Positions 1-64,000 of a DNA stretch of 64,000 bases are shown in pieces (position 1 is the stretch's first letter; every line of letters begins with the position of its first letter). A model generated the notes under the pieces. That model worked only from the letters and a program-made list of their open reading frames with translations, searched no databases and was not told where the DNA came from. The translations under genes were made by a program, and so were the position numbers. The DNA is from Deuterostichococcus epilithicus (taxonomy: Eukaryota; Chlorophyta; Trebouxiophyceae; Prasiolales; Stichococcaceae). The DNA is taken from positions 62,012 through 126,011 of the forward strand of contig JAVTLE010000004.1 in NCBI GenBank assembly GCA_033439295.1, read 5' to 3'.

Positions 1-360
1 AAGATGTCTGTTCATTGGTTGTGTAGTTTTGAGGGTTGAGGTCGACGCCGCTGGTGCCGCTGAGCTTGGCTCAGTGCTTTGGTTCACACTTGCAGGCATG
101 CGCATTTCGCCAGGCCGGAGCGTTGCCACGACAGCAAAACCTGCAGGACGAGACCTCTGCAGCTGGACGGGCACCACACAACGCCTGCTCCCGGAGTTGC
201 AGGCCTGCGATTCCCAGTGGTGCTGCAGAACTCTCGGCAATCATGTCTGCAGCCGTGTAGCATCTGCCTTAAATCCCAGAAACCCTCGATGATGCACAAT
301 CGGATCCGGTATCTATCAAATGTCGACGAAGCTGCGGCTCACTGCCACAGGAGGTGAAGC
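1..360. other. 3' flank of the SOS1-type gene, no gene seen
   Basis: This stretch lies beyond the stop codon of the minus-strand antiporter gene (TGA read at 363-361). Short open frames exist on both strands but none shows a recognisable protein or consistent splice phase. It probably contains the 3' untranslated region; no clear poly(A) signal (TGTAA on the minus strand) was found. Confidence 0.5.
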
Positions 361-3300
361 TCAAGGCTGAAAATTGGAACGAGCAAGAAGGCAAACAGGC
401 ATGCGGCCCCAACAGCCCCACACCTGGGAGCTGTGCTCCGGGATGGAGCCCGCCAGCGGGCTGCCCTCCTCGCAGAACACTGACGGGGCCCCCGCCACGT
501 CGGTGCTGGCGCCCGCGTCGCCCCGCAGCAGCACTGCGCTGGTGCCGCGCTTCAGCAGCAACTCGCCCCCGGGGGGCAACTCCACCAGCTCGCCGCCGCC
601 CAGCTGCAGGCGCAGCGCCGAGTACACCGCCTCCGCCTGGTGGTCGACATGCCTGCAAGCCCACAAAATAGCTTCTAGGAGTTAGGGTTTAGGGACAGCT
701 CAGCAGACAATCGACAGCATGTCATATTGAGGGTATGAGCTGCAGGCGCAGCACCAAAGTGCCCTGCACCGCCTCCACCCCGGTGCTCAACGCGCCTGCA
801 GGGTCTATTGGGAACACGGAGCGAGAATCAGCCAAGCATTGCGAGCATGGGATACGTGCTGGTTCGATAGGGTATGCCGCCGTTGCCCGGTGCTCGATGT
901 GCCTGCGGGCAGTAAGTGCAGGTTACAGACAGCGGTTCGATTGAACTTGCAAATGAGTGCAGTCCAGATATTGTGCATTCTAGCAGCTGCAGGCGCAGCG
1001 CTGATTATGCCGCCCCGCCTCATAATGGCAGCAAGATGACGAGCAGGTCGAGCAGACTGCCGCCAGAAGACTCGACACTGAGCATCAGTCGTGTAAAGTT
1101 GAGTTTGATCACGCCACGCATGCGGGACCTGAGCCGTCAAGTGGTGAGCATGACCCGTCCGCCTCCATCCGCAGCGAGGACCCTGGCGTGGGCGATGCGA
1201 GCTAAACGCATGCAGGAGCCGTTATATTCACGAGTCGGCGGCGGCGGCTCAGGTGGCGCTGCAGGCGTGCGGCGCCAGTAGGCGCACAGCCGTGTCTGAG
1301 TAGCAGAGACGAGCGGGATCTGTGCGTGAACACGTCTAGGTCTTCACCTCTTAGCGGCCGCGGCGCGGGTGGCGTTGCATGCGGGCGGCGCCGGCAGACG
1401 CACAGTGTCGTCGTTGCTGGCCTCTGCCAGCAGCGCCGCCAGCGAGCGGCCGCCCTCTGTCGCGGAGCGGCCCGGCCGCCGCCGCGCCTGCAGCTGTGAG
1501 TCCGATCGTTGCAGTTGCAGACATGTGTGCAGAGACGTGCAGTAATGTTGTGGGCAGGAATGTGTGCGGGAGGCCGAGGTTATGGAAGAGATGGCATGTA
1601 TTGCATGCAGCAGGGCGTGGAGGGGCCTGCGAAATGGCACTCAACGCTGCGTCCGCAGACCCACGCAGAGATGCCTGCAGCGTGCTTGCGCAGGTGCAGC
1701 AGGCCCACAAGCTGCACTGAAAAAGTTGAGGCAGCCAGCTCCAAGGCCATGCGATGACGTGCATCCAGGCAGCCCCACGCACCTGCTGCGCGTCGCTGGA
1801 GCCGCGGCCCTGGTCGGCGCCTGCGCCGCCGGCGTCGCCGGATCCGGTATCGAACAGCGAGCGCAGCCGCCGCTCCGCGAGACTTTGCCGCCGCCCATCG
1901 CCACCGGCCGCGCGTCGCTCCTGCATTGCACAAACACCCTAAATCGCTTGAGAGCAGGCACTGTGGTACCCAGCTTTTGTTACCGAGAGATGGTGTGCAC
2001 ATGTGTTCTTTCTGCACATGCGGAGCAGGAGGAAGTGGCAGTCCAGTGCGGACGCTCTTCTAGGGGCGGCAGGCACCGGCGGCAACACTGAATCAGGGGC
2101 CAAGAGGAGCATTTTCAGCGAGCAGGTTCGCTGACAGTGCTCAAGCGAAGGCTTCGGACAAGGTTTCCGCCTGGTGTCCGCCACAGCCTTGCCGGCTCGT
2201 GACAAGAGCAAGACATGGGGGCCCGGCAGCTGAGTGGCGCTTTGCCGCGAGCGGCATCAAAGGCCATGGCACGCACACCTCGGGGACACTGAATGGTGGT
2301 GAACTGACAGCACAGCACAGCACAGCACAGCACAGCCCAGCACAGCCAGTTTCAGCAGAACACAGCAATCTCAAGTTGGCCCTGTCGCGAGACGTTGTGC
2401 TGCGGCGGCAACACATGCGCAGGGCGGTGCGCGGAATACTACAAGCAACGCGCACCCTGGCGCAGGAGGCGGCCCTGAGCAGGTCGCCAATGTGGGCCAG
2501 CAGCTGCGGGCGCAGACGCTCCGCCACGTACAGCGCCGCCAGCCGGAACATGTCCACCTGCAGTGCGAGCAGTGGAGCGGGTCACACGCCGGCGCCGCCA
2601 GGGCGGCAGAGACCGGGAAGACACTCAGAGTCGCACAGGCGCATGCGCTCTGCGACGTACAGCGCCCAGCGAGCGCGACATGGCTCTGGCGAAGAGATGA
2701 CCCAGTGGACGACGGCATGTGGGAGCGAACCTCCAGCTGCATGAAGACGGGGTCGCCCAGCGCGGCGCGGTCGCGGATGAGCCCGATGCCGGAGCTGGGC
2801 AGCTCAAACACTACAGGGCCTTTCCCCAGGGCGTTGCCTTCCGCGATGGCCACCGCGCGGCCCGCCAGGCTCTCGCCTGCGCGGCTCAGCACAGCCGCAT
2901 CAGCATACCAGCGCGCAAGGCAGATATATATCGTAGAGTCGGCAGGGTGACAAGTCTGCCCGGCAGCTGCAACGAGCGCAAAGCGCATAGCAGACCCGGA
3001 GATATGGACACCTTTGCCGCTTGTGAGCTGTGAGCAGCGCTGCTCGTCCACGCCTGCTGTACACACGCGCAAGGACAGGCAAAAGCAAGCATGGCATCGT
3101 GGGGCCGCACCGGTGAGTGCGGAGAACAGGCCGAACATGCCGCCGGTGCCCAGGAAGTAGGTCTGGCTGGTGCCCTGCCACACATCGTAGCGCACCCGCA
3201 CCAGTCCGCTGCACACGATGAAGATGCCCTCCTCCTGTGGCCACAATCATTGCATGAACGTCAGGAGCTGCAGAGGGGGGAAAGGCAGCACGCGTACCAG

Positions 3301-6300
3301 GCCGCTGAAAGGAATGCCTCGCCCTCGTGTGGGCCACGGAAAAGCAAGGGTGCCACACAGCTGCTGTGGCAACACGCTCTGCCAGAGGACGGGCCTGGTT
3401 GCTGGCGGAGCGCAGTTCCAGTTGCATGCCACAGCATGAACGAATCTACATGGGGAGTGCTCGAAAGGGAAGGTTTCGAGGCTGCTTCGGGACTTGTTTT
3501 TCGGGGTCAGGCGCACCGGCGCGGACTCGTGGATCTGGCGGCCGGAGCGGTACATGAGCAGCCGCCCGCGCGCCAGCACCTGCTCCAGCACCTTGGCAGG
3601 CACCTGGCGGCGCGCAGCAGAAACATCAGGATCGGCCAGGCAAGACATCCTCGTGGGCGGCACCCATGGGCTGCAGCCGTCGCGTTGCTATGGCAGAGCG
3701 GTCACCTGCGCGGTGCTGCGTGCACCAACAGGCGACCTGCGGCCTGGAGCCCCTTGTGAAGGACAGGCGTGACTGCAGCACACTGCACAGCGCCTGCGGC
3801 TGGTGAGGTGGTCGCACCCCCACGGCGGGCAGTGCTGCGCACCTGGCGCATGATGGGCAGGGAGCGCAGGACGTCAATAACGAGGGGCGCCCGCCAGGTG
3901 GGTCCCCGGTGGGCCAGCACCCGGATGCGGGTGTCAATGGGCTCCGCCATGAGCCCCGCCTCCTGGCCCGTGACCATGCCGCTGTGTGCCATGCGGTCCA
4001 CGAACACCAGCTGCTGCCGCAGCACCGCCATTGCCGCCCTGGCGTTGTGAACAGAGGTTTTAGGGTATCAGTCTTAGTGTCCAGGTCGCTGTGCGCCATG
4101 CGGGCCACGAACACCAGCTGCTGGCGCAGCACCGCCATGACCGCCCTGAGGTGAGATGGAATAGAAAGGGTATGATGATCAGGATGAGGCAGTACGAACC
4201 CCGCCCTCAGCAGCTGCTGCCACAGCACCGCCATCGCCGCCCTGTCATTGTGGGTAAGGAGCGTGTGTCAGTGCAATGGGCACGGGGGCGAGTGTGAGAT
4301 GCCTGTCAGTCCGTCACCAGCCTCGAGCATGCAATGCAGTCGACAGCCGCCAGCCGCCGCCGCAGCACCACCGTCAGTCGTTGCCCTGAGATGGAACGAA
4401 AAGGTTGTGGATCAGTATGCGGCAGCACGAAACCTACAAACCGTCCCATTCTCAATTGCGCAGCGCGGCCCGACAGACACACGCAGCCACCGTGGCCGCC
4501 CTGGCGCGAGACAAAGATGCAAGGCGCCAGAGGAGACGCGGGTTCCAACATGTCACTGCATCCACAGACCCCCACACACGCCACCGGCAGCCCATGTCGC
4601 CTGTCACATGCCAGGCTCAACATCAGAACCACCACCAAGGGAGTTGTGCTGCCTGCCAAAGCCTGCTGGAGGGGCATCGTCACGGAGGTCTTAGTCGTGT
4701 GCCCGACAGCCACTCACACAGCGCTGCCCCACCCGCAGAAAATCGAAATGCCATGCTGCAGCGTCTGCCTCTCGAGTGCTTGGGTTCAGCGGTAACACGG
4801 TCCTTTGGTTTCAGTCGGCGCACCGGTAAGACTGGATGGCACGGAAGCGCTCGGGCGCCTCGATCTCGCGGTCGATGATGAACTTCCAGACCCGAGCCGA
4901 CTCCGCCTCCACCTCCTCGATGAGCACGTCCGACGCCTCGTGTTCCCACAGCCAGTGCACCTGATTTGACCGGTATAATTTACCTTGAATTCATTAAGGC
5001 GAACCTGCAGCAAGTGAATGCGCACGAGCATGTACCCCATGGCCACTCGCAGCTGAGGGTCCACAACGACAGGCAGGTGTACTGTGCATCTGCATACCAG
5101 TTTGTGCGACACCAGACTTGCCTGCGGCGAGTGCGTCAGCGCGAGCAGGTACTCCATGGCCACCTCGCAGCTGAGCAGCAGCTGCTTGGACAGCAGGCGC
5201 TGGCCCAGGTTGACGATGTGGTAGCCCGGCACGCCCAGGCCCCAGCGCAGTATAGCCCACTTGGAGCGCTTGAGCTTGATGCCGAAGCGGCGTAGCCGGA
5301 ACACCACGCGCACCTGCACCACAGGTGCCGAGAGCACGGGTCTGCTGTTGCATGTCGTTCAGGCGGCTTGGGAGCACAGGGTCCCAGACTCAGGAGCTGC
5401 AGCCGTGCGGCCGGCGACAGGCGTGTGGCACCGGCATGCAGCCAGGTGGTGTGGGGCGCTTGGGACGTGCCCAAGAAGAAGCAAGCCATGGAGACCGCCC
5501 CCGCAGCTGCGGGGCGGCCTCTGTTGCTGGCCGACTGCACCGCGTCTCAAGCCGTTCAGGGCATGCCGTGCCGTCAGCCTTTGCCTTCCGTTTTGCGCGA
5601 ATTCTGCCTCCACTCTTCACAACCAAGCTTTTCGTTTGGAGGTTCAAAGCCTGGTCTTGTGTCCAGGGCGCAGGCCATGTGGTGCGAGGGTTGCAGAGCT
5701 AATGCGGTTAGTATCCTGGAGCATATGGTTTTACGAGGAGAGACCACACGCCAAGAGTGCGCGCAGCCAGGCGCCGGTGTCCTCTGCTTCCAGCAAATTC
5801 CACAACATCAGCAACTCGCAGTCCCGAAGTGGATTTGTGTTGTGGTTCATTGACGCACCAGTATGGCCCGCAGCCAGCCGCCGGTGACCTCCTTTTCCAG
5901 CGACTCCCACAGCGCCAGCGGCGTGTCCGGGTCATCGATCTCCGTGTCGCAGCCGTGGTCCAATATCCGCAGCCCCTGCAGCGCGGCGCAGGGTCAAGGT
6001 TTGAGTTGGGGCTTGGATAGGATAATGCGTGGAATCTTGATTGTGCGATGACCAAGTTGTGAGTAGGGGTGTGACTTCGCCAGAGGTCTGCGGGATCCTG
6101 GTGCCGTTCTGCTGGTGGCGACACCGCAGGGGGGCCGCACCCTGGTGGAGAGCAGGCCCTCGATGGACTTGGTGTGGAAGTAGCGCTTCATGCCGGCGCA
6201 GATGCGGGCGCGCATGTCTGCGACCTCCTCCGCCGCAGGCTGCGGCCCCTGCGGGGCCAACCTTAGGGCTGATGATTCAGGGTAGTTCGAGCTTGAGAAT

Positions 6301-9300
6301 GACCAAGAGGCGCTTGAGGCCGGGACAATGCATTTCACTTGCAGTTCGGGTGGTCAGCGACTTCGTTCCTGTACCATCTCCTTTGCCGCATGCTCCGACC
6401 CATAGCTCGCAAAGGCCGCCAGAAGCGGAGATACATGCTACTGAACAGGTGGTGCAGCCAGCAACGAAGCTGACGGCGATAGCTGCCTTTCTGCACTGCG
6501 GGCCGTCTGGCATTTGGTGTGATGCCAGCACATGGATGCGGACACGTATGGCCGGTGCGGCTACCACTGGCACCGTTTCTTTTCAGAGCCACTGAAGTCC
6601 GTTGCTGTTCCTGCAGCAGGCCACGAGCACGGAGGCGTGACCCACCGTTTCTGTGGCCTCCTCCGCACTCGGCGTCCCGGAGCGGCCGCTGCCGCGGGTG
6701 AGGCTGTTGCCGGCCGACGCGGATGAAGACAGCACGTGCCGCCCCTTGGGCAGCACGCCAGTGTGCCAGGTGTGCTCCGAGCTCAGCGCCGCACTGCGTG
6801 GCAGGGACAGGGTGTCATGTGACGGGGGGATAGATCACTAGACAGAGTCATGTTGGGCGGCACCGCAGTGCGGATGCAGGGGCATGCACACGTGCGGTGT
6901 GGCGGCCTTGCTGACATTGCCTCCTGTCAGATGCGCATAAGGCGACCATGTCGAGAGGCGGGAGATGGCTGTGGATCAGTAGAGAGCTGCAACAGGGCCA
7001 CACCTTCCCTGTTTCCAACCGCTGGGGAGCTCGGTTGTCGGTGACATGATCATAATCCTCAGCAGAGTGCCTTCGGCTGCAGCTTGTCGACACCCAGTGG
7101 CAAGCAGCCAGATGGCGATGGGCTGCTTGCCGAGCAAAGCGCAAGGGAAACACTGCTTCGCACCCGCTCATCATGCGGCTGCCGACGCGGCCGACCGGAG
7201 AGTCCCCTTCCTCCGGAAGGCTGCCGCTGCTGCCCGCATGCTGCATGCCGCGCTTGCTGCTGCTGCTTCCGGCACGCATCGACCTGCACGAAGTTCACAG
7301 CGTGGTGTGTGCTGTCCTGTTAAGATACGATCGAGTGCTGACAGCAAAATGATACTACAGGATTCTGAATCAGGTCTATGAACCAGTGCGCATTTCAAGC
7401 GTGCGGTGCTGCGCTCTCGTCCTGCAACTTGCAGGCCGCAGCATTGGATGCTCGACGAGTCCCCTGTGGGAGGGCTGCGCAACGGGGGGCTGGACGCCGA
7501 TCCACGCGCAGGCCGCTTTCGGCGATCGCCGCTGCGGTGACATCCTCGCAGCACATGTGCCTATTAATTCCCACCGACGTCGTCCTGGATGGCTAGGAAT
7601 ATAGCACGCTGGTTGCGTGGTCCTGGCGGCACAAGACAGTAAACCATGCCGCAGTACCTGAAATTTGTTAGCAGCCTGGAGACCCCTGCGCATCTGATGG
7701 GTTATGACTTAGGGTTTTAGGATTGCACCTGTTGCGGCCTGCCATGCCGCTGGTCCATGTCAGCGAGTTGGCGTCGTCCGTGTCGCTTGTAGCCGCAGGC
7801 ATGGCGCCGGGGCCAAAAATGGAGGGCCCTGCGACGCCGAAGCTTTCCATGGCGCCGGTACCGCCGCCGCGGGCGATGTCATGTGTCGGCTTGGCGCGGA
7901 AGGCATGCCGCTGCGGGGGCGGTACACAGTGTTTGTGAGACCGGCAACGCAACTGTAACCGACCCACGTGTGGGAGCCATGGAAGGCATATCTAGGCTTA
8001 GGCGCCATGGCTTTTAGAGCCACGCATTGAGCAAGGCCAGTCAGCAGATGCACGCCGCCCCTGACTCGATGCTTGCAGGACCACAGCCGCCCAGGTCCAT
8101 TCTTGCGCAATACAGCACATGTGCAATTATCTACGCTACTCATTGCTGCTGCCTTCGCAACCAAGCACAACTGGCACCAGCGCAGACAAGGCATGGCCGC
8201 AGTCTGTACTGCACGCTCAGGCTGAGGAATTGACTGTTTATCTGCAGTGGTGGTCTGAGCGCCAGATTGCGGATGGAGCACCTGCGCACTGCAGATTGTG
8301 GTGGGCGAGAACCCATGGACCACAGTCGCAGCTCAGCTAGACAGCGCAGATCGCGTCTCTTTAAAGCGGTTGGGCGGCGCACCTGGGCCGGCGGCGAGAC
8401 AGCAAAGCTCTCTGGGGCGCCGACACCGCGGTGCACCAAGTGATCCACCGCTTCACGGTGCCTGCGCAACAACCCAGGCCAACCAGCATCACATCTCTGA
8501 GCACGAACCTCAGAACTGCTGCCCTGCGGGCGCACAGCGGTCTCTGGCACCAATGGCCAGCTGTTCGATTGTGCACGTGCCACTGTCGGCTGCGTCCAAG
8601 GTGAATGCCCGGGCGGTGCCTGGCGGCTGCAAACTCAGTGCTGCACGACCTGACACCACCTATACCCTCAGAAGCTCGACGCGCAACGAGCCACTGCCAG
8701 ATATCGGCGCAGTGTAACTCAGCAAACCGGCCGCCGGTCCCACACGCTGCTGTGTCAGCTGGTAACAGTATGCCAGTGAAACAGCAAGACTGCACGCTGA
8801 AAAGGCTGCTGACTTGGCCCCCAGGTCTGCTGAGAGTCCCCCACTGTCAGTGCCTGGTTGTGCACCTCCCATTCGGCTGCAGACGCCAACGAGCTAATGC
8901 GCCAAAGTGAACGCCGGGAAGCTTGTCTCCAGCACCTGGAGACGTCCTCGGGGCTGGGCTCCTGGCAGTCGGCCTCCACCTCCTCGTCACCGTATGATAT
9001 GTCGGCCCCCTGGCCCTTCTGGTGCTGCCGGCTGCCGCCTTCGGAGGACCCCGAAGCCGACTCGAAGTCCAGGACGCCGCTCCTGGGGTCCACGCCGGAC
9101 GGCTGGCCGGCGGCGGCGGTGCCGCGGGGCCTCGGCCGCGGGCTGCCGCCGGCGCGAGGACTGGCGCCATCGGCGCCGCCATCCTTGCCTGTGAGCAGGC
9201 AGGGGGGCGGGGAGTTGGCGGCTGCAGGGTCCTCGGATGGAAGAGTGCAGGAGCATCATGCGGTGCTGGGATGCGCCTGAACATCTACGGCGTCCTGCAA

Positions 9301-12300
9301 CGACAGGTTGCAACCTGACCTTGCGACGGGAGATCGCCATTGCGTGCGGCCTGGTGCAGCTGCAACCGTCAACCAGCGGGAGCAAATGCACACCTCGGGG
9401 CGAGGCGCCGCCGGCGCCGGCGTCGCCGCTGCCGGCGCCGCCGCCGCCGCGAAAGAGGCCCTTGACCGACGGACGCGCCGTGGCGCTCTTGACACGCTCC
9501 AGCGACGTCGTCGCGCCGGACAGCAGGCGCCCTGCCAGCCGCCCCAGCGAGCTGGTGCTGGCCTCGTTCTCGGAGTTCCCCTCCAGCTCGTCTGGGCCTG
9601 TCGACAGGGTGGCTGCACGTCGGCGCAAGATGGGCAGTCACGTCAGGCTGCTGCACAAGCGTATGGCCATCAATTGCCGAGCATGGCTGCTGCCGCGGGC
9701 ACTGTGCGTCAGGGACCCGACCGCCTTTCGGAGGCGGAGGTCCCGAGCTGCCTTCTCCGCCTGATTTGCTTGATAATCATTGCGCGGGAAAGAGTTTCCC
9801 TGAATGCGGGAGTCGAGCGCAATGAAGGCTCCAGCGCGCCTGCCAGCGACGCGACGCTGCCGAGCCGCGAGCGCGGGTGCGAGCCCCAGTCCTCCACTGC
9901 AAAGCCGCTGCCGCCGCTGCCGCCGCCACCACGCGGCGACGCGGCCGCTTCCCCCGCAGCTGGCGGCGGTGCCTCCGCAGCCGCAATCTCTGTGTCGCCG
10001 CCGTGCTGGCTGGCGTCGGGGGGTGCCTTCAGACCAGCGGGTTCGCCGCCCTGAGGACGGCCGGAAGGTTCGCCGCTGGCATCCGTATGCCGCCCGTCGG
10101 ACTGGCCACCGTCCTCGCCGTCTGGCAGTTGCGACAGGTGCGCATACGCCGCGTGCAGCCGTCGGTGCGGCGAGGGCTCCGTCGGGTGTGCTGAATCATT
10201 TGAGGCGGCGACCCCGTGCAATGCCGCTGTTGCCGTCGTCCTGGCGGCCAGGCCGGCGGGCGGCTGCGGCAGCACAGCGTCAAGCGCCGACTGCTGCGCA
10301 TGCCAGGCGCCATCACCACCAGCGGCCGTCCAGGCCGCATCCGTCGACAGTAGGGCCGGACTGCCATCGCCGCCGACTTGAGCAGCCGCCGCCGCCTCCG
10401 CCAGCGTAGTAAAGGGGTTCGGCACCTCCGCCGCTACCGGCGGCGGCCCCGCGCCGGCCGCTGCTGACGCGCCCTGCGCGCCACCCACACTGTCCGCGGC
10501 GCCGCTACCGCCAGGGCCCGGGCTACCAAAGCGCTGCCGCAGACTGCCGCTGACGCCAGAACGTCGCTCGATCTGCTCCCGCAGCTGCGCCACCGGCTGC
10601 TGCCGCGGAGACACGACCGCCGGGCCGTCATCTTCTTCAACAGGAGCCGCCGCAGCTGTGTGGCCTTCCGTGCGCGGCACGGTGTCGCCGCGGCTCCGCA
10701 GCGGCTGCCGCCCAGTGAGCGCGTCCCCTGGGGCACGGGCGGCGTCCGCCGGCGCCTGCCGCCACGAAGGCGTGGCCGCAGCCGCATCCGCCGCTAGACC
10801 AGAGTCCTGCTGCTCTTCCGACGCCTCGGGGCCACCCGCCGCCGCGTCGCGCCTCTCAGCGTCGGCAATCTCGGGATCCTCTGTGGGGAACAGGGACGCA
10901 AGGGAGCGGCGCTGCGGCGGCGCCCTGGCGGGTTCCGCGGCCTCGCCGCCGCCGAACAGGTCGGCCAGCGAGCGGCGCGCCTCTGCCGGCGCCCGCTTGA
11001 TGGTCGCCTGCGGGCAGGGGTGGACACTGATCTGCTGAATGGCTTTGCTGATGCACGTATTGCGATGCTGCCGGCAAGACTCCTGACGGTCAAGTACATG
11101 AAGTACCCATCCATGTGCGCCGGCAGGACTCGCTGATGCAATGGAGACTCAACCCTACATGCTAAGCAGGCAGACAGGCGCTCGCATCCCTACTGCAAGC
11201 GCCTGGATACAAGCAACCGATCCGGAGCAGCAACTCAGCATTGCAGGCAGTTGCAGCTCGCCTGCGAATCGAGCAGCTGTTGTGACGCCGTCCGTGGCGG
11301 CAGCCCGCCGCCGCCCTCGCTGGTGTCTCGGCCGCCCTGAGGCAAGTCTGGCACCGAGGACACCCGCCCCAGCCATGGCGCGTTCTGGAGGCACACAGGC
11401 AGTCTGAAAAAGTCCCGGCAATGCCATGGACGCACTGCTGAGTTGGCAGGCTTGCATTCCGATCACCGAGGAGACCGTTGCGAGGCAGCAGTGCAGCCTG
11501 CATGCTGCATGCTGCAGTTCGCACTTTGCACTTTGCACTTAGGCCTCCAGTCTGTGCACAGGCATCCAGAAGGCAGGATACTTCGTGCGTCAAACAGACC
11601 TTGCACAACGAGACTTGCTTGGACATGCAAAATGGAGCGGCGCCGACAGGTGTGTGGCGTTGCACTAACCTGCTGCAGCAGCGGAGCAATCGTTGAGGTT
11701 GAAGACTCGGAGTCGCCAGCGACTGAAGACACCCGCGACAGGCCATGGCCCATGGAGCGGGCGGCGGGCCGCGGCGGCGCCGGTGACGGCGTGAAGACGC
11801 TGCCCCTCGACATGGCATGCGCCGCCGACGACCTGCAAGCGGCCGAAGAGGCAGTGAATCTCGAACGGCAGGCCTAGCGCTGGGAGGCAACCCGACTAAC
11901 AGCTTATGTGCAGCGAGGGAGAGGTGCCCGCATGCCGCGGCCCGGCGAAGCCCATGCCAACACCACAGCGCACTGTGGGAATCGTGCGGCAAGCAAGCTA
12001 CATTGCATCTCATGCTCTGCTGGCTACGAATGGTGTGCAGTGCTCTCAAGAAGGGGCAGACCAGAGCTGCACTGTCTTCTGTACGAGTTCCCTAACTCAC
12101 TTGTAAGCCGACGAGCGCGGCAAAGTCTGCCATTTTCCACAGCCAAGGGCATGCGATGGAGGGGATACCCGTTGCAAGGGGACATGCATTGTTCGTACTG
12201 ACTTGCCTTCGCTGCAGGAAGCCGGAGCTCTTGCGTCCCGGCGCCTCGTGTGTCGGCAGCCCCTCCGCACCCGACGGCCGCCGCGACGCGGCGGCGACGG

Positions 12301-15300
12301 CAGCCTTGGCGGGGTGCCGCGACAGGAAGGGCAGCTCCCCATCCAGCGACTCTTCGTTGATCTCCACCATGCTGATCTCCCGGCGGCCCGAATCCGAGTC
12401 GTCAGACGGCTGCGCGGGGCACTCAAAGCCTGAACCCCTAAACCCGAAATCGCTTTGATACAGCATTTCAGAAGAGGGTGCCGCAGGCAGCCACGGAGCA
12501 TGGCACCAGTGGCTCATTGGGTGCATGGAATCGCTGGACGGGTCTGCCGGCTCCAGGATCCTGTGCGTCAAACCAGCTACTTGCAGCGCACTCCAATAGA
12601 GGCCCAGGACCCCTGCCCGCCACCGGTGCGCGCCCTTGCTGCCACGGCGCCGCGGCGGCGGCGGCGTTGATGCTATGTGCCATGTCACGAGGCCAGAGGG
12701 AAGGGCCTGAAACACTCGGCAAGGAGCGGCTCAGGCGGACAGCTGCGTGCAGGGTCACCGACAGGAGGTCGGAATCCCACCTCAGCGGCGCTGCCGTCGG
12801 CTCCGCGCGCCTCCTCCTTCCACGCCGCCAGCGGGTCCGAGTCTTCGGTTGTTGTCGTGTCCTCCGGCGACGAGCCCTCCACGTCCTTACCAGCCCTGCG
12901 GCGCGGGCGGCGGAAGTGCAAGGGGTTTAGGCTTGGCGATGTGGAAGCCAGACTGGGTTAAGTTGCCGCGCGCCAGGATGGCTGCACAGTGCATGCGCAG
13001 GGTCCACAACCGGAGACAGCTGTCCTCTGCGAGCTGCTGCGACCTGCAGAGATTGGCATCCCGCATCATGCCTTTGTGGGCTGGATCTAGACTGCACCCG
13101 GACATGATCGGCAGCAGCCTAGCAGGCCCCGGACCACACCAGCTCCGTCAGCAACAGGTGTGAGCCTGCACGGCACCTTCGTCCGGACTGAGGCCTCGCA
13201 ATAATGCACAGGCCGGCAGAGGGGACGTGACGAGCAAGCTGCCTGTGCAGCAGATCTTGCATGCGCAGGACGCTGCTGCTGAACAGCGACGCACCCGCCG
13301 TCGCCGACGCCGCCGCGCTCGAGGTCTGCATCATCGCCCTCTGTGCCGGCCTTCTCAGACGCGCGGCTGTGGCGGTCCAGGTGCTCCTGATGCATCCAGG
13401 ACCACTGTAAACGATCAGACACGCGTCCAGGAATTTGCCGCGGCCGCGGGCACCTTCGATGTCCACCAGGCCCGGAAACTCGGGCAGCCTCCTGTGCAAG
13501 GCTGGCCCGTCCAGAGGCGTGCGCCAGTCGCCGAGCAGTACACACAGCGATGGTGCTGCGGCTGTGCTGCGTAGCCGAAGCCTGCTGACAGCGCATGCGC
13601 CAGGGGCACCTGGTAAGAGGTGCGCCGGTTGCCGCGCCCGCCGCGGCGCCGCCAGCAGCAGCACAGCGCCGCCAGCCACCCGGGCACCAGGCTGGGCTTC
13701 TCCAGCGGCCGGCAGTCCGGCGGGTTGACGAAGGCCTGCAGCCTGGGGCCCATATCCACGTACTGCTTGACCGCGTCCCAGTCCACGCCTGCGGGGTTAC
13801 GTGTCAGATATTGGTACAGGACATGCAATGGCAGTAAAGCAAATCGCGCACATGGCAGCCAGGGCTTGCCGGGATGCGCAAACGAGCCAAATGGGCCACA
13901 GTGCGACTTTGGAGACTCAGCATGTGAACATTCGGTACAGAAACAAACCCAGCCCACAGCACCGCATCGCCCCGTTTGCACCAGCTCGTCCATGCCTTGT
14001 GCCGCCATGTGCCCAACAGACACGTGAAGTAGAACCATCCCTGAAACAAGTATTAAGACCCACCCCGCAGCATCTCGTCGTCATCATCTCGAAGCTCGTC
14101 CACCGCTGCGTCGGTGTGCCGCAGCAGCAGCCGCAGCGCCTTGCGCCGCATCTTCTGGTGCTGCGGCGGCACCGCGTCCAACCTGCACGATGGGACGGGT
14201 GGCTACTTGATGACGTAGACACAATCTATGCGTGCATGCAGTGCATGAGATCGAAAGCCTGATGTTTTGCATTGCCCTTGCCTGGCGACAACAGCAGCAT
14301 GCGGCCTCAGTTCAGGGCTCTGCAAAAGGGCATGGCTCGACATCGCTGCGTAGAGGAGCATCATGACCAATGCTGAACCAAAGAGGGTGGGTCTCGAACT
14401 GGCGGAAGACGGAAACAGGAAGGAGGCAGGAGGCGCACTTGGTCCAGCGCAGCACGCGCGGCAGCATGGGCGCATTGACCAGCAGCGTCAGAAGCACGAA
14501 GACCGCCGTGAAGAGCACGATCTCAGACTGCACCCTCTGCGGCAGGGAAGCAGACTGACGCCGTCAGTCAAGGGGCGACCGACGGCCATGCAGTGTGCAG
14601 TAAGGAGCGGCAGCAGCACAAACACCATGCTCAACAGCATAGCCTCCAATTGCACCCTCTGCGCCAAAGACACAGGACCCAGGCGTCCATTTGAACACAC
14701 ACTGTTCGGATGGAGGGTCCATGACAGCGGTTCCAACAGGAGCACACAACAGATAGAAGTGAGCGACGCACCAGCACGGTGCTGTCCACTGACGCGGGCA
14801 CCTCCGTGACGACCGCCTGCGCCAGGATGAGGGACACGCTGCCGCGCAGCCCCGCGGTGGCGCAGAACAGGCAGTCGCGCCAGGACAGCGGCGAGCGCCC
14901 CGCCCAGAACAGCGGCCTGCGCGGCGGCGGCTTGCGATTGTACACCAGACTTGGCATGTTCCGTTTGTCACGACGAGTCCGCTGCCCTGTCTCGGGGAGC
15001 CGCGCGCAGCCCCAGGTGCACTGGCGCAGCAAGCTTGTTGTGGGTGGAATTCAGTGAAACAGAGGTCCTGCCTGCCACACGAGACGCTGACAGCGAAGGA
15101 GCCAGTGCAAGCGACGCGGAGTCTCCACCTGAAACCGGCGATGATGAGGAAGCGCAGCACGTTGAGCATGAGCCACACCAGTGGCGCTCGCCACAGGCTG
15201 CCGAATAAATCCCGCCGGTCCAAGCCGCTGAGGCTGTCCGCTGACCTGCAGTTTGGGCCAGCACACCAGCGGTCAGCGACAGCAGCCATGCCGCAATGGT

Positions 15301-18300
15301 TTCCTGTGGAGACACCCCCCACCTATGTGGCTGGGTAAAGCTTCTTGGCGGCCCGGATTTTGTAGCATCAGCGGCCCTGGTGGCCTTCCGATTGCTTGGT
15401 CACATTGAGAGCTCGGTTTTGAGCTTCGAGCTGCCGTGCCAAGAATCCAAGCTGCGTCCACCGGTGACGAGGGTCGAGAGAGAGGCGCCAAAGTTGGCCG
15501 ACACGATGCCAACCGTTCCTGGCAAAGCAGAGGGTCCACTGCCAGATGGAGTCGTCACCTGATGACAAAGTTCATGGAGGAGGCGCCGGCATAGAAGAAC
15601 ACGATGCCGTTGGCGACAAAGGCAAAGGTGTCCCAGAAGTCTTCGAAGGCGCCGCTCTCCTCCAGCTTGGGCGAGATGTCGAACTTGGAGGTCGCAGACC
15701 CGTACAGGCCAAACACCGCCACCGCGATGACGCCTGGGGTGTTGGGGAGGACAACAGCTTCTGAGTAGTCCTGAACAGGAGTCTGGGGCGCCAGTTGGGC
15801 AAGGACAGAGACGGATGTCGAATACCAGAGGTCACGACACTAAACATGCCCGACAATGCTGTGGCGCCTCCCACGAAGGAATTGCTGGACCCGGAGTCTT
15901 CCTCTGACTCAGGATGCCTGCCGCGCCGGGCACGGCTCCTGCATGCGCCCCCTGGCCCTCTGTGCTGCTCCATGGTTGCTGGGCCGCAGTGCAGTCAGCA
16001 GCGGCAACGGCGCCCGCCGGGGCCTGTCAAGCAGCTGAACCTGTGCACACCTGTCCGCACCACGAAAGACGGGGCCAGGGTCCTGCAGGTTCCACCGCCT
16101 GACAGGCCTCCCGGCCAAACGAGGACGGGTTTGTATATGAGGCTCGGACGCCCTGTCGTGCAGGGTCCCTGCCAGCCAGCACCCGCAGCCAGGCGGCAGC
16201 GGCACCTGAGACTTTGGCGGGCGCGTTGGCGGTGTAGAAGCTCAGGTAGCCGCACGCCAGCGTCAGCGCTATCTGCTGCTCCGCCGTCGCGCCGAAGCGC
16301 TGCAGGAACCGCAGGATGAGGCGCGTCGCCACGCCGTACCCGAGCCCTATGAGGCCGCCGCCTGCAGCGCGTGGGTGCGGGAGCACTCGCCGGTCGTGCC
16401 TGACATAGGCAGCTGCTCTCAAATCAGGCTACCTGATGGGCGCCCGCGGGCCCTGGGGAGGGAGCGGCCCCGACATGTCGAGGAAGACGGGTGCACCAGG
16501 CCCCCGGCCAATCCAGTGGCGAGGGGTTTCTGACAGAGCTGACACCGCGGCAGCTTGCGACTTCCTGATTCATTGATGCGCACCCACGGCCAACCAGATC
16601 ATCTTCTTGATGATGGTGCCGATGATGTGGCCCGCGCCGTCCATGTCGGGGTGCCCCTCCGCGGCGGCGATCACAAATTCGATGAAGATGGTGAACAGGG
16701 TGATGGACGTTGCGTCGTTGAGCAGCGACTCCCCCTCCAGCAGGATGCGCAGCCGCTCCGGGCCGCCGCCTGTCCAGGAGACCATTTGTGTTTCAGACTA
16801 CTTTGCAAGGCATGTTTCAGCAGCAAAGTGGGCACCAGCGTCTGGCGAGAATGAAACGGGGGGCTATTTCCAGCGCGCACAGCATCAAGCGCAGGTCAAG
16901 CACTGCGCAGCCGCCACATAAGGGCAGGGGACTCTCCTTGTTCTCTGTGTTTTTGCACTCACTCTTCTTAAGCACCGCGACGATGGCGACGGCGTCGGTG
17001 GACGCGATCATGGAGCCGAACAGCGCGGCATCGTACCACTGCCACCCCGACGGCTTGAGCCAGAAGACGTACAGCATGACGGGGATGAGCAGGGCGCACG
17101 TGCCCAGCACCACCAGGAAGGCCAGCGTTATCACGTTCAGCGCCATCTGCGAGGTCGCAGGCAGCAGCTGGTCAGCGGGTCTTGAGGTCAAGCGGGAGCC
17201 TCCAAAAGAGTCCACACGTGCTGGCGGAGGCATGATGCAAACGCCGCTGAGGGGCTCTCAGAGGCCGCAGTGGAAGCGGCCGCCATTTGTGGGTGGCAGC
17301 TCAGTCTCGGAGCAGCAACAACAATGAGGCAGAGCCGCTATGGTGCGCCACCATGCAGGTGCCGAAGCGCCGAGGGCTGCAAGGACTAGTCGCCCATGCC
17401 AGGGCTGTGCGCCGACAGGCCAGCCTCAATGAGGCTCCTGACAGCTATCCAGTGTAATGACACTTACACAACTTCTCTCCCGCTGCGGCCACTCATCGAG
17501 CTGATGAACTCCGCCACGCTCCCTGTAAGAGGTCTGCTTGGCGGGCCGGTCGAGGGATGCCTCTCGTGACTCCAGCCACTGGTCAGAACCAGCAGGTCCG
17601 AGCGCCCACCTTTTTGAAGATGTACCAATCAATTTTGAGCGCTGCGTCCAGCAGCAGCGGTGGCAGGAAGATGTAGAAGAACAGCTCGTACGGCTCGATG
17701 CCCAGCCAGAGCGCGACGCCATTGCCAATCTCCCGTAGGTTGAATGGGTACACGAAGCCCATGAGCAAGCCGCCTGTGCGCGTTGTGTTCTGGGGTGTCA
17801 TATTCGTATTGCATGTTGCGTCACAGATTTCATCCCACGTGTCGGACGGGTGCGCAGAGGTTGCTACCTTCTTTTACATATGTTTGCGAAGCTATGGCAT
17901 CGAGCTGGCTCTGTGGTGCGGACTTCCCGCAGGTTGCACGAGCACACAAGCGGTTGCAGGCCCAGTTCCTGTAAATCGGTGCGCAACCGCGGCCACATGA
18001 CCTCCTTTGCCAGTGTGCGTTCCCGGGCTCGCCCCTGGTCGCAGCAGCCATGCTCGGCTTTCCCAGCCCTGACCTGGCGTGTCTGCAGCAGCGCAACACA
18101 CCCAACCAGAGGCCCGACTTTTGGTTTCCCAGTTCAAGGGAGAATGGCGGGCCTCCGCTCACCTGCTGCCAGCACGATGAGGGAGGAGTAGGCACCCTGC
18201 GACAGGCACGCGATGACGGTGGCGATGCCCGCAAACAGCAGCACATCCCACGGCCGGTGCTCCACGGGGCACCAGTTGTAGTCATCTGCGCGGGGAACGA

Positions 18301-18346
18301 GGAGCGCAGCGTCAAGGGGTCGCCACGTGGCGGCGGCGCGGGTCAT
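361..18346 (-). CDS. SOS1: SOS1/NHX7-type plasma-membrane Na+/H+ antiporter, multi-exon
   Basis: Predicted to exchange Na+ for H+ at the plasma membrane. Eleven N-terminal exons fit in splice phase: 18346-18163, 17773-17610, 17146-16963, 16769-16584, 16361-16206, 15733-15559, 15245-15129, 14916-14772, 14536-14439, 14182-14064, 13788-13610 (569 codons). They encode the CPA1 transporter domain, with the ion-binding STDAVAIVAVLKK and the ESLLNDATS motif, followed by several hydrophobic helices. A long Ser/Ala/Gly-rich disordered part follows (about 12,900-6,640). Then come regions resembling the SOS1 cytoplasmic helical domain (about 6245-6141, 5975-5850, 5330-4815, 4040-3840) and a cyclic-nucleotide-binding-like fold (GIFIVCSGLVRVRY, about 3245-3110, onward to 2455). 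The last two exons, 1487-1348 and 652-361 (TGA), fit in phase. An upstream in-frame ATG exists at 18,490. Exon joins between 13.6 and 1.5 kb are approximate. The gene is very long (18 kb) because introns hold exon-end copies. A split into two genes is possible but less likely, because domain order matches SOS1. Confidence 0.85.
736..1026 (-). repeat. Three decayed copies of the antiporter last-exon 5' end
   Basis: The start of the last exon (plus-strand 601-655, AGCTGCAGGCGCAGC...) is repeated at about 736-805, 870-910 and 981-1025. All lie in the intron upstream of that exon in transcript order, and spacing is about 108-142 bp. The copies carry substitutions and small indels. They retain the sequence around the acceptor (GCCTGCA on the plus strand) to different degrees. 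Confidence 0.75.
2310..2347. repeat. (CACAG)n microsatellite
   Basis: About seven tandem CACAG pentamers with one interrupted unit (CCCAG), inside an intron of the antiporter gene. It is a simple slippage-prone repeat and seems to have no coding role. Confidence 0.9.
2455..3245 (-). other. Cyclic-nucleotide-binding-like domain exons of the antiporter
   Basis: Three exons read on the minus strand. About 3245-3110 reads EEGIFIVCSGLVRVRY then a GGMFGLFSALTG segment, aligning with the beta-roll of the SOS1 cNMP-binding-like domain, where 'G-x-W/F-x-I-x-x-G' precedes the 'G-x-x-x-G-L' turn. About 2890-2715 continues with FELPSSGIGLIRDR and an LEVRSHM segment, and about 2570-2455 gives RLAALYVAERLRPQLL. 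In plant SOS1 this domain takes part in autoinhibition; here that role is inference. No arginine-glutamate phosphate-binding cassette could be made out, so ligand binding is doubtful. Confidence 0.65.
2501..2690 (-). repeat. Duplicated exon segment (ALYVAER) in the antiporter
   Basis: The exon segment at about 2501-2545, encoding ALYVAERLRPQ on the minus strand, has a second copy at about 2635-2680 that still encodes ALYVAERMRL. The copy lies on the upstream (acceptor) side, with spacing about 130 bp. One of the two is presumably intronic. Confidence 0.65.
3998..4435 (-). repeat. Four-unit tandem array around an antiporter exon
   Basis: The exon end that encodes MAVLRQQLVFVDRMAHS (plus strand about 3998-4050) recurs at about 4104-4152 (MAVLRQQLVFVARMAHS), 4200-4255 and 4340-4392, each less similar than the one before. 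Flanking intron sequence is repeated too: the segments near 4156-4202 and 4393-4433 match. Units are about 100-140 bp. All copies lie upstream of the exon in transcript order. Confidence 0.8.
5017..5185 (-). repeat. Tandem pair encoding VAMEYLLALTH / VAMGYMLVRIH
   Basis: Plus-strand 5017-5065 and 5135-5185 are diverged copies about 116 bp apart. On the minus strand they read VAMEYLLALTHS and VAMGYMLVRIHL. Plant SOS1 has a single helical stretch at this point, so one copy may be intronic, or both may be exonic. Confidence 0.65.
8930..12900 (-). other. Low-complexity disordered coding exons of the antiporter
   Basis: Open minus-strand exons rich in Ser, Ala, Gly, Pro and acidic residues: about 12,900-12,779 (EDSDPLAAWKEEARG), 12,425-12,220 (EINEESLDGELPFLSRH), 11,813-11,670, 11,015-9,790 (about 400 codons), 9,628-9,396 (STSSLGRLAGRLLSGATTS) and 9,250-8,930 (SGVLDFESASGSSEGG). 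They lie between the transporter domain and the C-terminal regulatory domain. No folded domain is recognised. Short recurring SLA-x-LF elements occur. The region is probably a cytoplasmic linker carrying phosphorylation and interaction sites (inference). Exon edges are approximate. Confidence 0.6.
14466..14670 (-). repeat. Copy of a transmembrane exon in the adjacent intron
   Basis: The exon ending at 14,536 (RVQSEIVLFTAVFVLLTLL) has a diverged copy at about 14,602-14,670 reading RVQLEAMLLSMVFVLLPLL, about 137 bp upstream in transcript order, with its own CTGCG/CTCTGCG acceptor-like context. The splice phase of the gene works with the 14,439-14,536 copy. Confidence 0.75.
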
Positions 18347-19305
18347 CGAGGACGCCCCAGGCACGGGCTGGTGTGCGCTTGCAACGGACGTTGCGCGCAA
18401 GCAGCTCGACCACAGGGGTGCATCCCACGGTTTGAGGTGGCAAGCTCCTAGGTGTGCAACGATGCACTCCGCAGGTGTGCGCCCATGCATCCACGAGTGA
18501 GCGGCACTTTCCGAGCATTACTGCACGGCCGACCTGTGCCGCATTCGCATGATGTGTTCACGAATTCGAAGATGAGCCCCTGCGAGCCACAGCCTAGAGC
18601 ACTGCAAGAGGCAAGCACGCAAAAACACCTGGGTTGTCGATTCGGTGGCCGAGGGTGGCATGCTCCAGCGTGCAAAAGCTAGCGTTACGCGTGGCGTCCG
18701 CCTCCATAGTACACCCTCGGTCGGGCTCAGGCAAGGAGTGTCGCGAAGCAGGGCTGGAACCGGCAGCTTAAGACCGAAGCTTGTTGGGACGCTCCGAGGC
18801 CGAGGTGAGCTGGGTCAGCTCGTCAGCTCGTATGTGCTATCGCCTGCAGCAATCTGAAGCGGCAAATAGGTCTGACACGGACGCCCGTACGCTGGAACGC
18901 TGTCGATATATTGCCTAGGGCACTGACACCGTATCATCCCAGCGTGGCGAGGCGGTGCCGTCGCTTGCGTGTTCACAGCATGGGATGTGCAGCGGATGGA
19001 AGGGGCAAGTATTGTACAGCAAACCTGGCGCGTACATTTCATTGTGGCTTCGTTTGTGCAGCGTTCGTTACCTAAGGCTCGGGGTTTTGCTGCCCCTCCT
19101 GGCGCAGTGTGCCGGCTGCAAAATTCATGCTGTTCTACTTCACAGCTGCTATCGTCAGTTTCAGGCGCATCAGACCTATTCCGGTGTCTCGACAGCGCGG
19201 CAGTTGGCAAGTCCGCCTGCACTCTATATTGTGGTGTCAAAAAATCTCAGCGCAAGCACAGATAGCAAAAGCCCAACTTGATTGCGTTCGATCTATCTGT
19301 TCGGC
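18347..19305. promoter_or_regulatory. Shared 5' region of SOS1 (-) and AATF (+)
   Basis: This is a stretch of about 960 bp between two divergent start codons. It is less GC-rich than the genes, with TATA-like stretches such as GATATATTGCC near 18,905 and TCTATATTG near 19,224. No protein-like frame is visible apart from a possible N-terminal extension of the antiporter up to 18,490. No specific factor sites are assigned. Confidence 0.5.
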
Positions 19306-22300
19306 ATGCCGAGACGCACGCTGGCCGAGGAGCTGGCCGAACTGGCCACGACTGGCCCGGCACCAGGTGCATATTTCAGAACTGTTGAGCACATTTCGTG
19401 AGCACTGCACAAGTCCACGATGCGCATGGCCCGGCAGGAAAGTCTGGCCAATGATTCAGAAGTATGTGGGACACCACAAAGGCTCAAGCTGCGTTCCCGC
19501 TGCGCCGCGCCAGCGGCCCCGCCCGCAGCGGCGGCTGTGCGGAAGCGGGGACGCCCCTATCTTCGTCCTTCACAAGCCGGCACATCGCTGCTTAACCGAT
19601 GGGATTTCTGAGCTGCGTGTGCGTGCTTTTAGACCTAGACCCAGAGGACGATGCGTTTGGCGGCGGCCCGACGCTGCTCGAGAGTGATGAGGAGGCGGAC
19701 GCTCACGACGCACGCCCTTCCACCCGGTGAGCATGCCGGCGCATGCAGCAGCCAACGCATGCCGCTCCGGCGCGCTACAGTCTGCCAGGAGACCGCCTCG
19801 CAGCGCATGAGCTCTGACGGCAGGCATGTCGGCGTGCGTGCATGCCAAGAGGCCACGGCGCATGCAGTGCGCTGGCCTCGTATATCTGGAGGCGCCACGC
19901 AACCTGCAGCCCGTGTTGCCAAGTCAGCGCGATGTTCCCTTTTGCAGCCGGATTCGGGGCGACATCGGGGACATGGGCGAGGAGTATGCCGGGCGACGCA
20001 CCTCAGCCGCCGCGGCATTTGGCGGCAGTGAGGAGGCGGATCCCCTGGGCCTGGGTGCAGACAGGCAAGCCGACTTGAACACGCTGTTTTGCTTGCAGCC
20101 GTAATATTTCTCATTTGCAAAGTTTGCACAGCAGAGCAGGTGCAGACAGCAGAGCGCTGACCGTCTGAGACCATGTTTGGACTTGCCTGATGTCCGCCTC
20201 GCGTGTTACCGCAGGAGCTCTGGGGTGGTGCTGACGCAGCACAGGCTGGCGGTCTCATTCCGGCAAACAGCATATGGTCACGCTAACCGCAGACTCACCT
20301 GCACACAAATGGCTGCTGCCGCAGGGACTCGGACGCGGAGTCGTCGGGCGCAGACGCACCGCTCATCGGCGCCAGCGACGCAGAGGAGGAATCCGACGCC
20401 TCGGAGGCAGGATCGGACGACTCAGCGGAGCACGGGAGAAACGGCACGGATGCGGGAGAGTCGTCAGACGACGGTGATGCTCTGGAAGAGGATGCGGCGG
20501 CTGCCCGGGACGATGCGGCGGTGGCGCATCTCATGGCGGGCGTCAGCGCGGCAGCAGCGGCTGAACCAGACACCGCAGGGCGGGGGGAGGGTGCTGCAAT
20601 GAATGGCACGGGCCCACCTGCCGAGGACGAGGGCATGGCGGACGGCTCACAGGAATCAGGTGGGCGTGCGCATTGCTGTCTGCAAGATGGCGACAGAGCC
20701 GACTTTGGGACGAATCTATGCAGTGCGCTGTTGAAATCCAGCATCCCTCAGCAGCCGGCCTGATCCGTTGCTGGCCAGGCATGTTTGGGCAGTGTCAGCG
20801 CCGTGTCGCCGTTGCGCCTGCACAGCTGCGGCAGGAGAGGGGCTCTATGGCGCCATGGTTGTGCATGGCACATTCCGCTGGACATCTGATCAGGCCTGCC
20901 ATCGCATCCCGACATCGAATGATGACGGCTCTCTTGCGCAGACGGGGAGCTGGACGAGCTGGAAAGGGAGTTTGACGCCGTGGCCGCGGCGGACGCGGCG
21001 GCGGCCGGCGGGCTGGCGGAAAAGGCTGCGGCGGAGGCGCGGAGGGGGCCGCCGCCGGCCGGCAGCGGCGCCTGTGGGAGCGGGCACTTGAGGCGCGCAT
21101 CCGGGCGCAGAAGGCGGTGCTCGCCGCGCACCGGCTGCCCGGGCCGGAGGTGGGTCTCTGCTGTAGCTACGTGTCCCAAAGGCTGCAGCCGTTCCATCTG
21201 GCGACATGTGTAGAGTGACACTGCTGATGTGGCTGAGCAGCTGACGCAGTGGCGTTTGCGCCATCTTCCGACTCAGCCTCATGCACCAACCCACAGGCAC
21301 ATGCAGCCGCCGCGGCGGCCTCACAGCCGCTGGCAGCTAGCTTTGCCGCCGTGTCGGCGGCCGCAGTCGCGGCGCTGGACGACCTGCTGGCGCTGCAGGC
21401 GGCGCTGATCGAACAGAACCCCGCGATCGGCGAGGCAGCGGGGGCGGCGGCCGGCGATGCTTCCGGGAGGGGCAGTGCGGAAGCAGAGATGGAGGCGGTC
21501 GGCAGCAGGAAGCGGATGCGCACCGAGGAGGACGAGGCAACTCACCACAGCGAGGTGAGAGCACGTGGAGGCGAGCTTGCTCCAGGGGCATTGAAAGGTT
21601 TAGGGTTTCATTTGCGCTATCACTGGTCACTCCTGCTCATGCTCCCGCCACACCTGTCCGTCGCGAGTAGGCGTCACCTGTTGGTCACCCAGCGAAGAAG
21701 GCTTTGGTTCCCGCTGCGGCCACTGGCAGCAGCTGTCCTGCCATGGTACCTGCCACAGTGCCTGTGGCAGCTGCCCTGCCACAGGAACCTGGCAGGGCAG
21801 CCACAGTATCAAATGATACAGAGGAGGTGCGCCTGAGCGTCGGCGCAGTTCCCTGGCGAGCGAGGGATCATCCGTCGTGCCGCAGGCGGCGGCGGGCGCC
21901 TGGCGCCGCATTGAGGCGGGCTCCGCCGCGTGGGCCCCCTACCGCGACGCGTCGCTGGACCGCTGGCACCGGCGGGCGCTGCTGGGCGGCGGCGCCGCCN
22001 CGATCCCGCCGGGGCTGAAGGCGCTGGCGCAGCCGCTGTCCGCACAGGTGGCGGCGGCGCTGGCGGCGCCCGGCCGCCTCGCCACCCGCTCGCAGCTGCC
22101 CAGGTGGGCGGTGCCGGCATGACTGGGTGTGACTGAGTGTCTCGACTCTGATCGCCTGCAAACTGCAAGTGGCAGCATGGCCTTGCCGGCTCAGCGCGCG
22201 ACGCTGCTGCCGGCGCCAGCCGGTGCCGGCACGCATGGCCGTGCAAGGTCGAACACGAAGCTGGCGCCCTGCTCTTGGGCGGCCTGCCTGCTCAAAGGCA

Positions 22301-23282
22301 GCATGCCGCACATGTCCGGCGTGCGTGTGCATGTATCCTGCATGGATGCGGATTGCCGATGCTCAGGTATGCGTCATTATGGTCGTGCGCAGGGCGGGCG
22401 CGAAGCCGGTGCTGTGTGAGCTGCGTACCGGTGACGCCACGGCTCCCGCTGACGCCGACCTGCTCAGCTGCGCGGCCGCCGACGCCGGCACTGCAGGTGG
22501 CCAGGAGCGGCTGCCGGATACGTACGACGACGCCGACCTGTACGAGCAGCTGCTGAAGGAATTTCTGGATGCGGCCGCGCCGGGTGCCGGTCTGGCGCTG
22601 CAGCGGGTCAGTCTTTGCCTGTTTTCCAAGCCAAACTGTTCCTTCTGCAAAGCTATTCGTCCGGGCTTCCAGAATGAGCAGTCAAGTGGTTTCTGGACGA
22701 TGCGACCGGCGCCGGCTTGGCCTGCAGCGGGTGAGCTTATCTCTGTGGTCTGCATTCCCTGGCCACAAGGACTGCTTGCCTCTTTTGAAACGAGAGCACG
22801 ACAAGCTCTGGATGCCGGTCACGCGCTGCAACGGGCGTGCAAGGCTGAACCCACATGCGGACCTGGGTCTTCGCTGCAAACTGCACCAAGCATAGGGTTG
22901 CACTGACGGTGTACCCTCGTAAAACGCGCTGAGGGGTTGCTCAGGAGCCTGACGTTGACCAGGCAGCTCACATCGCATTTGCGAGTTTCGCATACTGTAT
23001 CAGCTACTGACCAGAATTGTACCATCCGTAAAGCGTTGACCACCGCGCACGTGTTGCCTGCAGGGCCCCAAGAGACGCAAGGCAGTGGACCGCCGCGCAT
23101 CCAAGGGCCGCAAGCTGCGCTTCCACGCGCACGAGAAGCTTGTCAACTTCATGACGCCCATAGAGGGCGGCGGCGGCGGCGGCGGGGCCGGCGGCGAGAT
23201 CGGCGGCAGTGTTGGCGCGGCGCTGTTTTCTAACCTGTTTGGCCAGCGGCAGCCGGCAGCGGCGGCGACCACGGCCGTCTGA
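19306..23282 (+). CDS. AATF: AATF/Che-1/Bfr2 family ribosome-biogenesis factor
   Basis: Nucleolar protein of the family that works in small-subunit processome assembly and 40S maturation. Exons: 19306-19366, 19633-19726, 19948-20064, 20325-20659, 20942-21149, 21297-21554, 21886-22103, 22393-22606, 23064-23282. The N-terminus reads LAEELAEL then DLDPEDD, as in Bfr2. A YAGRRTS segment and a long acidic stretch follow. Then come [20 protein letters not shown] (family 'W-x-x-x-L-E-x-R-I-x-x-Q-K' block), [34 protein letters not shown], and the C-terminal TRAUB signature [19 protein letters not shown]. Phases agree throughout except inside exon 5, where the frame changes by one base between about 21,035 and 21,065; this suggests a sequence indel. 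Intron 3 has a GC donor. An ambiguous base N lies at 22,000 in exon 7. Confidence 0.93.
22666..22845 (+). repeat. Two decayed copies of the AATF exon 8 end with donor
   Basis: The last 60 bp of exon 8 plus its GT donor (22,545-22,612, ending CTGCAGCGG|GTCAGT) recur at 22,666-22,736 (CTGCAGCGG|GTGAGC), 124 bp downstream. A weaker third copy lies at about 22,790-22,840 (CTGCAACGGGCGTG). The second copy keeps a donor that looks as good as the real one. Confidence 0.8.
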
Positions 23283-24347
23283 CGCTTAGGCTAACGCCAT
23301 AATTGCTAGGATTCCAGCTGCTGGTAGTTGCAGCTGCTGGTAGCTGTTGGCTGTTGCCGCAATCCGTTGTGGCGCTCTCCATTTGCCTTCTGCTGACCAA
23401 CATGCCGGCAGAACATCCAGCCTCGATGGAAAGTGGAGAGACTTGACACACTCAGCAGCCTAGAGACAGATACCAAAAAGTATGTGAAGGCTTCGGCCTC
23501 TGAATGATGGAGACAACCAGCAACGTCTCATGAAGTTCAGAACGGCAGCCCCAACTCTGGACTGGCAGATGAATGATACATGCAGATCTACAAGCTGCAA
23601 TTTAGATACCTATATATTCGCAGATCTACAGGCTATACCTCTGCGCGAACACCAGCTTTGTACACACAGATGCTGCGCCACCAAAGGTGATCAATGACTC
23701 GCATGCAGACACGACCTGAGTTTGTAAACGGCTGCCAAATGCACTGTACAATGTATTAGGACGCTATATCGAGATCCAGTCGTGTGCTGGCAGAACTGCA
23801 CAAGCATTGCCGCAATACTTCCCTGCTTGATCATTCATGACGCCGCTTCCGCACCAAGCCTCAGCCGCATTGCTTCTTACTGGGGCCAGTGGACGCTCCC
23901 AGGCGGCTTGATCGGCTACGAAGGTTCAGATCTATATATAATGCCTTGCCAAATACTGAGCAGCAGTACACACACTGCTGCTGACCAATCGATGCAGCAT
24001 ATGCCGCCGCGGTCAGCAGCACCGCCTCCGCTCCGCAGCTTGGCCAACACCACACCGTAGGCCCAGCATAGGCCCAGCTACAGCATCTTCCTCCCACGAG
24101 CAGCAGAATACGTCGGGCATCTGTGGTGGTGCAGAGGCAGTTTCAGCTCGGGAGGGCTCCAGAGCTGGGCAGCCCATCATCCAGGGGGTTCTGGCAGATG
24201 ACTGCAGCTCAGGCATGCGAATGTCACTGAGGCGCATGGCTGTTGTTCAGTCCAGCACCATGAGAAGACTGCAGCGCAGGTTTCAGCACTGGCATCGTTC
24301 TGACCTTCCTGGTCCGGGGTGCCATATTTGGTTGCAAGCCGCCCCCG
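23283..24347. other. Convergent intergenic region, A/T-richer
   Basis: This region lies between the stop codons of AATF (+) and the membrane-protein gene (-). It is visibly less GC-rich than the genes. It holds short direct repeats (CAGCTGCTGGTAG twice at about 23,307-23,342; AGATCTACA at about 23,584 and 23,622) and tracts such as ACCTATATATTCG. A TTTGTAAACG (TGTAA, the usual green-algal poly(A) signal) lies near 23,722. No protein-like exons were found. Confidence 0.5.
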
Positions 24348-26477
24348 CTAGCGGCCCTTGTTGGCGGCAAGCATGGCGTCCAGCGTCACGGCAATGCCGT
24401 CCAGGGCGTGCAACATCTCCATATCTTGCTCCGGCGTTCTTGCCTGCGGGACCAGCGCATATAGACTGTCTAGTTGATAACGTCAGCGCTCAGTGGGGCG
24501 TGACTGCTGCACGCGCCGAGCTGAAAGACAAAATGCACATTTACCAAAGAATCCAGCACTGGCTGCCTAGATCATGCGGAGCAGCAACCTAGCTCTACCG
24601 CGAGGTGCCGCATGCAGCACTGCAGGATGATACCACATGCTCGAGCATTGAGACGAATGACTGCAAGCGCCTGCGGAGGACCCTAATGTTTCGCTGCACC
24701 TGATACATGCTTCACTGCCCTCTTCAGCTGGCGCCGCCGACTTGTGTCACTCACGGCGTGACAGCTACCGTGACAGTGGAAGCTGGACTTGAATGCTGCG
24801 ACTGCAAGGTACGGCCCACAGCTCACCTGCACAGCGCCGCCGCTGGAGACTAGGCCTTCCGTCCGCTCCCGCACAGTAGCCACATCCTCTTGAAGAGCTT
24901 TAACCGCCGCCAGCGTTTTTGCTGCCCCGGCCTTCGATGCAAGCGCCGCACGCATTCAACAAAAGAAGAAGGCCTCACGAAGACACCCTTCAGTGCACGC
25001 GCCTGGCCTCTCACAAGGCTGACAGTTGTCGGTCTTGGGTGTCTGGAGTTGCTGCCTCACGAAGACTGGAGGCTAAGTTGGGTTTGCTGATGGATCTCAT
25101 GGAGGGCCAGCGCGGACCTGCAGGGTCTGTATGTTTTGCTGCAGGTCCTCATAAAGATGATGAAGATGATAGATGGATAGTTCGATGTCGCTTGGGCCGC
25201 CCCCGTTGCCGCCACCGCCGTTGTCGCCGTTGCCGCCACCGCCACCGCCGTCGATGCCGCCACGGCAGGCCTGCCCGCCGGGGCCACCGCCGACGCCGCC
25301 CATTGCAGTTCCAAAGCCAGCAACAGCCGCTTCTGATTGGCCAGCACCGCCACTGAGATGCAACATCAGTGACGCCCCGGGCCGCCACTGCAAGATGCTG
25401 CGGACCAAGCCCATGCCCGGCTGGCTGCCGGCGGACCCGTAGGTGCTACTGCCGCCGGCATTGGCCCCAGACCAGACTGCAGCATTGCCGCGGCTGACGC
25501 CACTGGTGCCGTCGCCGCCGCCGCCGTCGCCGCCGCCGCTGCAATTGGAAGCCTGACTTGCGGCCGAGCTCAAAGGCATTGACGACGGCTGGTGGCGGAT
25601 GGCTGTGCTGCGAGTCAGTGCCTCGGGCTGCAACCCCCCGGATCCCATCTGCGTATGGCATTTTCAGGGGTTGAGACATCTGCTGGTTGGTGGTCCTCGC
25701 GACATGCGGGGCGTAAAGCAGCAGCGATGGAGTCGTAAGCGTAAAGACCTCCAAGCCCTTGAGGGTAGTTGCCGCTGGCGCTGCTGCATCGACACCCTGG
25801 GCATTCGTGTGAGCGGGCGGAGGCATGCTGTCACTGGGAAGAGCCATGTGCCATGTCAGCATTTCAGGGTTCCAGTGTCAGTGGTCCCGAGGATTTTACC
25901 TGGAAAACGCAGACAATCAGTAGGATGACACATGTGACGATCAGCCCGATGCTGATCCAGCTCAGCACGAATGCATCCAGCGCTGGCGGGGGCGCCTGTT
26001 GCGCGTCGGGCCAGGCGCTGCCGCGGTCCCGGCCGCCGCGCTGGGGTAGCGCCGCTGCAGCATCGCCCGCTGCTGCTTCAGAATCGTACGCCGCAGCTGC
26101 GCTGCCGGCCCGCCGCCGCCTCTGCGGCGTCGCCGCCGATGTGGCGCTGCTGTCGCTGGCGTCGCTGCTGCTTGTGTTTCGGCTGGTGCTGCGGGTGGGG
26201 TCGTCGCTCATGCCGCTGCTCGTGCCGCTGCTGGTGGCGCTGCCCGTGCCGCTACTTGCATCGGCTGAGCCGCTGCTGGCTGAGCTGCTGCTGGCCGAGG
26301 AGTCGGACGAGGAGCCTGAGGAGGAACTGTGTAGCATGAGCAGCGCCTCGGCAACGCCGCTTTCCGCTGGCGCCGTGGCTGCGGCATTGGGAAGCCCGTA
26401 GAGCATGTCGTGGCCGGCGGGCGCGACCACCGACATCACTACGGCACCTGGGGCCAGATTCATGTTCCTCATCCAGC
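24348..26477 (-). CDS. Unknown single-pass membrane protein with Ser-rich and Gly-rich regions (5' partial model)
   Basis: Family not recognised. Four exons fit in phase on the minus strand: 26477-25900, 25627-25118, 24931-24827, 24443-24348 (TAG). The first visible exon begins after a TTTTAG acceptor and needs one base from an upstream exon that was not found. It encodes a poly-Ser/Ala stretch and ends in one strongly hydrophobic segment, FVLSWISIGLIVTCVILLIV. Exon two encodes a Gly/Asn-rich tract with TSGVSRGNAAVWSG and IYHLHHLYEDLQQNIQTLQ. Exons three and four look helical or coiled-coil (AAVKALQEDVATVRERTEGL; PEQDMEMLHALDGIAVTLDA). It may be a membrane-anchored coiled-coil protein. No catalytic motif is seen. 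Its start could lie near 26,524 or further up. Confidence 0.6.
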
Positions 26478-27471
26478 CTAAAAGCAACTTTCAGGGGATA
26501 CATGCCGTTCAGCATACTCGACATGCTCAGTTTTTGCGTGCGCCGCTATGGGGACGCCCAAATTAGATGTAAGCACGAGCGTAGGCAGACGAATTCTGAT
26601 TGATGGAAAAGGTGTGACTCCCGATGTATTTTGCAGAACCTCACATCAGAAACCACGCAGCGTGTTGCGAAGGACGTTCTTGGGAAGGACCTGCACGCAC
26701 TGGGTCACCTGGGCAGCGCCCTCGCGCAGGATGTTGACGTCACAAGCGGTGTGAGCCTCGCCAGTGATTCGTTTGCGAGTATGGCAGCTGGTGCAGGACC
26801 TACAGAAGTGCCGCGCTGATCCACTTCGTTCCGGAAAGCTGGGATGCCCTTGTTGCTTGCCGGAAGAAGATCGAATGCACACCAGCGCGCCGCGGCAAAC
26901 AGTTTGGGACGCAGTTGAGAAGTGGTTGAGTGGCTCCGCAGGTTGTCAGAAGTGCCCTGTGGTGCATGCGACTGGTTGCACCATGCATCCAAGGGTTGTC
27001 GAGGCAAATCTGTACGTCCGTCACTCCAGCCTGGCTGATGCGACAGGCTGGTGGGAGGACAGGCTGATACCTTCCAGAAGTGCCAGCCTGCTATCAACTC
27101 TTGCCGTGCGGCCATTGATTGCGCGAATGGCGAGTCTGGCTGAGCAGTTCGTCAAAGTTCTGCAAGAGGCTTGAAAACCTTCCAACTGCAGCTGTTCGCA
27201 TTCGTAGTACCCGACACTATCTATGCACTCCATTTCACACTCACCCCCCCGCGCCTCGACCTGGTTCTTCGCGCTATAGTAGCGGCGCCCGCGCTGCATG
27301 ATGAGCAGCCTCTCTGCAAACGCCGATGTGCGCAGACCCCATGCACGCGAAGCGACTGATCTACCTCGACATGTTGACTGATCGTGATCCCCGTGCACAC
27401 GGCGCAGTGGCCTCCGCGCCACGGCCGCTACCGGGCCGGCGGCTGTTGCAAAACTAATACCAGGTTCCGCA
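26478..27471. other. Unassigned region between membrane-protein gene and DHAD 3' end
   Basis: This region must contain at least the 5' exon of the membrane-protein gene and the 3' flank of DHAD. Weak coding-like stretches occur on both strands. On plus at about 26,639-26,750, LTSETTQRVAKDVLGKDLHA follows a TTTTGCAG acceptor-like site. On minus at about 26,740-26,705 there is VNILREGAAQ followed by a GTGACC donor-like site. 136-codon open frames exist on both strands at 26,705-27,174. I cannot decide between them. Confidence 0.35.
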
Positions 27472-30400
27472 TCAGGCGTCGGTGACGCAGCCTTGCGATG
27501 CCGATGACACCAGTTTGCAGTACTTGTACAGCGTCCCGGCTGTCGCCTTGAGCGGCGGCGCGGTCCACGCCTCCTGCCGTGCAGCCAGCTCCGCTTCCTC
27601 CACTTCCAGCGTCATCGCCTTCTTGCCGACATCGATGTCCACCATGTCGCCGTCCTGCACCTGCGGCATGCGGCCGGAGTGCACACGTCAGGAGGCTGAA
27701 GGTGATCTGGATGTCAGAGATGATAGAGCCCCTTCACCAACCATGCCAGCAGGCGCTCTGACGGCAGCCGCGCATGCTGCTGTGCATGGCCTGTGGCAAA
27801 GGGCACTGCGGATTGACCCCGCATGCTGCAGCCATCCAGTCCCATCAGGCAGCTCGCATGCTTCGAGAGCATGTTTTCAGGAACAGTTGACATTCCAAAA
27901 ACCAAGACTATGCACGACCGCAATGGCGCCCCCTTCCTGCGGCTCCGGCGCCACGTGGCAATTATGACAGACAAAAATTGGAAAACACTGGCAGATACTG
28001 GAAGATACTCGAATGGTACGAATTGAACCAAGGGACGCACCAGCGCGATGGCGCCGCCCTCCTGCGCCTCCGGCGCCACATGGCCGATGACGAAGCCGTG
28101 GGAGCCGCCGGAGAAGCGGCCGTCAGTGATCAGCGCGCACTCCTTGCCGAGGCCGGCGCCCATGATGGCAGACGTCGGCGTCAGCATCTCCGGCATGCCG
28201 GGGCCGCCTTTAGGGCCCTCGTAGCGGATGACGATCACAGTGCCCTGCGATTGAGGAGAAGGGAGTCGTCATGCCCCACTGCAGCTTTACCAAACTCGCT
28301 AGCTGTCTGTGCGCCTGATGGTGACACACTTTCTAAAATTAAGAAATGTAAAGCCGTTTCGGCAAGCTGGCGGCCGCCCTCGAGGCCCGTGTGGCGGCGA
28401 CGATGACGGCGCCCTACGGGACTGGGACCAAATGGTTTTGTAATATTTACAAGGTTTAGCAGGCCCTCGATGCAGCATCTCCGGCATGCCGAGCCGGCCT
28501 TTGAAGCCCTCGTAGCCGATGACGATCACGACGGCCTCCGATTGGGGCAGCCTCGAACCCGACGTGCAGCAACTGTCCACAGAGGCGAATGCCGGCCAAG
28601 CTGCAAGTGTAGGCCCTCACTCCGGGCACGCGGCTGCTGGCAGCATGGCAGGAACAGGGCACAGCTTGCCGATAGTGTCCCAGGCTTGAAATTCCGCACC
28701 TCAAGCTGCTGCAGGCTTCCGGCCCAGCGGTCAGCTGCTGTGAGGCACACGACAAGGCTGTGTTCTGATCCATGAGAGTTACAAAGACATGATCCCTCGT
28801 CCCACCTTGAGCTGCTGCGGGTCCTCCGCCACGACGGCCAGCATGTCCTCTTCGGAGTCAAAGCAGCGGGCGGGGCCTCGGAAGCGCAGCCCCTCCTTGC
28901 CGGTGATCTTGGCGACGGAGCCCTCCGGCGCCAGGTTGCCGTACAGGATCTGCGGCGGGGCAGTACGCTGGTAAGTCACATGTTTTACGTAGAGGGCCCG
29001 CTCCAGAACTCTGTGTGGTGCTCAAGGCTTGTGCGGCCGCGGTTGTGGCAGCCAGAGTGCCAATGCAGAGGTCTGCACAGGCTGATGAGCCACCCAGCTT
29101 CCCGGCTACTGCAGCCACACCACCTCGTATCACGACTGCAAGGCAGGGCTCCAAATGAGCTGGGCTCTGCAGCTTGCCACACGCACCGGAGGTGCCGCTG
29201 GGAGTGCATGGCAGGGCTGCGCTTCATTTCAGTCTCTCAATGTCTATTTCGAACAAGTCACCTGTGGCATGATGTCTAGCATGTGCCCTCCACAGGTGTC
29301 GGTAAGGGGGCTGTCCACCGGCATCGGGACCTGCTGCCCCCCTTTCCTCAGCACCGGGCAGTGTTCCCTAGGAAAACCCTGGCTCCTCCTGGGTGACAGC
29401 GGCGTCTGTGCACTCCCACCTGGATGTGGCCGGTGGCCTTGATGGGCTGGTCCACCGGCATGATGACCTGCTGCCCCTCCTTCAGCCCGGGCAGCTGCTC
29501 CAGGTTCTCCGCCATGGTCTTGCCTGCAAATTCGGCAACAGGAACGTGCTGACAGATGTGGTTCATGCGCTGTCCAGGGGAAAGCCTGCTGTCCGTCCTT
29601 CAGCCCGGGCAGCTGCTCCAGGATTGCCGCCATGCTCTTGCCTGCAGTCTCGGCAACAGGAACGCTCAAACAGAAGTCCATGCACTGCCCAAGAGGATGG
29701 CCTGCTGCCCGTCCTCCAGACCCCCGGCAGCGCCTCCAGCAGCACCTCCAGATCGTAGCGGTCCTCTTGTGTGCAGAAGCATGAAAGGAACTTCACAGAT
29801 GATCTGCAGGGGTTGATACGGGCGCTGCACTAGGAAGAATGCCAGGGGCTCCACCAGATCAGGCGTGTGCAGCGCACGATAGCCAGGACCAGCAGCCCAA
29901 CTGTCTGCACACACCATTTTGATTCCGCCCGTGCTCCGGCCTCTGCAATGGATGAGTGGGTGATGGGGTGCCGCACCATGAGCATCAGGAGCAAGAAGGC
30001 TGGAGCTGTGCAAAGGCGGCGCGGCCTATGTACTGTTCAGGTTCCAAAAGAATATGTGGACGCAGGATGCCCACCCGTGACGGTGAGGCAGCTCCCGTCG
30101 ATGAGGCCCTCCTTCAGGAGCAGCTTCAGCACCGCCGGCACGCCGCCGACCTGCAGGATTAGGGAGTCACATGTGGCAATAGCTAAAGAACCCTTCAGAG
30201 GCGCCGGCCCGCCGGCCGGCTGCGGGACGGTATCACAAGGAGATCCCGTAACAGAGCTGCCATTGAAACGAAGGGCAAGGTCTGTTGCGTGCCCTCCCGA
30301 TTGCGCTGGGAAGTGTTGGATAGGTTAGACCAGTGGCAGGCACCATCTCAGCAAGTATTCCAGCGCAGCTGGCATGCCGTCCAGAGAAACACGCAATAGG

Positions 30401-32806
30401 ACATGTCAGCATCAACTCGCATCAGACGAGCTCGATGCCGCTCAATACAATCTATGCAGAAACCCTGCACTATGCAGAAGCCACCCCACAAGGCTCTTTG
30501 AGGTTGTCGGCACAGGGCAGGCCGCAGCGCAACCTTGTGCAATGCACATCCTCATGACGCAGCCCCAGGATAGCGCCCGGCCCGCAATGAGTGCATCACA
30601 AACCTCCCACACCTTCAGCACAGGGCTGTGGAGCTCAAAACCCTGAACCCTGAAACCGCCCTCCGTGCACCTTGTGCACGTCTCCATGACGTAGCGCCCC
30701 GACGGCTTCAGTTCCCCGATGACCGAAGCATGACTCCCCCAACCACTCCAGCACGGGGTGTAAACCTAAACCCTGAGCTGCGCACCTTGTGCACATCCTC
30801 CATGACGTAGCGTCCCGACGGCTTCAGGTCCGCGATGAACGGCACGCGGTCCGATATTGTTTGAAAGTCATCAATGCTCAGCTCCACGCCCGCCGATCGC
30901 GCCATGGCCAGCAGGTGCAGCACCGCATTGGTGGAGCCGCCCAGCGCCATGACAGTCACGACGGCGTTCTCGAACGCCGGCCGCGTCATGATGTCGCGCG
31001 GCTTGATGTCCGCCTTCAGCAGCTCCAGCACCGCGCTGCGCCACGGGGAAACGGACGCTTGCAAGGCTAGCGCCATCGCGTCGTGCCTGGCCCCCACACC
31101 CCTGACGACTCGCTGGGTGGCTTGGAAAAGGATATTAGGCGTTGAGCTGCAGCTGGCAAAGCGCCGGCTGCTGACCAATGGTCCTCGGCAGGCACACTGC
31201 CGCCGTCGGGCAGGCTCGTGCCCCGCGCATCGGCTATCGAAATGAGGCTGCGTCCTGACGGATAAAGTGAGACTGGGCCGCCATCTCTGGCCGCATGCTC
31301 GGTTCCCGAGAGGCAGCAGGATGTCCCACCTGCCAGCGCGGCGGCACTCCACGAGCTTGAGCGGGTCCTCCGCAGGGACGCTGCTGCTGTAGGGCAGGCT
31401 CATGCCCAGCGCCTCTATCGCAGACGCCATGGTGTTTGCGGTGTACATGCCTCCGCACGCGCCGGCGCCAGGGCACGCATTGCGCACCACATCAATGCGC
31501 TGCTCCTCCGTGAAGAGTCCTGCTGCGTACTGGCCTGCGAGTTGCATGGAATATGTGTGGCTTTGGCTGGGTTTCAAGGCACATATCGTGCGTCAAAGAC
31601 GCTGCTTCGCACTCAGAGTCTCACTGACGGCTGGCCTGTGCGCAACATCTGAAAACCATTGGGACGCAAGCCCTCAACTTTCGGCATGCATCGTGCACCG
31701 CATCCGACGCGACCTTTCAGCGAACAGGCCCGCTGCAGGGTGGCCTCCATGCTGAGGTTCGGGGTCGAGTGCGGCTGCAGCGCTGGGAGTTGTTGGTCAG
31801 AGGCAGAGCCCAGGTGCCAAAACAGCTGCCAGCTGGTCGCCTGGCACAGGAGGCCCTTCATGGAGGCAAGGCCGCAGGACACGCCAGTGGAGCAGGAATG
31901 CAAAGGCAGCGTCTTAAAGCTGGCAGCGGCTCGCAGCACTTGCATCACATGCCATGCACCATATCACACCAATGGTGCATCTCCGTGCAGACCTCCTCGT
32001 CAGTCAATGCAGCAGCCGTCGTTCCCCGAGCTGCGCTCCTGCTACACCATACCCAAAGCCAGAATCTCCGGAAGTGAACCCAGCCGCAGGATCCGGTCCC
32101 TGGAACGTGGACACAACGTCCAGCGGCTCACCGGGCTGCTGCTCCCCGGCCAGATGGTCCCGCCATACACCATGATCCAATGTCCAACGCCCTTCCAACA
32201 GCCCCGCTCACCGTAAGACTGGAAGGCTGACACGATGTCCAGCGGCTCGCCAGTCAGGCTGCTGTACCCGGGCCGGATGGTGCCGCCGTACACCATGATG
32301 GACGGCCGGTTGAGACGCGCCATTGCGATCAGGCAGCCTGGCATGTTCTTGTCGCACCCGGGGAGCGACACATTGGCGTCGTACCTGCGGCAGCAGGGGG
32401 TCTGGTCGGGAACGTGCTTCCGAATCCAGGAAGCCTATGCACGGGGAAGGGCAGCCAGCCGCCCTGGCGGTGAGCACGCCTGCTCCAAGCAAGTCGCTCA
32501 CTCCTGTACACGCTGCTCATGCCGCACAAACCGTCGCTGGTCCTCCAGGCACTTTGCAGCACTCTCCGCCGTGTTCTTGCACGTCAACCCACGAAGGCTA
32601 CCGAGCAGCACCAGAGAGGGCGTGCCCACCACTGCGCGCCCATGACGGTCTCGATGCTATCCGCGATGAGGTCGCGGCTCTGCAGGCTGAAGCTCATGCC
32701 GTCGGTGCCCATAGAGATGGCGTCCGACACGCCCACAGTGTTGAAGCGGTAGCCCACCATGCCGGCGTCCACAACGCCCGCCTTCACCTCCGCCGCCAGG
32801 TCGTTG

Positions 32807-32838
<32 letters not shown>

Positions 32839-33745
32839 CACGCTGCTGATGCCCACCTGCAGGGGTTCAGGGACGCGGCAGGGCTTCTCAGCTGCCAGGG
32901 TCGGCGCCTTGGGCGCACGGCCGCACGTCGGTGTCGGCGCCCAGATGCGGAGCATGTGGACGCAGGCAGTCTGTAGTGGGTGCAATGGCTGTTTGCACGA
33001 TTGATGGCCCCGGGCCTGGGTGCAACACCGACAAGGTTGATGTCATTTGGCAGTGCTCGCGGCACCTGCGGCTTGTCAAGGTCCTCTTCCCGAAGCCCGG
33101 TGCCGAAGAGCTGCGCCTGCGACGCGCCCTGCACTTTGGTCTGTGTGATGGTGCGGCTGTACTTGTTGAGGCCCTTGGGCACCGGCGGCGGCCGCCCATC
33201 GTCCTGGTAGCTGCCCGGGGAGGGGCTCTCCGGCGGTGAGGTCTGCCGCTCCGGCGCCGCAATGGCCACCGGTCTGCGCGTAACGCTGGCCCATTAATCG
33301 GCGTAGTGGACAGGCGAAGAATAAAAGCATTCATGGCATCAAGTAGCGCCCAGACTTCCTGCGCATGGCGGCGCCCCAGCTCCTCGCCTTGCAGTCCCTG
33401 GTGGCACTTGCAGATCATGCCTGCCAATTCTAAGAACCAGAAGAAGCCGTGGTAGCGTGCTGGGCAGGCTGAAACAGAAGGCTATGGGGAAGCAGGCAGG
33501 TGCGTTGCCACTGGCGTCTCAATCAGTATGAAAACGAATCGGCCAGTGGAGATGTCTAGGACGCAGCTATATTACGTGCTTGAGCAAAGCATTGGATACG
33601 TCTCAACGCATGAACCTGATTACCTGCACACGCTCCGCGACGGTGTGGATCGGGCTTGCCGGGAGGTGTTCAGGCGAGTGCCCACTTTCCATGGGGACCG
33701 CGCCGTCGACGGAGCTTGCAGCGTCTGGCTACAAGGCATCTGCAT
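27472..33745 (-). CDS. ILVD: Dihydroxy-acid dehydratase, chloroplast (branched-chain amino-acid synthesis)
   Basis: Converts 2,3-dihydroxy-isovalerate and -methylvalerate to the 2-oxo acids of valine, leucine and isoleucine synthesis; Fe-S enzyme, expected in the plastid. Eleven exons fit in phase to 633 aa: 33745-33624, 33273-33066, 32856-32630, 32384-32212, 31534-31330, 31035-30786, 30150-30075, 29523-29420, 28949-28806, 28244-28041, 27660-27472. The first exon is Ser/Thr/Arg-rich ([18 protein letters not shown]), typical of a transit peptide. The cluster-binding cysteines are present in [18 protein letters not shown] and CPGAGACGG. Other family blocks are [37 protein letters not shown] and the end [10 protein letters not shown]. 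Length is near that of plant enzymes (about 610). Most introns hold copies of neighbouring exon ends. Confidence 0.98.
28470..28560 (-). repeat. Copy of a DHAD exon 5' end in the preceding intron
   Basis: Plus-strand 28,470-28,552 copies 28,183-28,250 (the exon start encoding [18 protein letters not shown]). The copy reads [20 protein letters not shown] on the minus strand. It lies on the acceptor side and most of its bases still match. Confidence 0.8.
29300..29650 (-). repeat. Copies flanking the DHAD exon 29,420-29,523 on both sides
   Basis: About 29,595-29,645 repeats the exon's 5' end (CAGCCCGGGCAGCTGCTCCA...), about 120 bp away on the acceptor side. A weaker further copy is near 29,690-29,745. 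About 29,310-29,345 repeats the 3' part (GTCCACCGGCATCGGGACCT) on the donor side. One exon is therefore echoed on both flanks. Confidence 0.7.
30655..30712 (-). repeat. Copy of a DHAD exon 3' end plus donor
   Basis: About 58 bp repeat the exon end at 30,783-30,838 (ACCTTGTGCAC.TC.TCCATGACGTAGCG), including the GT donor and the YVMEDVHK codons, 126 bp downstream in transcript order. A fainter copy lies near 30,540-30,565. Confidence 0.85.
32105..32190 (-). repeat. Copy of a DHAD exon 3' half in the downstream intron
   Basis: This segment repeats 32,230-32,310 (GTCCAGCGGCTC.CC...CC.GATGGT.CCGCC.TACACCATGAT). On the minus strand it still reads [11 protein letters not shown] against [11 protein letters not shown] in the exon. 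Spacing is about 121 bp. Confidence 0.85.
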
Positions 33746-34329
33746 GGTGCCGCAGCGACTGTGCTGCCTGGCTCAGCCAGGTGCGGGCGTCAAGTGACGG
33801 CGCAGTGTATCGGAGCCTACTTTCGGAACCGCTGTCGGCGCAGACACTTGCGCTGTAGTCGGCCGATCGTGTCAGGCGTAACAGTGCGAGGTGTCGGGGG
33901 CACAGGCCGCGCACATAGTATGTGAGGAAGGCAACTCTCGCTCTGCACATATCAACAGAAAATTCGTGAATCACGCAACAATTCGTGATCAGGAAGCACT
34001 TGCGTGTCATATTTACTTCCTGTGCATCCCCAAGCACTTGAGATGTGAAACAGTCTGCAGATTCTCACATTTCACTTGAAGTTCAATTGATGTCGCTAGC
34101 AGTCTGTCGGTGTGCAGCATCTGGATCGCCAGTCTCGGTCGCACAGCCCCAGCAGACGGACTCCGAAACCAGATCATATCGGCGGTGTCTCACACTCGCA
34201 CAAACTGCAGCATTTGCAGTTGCACTTTGTATCAGATGTGATTGCTCGTGTTGACGCTGGGCTGGCGCTGCCTCCAAGGCGCTTGGTAGAGCATCCTTGT
34301 TCATAGTTTTTAGTTTTGAGGAATCTGAG
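33746..34329. promoter_or_regulatory. Shared 5' region of DHAD (-) and SEC3 (+)
   Basis: About 580 bp separate two divergent start codons. The part 33,920-34,100 and 34,285-34,325 is notably A/T-rich for this window (for example CATAGTTTTTAGTTTTGAGG just before the SEC3 start). An in-frame ATG at 34,297 would lengthen SEC3 by 11 codons. Confidence 0.5.
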
Positions 34330-37300
34330 ATGGCCCAAGTGGGCGATAAGAGGTTCAGGTCCGACAGCGTCGACAAGATGGAGGAGCTGTTCGCGCAGTC
34401 TGACGAGCGCGTGCTTATGGCCCAAAAGGTGCGATCTGCAGCTTGCAACGAGGGAAACGCCTCTCCCTTGGGAATATGTCCTGCGTTGCCACTTTGACGC
34501 CGCGGTGTTGGGCAAGCCCACTGGGCTCAACCTCGCCGGCAACACGGGTCAGATCAGAGACGCTGCATGATGCGGCACCAATTAGAAGTTTCCATTGCTT
34601 TCTTGCAGGTGTACAAGGCAGCCGCGGCGGCAGGCGGGACCTTTCCCTTCCGCAAGCAGGCCAAGGTATGGTGGCCTACCTGCTTCTTACCACCGACTGC
34701 ATCTGCAACCCCCTTGCGTGGGTTGAGGCTGTCTGTTCTCGACCCAAAAGTCCGCACGCGTGCTGGGATGGCCTGCGCACTGCCCGCTGCATGGCCATTT
34801 GTGCTGAGCAGTCCTCACCGCAGCAGGTTGCTGGGCTGCTGCAGCGTCTTTGGCAGGGTTCCCAAACGCGCCTCGATACCAATGCTGTCGCATTCCGCTC
34901 GCACAGGCGGCGGGTAAGGAGCGCATGCTGTGCCTCACTGCCAAGCGGCGCGGCCGCACGCAGGGCTTCCGCGGCATGTTGCACGCATGCAAGCCCGGCG
35001 CCAGCGGCAAATACCAGGTGTGCTTCTGCGGGGAGGTGCCTCGTCGAGCCAACGGTGTGCCGGGTGGTGTCTCTCCTTTGCACGCGCATGTGCATCTGTC
35101 AAAATTTGCACTGGAGTTGGGCCAATCATCCTACAGCGCTCAGATGACAGCAGCCGCCTATTGCTGATGCGAGCATCACTGGCCGGCACCGCAGCTGCCC
35201 AACTCGCTGCCGACAGCGCAACTCATCTGCATCGCAATTCTGCCGTGCGAAAACTAGGCTGACTCATGCATGGCCCCTTTGGCCACAGCCGCTGCTCGCC
35301 TGATGTAGTGGAGCAGTGCCGCCCTCCCTCCATGCCTGCCCGCACCTCCCGCGCATTGCAGTGGAGCGCCTCCCCAAGGGCCGCACCCCTTGGCAACCAG
35401 TGGAGCGCTGCCACCCCCTGACGCAAACCCGTGCTTGTGTGCACTCGCAGGTGCGGCAGTCGCTGCCGATGGCGCATCTGACACGGATCGCCGTCGAGCC
35501 GCTGCCGGAGGGCCGCGAGCAGCTGGACCTGGTGTTTAGCAGCACCGCCTTCTCCGGCGACACCCGCTGGACGCACGAGGTGGCGACGCCTGCGGAGCGC
35601 ACCCTCATCGTGCGCGCGCTGTACCTGTTCAGCATGTGAGGCCGCTTCCTGCTTCCTCGAGGGTCCTGTAAGATGCACGAGTTGGCGACGCCCACTGAGG
35701 GCACCCTCATCAACGGGAATAGTTTTACGTATCATTCCTCTTGCCCTCATCGCGTGCTGCACCTGTTTTAGCACGTGAGCCGTGTGCGGTCTGCATTTAA
35801 ATCTTTCCACGTTGTCCCAACAACACCGCATGGAGCGCATGCGCTGTGCCTTTCTTGGCCAGCACATGAGCTGGCGACCCCTGCTGCGAGTTTTTTGCTC
35901 AAGGCTTGCATCGGGAGCAGTACTGGAAGCGCACTGGCGGTGCTGTGTTGCCAGCACTGCTGACGGCCTGCTCACCGGCTGAGACTCGTGGCACCAGTCC
36001 TTTCACATGAAGCGGGGGGTGCTTTCAGGATGATGCGTCTGCCGGCTGGCCAGTGGCGTGATGGGCAGCACAGATCCCGCTGTGCTGGACCTCGAGCTGG
36101 TTCAGCTGACTGCATCATACTGTTCAGCTCAGCCCCCATGCACAGGAGCACATCAAGCAGTGTGCTTTCGGAGTTTCGAGAAGTCGAGAGCTGCTTGTTT
36201 TTCTGGCAGGCGGCACGAGCAGCAGCGGCCGACCATCAGCGGCATCGACCACGTGGAGGTGGAGTCCTGGGACGCCGACCGGTCGGAGCTGGACGTCGAA
36301 GGTACAAAATCTGTGTGTGTTTCGTTCCCGAACAGACTCTGAAAGGGTCATTCTGCCTTTAATGAAGCACCGTGAATTTGCTTACTACGTGTGCACGATG
36401 CTGCAGTCTTGGAATGCGGACCGATCGGAGCTGGGAATTCTTGTCACATCCTATCTTCACATGTCCGCCTGCTGGCATCTGTGTGATATGCCGACCACAT
36501 CCGGGACTTGCTAGCCAGTATCGCCTGTCGTGCCCGCCAGAGGCAAGCGCATCTGCGGCAGAGCAGAGAGCTAGTTTTTCAACATGCATATGCGTGCTCT
36601 GCTGTTGTGTGACCCAGCGACCTCCTGACGAAGGATCCCGTGCTTCTGCACGCTACTTGATGCCACATGACTTTGTCCCGTTGCACAGAGGTGGTGTCGT
36701 CAGCGGCGGGCTTGCTTGAGGCAGCAGAGCAGGAGCACACGACTTCCGCGGCTGCGCTCGATCAATGTCGTGTCCGCTGTCTTACAAACTCAGTATCCCT
36801 GGCGGCGTCGCCGCTGAGGCAGTGGAGAGGCCTGCACTGCGTGTGGCCACGGGCTGCTGCTGCAACAGTCCTGGTCTTCCTTGGAGATGCTCTGATAAAA
36901 TACAGCCACTTTGGCACGCAGAGGCCGTTTCATCCCCAACGGCGAGCGCCGTCGAGGCGGCGGGGCAGGAGCACACCGCCCGCGGCGGGCCGGGCCTGGT
37001 GTCTGCGAAGGAGGCCCGCGACCTGCAGTCGCTGTTGGACATGTTCAGCCTGGGCTTCTCCGACGTGGAGGAGTTCCAGCAGCGCCTCAACACCGAGCTC
37101 GGCGCCCTCGAGGTGAATGAATCAAATACGACGAAAGAAAAGTCAAGGTATGTGCAGAAGTCTAGTCCGCACACACTGCTGTGTCTTGACACCTTTCTGT
37201 CTCGTCCAGACTCCGAAGGCTCTTGGACGTTCCGCCTGGGTCGATGCTGAGGCAGTCTCCTACCTGCTGCGCGGTCGGGCTGGAAGCGTATGCCATGTAG

Positions 37301-40300
37301 TGTGTGTCCTGCTGTCGAGCCTTTTCTGTGACAGCCAAGCAGGTCGTCCCGCGACAACCCATACGAGTCCCCCGCTCCTGCGCATCAAATATGCATTGGG
37401 TGGCAGGTTGGGGGCATGCTTACTCTGCTGCAATCGAGCGCAGCCAGTTGCGAGGGCGCCAGCAGAATTTGGAAGCCAGGTTTGTTTTCACTGGCAGAGA
37501 CTCCTGGCATGCGCTGGCAAGGCGACAAACCCAGCTGGACAAGCACAAGCACCCCAGGCAAGGGACTGCCATCTCCGCCTGGGATGGCGTCAGCGAAGCA
37601 GTTGGGGGCTAACATGCTGGTGCATGCCAGGCACGCCAACACAAACAAGCTAAGGGTGTGGGACGGCAGCACTACAATTCCTTACCATGCCTCTTCTTGC
37701 TCTTCTGCCGCGCTCGCTGAAATGAGCTTCCAATGGCGGGTAAACAAGGTGCATGCGGTACAAGGGTGGCCCCAAGGCAGCGGGCGGCTTGGGATGGTTT
37801 ACTGGATGACCTGGAAGAATCCTGGCAGCGCAATCAAGCCTGACGGAAAGACCAGTCCCTGACTGCAGGCTGCCATTGTGCACACGGTGCACGAGAGCAG
37901 CCCCCAGGCGGCGGGCGTCGCCGGCAGGAGAGCCTACCGAACGACGTGGAAGAGTCTCTCCAGCACAGCCTAACTTCAACCTGTCTTCCCTGACATGTCC
38001 TCTACGACCACAGGCGGCCAATGTGCACGCCATCCTGGAGAGCGGCCCCCAGGCGGCGGGCGTCGCCGGCAGCGTCACCCACGCGGAGGGCCTGCTGGAG
38101 GACCTGGAGGAGTCGCTGGCCATCCTGGACGTGAAGCTGCGCCACATGCGGGAGGACATCGCGGCCATCGAGGCGCGCAACAACAGCCTGGAGCTGCAGA
38201 CGCGCAACTCGTCCAAGCTGCTGGCGTCGCTGGACGGTGCGCGGCTCTCTGTACAAGGGTGTTCCATCATAGACTGCAGTGATCGACAACAAACACTCCT
38301 AGGTGCTGACGCAAATCAACTGCCAAGCTGCTCGCCCGTCTGACGGCGAGCGGGGGTGTCTGCGCCCTTGAGTTTCTTTGGGAAACTGCCGTGAAAGTAG
38401 CTGAGTGCGCTCGGCGTCGGGGTGGGCATCAAAAGCATGACGGCTTTAAGATTGCGCAACCTTTCCATGCTGCTTGCATGGATGAAAGTTGCGCTACACT
38501 CGAGTGGATACTATCAACAGATTTGGCAAATTCGGCAGGGTGTGCGACAACAGCCTGAGGCACAAGCACTGAACTGCCCCTGGCTGCCGGTTTCAATGTT
38601 GGGCTTTGAATCTCGTCAAACAATAAGCGTTGAATGAGTATAGAATCACACGTATGTGGTATCACATATCTGCAACAGCCCTTGCCATGTGCTGCATTAT
38701 GATGCAGTGTGATGGAGGCACCCCATGATGCAATTGAGATAGGATACCCTCCTGCGGCTTCTTCTGCTGATATGCCAGAGGCTGCAGGCAATCTGGCACC
38801 ATAATTTTAGTCGATGTCATGTTGTGAGAGCCTTGCTTGCAGCCTCTCGACATCGAGGAAGGTGCCACACGAGGGTAGCCAGATTTCTCGCCAATTTGGC
38901 CGACGCAGGGCTCAGGCACTGATTTGCTGGAGCATCTCACGGATGCACACCATAACTTCAGCCGAGGCACAAGCTGAGGAATGGGTAATCCACCCTGAGA
39001 GTTCGTCCTCCAGGCATCTACCACATCACCTCAAAGCGTAGAAGTTGCAAATCTCTGAAGCTGAGATGCAGACCAATCATCCTTCCCAGGCCTGCTCGCG
39101 TCGCTGGAGCTCAGTGGGGACACGCAGAGGGTGCTGGCGCGCGCTGCGTGCGACATCACCGCCGTGCCGCAGTTCGCGGACGCCGGGTGGGAGCTGCAGC
39201 GGCGACTGGCCGACTTGCAGGTGCAGCATAACTCACTTTACTAGTGTCCTGCAATGCCTGCCATTCAGAATTTGCACTGGAGTCTGTACAAGACATTCCC
39301 ACTGGCGGCCGCGACGGCGGGGGGTGGCCGTCTTGCGTCGTTCCATATGAAGGTGCGGGTGGGGAGAGGGGGGTGTCGCCGGTTTGTCACAGTGTAGGCT
39401 CTCTCTTCGCATCAGACGTCTGGTCTCTGACGAAGCTTTTGCTGCTGCAGCCCACGGCGCCGAGCTCGCTGCCGGCGGCGTCGAAGAAGGCGCGCCGGCA
39501 GCTGTCGCCACAGATGGCGGGCATGGCGGCGGTCACCGGGCAGCGCGAGCGGCTGCAGCGGATGACGGGCACCTTCACGCAGCGCGTTGGCGCATTTCTG
39601 GCTTCAGAGTTCGCCGCCATCGCAGACTCGACGCTCAACCGCGTCTCGCCGTCCGGCGGTGCTTCATTCTGGACACTTTCACCTTTGCAACCCATGACTG
39701 GCTCATGCGCGCACTGGGCCGTAGTGCCGGGCGCTGTGATCGGCACTGTTCTCCCATGTGTGAGGGGGCAGCTGCAGCCCACAGGGCCCAGGCCCATGCT
39801 TCCGGGTGTAGGTTTTCAACGTTGCTGGCCTTGCTTTGCGCACTTTCAGCGAGCGAGAGTGGGTCAACATGTCAGCGCGCTTTGGCGGAGTCGATCCCGC
39901 GGTTCTACACCCCCTCACCAATACGTCCTGACTCATCTACAACGGATGCAGCACGGGCGCAGCGGCTGGTGGGGTGCAGTGCGGCGTGCGATCTCTCACC
40001 AAAGCGCATAAGTGTTCGAGCGCGTGACTGTCAAGAGCAGAAAAGAACCGCAGACGGGCTGCCGCATCCTCAGGGAGCTGCTGAACGTCTGTGGGGAGCC
40101 TTCAGTTGTTGCAGATCACACACTCGTCTTGTGTCATGTGTGTGACGCCCGTCAGAATGCCCACAGCCTGGCTCCTGCGACGCAGGCGGGCGGCTGCCGG
40201 ACCACGGCGACATTCGCGCGCGCGCTGAGCTGGTGGCGCCGCTCATGCAGGTGCGGAAAAAGCTTCAAACTTTCCACACAACCACTCCCTCTCTTTGTCC

Positions 40301-43300
40301 CTCTACGTTCGCTTTCCGTCACTGTGCGAGGCCGTCAGCTGCTGACTCGCCCTCTGCCGCATCCCGCTCTATCCACGTGGACCTGTTGCCTGCGGCAGCA
40401 TTCCACAGGCAATGCGAGCAACAGCATGTCCCCGTAAGCGGTGCGGCGGCTGCAGCCGAACGCCGCCGCCGCCGCCGCTGCGTGAAGATTGCTGCCCTGC
40501 CTCCACCTACCGCATGGCCCCGCACCCCTCGTCTGCCGAGTCAGGGTGACCCGCACTCAAACTGTGAACCCCGAACCCCAATGCAGGTGGTGCGAGGGCT
40601 CCAGCCGAGCGCGCTGCCGCCGCTGCGGGAGGCATACTGCGCGTCGCTCAACGCGCTGCTGCGCCGGGAGCTGCATGCCGTGGCCGCCTCCCTGCGCCGC
40701 GGATACCGGCGGCGACGCCCCGGCGCCGGCGGCCGCGGCGGCGCCGGCGGCTCGCCCGCCGCCGCCGCCGGCCTGGGGCCCGGCTCCGCGCTGCACTCCT
40801 GGCGGTGCGTCCCCTGCTGCTGGTCTTTTGCTGAATGCAGCCAGTATGAGTTTGACCATACTGGCTGGATGAACAGGGGTATAGCCAGGCATCGCTGGGC
40901 TTGAAGGGATGGTGCACCGCACCTCTGACTTGACGTCAGGCTGTGGTGCACGCCTCCCCCGCCACAGCCATGCCACCTTGCCAAGCGCCCGTATGCCAGC
41001 TCGCATCCAGCATCCAGCCTGTGCATGGCTTCTCAGGAAACTTCCGCCCACTGGCCTTTCGAACCTTTCGAACCATACGGCGCAACTTACTCTTACAGCC
41101 AGACGGCAAAACCAGTCAACGTCAGCAGCACCGCCTGCTGATAGGCTTGTTCATACCTGTTCAACCTGTGTTCACACCAAGGGCAAGGCATTGCTGCATC
41201 TCATGCCCAAACAGGCGCAATTTGCTTTCGCACTCACATGAAGTAGCTCTCTGCAGCAGCACACACAAAATTGCACCCGTCCGCAGGCATGATGCGTGCG
41301 CTGCCGCTGATGCTGGAGCGGTAAGAGTTCACTGCTTACGTCCAACCAATTTAGTGAACCTCCAAACTGGTTTGCCTCCTACACCGCGGACTGCAGCTCT
41401 CTGCTTTGCCCCGGCTTGCAGGCACTTCCTGATGCACGCGCTGCCGCTCATGCTGGAGGAAGCGCAGTTTGCTGCAGAGTTCATGGAGCTGTATCTGACG
41501 CCAGAGCAGCTGGCGGCTGCGGCGCCGAGGCCGCCACAGCCGACGCTGTCGTCGCCGCCCGGCAAGGTGTGTTGAGGTTTAGGGTTTAGGGTCGTTGCAC
41601 CAGTCCCTCTGGGTGTGACATCTGTGTCTGAGGCTGCAATCTTACACAAGGATCTGGCTGCGTTGGTGCTGCAGCCACCGGCTTTGAAGCTGTCGTCCTC
41701 GGCCGCCTCGGTGAGTTTTCCAAGGTTGCTGGGCACCTGGTGAGGTGCAGTGAACCTAGCAAACTTCCTTCCATCCGAACTGATTCCGCTGGCCGCAGTG
41801 GCATGCCGACGCCGTCACCGGTGTGAGTGCTGGGCAGGGGCCGGGATGTGCCGGCGCAGACGCAGCCTTTATTGTGCGCACGCCATGAGGCTTGCTTCAC
41901 GCATGCACGTGCTGCCTTGCCAGTCGAGCCTGGCGCTTTAGGCGTTACTCGAACCAGGCATTTGACGTGGAGTCTCGGCCGCAGGGCGCGCCGTCGGGCA
42001 AGGCGGTGCGCTTCGAGGGGCCCGACGGCGACAGTGGCGACGACGGCGGGGGCGAGCAGCAGGAAGCAGCAGACGGAGCGGACGGCACTGAGGTGCGGCA
42101 GCAGCAGCAGCGGCAGCGGGATGCAGAGGGCGGCGGCGGCGGCTCGGTGCTGGGGCCGGACGGCCGGCGCGTCTTGGAGGCGCTGTTCGACGGCCTCGAC
42201 GCCGAGTTCCACGCCATGGTGCGTGCAGTTTCCATGCATCTGTGTGACTGAGCTTGTCCTGGTCCGTTGTGTCCCCGCAGTGGGTCAAGGCGCAGGAACA
42301 GGTCAGGGGTCTGTAGGATATCGCTGGCGCACGATCCACTTATTCTCGTCCCTGGCTCTTGCTGCTGCTGTCTGTCAGGCTGGCCACCTGTGTGCTTTTC
42401 GGTGTGGTTAAGCAGCTCAGTTGAGGCAGATCATGCAGGCAACACCAGGCATCATGGCTCAGTGGCAACCGAGCAGGCTGGCTGTGGCTGTGTCCCGAAG
42501 TGTCCAGCGTCGATTGATGTCCCTTGATCAGGAGACCAACAGGTGCTGCTCAGGAACGATGTGACGCCATTGCCCGTCCGCCACGATCCGACTGAGCCGC
42601 TTTGCCCATGACATACATTCCTTGTGGTTGGGGATGGAACATCGCCTCCAGACCATGCTGCTTGACTCATGGTCAAGCTCCAGTACAGGTCGCCAGCAGT
42701 ACGGCACACGGGCAGTACGTGTCAAAAACAGCGGCGCCGCCCAGCTCTTTTGTCCGGCTCAGCTGGCATCAGCAAGACAATCGTCCTTGTGTAGTGCTTC
42801 GAATGAGCACAGCGTCTCACACAAATGCCGGATTCTCAGGTCAGAACAGCTTGGGGGCAGCACGTGCCGACAGTGAACATGCTCGGGGTCGAGCGGTTGC
42901 GGCATCGCTGCCTCAGAAACATCCCATGGCACGCTTCCCTAAACCCTACATTGCCATCTGACTGAAATTTGCCAACCCACAGATCAACACAGTGGCGCGA
43001 GGGCAGCAGGTGCAGGCCGCGGTCATGCTGGGGGTGGCACTGGCATGGCCGCGCAGCTGCCCCCGACAGCCCGTTGTCTGCCCGCGACGCTTCTGCCGGC
43101 TGCGGCAACTCAGCCATGGCCTGCACGTGTGTTGACAGGTCAATGCGGCAGCACGGGGGCACCAGGTGCAGGCGGTGGCCATGCTGGGAGTGGCGCTCGC
43201 CTGGCGCTCGCGGCTGGGCGGCCAACCGTGCGCCGCGCCGCTGGCGGCGCTGCTGGACGACTGCACACAGCGGCTGCTGGCGCATTTCGAGAAATCGCTG

Positions 43301-46300
43301 TGGGAGCGCGTCACCGGCATCACCCGGTGCGCGACTGGAGATGTGCCGACGCCACTGCGCCTTTCGAGCATTCAACGCTGTCGGCCGACTGTTCATCGTC
43401 GGACCTCTGCGGCTCCCCGCAGCGCCTGCCAGGCCAGTCCCTGAGGCGGTGCCGTGTCCTGAGCCCCATTGGCACCCTCCTGCTCGCGTCAGCTAGACCC
43501 TTACGGATCCCGAAGCAGAGCACTTTGGCGTCCCAAGTCGGCGCCGACAGGCTGGCGGTGCTGCACGTGCTGCTCGCACATGCAGCCTCGTCGACCGGTG
43601 GCCCTGGCTCAGGGCCGAAGTGCGCCTGATGAGGTTCTCGGATGCCATGGTGCTCCGCTCCTGCCGCGGCGGTGCTGGTCTCTGCCGTCCCGTTCATGCA
43701 CCGTAGTACTGCGCACCGAGTCAATTGCTGCACAGGCACTACGCTGGCAGCCTGGCGGCGGTGCATGTGCTGCCCACGTTTATATCCTTCGCTGCATGCT
43801 TCGGACGGACAACAGTGCTTGTCAATCTCGAGCACTGGACCCTCTGAGTCTCGCAGGTACAGCGCCAACAGCTTGGCAGCGCTGCACGTGCTGCCCGCGT
43901 TCACCGACTTCGCGGCCTTTGCGTCGGCCATGGAGGAGGCACTGCTGGGCACCGCGGCGGAGCTGGGCTCCGACATGGAGGCGCTGCAGTGAGAGCTCTG
44001 TTCCCCCTCCGTTCAACAGCCGGGTGTAGCAGCTGATGTGGCCACTTGGCTGCCGTAGGAGACCATCGGCTGCGTTTTGCATCCGCATCGGGCGCTCTGC
44101 GCTGCTCATATGGCATGCTGCGCAGGTCCCTGTGCATCGAGCAGCCGTGGCCAATGTTGCGGCTGCGGCAGCCGACGTCCGCCAGCCGGTTGGGCACCGT
44201 TACACTCAATGCACAGCAATAAGCGGCCACACAGTGATGGAACTGGACTGGAAAGTGATGGATGCATGGATGTGCGGCTTGCCTCAAGCATTGCTCCGGG
44301 TTTGTGCAGACTTCCAGAGGCGCCGGAGCGGGCGCCGCAGCCGCCGGTCAGCCGCCTGCTGCTGGGCGACGCCTCGACAGCCGCCACAGGGGGCCCTACC
44401 CTGGACGTCATTGCCGAGGTGGGAGCATTTCTGCATGCCGAAACGACTCGAAGGACTTGCAGGCGTGCTCGGAACCACCGTGCATGAGGGCATGCCTCGC
44501 TCAACACTGCACCTCGGTCAGCGGGCTTCCAGGTGCTTCCCGCGCGGGCAGCCTGACCGGTGGACTCGATGGAGCAGTCTTGGCGCAAGAGCCGGACGGC
44601 CGGCTTGATTGCACGCTCGTCACATCGCCATGCATGGAGGCATTGCTTTGCCAGAGAAGGTGGTATGCAAACAGCAATTGACGAGTTGCACAGATATAAG
44701 ACAGGAGCCGGCCGGGCTGGTCGCGAGGCGACGTCATCGTGCGGTGCAAGTTTTCTCCATTCAGGCATCGCCCCGCCCGCATCAGGCACACTGACCGACA
44801 ACCTCTTCACTGTCGCACGTATCTCACAAGAAATTTCATGCGACAGGACGGGGAGCCGGGCGGGCTGGAGGCGGCGGCGGGCGCCTACCTGTCAGAGGAG
44901 GAGCTGCCGGAGGCCATTCCCGCAGCGGCAGACGTCAGGTGGGTTCCATTCCCTTCCATTGAACTTCGGGTAGACCGCCGGTGTGTTCCACAGAGGGTCG
45001 CTGCCTAGGCTGATTCTGCAGTGCGGGGCGTGCCTGGGTATCGTTTCAGGGAGACCCACCTTGGTGGGTATCTGCAGATGTGGACAGCCTCCCGGAGCTG
45101 TGTCGCCATGGCCAGTCGTCGCAACATGCTCGCTCGCCAGACCTCTGGCGGCGGCGTGTCAGAAGAAACTGCCTGATGACTCGGCTTCGGTACCCCAGCA
45201 TGACCCGCAGCCACTGGTCGCGCCGTCATTGCCGGCAGCAGCCTGGAAGCTGCAGCCAAGCGCCCAGCCGCACACACAAAAACTCAAAATATGCCCTGGA
45301 CCCCTGCCATAGATGTAGGCCGAGGCCCGCGACTCAGCGCGCAATGTGACGGTGCCAGTGTATGCTGTGCTGGCCTAGAAATATTGCTCAAACCCTCAAC
45401 CGGACTGCACACCTGCAGGTTGACGCGCAGCTGCAGCTGCCCTCAATGTGGGTCTGGCAATTTGACGAGCAATGTTCTCGATTGCTGCAAGTCGAAACCT
45501 TGAGTTTCAGCAGTGAATTTCCCGCAGGTTGGCGCGCGACATGGCGACGCCGACGTACGCGGTGCTGGCTATTGACGTCCCTCGAACATAAACTTGACAC
45601 CTTGAATTTCGAAACTCGAAGCACGTTATTGGCGCAGGTCGGCACACTCGGTAACGGCACCAGCGTCCGCAGTGCTGGCATGCGACCGCCATCTGCTGAG
45701 AATTGTCCAACCTGAAAATGCTTACGAGTACTCAGATGTGAGAATCTTCCGCATCTTGGCCTACGGTGTGGCGCGCAGCCGCACGTGTGCCACAGGCAAC
45801 GTTGGACTTGCAACAATCGCTTGTGCAGGTCGGCACGCGACGTGGCGGCGCCGGCGTACGCGGTGCTGGCGCGGTCCGCCTTCGCCACCCTGGAGCGACT
45901 TGCGGGGCAGGACCCCAAGCACGCTGACAGGCGCGCATTCGGTACAGGAAACAGATTCCAGAATAACCTCCGGACAGGTCTGTCCCAATTTGTTCTTGGC
46001 AAGCGGCTCTTGATGTCTCTGTGCACTCGGATAATCGACCAGTGCAGCAGCTGCTCACGGCTGTCCCGGCTGCTGACATGCAGTCATCACAAAATCCAAA
46101 CAGCCAGCTACACACTGTCACACTGTCACGCTGTCAGGCCGCACGGCAGAGCGACCAAAGTAAGCGCAATTTCATCATCACCAAATGTCTTTGAAAACAT
46201 GTCTTTAATCACTGATCTTGCTGCTCAAGCGTGCTGTTGTGGCACGCGTAAGCGGCAGGTTGTGGATGTGTCGCCTGCTATGCTCATGAATGGCCTGTGC

Positions 46301-48717
46301 GCCGCTGCTGCGCCGAATAGCCCTCATGTTGCCCACTGGTGCCGGGATCGTCCTTGCGACTTTTAGTGACCACAGCAGGCTCGCATCCTTCCTGCCGTGC
46401 TTCATACCTGCAGGCTGCGGCGCTACAGTATGCCGTGCTTTGTATCTGCAGGCTGCGGCCCAGAGACATCATGCGGCATAGTGCGCAGCGTGCGCGTGGT
46501 CGCCTTGTTCCTGGGCTCGGCAGCGCTATGCAGACAGACTTAAGTGACGTCAAAATATTTCCAAAAAAACCCTTGAACCGATATTGATGCCATCCCTCGT
46601 TCGCAGGCTGCGGCTGGAGAACTACGCATATTTCGAGGAAGCCTCCCGCGGAGTCGGGCGCCGTGTGCGGGTGGTGGCCTTCTTCCGATCTGCGGCTGCG
46701 GAAGCCAAGGAAGCGGCGCTCCTGGTCTACATCCAGCAGCAGCTGGAGTACGCCAAGATGTGGAAGCTGCTGGAGTTTTCGCAGGTGCAGTTTCTTCTCG
46801 TCATGTTTCCCCACCCCATTCAGGCCTGAAACATAGGTTTGATGTCGCAAAGAGCAGCAACCAAGATGCGCCGGAATGCAGAAGCTGCTGGCGTGTTCAC
46901 ATCTCTGCTGTAGTCGATGCTCAATCTCTCGCCTAAAAACAATGACTGGATTCGACGTCCAGCAGCAGCCAGATCACGTCAGAATGCGGACGCTGCTGGG
47001 TCTTCGCAGATTTGCAACTATTGTTCTCTTGTACTGTTCGTCATGCTCCCCCTAAACCATACCTTGGGCTTAAGCTTCCAGCAGAGCACCTGGGGTGAAT
47101 GCAAATATTGGAAGCTGCCAAGTCCTCACAGGCACGCCCTGATCTGCACTTCCTACCGACTCCCCTGCCTCTGATGGCGCTGTTTGACCCCAGTCACGGG
47201 GTCATGAAGCAGATGGTCTGGACAACAGACTACAGCGGTTTGCTGCTGTTGTTCTTTGGGCTTGAAAGACGCCTAGGCGCTGAGCCAGGCCGCCACCGGC
47301 GCATGGCTGGCGGCTGTGCCGGAATGCAACAGACACTCTCTGCTGCCCCACAGCTGCCCCATAGCCGGGACGGCGTGTGCGCAAGACCTCGCATTCTGGC
47401 TGCTTCTCAAAAGCGGTGGCATGCGGCTATGCTTCTGCCACGCTTTTCGATGTGCTGGTCCGGCCAGCCTCTCTGAAGATGCTGCGCGCAAAATCGACGG
47501 CCGCAGGGCATATCTCTGGTTACATGGCGGCCCCCTGGGCTTCATCTATGCCCAACAGGCCGTCTTCCAGCCGGACATATAGAATTTAGTCTAGCCCGCT
47601 CTCCCCAGCTCCTGACACATGTCCTGATGCAGCGCAGTGCACCAGCAGTTGTTAGGATTGCAGTCCAGGGAGCCGCCCTGCCAGCTGCTTGCTCTCATGT
47701 TCCGGTGTCACCTTTCCCTGCCCGATGTCCTGGATACAACACCGGTGTAGCGCAGCGTGTGCGACGACTCCTTGAAGACGTGGGCCCGTTCCGGCAGCAC
47801 TGCCAAGGCGGCCTGCCTTACAGCCCTGTCCGGCCACCTATCCTGTCTTCGCTTCACCGCGCCGCAGCGCGTGGATCGGCTACTTGAGGAGGTGGACTTG
47901 GAGAAGCTGTCGTCTCAGCTGCATATACCAGGCGGCCTGCCGTCCAGTCCTGTCCGGCAGTTGATCCCACCTTTTCTTTGCCGCGCGCAGCGCGTGGACC
48001 AGCTGCTGGAGGAGGTAGGCCCGGGGGAGCTGCCGTTCCAGCTGCACTACCAGGCGGGCGACCTGCGGGCGCTGCTGGCGACATGCGCGGCGGCGCCGGA
48101 GAAGAAGCTGGCGGTGATGCGCGACCGCGTGCGCAAGCACCTGGCCGGCACGCCGCCGCTGTGCGAGGAGGTGTGGCGCAGGTGCGGGCCGGCGCAAAAG
48201 TGCTTGATTCACGCAGAATGGATGCGTTCGAAGAGCTGGGCTTAGGGTTGAGACTGTGTCGAGCACCTAGGTAGTATGCCGCTGTTGTGCGAGGAGGTGG
48301 GGCGCAGGTGCGGTGGCCGGGAGCGCCATATCCGCTGCTTCATTCATCTTTCGTTGAAGCACAACTGCATGCGAGCTGGTCTGGGCATGCGGCCGCGACC
48401 GCGGCTGCGGGCTGCCACTGCCGGCTGTGCCCAGCGAATGACGGAGCCTGCCAGCGAGGCGTACCATTTTCGCGCTGCCTTCCCCGCCGCCACTGCCTGG
48501 GACAGGCAGTGCTGGAGCGCGGCAATGTCTCAGTTGCTGTGCCCGCGCCGACAGACGTCCCCGTGTGTCCTGCCGCCGCAGCCTGGAGCAGGTCGTGCTG
48601 GAGCGCTACAGCCGGCTGGGTGAGCAGGTGGCGGCCTGTTACGCGGGGACGCCACTGCGGCCCAGTCCCGGGGAGCTGCAGCAGCTGTTCCGGCAGATCA
48701 CGCCGCCCTGGACGTAG
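34330..48717 (+). CDS. SEC3: Exocyst complex component SEC3 (EXOC1)
   Basis: Landmark subunit of the exocyst, which tethers secretory vesicles to the plasma membrane. Twenty-one exons fit in phase to 1,028 aa: 34330-34428, 34609-34665, 34907-35017, 35451-35635, 36210-36301, 36922-37112, 38014-38236, 39090-39220, 39451-39658, 40186-40250, 40587-40804, 41422-41566, 41985-42218, 43139-43326, 43857-43988, 44310-44418, 44847-44938, 45829-45930, 46607-46784, 47991-48181, 48582-48717 (TAG). The first exons give a basic PH-like N-terminal domain (ERMLCLTAKRRGRTQGF), as in phosphoinositide-binding SEC3. The core shows DIAAIEARNNSLELQTRNSS, LREAYCASLNALLRRE, FATLERLAGQDPKH, RLENYAYFEE and LPFQLHYQAGDLRALL, as in plant SEC3. 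Exon 18 ends at a GC donor. Length is somewhat above the plant protein (about 890), with Gly/Arg and acidic insertions in exons 11 and 13. Confidence 0.93.
35675..35890 (+). repeat. Copies of the SEC3 exon 4 end
   Basis: The exon 4 end (35,575-35,640: GAGGTGGCGACGCC...GCACCCTCATCGTGCG...CTGTTCAGCATGTGAG) recurs at about 35,683-35,715 (GAGTTGGCGACGCCCACTGA) and 35,748-35,780 (GCTGCACCTGTTTTAGCACGTGAG, with donor). A third faint copy is near 35,868-35,890. Confidence 0.7.
36712..36775 (+). repeat. Copy of the SEC3 exon 6 start
   Basis: The segment GAGGTGGTGTCGTCAGCGGC...GCAGAGCAGGAGCACAC resembles the exon 6 start at 36,922-36,985 (GAGGCCGTTTCATCC...GCGGGGCAGGAGCACAC). It lies on the acceptor side, about 210 bp upstream, so this spacing is longer than usual. 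Confidence 0.65.
37864..37940 (+). repeat. Copy of the SEC3 exon 7 start with acceptor
   Basis: CAGGCTGCCATTGTGCACAC and what follows match the exon 7 start at 38,011-38,080 (CAGGCGGCCAATGTGCACGC). A long identical run, CCCCAGGCGGCGGGCGTCGC, is shared. Spacing is about 147 bp. A weaker copy is near 37,745-37,795. Confidence 0.85.
41284..41715 (+). repeat. Copies on both sides of SEC3 exon 12
   Basis: 41,284-41,325 (GCAGGCATGATGCGTGCGCT...CTGATGCTGGAG) echoes the exon start at 41,418-41,460, 134 bp upstream. 41,645-41,715 (GATCTGGCTGCGTTGGTGCTGCAG... then GTGAGT) echoes the exon end at 41,505-41,572, 144 bp downstream. The acceptor-side and donor-side copies each keep the matching splice dinucleotide. 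Confidence 0.75.
42979..43050 (+). repeat. Copy of the SEC3 exon 14 start
   Basis: CAGATCAACACAGTGGCGCG and the following 50 bp match the exon 14 start at 43,136-43,205. Both read as a peptide (INTVARGQQVQAAVMLGVAL versus VNAAARGHQVQAVAMLGVAL). The copy has its own CACAG acceptor in the same phase and could be a cassette exon; spacing is 157 bp. Confidence 0.8.
43530..43790 (+). repeat. Two copies of the SEC3 exon 15 start
   Basis: GCTGGCGGTGCTGCACGTGC (about 43,551) and CCTGGCGGCGGTGCATGTGC (about 43,749) echo the exon 15 start at 43,857-43,905 (CTTGGCAGCGCTGCACGTGC). Both lie on the acceptor side. Confidence 0.75.
45526..45690 (+). repeat. Two copies of the SEC3 exon 18 start
   Basis: 45,526-45,572 (GCAGGTTGGCGCGCGACATG...CGTACGCGGTGCTGGC) and 45,637-45,683 (GCAGGTCGGCACACTCGG... 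GTGCTGGC) echo the exon 18 start at 45,825-45,872. All three keep the GCAGGT acceptor context. The first copy is nearly identical over about 45 bp. Confidence 0.8.
46860..47140 (+). repeat. Decayed copies of the SEC3 exon 19 end
   Basis: The exon 19 end (46,729-46,790, CAGCAGCAGCTGGAGTACGC...TTCGCAGGTGC) is echoed at about 46,863-46,900, 46,960-47,010 (TCCAGCAGCAGCCAGATCAC...TCTTCGCAG) and 47,083-47,135 (TTCCAGCAGAGCACCTGGGG). All are on the donor side, with roughly 105-125 bp between them. Confidence 0.65.
47748..48320 (+). repeat. Tandem array around SEC3 exon 20
   Basis: Three copies of the exon start, each after a CGCAG acceptor, begin at 47,756, 47,868 and 47,991 (exon). They read RVRRLLEDVGPF, RVDRLLEEVDLEKLSSQLH and RVDQLLEEVGPGELPFQLH. 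On the donor side, 48,276-48,320 (CCGCTGTTGTGCGAGGAGGT) echoes the exon end at 48,157-48,190 with its GCGCAGGTGCGG donor. Units are 112, 123 and about 120 bp. Confidence 0.85.
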
Positions 48718-49561
48718 GGGTTGCTGGCAGGGTCTGGCCAACCGTTTATGCCCAACGGCGGACACGTGGTGATTACACGCGCGAACACTGCAGGCCTGTC
48801 AGGGCCGTGGCGCTGTTGCCGGCCTTGTGTATGCCATCTGAGGCTTTCGGGTTGCGGTGCCTGAAACATCTCAGCTTCTCAGGCAGATGCGTATCTGTGA
48901 CAAATCAAGCATGCCGTGTTCTAAGCAGCAGAGCTGCAATGCAACCGCCTAGAGCAGACGTGTCTTCAGGATCGTGTCTGCGAGTTGCACGAACCAAAAG
49001 AATGCCGCCGGAATGCTTCCACTATTGTTCAGTACAGAATGTCCTCCAGCCCAGCCGCGCCTATCACATCTAGTCGGCTTGTTCATAAATCGAGGGCAGA
49101 TGGCGCAACCGCCGCTACATGCACCACTGCCACCGGCAGCAACCTCAGTCGGAAATGAATTACTTGCTGATGAAAGACCTGATCTCCGGTACATTCTCGC
49201 ATGACACTTCTTGTGCCGACCGTGCAGGACTTTGCTCGGGTGTGCAAGGTGTGCTGGGTGGATATGGATATGGGTAGGCTGTATTTCAGGTGAAAGGATT
49301 CTGCGATGTGTTGGCACCATTTAGCAGGCCGTGTTGGATCATACCGGAACAGCCCAAACGACAGACACACGTAGATTGATAAACGCTCTTCCACGTGCTC
49401 AAACATCATGGGGTCTTAGCACCGCGGCAGCACCGCAGCAGCGCCCTGCCTGGGTCGGCAGGCCCAATCTGTCACTTCACAAACACGCAGATCCGCATTC
49501 CAACAGCTGATCCGTGACTGAACGTGCAGAGCGTCAGCCACATCCCCCCATCCGGCCCGCC
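48718..49561. other. Convergent intergenic region between SEC3 and TFB4
   Basis: About 840 bp separate two stop codons of convergent genes. Only short open frames are present, none with recognisable similarity. It presumably holds both 3' untranslated regions; no repeat array stands out here. Confidence 0.5.
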
Positions 49562-52103
49562 TCACGACCTCACCCCCGGCGCCGGTGGCGGCCGCTTCAG
49601 CGCGCCCGGCGCCGCCCGGCGCGCCGCGAACGCGGTGCCGCACGTCGAGCACTCTGCGGCGCGCTGGCAGAAGACGCTCAGGCATACGCTGCAGGCGTAC
49701 CCGACGTCCACCGGCCGCCGGTGGCAGAAGCAAGAGGCCCGCAGGTCCACAGGCGCGCCGGCCGGCAGCGCGAGGTGCGCCCGCGCAGCCGGGTCTGCGG
49801 CGAACACCGTGAGCAGATACTGCAGCAGGCCGGCGGGCCGGATAGGGCGCAGGTACACGCCGCCCGTCAGGTGCGCCGCCTGCGGCGCAGGGCGCATCGA
49901 AAGTGTGACGACGCCGCCAATCGACGCAGCCGCCCCCTCAAGGGTTTAGGGTTTTTAAGCGGCGCCAGCGCACGGCGGGGCTCAATGCGACCCGGCCTGT
50001 GCGAATAAACCCTGGATTTTCGGTGCAGGGGGGGTGGTCTTGCTTGCAAAGTGTCTGACGGGGCGCATCCGCCATGTGTGTGCATACAGGCGCAAAGGAG
50101 CGACTGGCGCTGCATGTGGGAGCAGCACGCGGGGGGTGTGCCACCACGCAGGAGGCAGCACCAGGAGCCGGGAAACATGGCGGCGGCACCGTCCAGCAGC
50201 TGCTGAAGGCACTGCACCTGCTGCAGGAAGTGGCACCTGCTGCAGGAAGGCGGAGTGTCCGGCGCCGAGCACGCATGCGTCGACGACCACGCCGCAGCGC
50301 TGGGCGGAAAACGCTGCGTTCATGTGGCCCAGGTACTGCGCACAGAGAACAGTTGTCAGCCGGCTCCTGGTATGAACTCGTCCCAGCAGCAGAGCATGGG
50401 CTGCGATTGGGGGAGTCCAGCGACCGCTGGCCTTGCAGAAGGAGCTGCACCGGCAGGCAGCACACCAGCATGCAGGAGCAAGCTCACCATGCTGCAGCAA
50501 CCAGTCCAGAGATGTGCACGCCGATGACGCCTCTGACGACTGGGACTGTCTCATGGCACAGCACGCCAACTGGCCTGCCACCAACCTGCGCACACTCTGC
50601 GGGCCGCTCTCACCGCCCCGCCGGCAGCGCCGCTGGCTGCTGCAAAGGGAGCGACGCGGGCCGCAATTGAATAGATCAGCTCGCCTGCGACGGCGCGTCG
50701 GGCGCCGCCTTGAGGCACAGCAGCCGCGGCGGCGGAGCCCGCCCCTCGCCCGCCCGCGCCGCGAGCGCCTCCGCCTCGTCGGCGGCGCCGCGCCCCGCCT
50801 TACGCAACTGGCACAGCGCGCGCGCCAGCGCGGCCGACCATGCCGCTTCCCCCCCCGCCGCCGCGCCTGCAGAAGTGCTGACGTTACAAGCGCGGCCCAA
50901 GCTTGTGACGCTAGAGACGGATGCTCCTGGCACGACTGGACCAGGAGCCAAAACAGATGGGCTCCAGATCTAGGCCAGCCTGCTGCAGCGGCTGAAGGGG
51001 GGGGGGGAATCCTGCATTGCTGAAGCCGACACGGCGACCATCGGAACAGCACACGACTGGCGCTGCCACTCTCCTCCCGGCCACCCAGCCGCAGGCAGAC
51101 TGGCGAGCTGAGGAACCTGGGCCACTGACCTGAGAACCATTACGACATGCACAAGACGTGGGGGCACCTTCTTCCGCATCGGCCGCCCCTGCCGTCAGAT
51201 CGATCAGGCCACCCAGGATCGCCTCAGCCGGCTGCGCCCGCCCCCCGCCGCCAGCCTCCCCTGCTTCCTGTTGCCGTCCGAGCGCCGCTTCTAGCGAGGA
51301 CGACGCCCACAGCAGCCGGCTGCGCCACAGGAAACTTTATGTTTTCAACAGTCCCCTGTTGTAAAATTTTTTAAAATTTGTTTGCTTTTTATTGGGTGGA
51401 CTCAAAGAAGGGGATCGTCATGTACAGGGCGCGGCATCCGGCCGGCAGCGCTCCTCGTGTGGCGGACAGGTGGCTGGTGCAGCCGCTGTGCGCGCTGCCG
51501 CGGGCTGGAGGGGTGTGGACATCCAGGCACGCAGCTGTTCGGCGTGCAGGCACCGGCTGCAACTGTCCAGCACAGCAGGGACGTTAAGCGCAAGTCGCCT
51601 TTTCTAGTTGCAAAACAAGCGGCAGGTGCGAAGCGCCTGATGCATTCCATTCACTTCAGGCAAGCAGGCAGGTCATCGGGAGAGCGTGCCGGACCTGGCG
51701 CCAGCAGCCACGCCCCACACCGCCAGCTCGTTGTCTTCGCTCTGCAGCAGGTATGCGTTCACGAATGCCAGCACCTGGGTTTGCATGGACCACATACACT
51801 GTGCGTGATCCTGCAGTTCTGATCATCGGGCGTGAGGAAGCTGAGATGTGAGTTCACTTGTAGAGACGCAGGAGCAGCGACGTCTGACGCGCAGGGTCAG
51901 CGCAGCAACCAGCACCAGCTGCATGCCGTGGAGGTGCAATCCATGCGGACTGCGCTCGCCTGCTGCACGTAGGATGCGGCGCTGAGGCCAGCAACACCAG
52001 ATGTCGAGGGCTGCCGCTGCAGCGCCGCCCACCCTGCGGGGCTTGCGTCCAGCAGCAGCGCCAGGCTGGCCACAGCGTCGCCTGCACGCCGTGAATGCGG
52101 CAT
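49562..52103 (-). CDS. TFB4: TFIIH core subunit TFB4/p34 (GTF2H3)
   Basis: Subunit of the transcription/DNA-repair factor TFIIH, with a von Willebrand A-like fold and a C-terminal zinc-binding module. Six exons fit in phase to 321 aa: 52103-51969, 51774-51695, 51319-51168, 50866-50685, 50335-50237, 49879-49562 (TGA). The start ATG at 52,103 gives MPHSRRAGDAVASLALLLDA, aligning with the family's 'LVVIVDANP' start. Later blocks are VLAFVNAYLL, NAAFSAQRCGVVVDACVLGA, HLTGGVYLRPIRPAGLLQYL and the C-terminal C-x-C-H...C-x2-C...C-x2-C module (ASCFCHRR, CSVCLSVFC, CSTC). Human p34 has 308 aa. The 50,685 donor is GC rather than GT. A 19-bp tandem repeat at the 50,237 donor offers a second donor. Confidence 0.95.
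50212..50249. repeat. 19-bp tandem repeat over a TFB4 splice donor
   Basis: Two near-identical copies of a TGGCACCTGCTGCAGGAAG unit lie side by side. On the minus strand each carries CAG|GTGC, so there are two donors 19 nt apart. The family alignment supports the upstream one (exon end at 50,237); use of the other would shift the frame. Confidence 0.8.
50997..51007. repeat. Homopolymer run of 11 G
   Basis: A G-run lies in a TFB4 intron (between exons 51168 and 50866). It is possibly a sequencing-length artefact; as a C-run on the transcribed strand it could also act as a polypyrimidine tract. Confidence 0.8.
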
Positions 52104-53074
52104 GTCACGTGCGGGCCATCGCCCACACATCGCCATGCGGCACCTCTCCGGCGGACCGTCTCGCACTTCCACATCCGATGGACTGCCACACACGGTGCTG
52201 AGACAGCCTCCCGTGGACACGCCAGTGCTGCCGCTGCTGCACCATGCCGCACATGGCACCATGCTGGTGCCATGATGAACACGGGCGGGCGAATCAGCTC
52301 ATCTACATGCAGGGCCGCTGCTGCCTCAGTCTCGCGCACCTGTAGCAGCCATTGCAGCCCGCAGGTGTGCCGCAGGTGGTCGCTCAGCGCTGAACTGCAC
52401 GCTAGCTTGACCGTCCGCAATCCCCTGAAGTTCGCCAGATAGACCTCTGGGTGTCCCGATGACCTATTTATACCGATAGGAGGCTTTTTTTCCTGCGTGT
52501 ATGAGGAACAGCGGCATGCAGGTCGCAGGATCAAGGCGCAGTCACGTTTAGCGCCTCCTCTCGCAGCTTCAGGCAACGCAGGAACGCGGGACTTTCCGAT
52601 CCGTCAGTGAGCACATCTGCACTCGGAAGTTGGTACGTCTGGCTCCGCTCACTGAGCCTGTCAGGCCTCGATCTGAGATCCGACAACTCCCGCCAAACCT
52701 GGATTCACGGCCCAAATTAGCGGCGGCAGCTGTCTGCCATCAAACAGCATCCGACAGTGCAGTAGGCGTGAATTTGCAAATGAGCCACATTGGATGATCG
52801 CTCTCATCACCGAGACCTGGCATGCTGTCCTTTCTGGTTTTGCCCATTACATGATACACAGGCCGCCGTGTCGAGCTGCAATCCGGTGCAATCCATACAG
52901 CCGCAGGCCCCAGGCCCCCAGCTAAAGCTCCCAGATCGATCTGGAACGTGCTGGAGACCAGCTCGACCTCCTCCGACGATGTCGCAACTGCACAGGACAT
53001 CCGCCGTATTATCAGTCGCGATGAACACGAGGCACAGATTTTGCAACTAGAGAACTGGAGGTCGAAAGTTGCAG
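52104..53074. other. 5' flank of TFB4, no supported gene
   Basis: The open frame of 240 codons reading minus from 52,576 runs into TFB4 sequence in another frame. Its peptide is not recognised, and TFB4 is complete without it. The rest shows no supported exons. A T-run (GGAGGCTTTTTTTCCTGCG) near 52,480-52,498 follows a TATTTATA box-like sequence at about 52,465, which could be a TFB4 or other promoter element. Confidence 0.4.
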
Positions 53075-53662
53075 ATGTACGAGTGGTTCATCGAAAACTA
53101 CATAGGCTCGCGCGCGGCTTCCGCATGATGTCGCCGGCAAGCCCATCGTGCTGGAGAAGACCGGTGTGCAAGCCAGCTGGGGCGACAAAGACGAGGTGGG
53201 TGAATCTATCTGCATTGCAGTGCATGCTGATCCCTACTGCTTGAATGGTGGCTTGGACGAATGCTGGAGCACTTGACGCTTTCGAATTGGGTGGAGGTCA
53301 TGTGCTGGCACAGAGCACAGGTGGTCTGTCCTTGAGCTGACGTTTCTCATGTAGACGACCTCGCTGCAACTTCAGCTCTTCACAAAACCCTCCGTGAACT
53401 GCACGCGAGCCGCATGTCGCATCTCAGGAATACAAGCAGATCGCGCAGATGCACGGCTGGTCAAATACAAAGACGGAGGGGTGCCTGCGCAATCGAGCAT
53501 GAGCAGTTATGGATATATTCCGCGCAGTTTGCAGATCTTGGCGGCCTACGGCGCCGCTATCCGCCATGATTATGCCGGCACAATGGTGTGGAGTGTCGTC
53601 GGCCATGCAGTCGAGAGCAACAGATACAATGGCGGCCAGAGGGACGGGGTCCGGCCCGAGAG
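53075..53662 (+). pseudogene. Possible glycoside-hydrolase (GH5 mannanase-like) C-terminal fragment
   Basis: Three exon-like stretches resemble the last third of a GH5-type glycosidase. 53,075-53,195 (MYEWFIENYIG, then after a one-base frame change DVAGKPIVLEKTGVQASWGD before a GTGGGT donor) recalls the 'GKP-x-V-x-E-E-x-G' strand with its catalytic glutamate. 53,428-about 53,459 reads EYKQIAQMHG. About 53,530-53,662 reads AAYGAAIRHDYAGTMVWSVV. No N-terminal catalytic exons are found upstream before TFB4, and the frame breaks near 53,125, so this is at most a 5'-truncated remnant. Similarity is judged by eye only; the region could also be chance. Confidence 0.3.
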
Positions 53663-54996
53663 GTGGGTTTCCTCCAAGTGCGCCACCAACAACACGTCAA
53701 TGCATCCGTCCGTCATGCATGCAGGGTGTACGGTCAAACTACAGCGCCGTCAGCAGCTGCCGTCCACACACTGCACGCACGCAGCGTGCCTTACAGGCAT
53801 GTAGCTGCTGCTGGTTCGTAAGCAGCTGGAGTGGGTTGTAACATCCTCGCTGCAAGCAAGTTGGGGTGTGTGTCTCCGCCAGGTACGGCGCTGCCTGACC
53901 GCTACTCACGCTGTACGAACGATCCACATGCCGAATCTGGCCTACTGCCCCTGCAGTTAGAACTTCATCTGGGGCCAGCCAGGGAGCCGGGCTGTCAAAG
54001 CTCAGGCCGACATCGTGAATGCCAAGGTGATCAAAGCCACTGCCATTTTGTTGTTGCTCCTGGACTAAGCTCAGACGGCAGCTCTGAGCGGCAAGGCGGA
54101 TTTGCCATTCCAACATCTCCTCATAGATTGCCGAAGCGCTCAATCTTGCATCTGCAGAAGCAAAGGGTGCGCCGCTGGTTTTACAAGCTGCCTCGGGTTT
54201 TATTTGGGTCAAAGGCTGCCGTTAAGCCGATGTCCCATGCCGTTCTACAGTAATCAGGGTTCATGCAAAGTATTGCAGACAGCTGACTTCTTTGGCAAAT
54301 CTGAGGTCCTGCCTATCCATACTCTTATCGGTTCGACCTGTAGTGGTCGGATATCGAAAGACGTCTCACCGGAGTCTCTGCTGATTACGGTCCTCTAACC
54401 AGGTTCCAAAGGTGATGATGATACTGTTTGACTTGAAAGGGCTGATTGACTACCGCAGCATGTTTCATTGAGGACTGCAGAATTGTGGTCTCATAGCAAG
54501 GTTTGATTTGTGTCTACCATGCGGTTGTCACCCTCGCAGAAGCAAAGCTCAAATTCCCTACAAAACCTGATGTCGTTGCTGCGCTCTATCGACAGTTGCC
54601 ACTTTCCGCCGATAGAAGTGTGGCACAAGCCTGGCGATGATACATGTACTGCAGGTAGCTAGCCTGAGGTCCTGCAAATCCGTGCCGCAGGCTGGAACTT
54701 CGACGCCCTCCAGCACGGCGACATGCGCTACCTGCAAGGCAGCAGGACGGCAGCATCAGCAGTGTCCAGCAGCTCGTTCAAATCAAATGCGTTGGCAAGC
54801 TGCGAGTGGAGGCATTCCCTGCCTGTCCTTCAAAATGGCCCGCTGGATTGAGGTGCAGCGCAGGGCATATCAAGCAGAGTCACCAAGCAGCCCGCCATGC
54901 ATACAATGCATAGACGGCAGCTGACCTGGCGAAGGGGGCGCCCGGATGGCATGCCCCCCCTCACGTGCCCCTCCGCTGGCGGCGGCCGGCGGCGCG
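53663..54996. other. Mostly unassigned region before the COQ2 3' end
   Basis: One plus-strand exon-like stretch occurs near 54,538-54,620 (AKLKFPTKPDVVAALYRQLP after a CCTCGCAG acceptor), and another near 54,150-54,250 (RRWFYKLPRVLFGSKAAVKP). They could belong to the hydrolase-like fragment or to nothing. The rest includes the COQ2 3' flank. No family is recognised. Confidence 0.3.
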
Positions 54997-57900
54997 TCAG
55001 GCGGCCAGCCGCGCGGCGACGATGCCGGCAAACACCGCGGCGCCAAACCACTTGTTGGACTGGAACTTGGCGAGGCAGTCGGGACGCGAGTCCAGGTCGA
55101 CGGTGCCAATTTGCCAGGCCAGCTGCGCCGCCGCCGCGCCGAGGCCTATGTAGAAGGGCGCCCCACACTGCACGGTCCACCCTGCAGCCAGCAAGGTCGT
55201 GATTTGGCGCTGTGTTTGCACTGTTTTCAGCCTCGTACAGCACGGTAGATGCGTTCAATGCCGACTGTTGCTGTGTTTCACACGCAGGAAAGTACAGGAG
55301 GTGAGCGAAGAAGGAGCTTTCTTGCCATGGACTGGTATGGCAAGAGGCTGTATCATCGTGATGAAGTGAACATGCAACAGACTTTCAAACAGCAAGTTGT
55401 GCCCGCTGCGCAGCTGCAGGGTTGAAGCATGAGCCTCAGGAAACAGCCGCCGGATTGAGCCAGCGGTTCTGACAGCCACCTGCCACGCCCAGCAGCCCGA
55501 TGGTGCCCACGCCGAAGCCAGTAAGCCAGGGCTTGGTGGCGGCGCCAAACAGCAGCGCCGTCGACTTGACGCCCGCGTGCACATCATCCGCCTTGTCCTG
55601 CGGACCGCAAACCAGGGCTCAGGGTGCCGAGCACTTGCGCACTGTCGCAGCACAGTTGGCATTGGCCCTGCAGTACCATGCATGGCCCCCTGCTTTCGTT
55701 ACCCAAACTGGTGTAGACCGACAGCTAGGACAGCTGAACAATATTTCGGAAGACAGACGCTCCCAAGGCGCTAGGTTGATGGTCTTGCTTCAGTCCTTTC
55801 TGTTGCATACGAGCAGCTCCTTGGCACTTGGCTACAGTACCATCTATGCGCACCACATCTGGCGACAATTTGTAGCCAAGTGTTCACAGGTGCTGGCCGC
55901 GTGCAGCAATCGGAGGGACCAATTGATGGATTCGGAATCATTGACAAACATCGAGGTGCTGCACCTGATGCGCATAAATGGTGTCGTAGACGAGCGTCCA
56001 ACAGACGCCGGCGGCGTACAGCGGCGCCACTGCTGCCCAGTCGCAGGCGCCGTGCACCGCCGCCCAGCCCAGCAGCGCGCCCCAGTTGAATGTAAGCCCC
56101 AGATAGGCCTGCGGCTGCAACGGCATCCACAGCGGACGGCTCAGAACAGCACCTGATATAATTTGTGATGTCTTGGGCTGCAGCCGCTATGCCGCCAGAC
56201 GCGCCTCAGTCGGGCAGAAGTTCCAGATACGCCTATGACTGCTGCGGTCAATGCAGCGGCAGGAGCATCAGCACAGGGGTGGATCAGATTGTCGGCAAGA
56301 GAAGTGCTGACAGCCCTGCGTTGCAGCCCTAGCCCTGCGGCACGCATCACTTGCAGGTCAGCCTAAGGCGTGCTTACAGCTGCGGTGCACTGGCAGCAGA
56401 CACGCCAACATGAGGGTGACCGAGACAGCTACCATACAATTAACGTGGCGAGAGTCATGTTTTGTATGCCTGCTGAGCAGCGCGCCCCAATTTGGGTCCG
56501 GCACCAGGGAGTGCACACGGATTGCAGTGGGTCTGGGGTAAACATCTGCATTCCAGGCAGGAGTCGGCTACACACAGGCTTCTGCTGCGCAGCGCGGTTC
56601 TGTGGTGCCGGATCGAGAGGCATCGGGTGGCAGACCTGGCCGCAGAGCAGCCCAGGAGGTGCGACGTTTCATGCTTCCAACTTCCTGAAGGCCAGAGTGA
56701 TTACGATACCATGCGCGCCTGCCGAGGCGGCCGCCGTGGACGCAAGCACCACCGCTGTCAGAGCTGCGAATGAGCCGATCACGCAGCAGCACAGACGGTC
56801 GTCTCACCCAGTGGGTGAGGCGCTTCATGAGGGGGTAGGTGAAGACGAGGCCCAAAGCCGATGCGCCCAGCACGATGCTGTACGCGTTGAGCTGCAGCAG
56901 GATGCCCAGCCCCAGCAGCAGCTGCGCGCCCAGCAGGCCTGCGCACGGCAGAATTTTAGACTTTGTTGCCGGAAGCTGTGCTGAAGCGACTGCCACGCAA
57001 GTCCGCGCAACGTTTCGAGGCTCTTGGCTGCAGCAGGGTGGCCAGCCGGGCGGCCTGCGCAGCGACGACTTGGCCCGTAAACACAGCAGAGATACTGCGT
57101 GCTGGATTGTTTGGGTCTGAGAACAAAGGGGTCTAAAGACGGGGACCGGGCATGGGGTGCACGATGCTGAAGGCGGCCATCTGCAGCCAAGCACTGAGCC
57201 TCGCCGGCAGCCGTGCGCTCAGCAGGCCTGCGCTTCGCATGACCTGCGGGAGGTCTGACACCCACAGGGGCTGTAGTCGGATCCGAGAATGACGCACAAC
57301 TGTGGCGACTCAGAAACAGCAGGACTGCCCCTGCAGCGGCAGTCTTGGTGACGGCGCCCTTCGCCAGCGCCGTCCGCCGACGCATCCCGACGTGCGCGCC
57401 ACCTCCCCTCCCAGAAGTAGGATTTGACTGCCCAGCAGCGCAGAAACCAAGCGGGCACGAAGCACCAGGAGGCGCCCTCACCCACGGCGGCGGTCTTGGT
57501 GACGGCGCCGCTCGCCAGCGGCCGCCCCGCGGTGCGGGCGACCTTTCTGTCCAGGTCGGCGTCCCACAGGTCGTTAACGGTGCAGCCCGCGCCACGCAGC
57601 AGCAGCGCCCCCGTGCCGAACAGCGCCAGCAGGCGGAAGTCCGGGGCGGCGCCGGGCGGCGCCGCGAGCGCAATTGACCAGAAGCAGGGCCACGCCAGCA
57701 GCCAGGTGCCTGTGCGGGGTGGGGGCTCGCAACGCTGACCTGCAGGACTGCTGTGTCGATTCGAAATGGCTGGGCCTGCAGCGTGGGCCGAGCTTATCCT
57801 CCAGCTCCCTGCAGAACCTCGGGCAGGATGTGCACGGCCATGTTAGCTAATGCGCATGCAGGCGTGCGGTAGCTGGTGCCCCGGCGCAAAGCAAGGCCAT

Positions 57901-58962
57901 TGTCCCGCCTCTGTCGTCACATTTTCCATTCAACTCCCTCTAACGCCACAAGCCTGGCCACGGCCGGCAGTGCCAGGAACTGACGACCAACCCCACACCC
58001 ATGCTGCTGCTGCTGCCTGCATCGCCAGCATTCCGAAGCCCCGATTCGGCAGCTTCCGTCTTGCTTTCGACCCTGCTGCAGGCAGAAAGCGCACCAATGG
58101 GCTTGTCAAGCCGCATCAAGTGCGCATAGGGCAGTAGGCGCGGCGGGCAGCGCCGGTCCAGCCACGATGGCGACGCCGCCGCGGCGCTGACGCTGCTGTC
58201 TGCAGTCGGCGCGGCTGCGCCGGCGGCGACGGCAGCGGACATGCTGCTCGGCGCGATGGCTTCGCCGCCGAGCTGCGGCCCGGCGCCCGCGCCGCCATCG
58301 CTGTCGTGCCTGGCAGCAACGCTGCCGCTGCTGATCTGGTAGCAGGGGGACGCGATCTGTCAGGCTGACATGGCACGCAGGAATCAAGAACCTCTCTGCA
58401 GCGCAGCACCACAGCACGCATGTGCTGTGGGGTGGTTGCCTCAAATGTCGCCCGCCCGAGGATCCGCATGAGAGTGCAGGGTTGCACTCACCGTTCGGTG
58501 CTGCAAGTGGGGCTGCACCGCAGCAGCATGGCGCTGCCACATTGCTACGCCGTCCAGCAGGGGCGGCTTGCACAATAGCTGCACGTGAGCTGCTGCCAGA
58601 TTTTCAAACCCTTGCAAGCGGCGGCTCGCCCTGTCATTCGCGCCGCCGCGGCTTTCTGCATCCGGCGGCACGATGCGGCTGATTTGTAAGCCGACCCAGG
58701 CGCCATCATCGCCGCCGCCGTTCTGGTTGTTGCGGCTGACAGCAGGCGTTGCAATGTTCCATGCCCAACATGCGGCCCGCTGGTGTGCTTGCGTGCTGCC
58801 GGGGTCCCCATCAGCTGACAGCGCAGAGCTGGCGCCGCGGCTGAACAGAGTCCGAGCGGCTTGACCGCCGCCGCCCGAGATGTCGCTGCCACAGGCATGG
58901 TGATGGCTGTCCCAGGACCGCCGCAATAGTGACAGCAGTGCGCCACGGCTCCGCTGCGCCAT
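54997..58962 (-). CDS. COQ2: 4-hydroxybenzoate polyprenyltransferase, mitochondrial
   Basis: UbiA-family membrane enzyme that attaches the polyprenyl tail to 4-hydroxybenzoate in ubiquinone synthesis, expected in the mitochondrial inner membrane. Exons in phase: 58335-58095, 57709-57482, 56938-56808, 56114-55965, 55597-55480, 55181-54997 (TGA). An N-terminal exon starts at the ATG at 58,962 ([20 protein letters not shown], Arg/Ser/Leu-rich, a mitochondrial presequence); its donor was not fixed. Family motifs: [15 protein letters not shown]; first Asp-rich motif [60 protein letters not shown] with the second Asp-rich motif; and VKSTALLFG. The end ([19 protein letters not shown]) also matches. 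Alternating hydrophobic segments fit a multi-pass protein. An in-frame ATG at 58,242 could serve as an alternative start. Confidence 0.95.
57335..57390 (-). repeat. Copy of a COQ2 exon 3' end
   Basis: GCAGTCTTGGTGACGGCGCC and what follows echo the exon end at 57,488-57,540 (GCGGTCTTGGTGACGGCGCC). The copy lies on the donor side, about 148 bp downstream in transcript order. Confidence 0.8.
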
Positions 58963-59820
58963 GGCTTGCCGCCAAGCAAGCTAGACGGCTGAGGACCTCT
59001 GCGTTTCTGTGACCTCGAATTTCTTTCACACCTGCATCAGGCCTGCGACGGCAGAGGTGCGCCGCAACCAAACTTGCGAGAAATGCTTGTCTCAGATCGA
59101 TGTGGACTCGAGCTGCACCGGGTCGCGTGGCACACCGACGCCTCAAGGGTGAAATGATATCGATCCAGGTCCATGCCTCCCGAACGTTGCGAGGCAATTG
59201 GCAAACGACTCTCGATGGTGGAGCCGAAGAATTGCTTTGCAAATTTGGCCTAGTCCTACACCCTAGCAGTCGAGCTGCTGTAGCAGGCCAGCCGCGGCCT
59301 GGGTGCCGTTGGGAAACTGTCGACACTTCTTCCGCAAGTCTATTCGTGTTGCCATCCGAAATGTGCCGGTAATCGCCGCAAGCGTAAGGCTGCATCCGTT
59401 TTTGGACCGAGTTGCTGGTTTGAAGTTCCGAAGGTTTAAATAAGGTGCCAGCAGAACCAGAAACGCTCTAGCAAACGTGTAAATTGGTGCTGAGGTGTGA
59501 AAATCTTCAGCAAGGCAAGTGTCGGAGCCACTTGGCAATCGACAGGTGACGACCATCGTGTGGGCTTACTTTGCGATGGAAGCGCGACGACTGCGGTCAA
59601 GCGATCGAAATGCTGATGCGCTGCATCGAATTGCATGCATGGTTTGCGGCAGACCCACTGTTCTTGCAGTCGTGGCTGCGCGCCGCTTCTGGGGTGTGCG
59701 AGGGGCTGCGGTGCCCCTGAGCTTGCAGCGCTGACATTCAGCATTTCCGTGGTAGCGGGTAGCAGGTGTGACATGCCGGCCGCACCAGCTTGGCACAGCA
59801 TCGCCTGTGCGTGATCGGGC
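58963..59820. promoter_or_regulatory. Shared 5' region of COQ2 (-) and the sirtuin (+)
   Basis: About 860 bp separate divergent start codons. The part 59,220-59,560 is A/T-richer. No protein-like exons are supported and no defined promoter motif is assigned. Confidence 0.45.
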
Positions 59821-62800
59821 ATGGGACGCACCTCCGGCGATGGTGGCGGCTGCGCGGCGGCGCCCGCACGATACTCCCTGCGCCGCCGGACGACCAGCAG
59901 CAGGTGGGCACCCGGAAAGTATATGCTCGATCAGCCCCCTTCCCGCTCGAAACATTGGGCGTCGCCGCACAGCGACTTCATGCAGCGGTGCCACCGCCAC
60001 GCAGCTTGCAAGCGCAGGGCAGACTCTGAATGCTGCGGCTGATGCGGCACTGGATTAAGCCTGAGGCATGACGTCGCTCGCGCTGTGCACTGGGTGTTGA
60101 GAGAACTCAACGAAGGGATGTGGTCGTTGGGCACGGCGCAGGCCGGGCGCCAGTGGCGGGCCGCGAAGCGAGGAGGTCGAGCTGGCAAAGCTGCTGTCAA
60201 TGGCTGGTGGCTGCCGCAACGTGGTCGTCTTCTCTGGCAGTGGCCTGTCGGCGCCTTCAGGTGGGCAGAGCTGGGCTCGCCCTTGACACCATCACTGGCT
60301 GGTGAGGCCAGCAGCAGCCGTCAGATCTGCCGGCTGCTGCAATGTGGTCGGCTTCGAAAGCAGCGGGCTATCAGTGCCATGAGTTGGGCGGAGCTCGGAA
60401 ACGCCTGGACTGTCATGCTGCGGCATGGTGGGCCAGAGTTGGCAGCCGTCCAGCTTCACCTGCTTGCACAGCATCGCGCCCTGCCAGAACTTGCCAGAGA
60501 CGTGGCAGCGAGCACGCCCGCCTGGGGTATACCATGGCATTGTGCTGATGCTGTGGAGCAAACGCCGCAGGAGACTCGGCCAGCGATCGAGACACATCTG
60601 TTGTACAGCAGGCGCTGCCATAACCAGTAGGGCAGACAGGCAGCCGGGGCAAGCGGGCAGCCTTCCCAGTTGCAGGCGCCCACCGCATGTGATGCCTCTC
60701 CTGCCGACTGGGCAACCGTGCCCGTCGCCGGGGCCGCTGTATCTGGGCACGTTTAGGGCGCAGCAGCAGGGATCTCGACCACACACTTCAGTCAGCTGCA
60801 TACGTGCAGTTTCAAGTTCCATCTGAGCGCATTCCTGGGAATGTCGCGCAGGCATGAGCACCTTCAGCACGAAGGGCGGGCTGTATGAGCGGGCAGCCCG
60901 CCGCTTCGGCCTGGCGGACGGCATGCGGCTGTTCAGCTACGCCTTCTTCGACAAGCAGCGGCTGGAGGCGCTGGTGAGCGGGACCGTTACGGTTCGTTGA
61001 TATGGAACAGGCATTGCCCGCGGAGGCCACAGCGTGTTGCTTTTGGGTCTCGCGCCGGAAACACGCGGCTGGAGGCTGTGGCTGCAGTGGGTTTGGGCTG
61101 GCCACTCCGCTCGAAAACTTTTGCGTCTGGAGCTCGCACGATGTGCCGGCCGCAGTGCGCTGGCTGGTACTTGCTTCACTGACAGCGAGATTGCGCGCCT
61201 GTTGTGCTGACGTTGCTAACCTGACATCATGCCATGTTATGCACCTGCTGCCATATGTGTCCCTTAACATTGCTCATGCGCGGCGCTGCCTGGCAGCCCG
61301 CATGCGTAAGCCGTACCATTCCTCTTCGCCTGTGAGCGCTAACCGTGTGTGCATGCATTCCTCGGCAGTACCGCCCATGTTGTGTGCACCATTTTGTCCG
61401 CCAGGCCTTCTTTGCGGACATCTACATGGAGGCGGTGGCGGCAGCGCCGGCGGCGGCGCACCGCGCGATTGCGGGCATGGCGGCGGCGGGCGTGCTGCGG
61501 CGCCACTACACGCTCAACATCGACGGTTTGGGCGAGGCGGTTGGCATGGACACCTGGCACCCCGACACCAACCCCGAGGGTGAGCAAAGTCAGAGTTTTC
61601 CAGAGTGGTGCAGCGCAGAATGATGTCTGGGGTCCTGCCTGGTGAGGCACCAGCGGCTCTCGGTGCGGCGAGCACTGCTGGCAGGCTGGCCTGCTCACTA
61701 CGGCTAGGCCCCCTGCTGAGACGATCTATGTTGGGCAGTTCCAATAGTATGGCTGTCTCCGGCTGCAAGTCGAGGCCCGTGTCGGACGAAATTCTGCTGC
61801 ACGTGGGGATGTGCCATGCAAGCCCCACCCGTGTCGACGCAGACGCCAGCTGCACTGTGTATCTCCACGGGCTGCACGCAATGCACGTTCTCGTGAACAT
61901 GTTGTTGAACCCTGGGGGGTGTCCTCCCTGCGCGAAGGCGTTGCCCGAGCACTGTGCTTCTGTCTTTCAGCAGGCGGAACATTGCCGTCAAGGTCTGCCT
62001 GCGGACCACAGCTGTTAACGAGCAGCGTTGCTCTGCCTTGTTGCAGGCATCGCGGCGGAGGTGTGTGGCAGTGAGCGCCAGGGCTGGCATGCCACGCCTG
62101 ATGCGCAGTCTGAAACACGACCAGTAGAGGTCCGGATTGCTTCGACAAGACAATCGCAAGTTTGGCGCCTGCGCGCAGGCACCACCGTGGAGATGCACGG
62201 CAGCGCGCGGCAGCTGGTGTGCCCTGCCTGCGGCACCATGGTCGCCTCATGGGGGCGTTGGCGCAGACTTCCTGTGTGGCTGTGGCCAGAAATCCACTTT
62301 CCCCTCCGCATACGCGCAGGCATCACCGCGGGGAGGTGCACCGTTCAGAGTGCGGCGGCCGGCGTGGGTTTCGTCCACAACCGTTCGCGGTCATCACACC
62401 CGTTTGTATGTGACCGCAAGCTTTGCGTTTTCACTGCAGGCATCACCGTGGAGATGCACGGCAGCGTGCGGCAGCTGGTGTGCCCCGCCTGCGGTACCGT
62501 CGTGGGCCTCACGCCGGCGGCAGCGCGCACCTTGAAGACGCGGAAGCCGCTGCGCTGCGCCGCGTGCGGCCATGCGCCCATCCGCACGAAGGTCATGCTG
62601 TACGACGACGCGGAAGGTGTGGCCTCCGCTAATCTCCCTTGGTCAGGCGAGGCTTGAATTGCTTGAAAGGCTTGAAAAAGGCGACAAACAAGTCTGGAGT
62701 GCGCGTGCAATATCGTCGTGCACAATGCAGCGCGCTGAGGGAGAAGGTGCCTCCCTCTGCCTTCACCGCGGCCGCCGTGCTTGGCCGCGTGCCTTATACG

Positions 62801-63789
62801 CAGAGATCTCACACGCACGAGCCAAACAGTCCCTTCTCTTGTCAACTCAGCGCTGCTGGAGTCTTGCACTGTAGATAGAGCATATCATGCCATCTTCTCT
62901 GTGGCAGCGGGACGCCAATGCCGCTGTTGTGATGCAGCTGCAGCACTGCCCAGAGTCCACACAGCGCCAAGGCCTGAACCCAGAGTCAGGGCTCAGTCCG
63001 GCTTAAGTGTAGACCCTGCCAGGGCCTCCCGCAAACCCCCTACTGCAGTCTTCGATCTCAGGCCAGAGGCGGCGCACGAGCGTGAGGAGGATGAGGACAT
63101 GGCAGCAGCGGATTATTTGACATTGCTGATGTGAAGAGACATGTGCCGCAGAATCAGTCGTCATGCCAGAGTCGTTGTGCGAGCGCATAGAGGAAGACAT
63201 GGCAGTGGCGGTTCTGCAATGTCTCACTGATCAAATCGTACTCACTCATTGGCGTTTCACTTTGTGATTGCCCTGTGCTGCAGACTCGGTCATCACGCCG
63301 GAAACGGTGTATGAGCGCATGGAAGAAGACATGGCGGCGGCAGACTTGGTGCTGTGGGTCGGCATCTCCTTCCAGCAGTCTGCTTCCACGCAGTACTTTC
63401 GGAACGTGCGCCGCTTCTGATACCTTCTGGGTTCTGTGCACCTCGTTCTGCGCCCGTTGAGAGGGCATGATCTGTACATTTTAAGCATCTTGAAGCGAGT
63501 CACTGAAGCGCAGGTTCGTGGCATGGTCGCTGAGGAAGGCCGCCCGGGCTCTCTGGCTGGCCCCTTGAAACCTGTGCCAACCCTCGGCATGCGATTGAAA
63601 TCCGCTTCGATCCTTTGCTCTCAGGTCCGCAACATGATCGCCGAGGCAGGCCGTCTGGGCGCTGTGAAACAGGCGCTGGTCAACCCTTCCGACGAGACAC
63701 TGTGGAACGTGCTGTCAGCCTGCTCCAATACCGGTGCACTTTGCAGGCTCCCCCGCATCTGTCTCCCACTAATGCCAGGGGCTGCGTAA
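59821..63789 (+). CDS. Divergent sirtuin (Sir2-like NAD+-dependent deacylase)
   Basis: DHS-fold NAD+-binding protein. Exons in phase: 59821-59903, 60142-60260, 60852-60973, 61405-61579, 62440-62616, 63284-63405, 63625-63789 (TAA), about 320 aa. RNVVVFSGSGLSAPSG stands in place of the usual 'GAGIS' loop. HYTLNIDGLGEAVGMDTWHP replaces 'TQNID'. MHGSVRQLVCPACG carries the catalytic His and first Cys pair, and LRCAACGH the second zinc pair. LVLWVGISFQQSAST and ALVNPSDETLW match the NAD-binding strands. The usual 'PDFR' tetrad reads STFS, so activity may differ (inference). A GTGCAC after 63,733 could be a donor, so the gene might continue past the window. Exon starts at 62,440, 63,284 and 63,625 have intronic copies upstream. 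Confidence 0.85.
60310..60378 (+). repeat. Copy of the sirtuin exon 2 end
   Basis: GGCTGCTGCAATGTGGTCGG...GGGCTATCAGTGCC echoes the exon end at 60,207-60,260 (GGCTGCCGCAACGTGGTCGT...GGCCTGTCGGCGCC). It lies on the donor side, about 115 bp downstream. Confidence 0.8.
62047..62616 (+). repeat. Four in-frame copies of the sirtuin zinc/catalytic exon start
   Basis: Each copy follows a GCAG acceptor. They begin at 62,047, 62,179, 62,320 and 62,440 (the exon), with spacings of 132, 141 and 120 bp, all multiples of three. One open frame runs through all four (62,028-62,657). The 62,179 copy reads TTVEMHGSARQLVCPACGTM, keeping the catalytic His and CxxC pair; the other two are decayed. Confidence 0.85.
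63075..63210 (+). repeat. Two copies of the sirtuin exon 6 start
   Basis: 63,075-63,125 (GAGCGTGAGGAGGATGAGGA) and 63,162-63,210 (GAGTCGTTGTGCGAGCGCAT, GAGGAAGACATGGCAGTGGC) echo the exon 6 segment at 63,290-63,345 (GTGTATGAGCGCATGGAAGA, AGACATGGCGGCGGCAGAC). Both are on the acceptor side. Confidence 0.75.
63505..63560 (+). repeat. Copy of the sirtuin exon 7 start
   Basis: GCAGGTTCGTGGCATGGTCG...GAGGAAGGCCG echoes the exon 7 start at 63,621-63,675 (TCAGGTCCGCAACATGATCG...GAGGCAGGCCG), about 112 bp upstream. It keeps an AG acceptor in the same position. Confidence 0.8.
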
Positions 63790-64000
63790 GCCATGGTGCA
63801 GTTGATGCCCTGCAGCGGGCTGTTGTGCAGGCCCTGATGCGGGGCTCGAGTGGAGTCGCATTGCGGCTCTGCTGCCGGCACCACTTCCACAGCGTCACTA
63901 CGACGCGCCTGCACTGTAGTGGTGCTCGAGACCCTGTCAGTGAGTCCAATGTGCAGTGTTTGGTCGTGTCTTCTTACTGACTTGTCAAAAACGACTGTTG
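63790..64000 (+). other. 3' flank of the sirtuin, window edge
   Basis: No clear further sirtuin exon is visible. It is either the 3' untranslated region or an intron leading to exons outside the window. Confidence 0.4.

Follow-up and report, generated by a model that had tools for sequence, protein, structure and literature searches.

Decayed copies of exon ends in introns of the green alga Deuterostichococcus epilithicus probably stem from an old episode of ~125-bp tandem duplications

We analyzed a 64,000-nucleotide stretch of the D. epilithicus genome (hereafter, the window) that contains genes for an SOS1-type exchanger, AATF, DHAD, SEC3, TFB4, a COQ2-type UbiA protein and a sirtuin. The gene models were predicted by a self-trained gene finder that converged on the donor CAG/GTG(A/C)G and the acceptor YGCAG/G. 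The predicted DHAD model (27472-33418, minus strand, 11 predicted exons) yields a 574-residue alignment to the chloroplastic DHAD 5ym0, and its splicing is confirmed by this protein alignment; Pfam domains back the models of the other six genes. In the window, self-BLAST of overlapping tiles detected 42 local repeats in direct and 6 in inverted orientation; all 42 direct repeats have offsets of 86-393 bp, and self-BLAST of the whole window revealed no direct repeat at offsets of 400-2000 bp. A gapped caller (score of at least 18) identified 50 local direct-repeat pairs compared with a mean of 0.75 in four block-shuffled windows; the observation of the sequence-only reading, that introns contain copies of adjacent exon ends, is thus real by the comparison with shuffled sequence that was proposed there. 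As that reading anticipated, the pattern extends beyond the window: direct repeats at offsets of 75-400 bp are present in 11 of 16 ten-kb pieces sampled from 16 contigs. In one piece (L015), both direct repeats in this range lie outside genes. Across the surveyed set of 40 pieces (293 kb of the 46.8-Mb genome), the window is denser in copies, with 31 of 101 introns carrying them, against 42 of 378 elsewhere.

Seven genes had been named as carriers of such copies. This holds for five of them, with 6 exon-intron pairs in SOS1, 7 in DHAD, 16 in SEC3, 1 in COQ2 and 5 in the sirtuin gene (score of at least 18); AATF is borderline, with a single weak donor-side exon-intron pair just under the threshold (22577-22835, plus strand, offset 228 bp), and the gapped caller found no pair, neither strong nor weak, in TFB4. 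In the SOS1-type gene (minus strand), the intron upstream of exon 424-652 contains acceptor-side copies of this exon (601-1020, offsets 136 and 383 bp), and further acceptor-side copies were detected for exons 2456-2557 (2509-2682, offset 129 bp) and 14439-14536 (14481-14675, offset 122 bp). Donor-side copies accompany exons 1348-1487 (1238-1409, offset 116 bp), 5113-5313 (5004-5175, offset 117 bp) and 5859-5975 (5759-5919, offset 107 bp). The start of exon 3843-4038 is copied in an array (3970-4434, offsets 107, 203 and ~343 bp), where the predicted exon 4200-4241 is itself one of the copies. In DHAD, exon 28041-28244 has both a donor-side copy (27900-28084, offset 125 bp) and an acceptor-side copy (28182-28547, offset 291 bp), and copies flank exon 29420-29523 on both sides (29308-29750, including a 118-bp head-to-tail array); donor-side copies belong to exons 30786-31035 (30532-30841, offsets 116 and 132 bp), 31330-31534 (31180-31420, offset 184 bp) and 32212-32384 (32100-32299, offset ~120 bp). 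The SEC3 pairs (plus strand) fall into three regions: 35186-38501 (35186-35491, 35570-35711, 36260-36434, 37800-38072 and 38162-38501), 40440-43951 (40440-40640, 41271-41475, 42979-43271 and 43531-43951) and 45334-48606 (45334-45883, 46473-46700, 46722-47038, 47629-48066, 48101-48346 and 48483-48606). A 123-bp array in the last region (47751-48066) is annotated as an exon in the gene model. The COQ2-type gene (minus strand) contains pairs at 56870-57544 (offsets 289 and 146 bp). In the sirtuin gene (plus strand), exon 60142-60260 has a donor-side head-to-tail copy (60189-60468, offset 123 bp), exon 63284-63405 has acceptor-side copies (63036-63344, offsets 132 and 235 bp), and one exon start is present in three copies (62155-62526, offsets 118, 143 and 261 bp); two short predicted exons (62179-62216 and 62320-62335) are such copies.

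Repeat pairs join exon ends to neighbouring introns more often than shifted annotation would allow. Among the 127 pairs at 75-400 bp offset in the 40 pieces, 82 are exon-intron pairs, compared with a mean of 44.9 +/- 5.6 and a maximum of 60 in 300 shifts of the annotation, and in 53 of these 82, the alignment crosses the exon edge facing the copy (mean 14, maximum 25 in 200 shifts). The median exon-side extent is ~0.48 of the offset, and the spacer between the paired direct repeats is ~60 nt. The copies had been described as including the splice site; this is the case for those that reach the boundary, of which 17 of 28 retain AG and 10 of 12 retain GT/GC, whereas intron sequence past the boundary is seldom recognizable. 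In 39 pairs, identity on the exon side starts at 0.79 and slowly declines to 0.41 at 50 nt; on the intron side, it is 0.38 beyond 5 nt and at the background level beyond 15 nt. Clear intron-side homology was found in just 5 of the 53 pairs, compared with 67-70% expected from simulations with younger ages.

The copies decay like non-coding DNA: 48 of 79 contain a frame-breaking gap, and the differences by codon position are 0.166, 0.177 and 0.258. The frame breaks and codon-position rates rule out functional or coding copies. The gaps and the limited extent of homology also differ from what is expected of tandem exon duplication, in which a whole exon is copied with both splice sites and the frame is kept. 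Offsets of 90-160 bp account for 52 of 84 exon-intron pairs, against 31% expected (p = 3e-9), and offsets below 90 bp for 2 of 84, against 15% expected, where the expectation comes from a flat size range put through the same detector. The excess at 90-160 bp was seen earlier under younger simulated ages as well. Local tandem duplication, as originally suggested, gains support from head-to-tail alignment: among 81 pairs with offsets of 75-175 bp, 16 align over no less than 0.9 of their offset, and the others are too decayed. Exon and intron are mixed in 10 of the 16, and the duplicated intron part is visible in these arrays too. The proposed lengthening of introns likewise agrees with the data, the median length being 509 nt for introns with a copy and 247 nt for those without, although length bias accounts for part of this difference.

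The explanation that we consider probable is an old episode of tandem duplication of ~125-bp (90-160 bp) segments at very many gene sites, with break repair as the probable source, that is visible mainly through conserved exons. Such segments would have been duplicated chiefly in an old episode. Where the unit straddled a splice junction, the copy adjoining the exon body would have been the one spliced, leaving the mRNA unchanged, so that the other copy would have turned into intron sequence under neutral decay. The reference sequence that exposes the event would survive in exons, which selection maintains, whereas both copies of a wholly intronic duplication would decay and most would drop from view. 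Because the exon copy is constrained, decay affects one member of an exon-intron pair but both members of an intron-intron pair, so the association with exon ends is probably a visibility effect. In simulations, few intron-intron pairs are expected when placement is random and the duplications are old, and targeting of splice sites is therefore unnecessary; the predicted ratio of intron-intron to exon-intron pairs is 0.07, against 13 : 52 counted, a mismatch that speaks against this model and means that duplication ages are mixed. The duplications would most likely have arisen through end-joining repair, after fill-in, of breaks with long overhangs or of two offset nicks.

Homology that breaks off sharply at the splice site, together with the retained AG and GT/GC, could reflect splice-site-delimited copying, RNA-linked or splice-site-directed, in which the splice site and ~58 nt of exon are copied to a position ~60 nt inside the intron without the adjoining intron sequence; several pairs with 0.88-0.89 identity have intron flanks without visible similarity. 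However, a forward simulation of old tandem duplications (0.22-0.45 substitutions per site per lineage, with some long indels) passed through the same detector matches the observed identity quantiles and yields an equally sharp edge (median crossing distance of 5 nt in both simulation and data) and intron-side homology in 16% of the pairs versus 5 of 47 observed, a fit that depends on the age range and indel mix, both chosen by us. Moving the range to slightly younger ages (0.18-0.4) leads to rejection of the tandem-duplication model (p = 0.003). Given that simulations with old events only reproduce the edge, we no longer regard it as a refutation of tandem duplication. The arrays that mix exon and intron also speak against splice-delimited copying, and we know of no mechanism for it; we consider it unlikely. 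If true, it would place a decoy exon end ~60 nt inside the intron and represent a route for DNA insertion into introns. Even less likely is the proposal of the sequence-only reading, a steady and continuing process in which splice sites are gained and lost. A few younger-looking pairs would fit such a process: DHAD 29308-29501 (identity 0.93 over 55 columns), one in piece L005 at 9767-9934 (offset 127, 0.95 over 41) and one in L016 at 2127-2277 (offset 120, 1.00 over 31). Yet steady ages predict 25% of the exon-intron pairs at identity of at least 0.92, and this level is reached by none of the 47 pairs tested and by 2 of 9 rows left out of the test; identity of at least 0.9 over at least 60 columns occurs in no pair at 60-400 bp except a coding repeat in piece L019. 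The signature of intron birth by tandem duplication was not found among 471 introns either: 24-nt donor/acceptor matches of at least 16 occur in 4 (control 3.65) and of at least 17 in none (control 1.05). Because the edge is reproduced only with old events and near-identical copies are almost absent, continual creation of splice sites is not supported.

The narrow unit size could reflect selection on splicing and not the mutational process, if short junction duplications were mis-spliced and purged and long ones were rare anyway. In keeping with this, offsets below 90 bp, so rare among exon-intron pairs, make up about a third of the intron-intron pairs; but donor-side pairs, for which little intron sequence suffices, share the lower limit (20 donor pairs, in a set taken at 80-175 bp offsets), and the fall-off above 160 bp is not due to detection, making this option, too, improbable. 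Direct repeats paired around a short spacer would be compatible with an introner or another mobile element with long target-site duplications, which we deem highly improbable: comparison of 54 of the 56 spacers with the 293 kb revealed no shared family and, besides copies at the same locus, only weak or telomere-motif matches, so the original exclusion of an introner or transposon family stands. Telomere snippets (TTTAGGG) as junction filler appeared suggestive by eye but showed no enrichment between copies, with 2 of 20 cases versus 1.1 expected. An intron made by insertion, in which the copied sequence would run up to the opposite splice site, was rejected as well: the distance left to that site has a 5th percentile of 66 nt and a median of 310 nt. 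An assembly or gene-model artefact is the least credible explanation. Several exon-end copies were called exons by the gene finder, single Ns are present, and collapsed repeats could hide young copies; nevertheless, assembly does not generate decayed copies that are 75-90% identical and in many cases contain indels, the splicing of DHAD is confirmed by the protein alignment, and the repeat excess does not depend on gene models.

Introners are known to change intron content genome-wide and share sequence between different introns, whereas the copies described here resemble only their own exon. Small tandem duplications reportedly result from break repair at paired nicks in Arabidopsis. Such duplications arise through cNHEJ and CST-Pol alpha fill-in repair in mouse and human cells (PMC5730883, PMC8355091), and natural insertions in rice are cited as small break-repair tandem duplications (PMC7407515). 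The copies resemble these duplications in being tens to hundreds of bp long, devoid of a mobile element and, in a minority of pairs, head to tail; we found in the accessible parts of this literature no report of a narrow 90-160 bp class, an old episode or genome-scale intron growth. In the model of intron gain by tandem genomic duplication, a duplicated AGGT yields a new intron with the length of the unit (PMC3443670, PMC2891723). The local duplication of exon DNA with one copy spliced out is shared with this model, but in D. epilithicus, existing introns were lengthened, and the 471 introns show no donor/acceptor similarity. In the potato RdRp gene, a tandem duplication across an intron-exon boundary inherited its splice signals from the parent (PMC4974935). 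Here too, repeats cross the boundary and pair an exonic copy with an intronic one; the potato case, however, is a single, recent, intron-gaining event, compared with many old events in many genes, a narrow unit and no new intron seen. A literature search, with subscription papers mostly outside its reach, found no report of such a pattern in an alga.

Dividing the 52 visible pairs by the simulated detection rate of 0.165 and scaling by placement gives a model-dependent estimate of some 670 events and ~83 kb of the ~160 kb of surveyed introns; the bold implication, conditional on the model, is that about half of all intron DNA here could derive from one ancient class of ~125-bp duplications. 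Few studies document how introns lengthen when transposons play no part. Gene prediction is misled by decayed exon-end copies that carry splice motifs, and constrained exons provide a fossil standard from which the age and size of old intronic duplications can be read. Should the narrow size and the lack of young copies extend to the whole genome, episodic, size-specific duplication would have shaped intron length in this lineage.

The survey set covered 293 kb in 40 pieces, namely, the window (64 kb; contig C4, 62012-126011), 16 ten-kb pieces from 16 contigs, and 23 three-kb loci that were the usable members of a set originally chosen for a different question; together, these represent 0.6% of one genome of 46.8 Mb, in 21 contigs, with telomere-type (TTTAGGG)n arrays at contig ends. 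Genes were predicted with a self-trained hidden Markov gene finder, with the consensus CAG|GTG(A/C)G for donors and YGCAG|G for acceptors and predicted median lengths of 128 for exons and 256 for introns; GC replaces GT in about 8% of the predicted donors across all models. The DHAD product aligns with chloroplastic DHAD over 574 residues with short gaps only, so that its splice sites can be trusted. The remaining models are backed by Pfam domains alone, and some small predicted exons evidently are copies.

The local repeats are real. Tiled self-BLAST detected local repeats in the window, 42 in direct and 6 in inverted orientation, whole-window self-BLAST found no direct repeats at offsets (distances between the two copies) of 400-2000 bp, and crowding at 100-160 bp was also apparent in an ungapped lag scan of the window. 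At a score of at least 18, the gapped caller reported 104 pairs in the other pieces and 50 in the window, compared with an average of 0.75 in four block-shuffled windows. The 127 pairs at 75-400 bp comprise 82 exon-intron pairs (one member in an exon, the other in an intron), 21 each of the exon-exon and intron-intron kinds, and 3 lying outside genes, against annotation-shift means of 44.9, 10.2, 54.2 and 12.0, respectively; in 53 of the 82, the alignment crosses the exon edge facing the copy (14 under shifted annotation). The sequence-only reading had assigned such copies to seven named genes; this holds for SOS1 (6 pairs), DHAD (7), SEC3 (16), COQ2 (1) and the sirtuin (5), is borderline for AATF, with none above threshold, and is not confirmed for TFB4, with none. 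Of the 101 introns in the window, 31 contain a copy, vs 42 of 378 in the other pieces (Fisher p = 7e-6), so that copies are more frequent here than in the genome as a whole. The density of exon copies is approximately 3 times that in the other pieces; the window lies 62-126 kb from the contig end. Median intron length is 509 with a copy and 247 without, long introns being likelier to hold one by chance.

Offsets of 90-160 bp account for 52 of 84 exon-intron pairs and offsets below 90 bp for 2, whereas simulated duplications of flat size, run through the same detector, give 31% and 15%, respectively. A further peak at 250-300 bp (12 pairs) fits two units. Among 81 pairs at 75-175 bp, 16 are head-to-tail, with the alignment spanning at least 0.9 of the offset, and 10 of these mix exon and intron; examples are the 118-bp DHAD array (29433-29739) and a sirtuin pair (60189-60468). 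The copies are non-coding, as indicated by frame-breaking gaps within the exon part of 48 of 79 exon-intron pairs and by differences of 0.166, 0.177 and 0.258 at codon positions 1, 2 and 3: the copy is free to change and the exon contributes synonymous change. Where alignments reach the splice boundary, 17 of 28 copies retain AG and 10 of 12 retain GT or GC, roughly as neutral decay at such divergence would predict.

In the 39 pairs with alignments reaching the boundary, identity is 0.79 immediately inside the exon and falls off gradually from there. Into the intron, the five bases of the splice site are at 0.74 (0.78 between real sites), the next five at 0.38 and positions past 15 at background. 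Clear intron-side homology is present in only 5 of 53 pairs, against 61-70% expected from simulated tandem duplications of all ages. This edge points either to old events or to copying that truly halts at the splice site; we prefer the former. Ages are taken from simulations with indel settings of our choice. The edge was considered as a refutation of tandem duplication, and this was dropped because simulating old events only gives the same edge. Such events (0.22-0.45 substitutions per site per lineage, with indels, including long ones) would leave intron-side homology in 16% of pairs (observed in the test set: 5 of 47) and match the data in identity quantiles (0.75-0.89) and median crossing (5 nt); moving the range to slightly younger ages (0.18-0.4) leads to rejection (p = 0.003). 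None of these 47 exon-intron pairs reaches an identity of 0.92, vs 25% predicted under steady activity; of 56 rows, 9 were excluded for poor boundary registration or extent, 2 of them with identity of at least 0.92. Only five pairs, across all classes and including one coding repeat, show at least 0.9 identity over at least 30 columns at 60-400 bp. Some younger events are present: intron-intron pairs at 90-160 bp number 13 vs 52 exon-intron pairs, exceeding the ratio of 0.07 predicted for old random placement, and a later 203-bp repeat lies within the SOS1 array (3970-4434).

Break repair is suggested as the source by the tandem arrangement of the copies and by the absence of a mobile element; the spacers compared share no family, in agreement with the earlier claim that this is not a mobile-element family. 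Small tandem duplications are described as arising in mouse cells when broken ends with overhangs are rejoined by end joining (PMC5730883), with fill-in of 3' overhangs by CST-guided Pol alpha-primase as a route in mouse and human cells (PMC8355091), and rice insertions of 10-1000 bp are described as often tandem duplications (PMC7407515). The passages drawn on from these sources contain no 90-160 bp class, in contrast to the present case; nick spacing at nucleosome scale might, as a guess, set the unit size. Intron birth via duplicated AGGT sites (PMC3443670, PMC2891723) is not the process here; the potato case (PMC4974935) is nearest in geometry.

Other repeats include snippets of about two TTTAGGG units in either orientation, which are over-represented, with 22 in 224 kb where 19 permuted units gave 0-8; introns contain 20 of the 22 (e.g., window 681, 4055, 12433, 12923, 21595, 41575 and 49940; 4669 and 2451 in surveyed pieces L007 and L019). 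Isolated exact telomere 14-mers number 24 genome-wide. The snippets, which are not enriched between copies, are possible scars of telomerase at breaks. Piece L014 contains three diverged direct repeats (5522-9482; period about 1.4-1.5 kb, approximately 68-81% identical), and the window an ACAGC array of 8 copies (2307-2346).

In the old-age simulation, exon-intron pairs are detected at a rate of 0.165 and intron-intron pairs at 0.010, so that the exon-end bias would need no splice-site targeting. Detected copies make up 9.6% of intron bases in the window and 5.2% across the survey; scaled by detection, an extrapolation from assumed ages, duplications might explain roughly half of the intron DNA in the survey.
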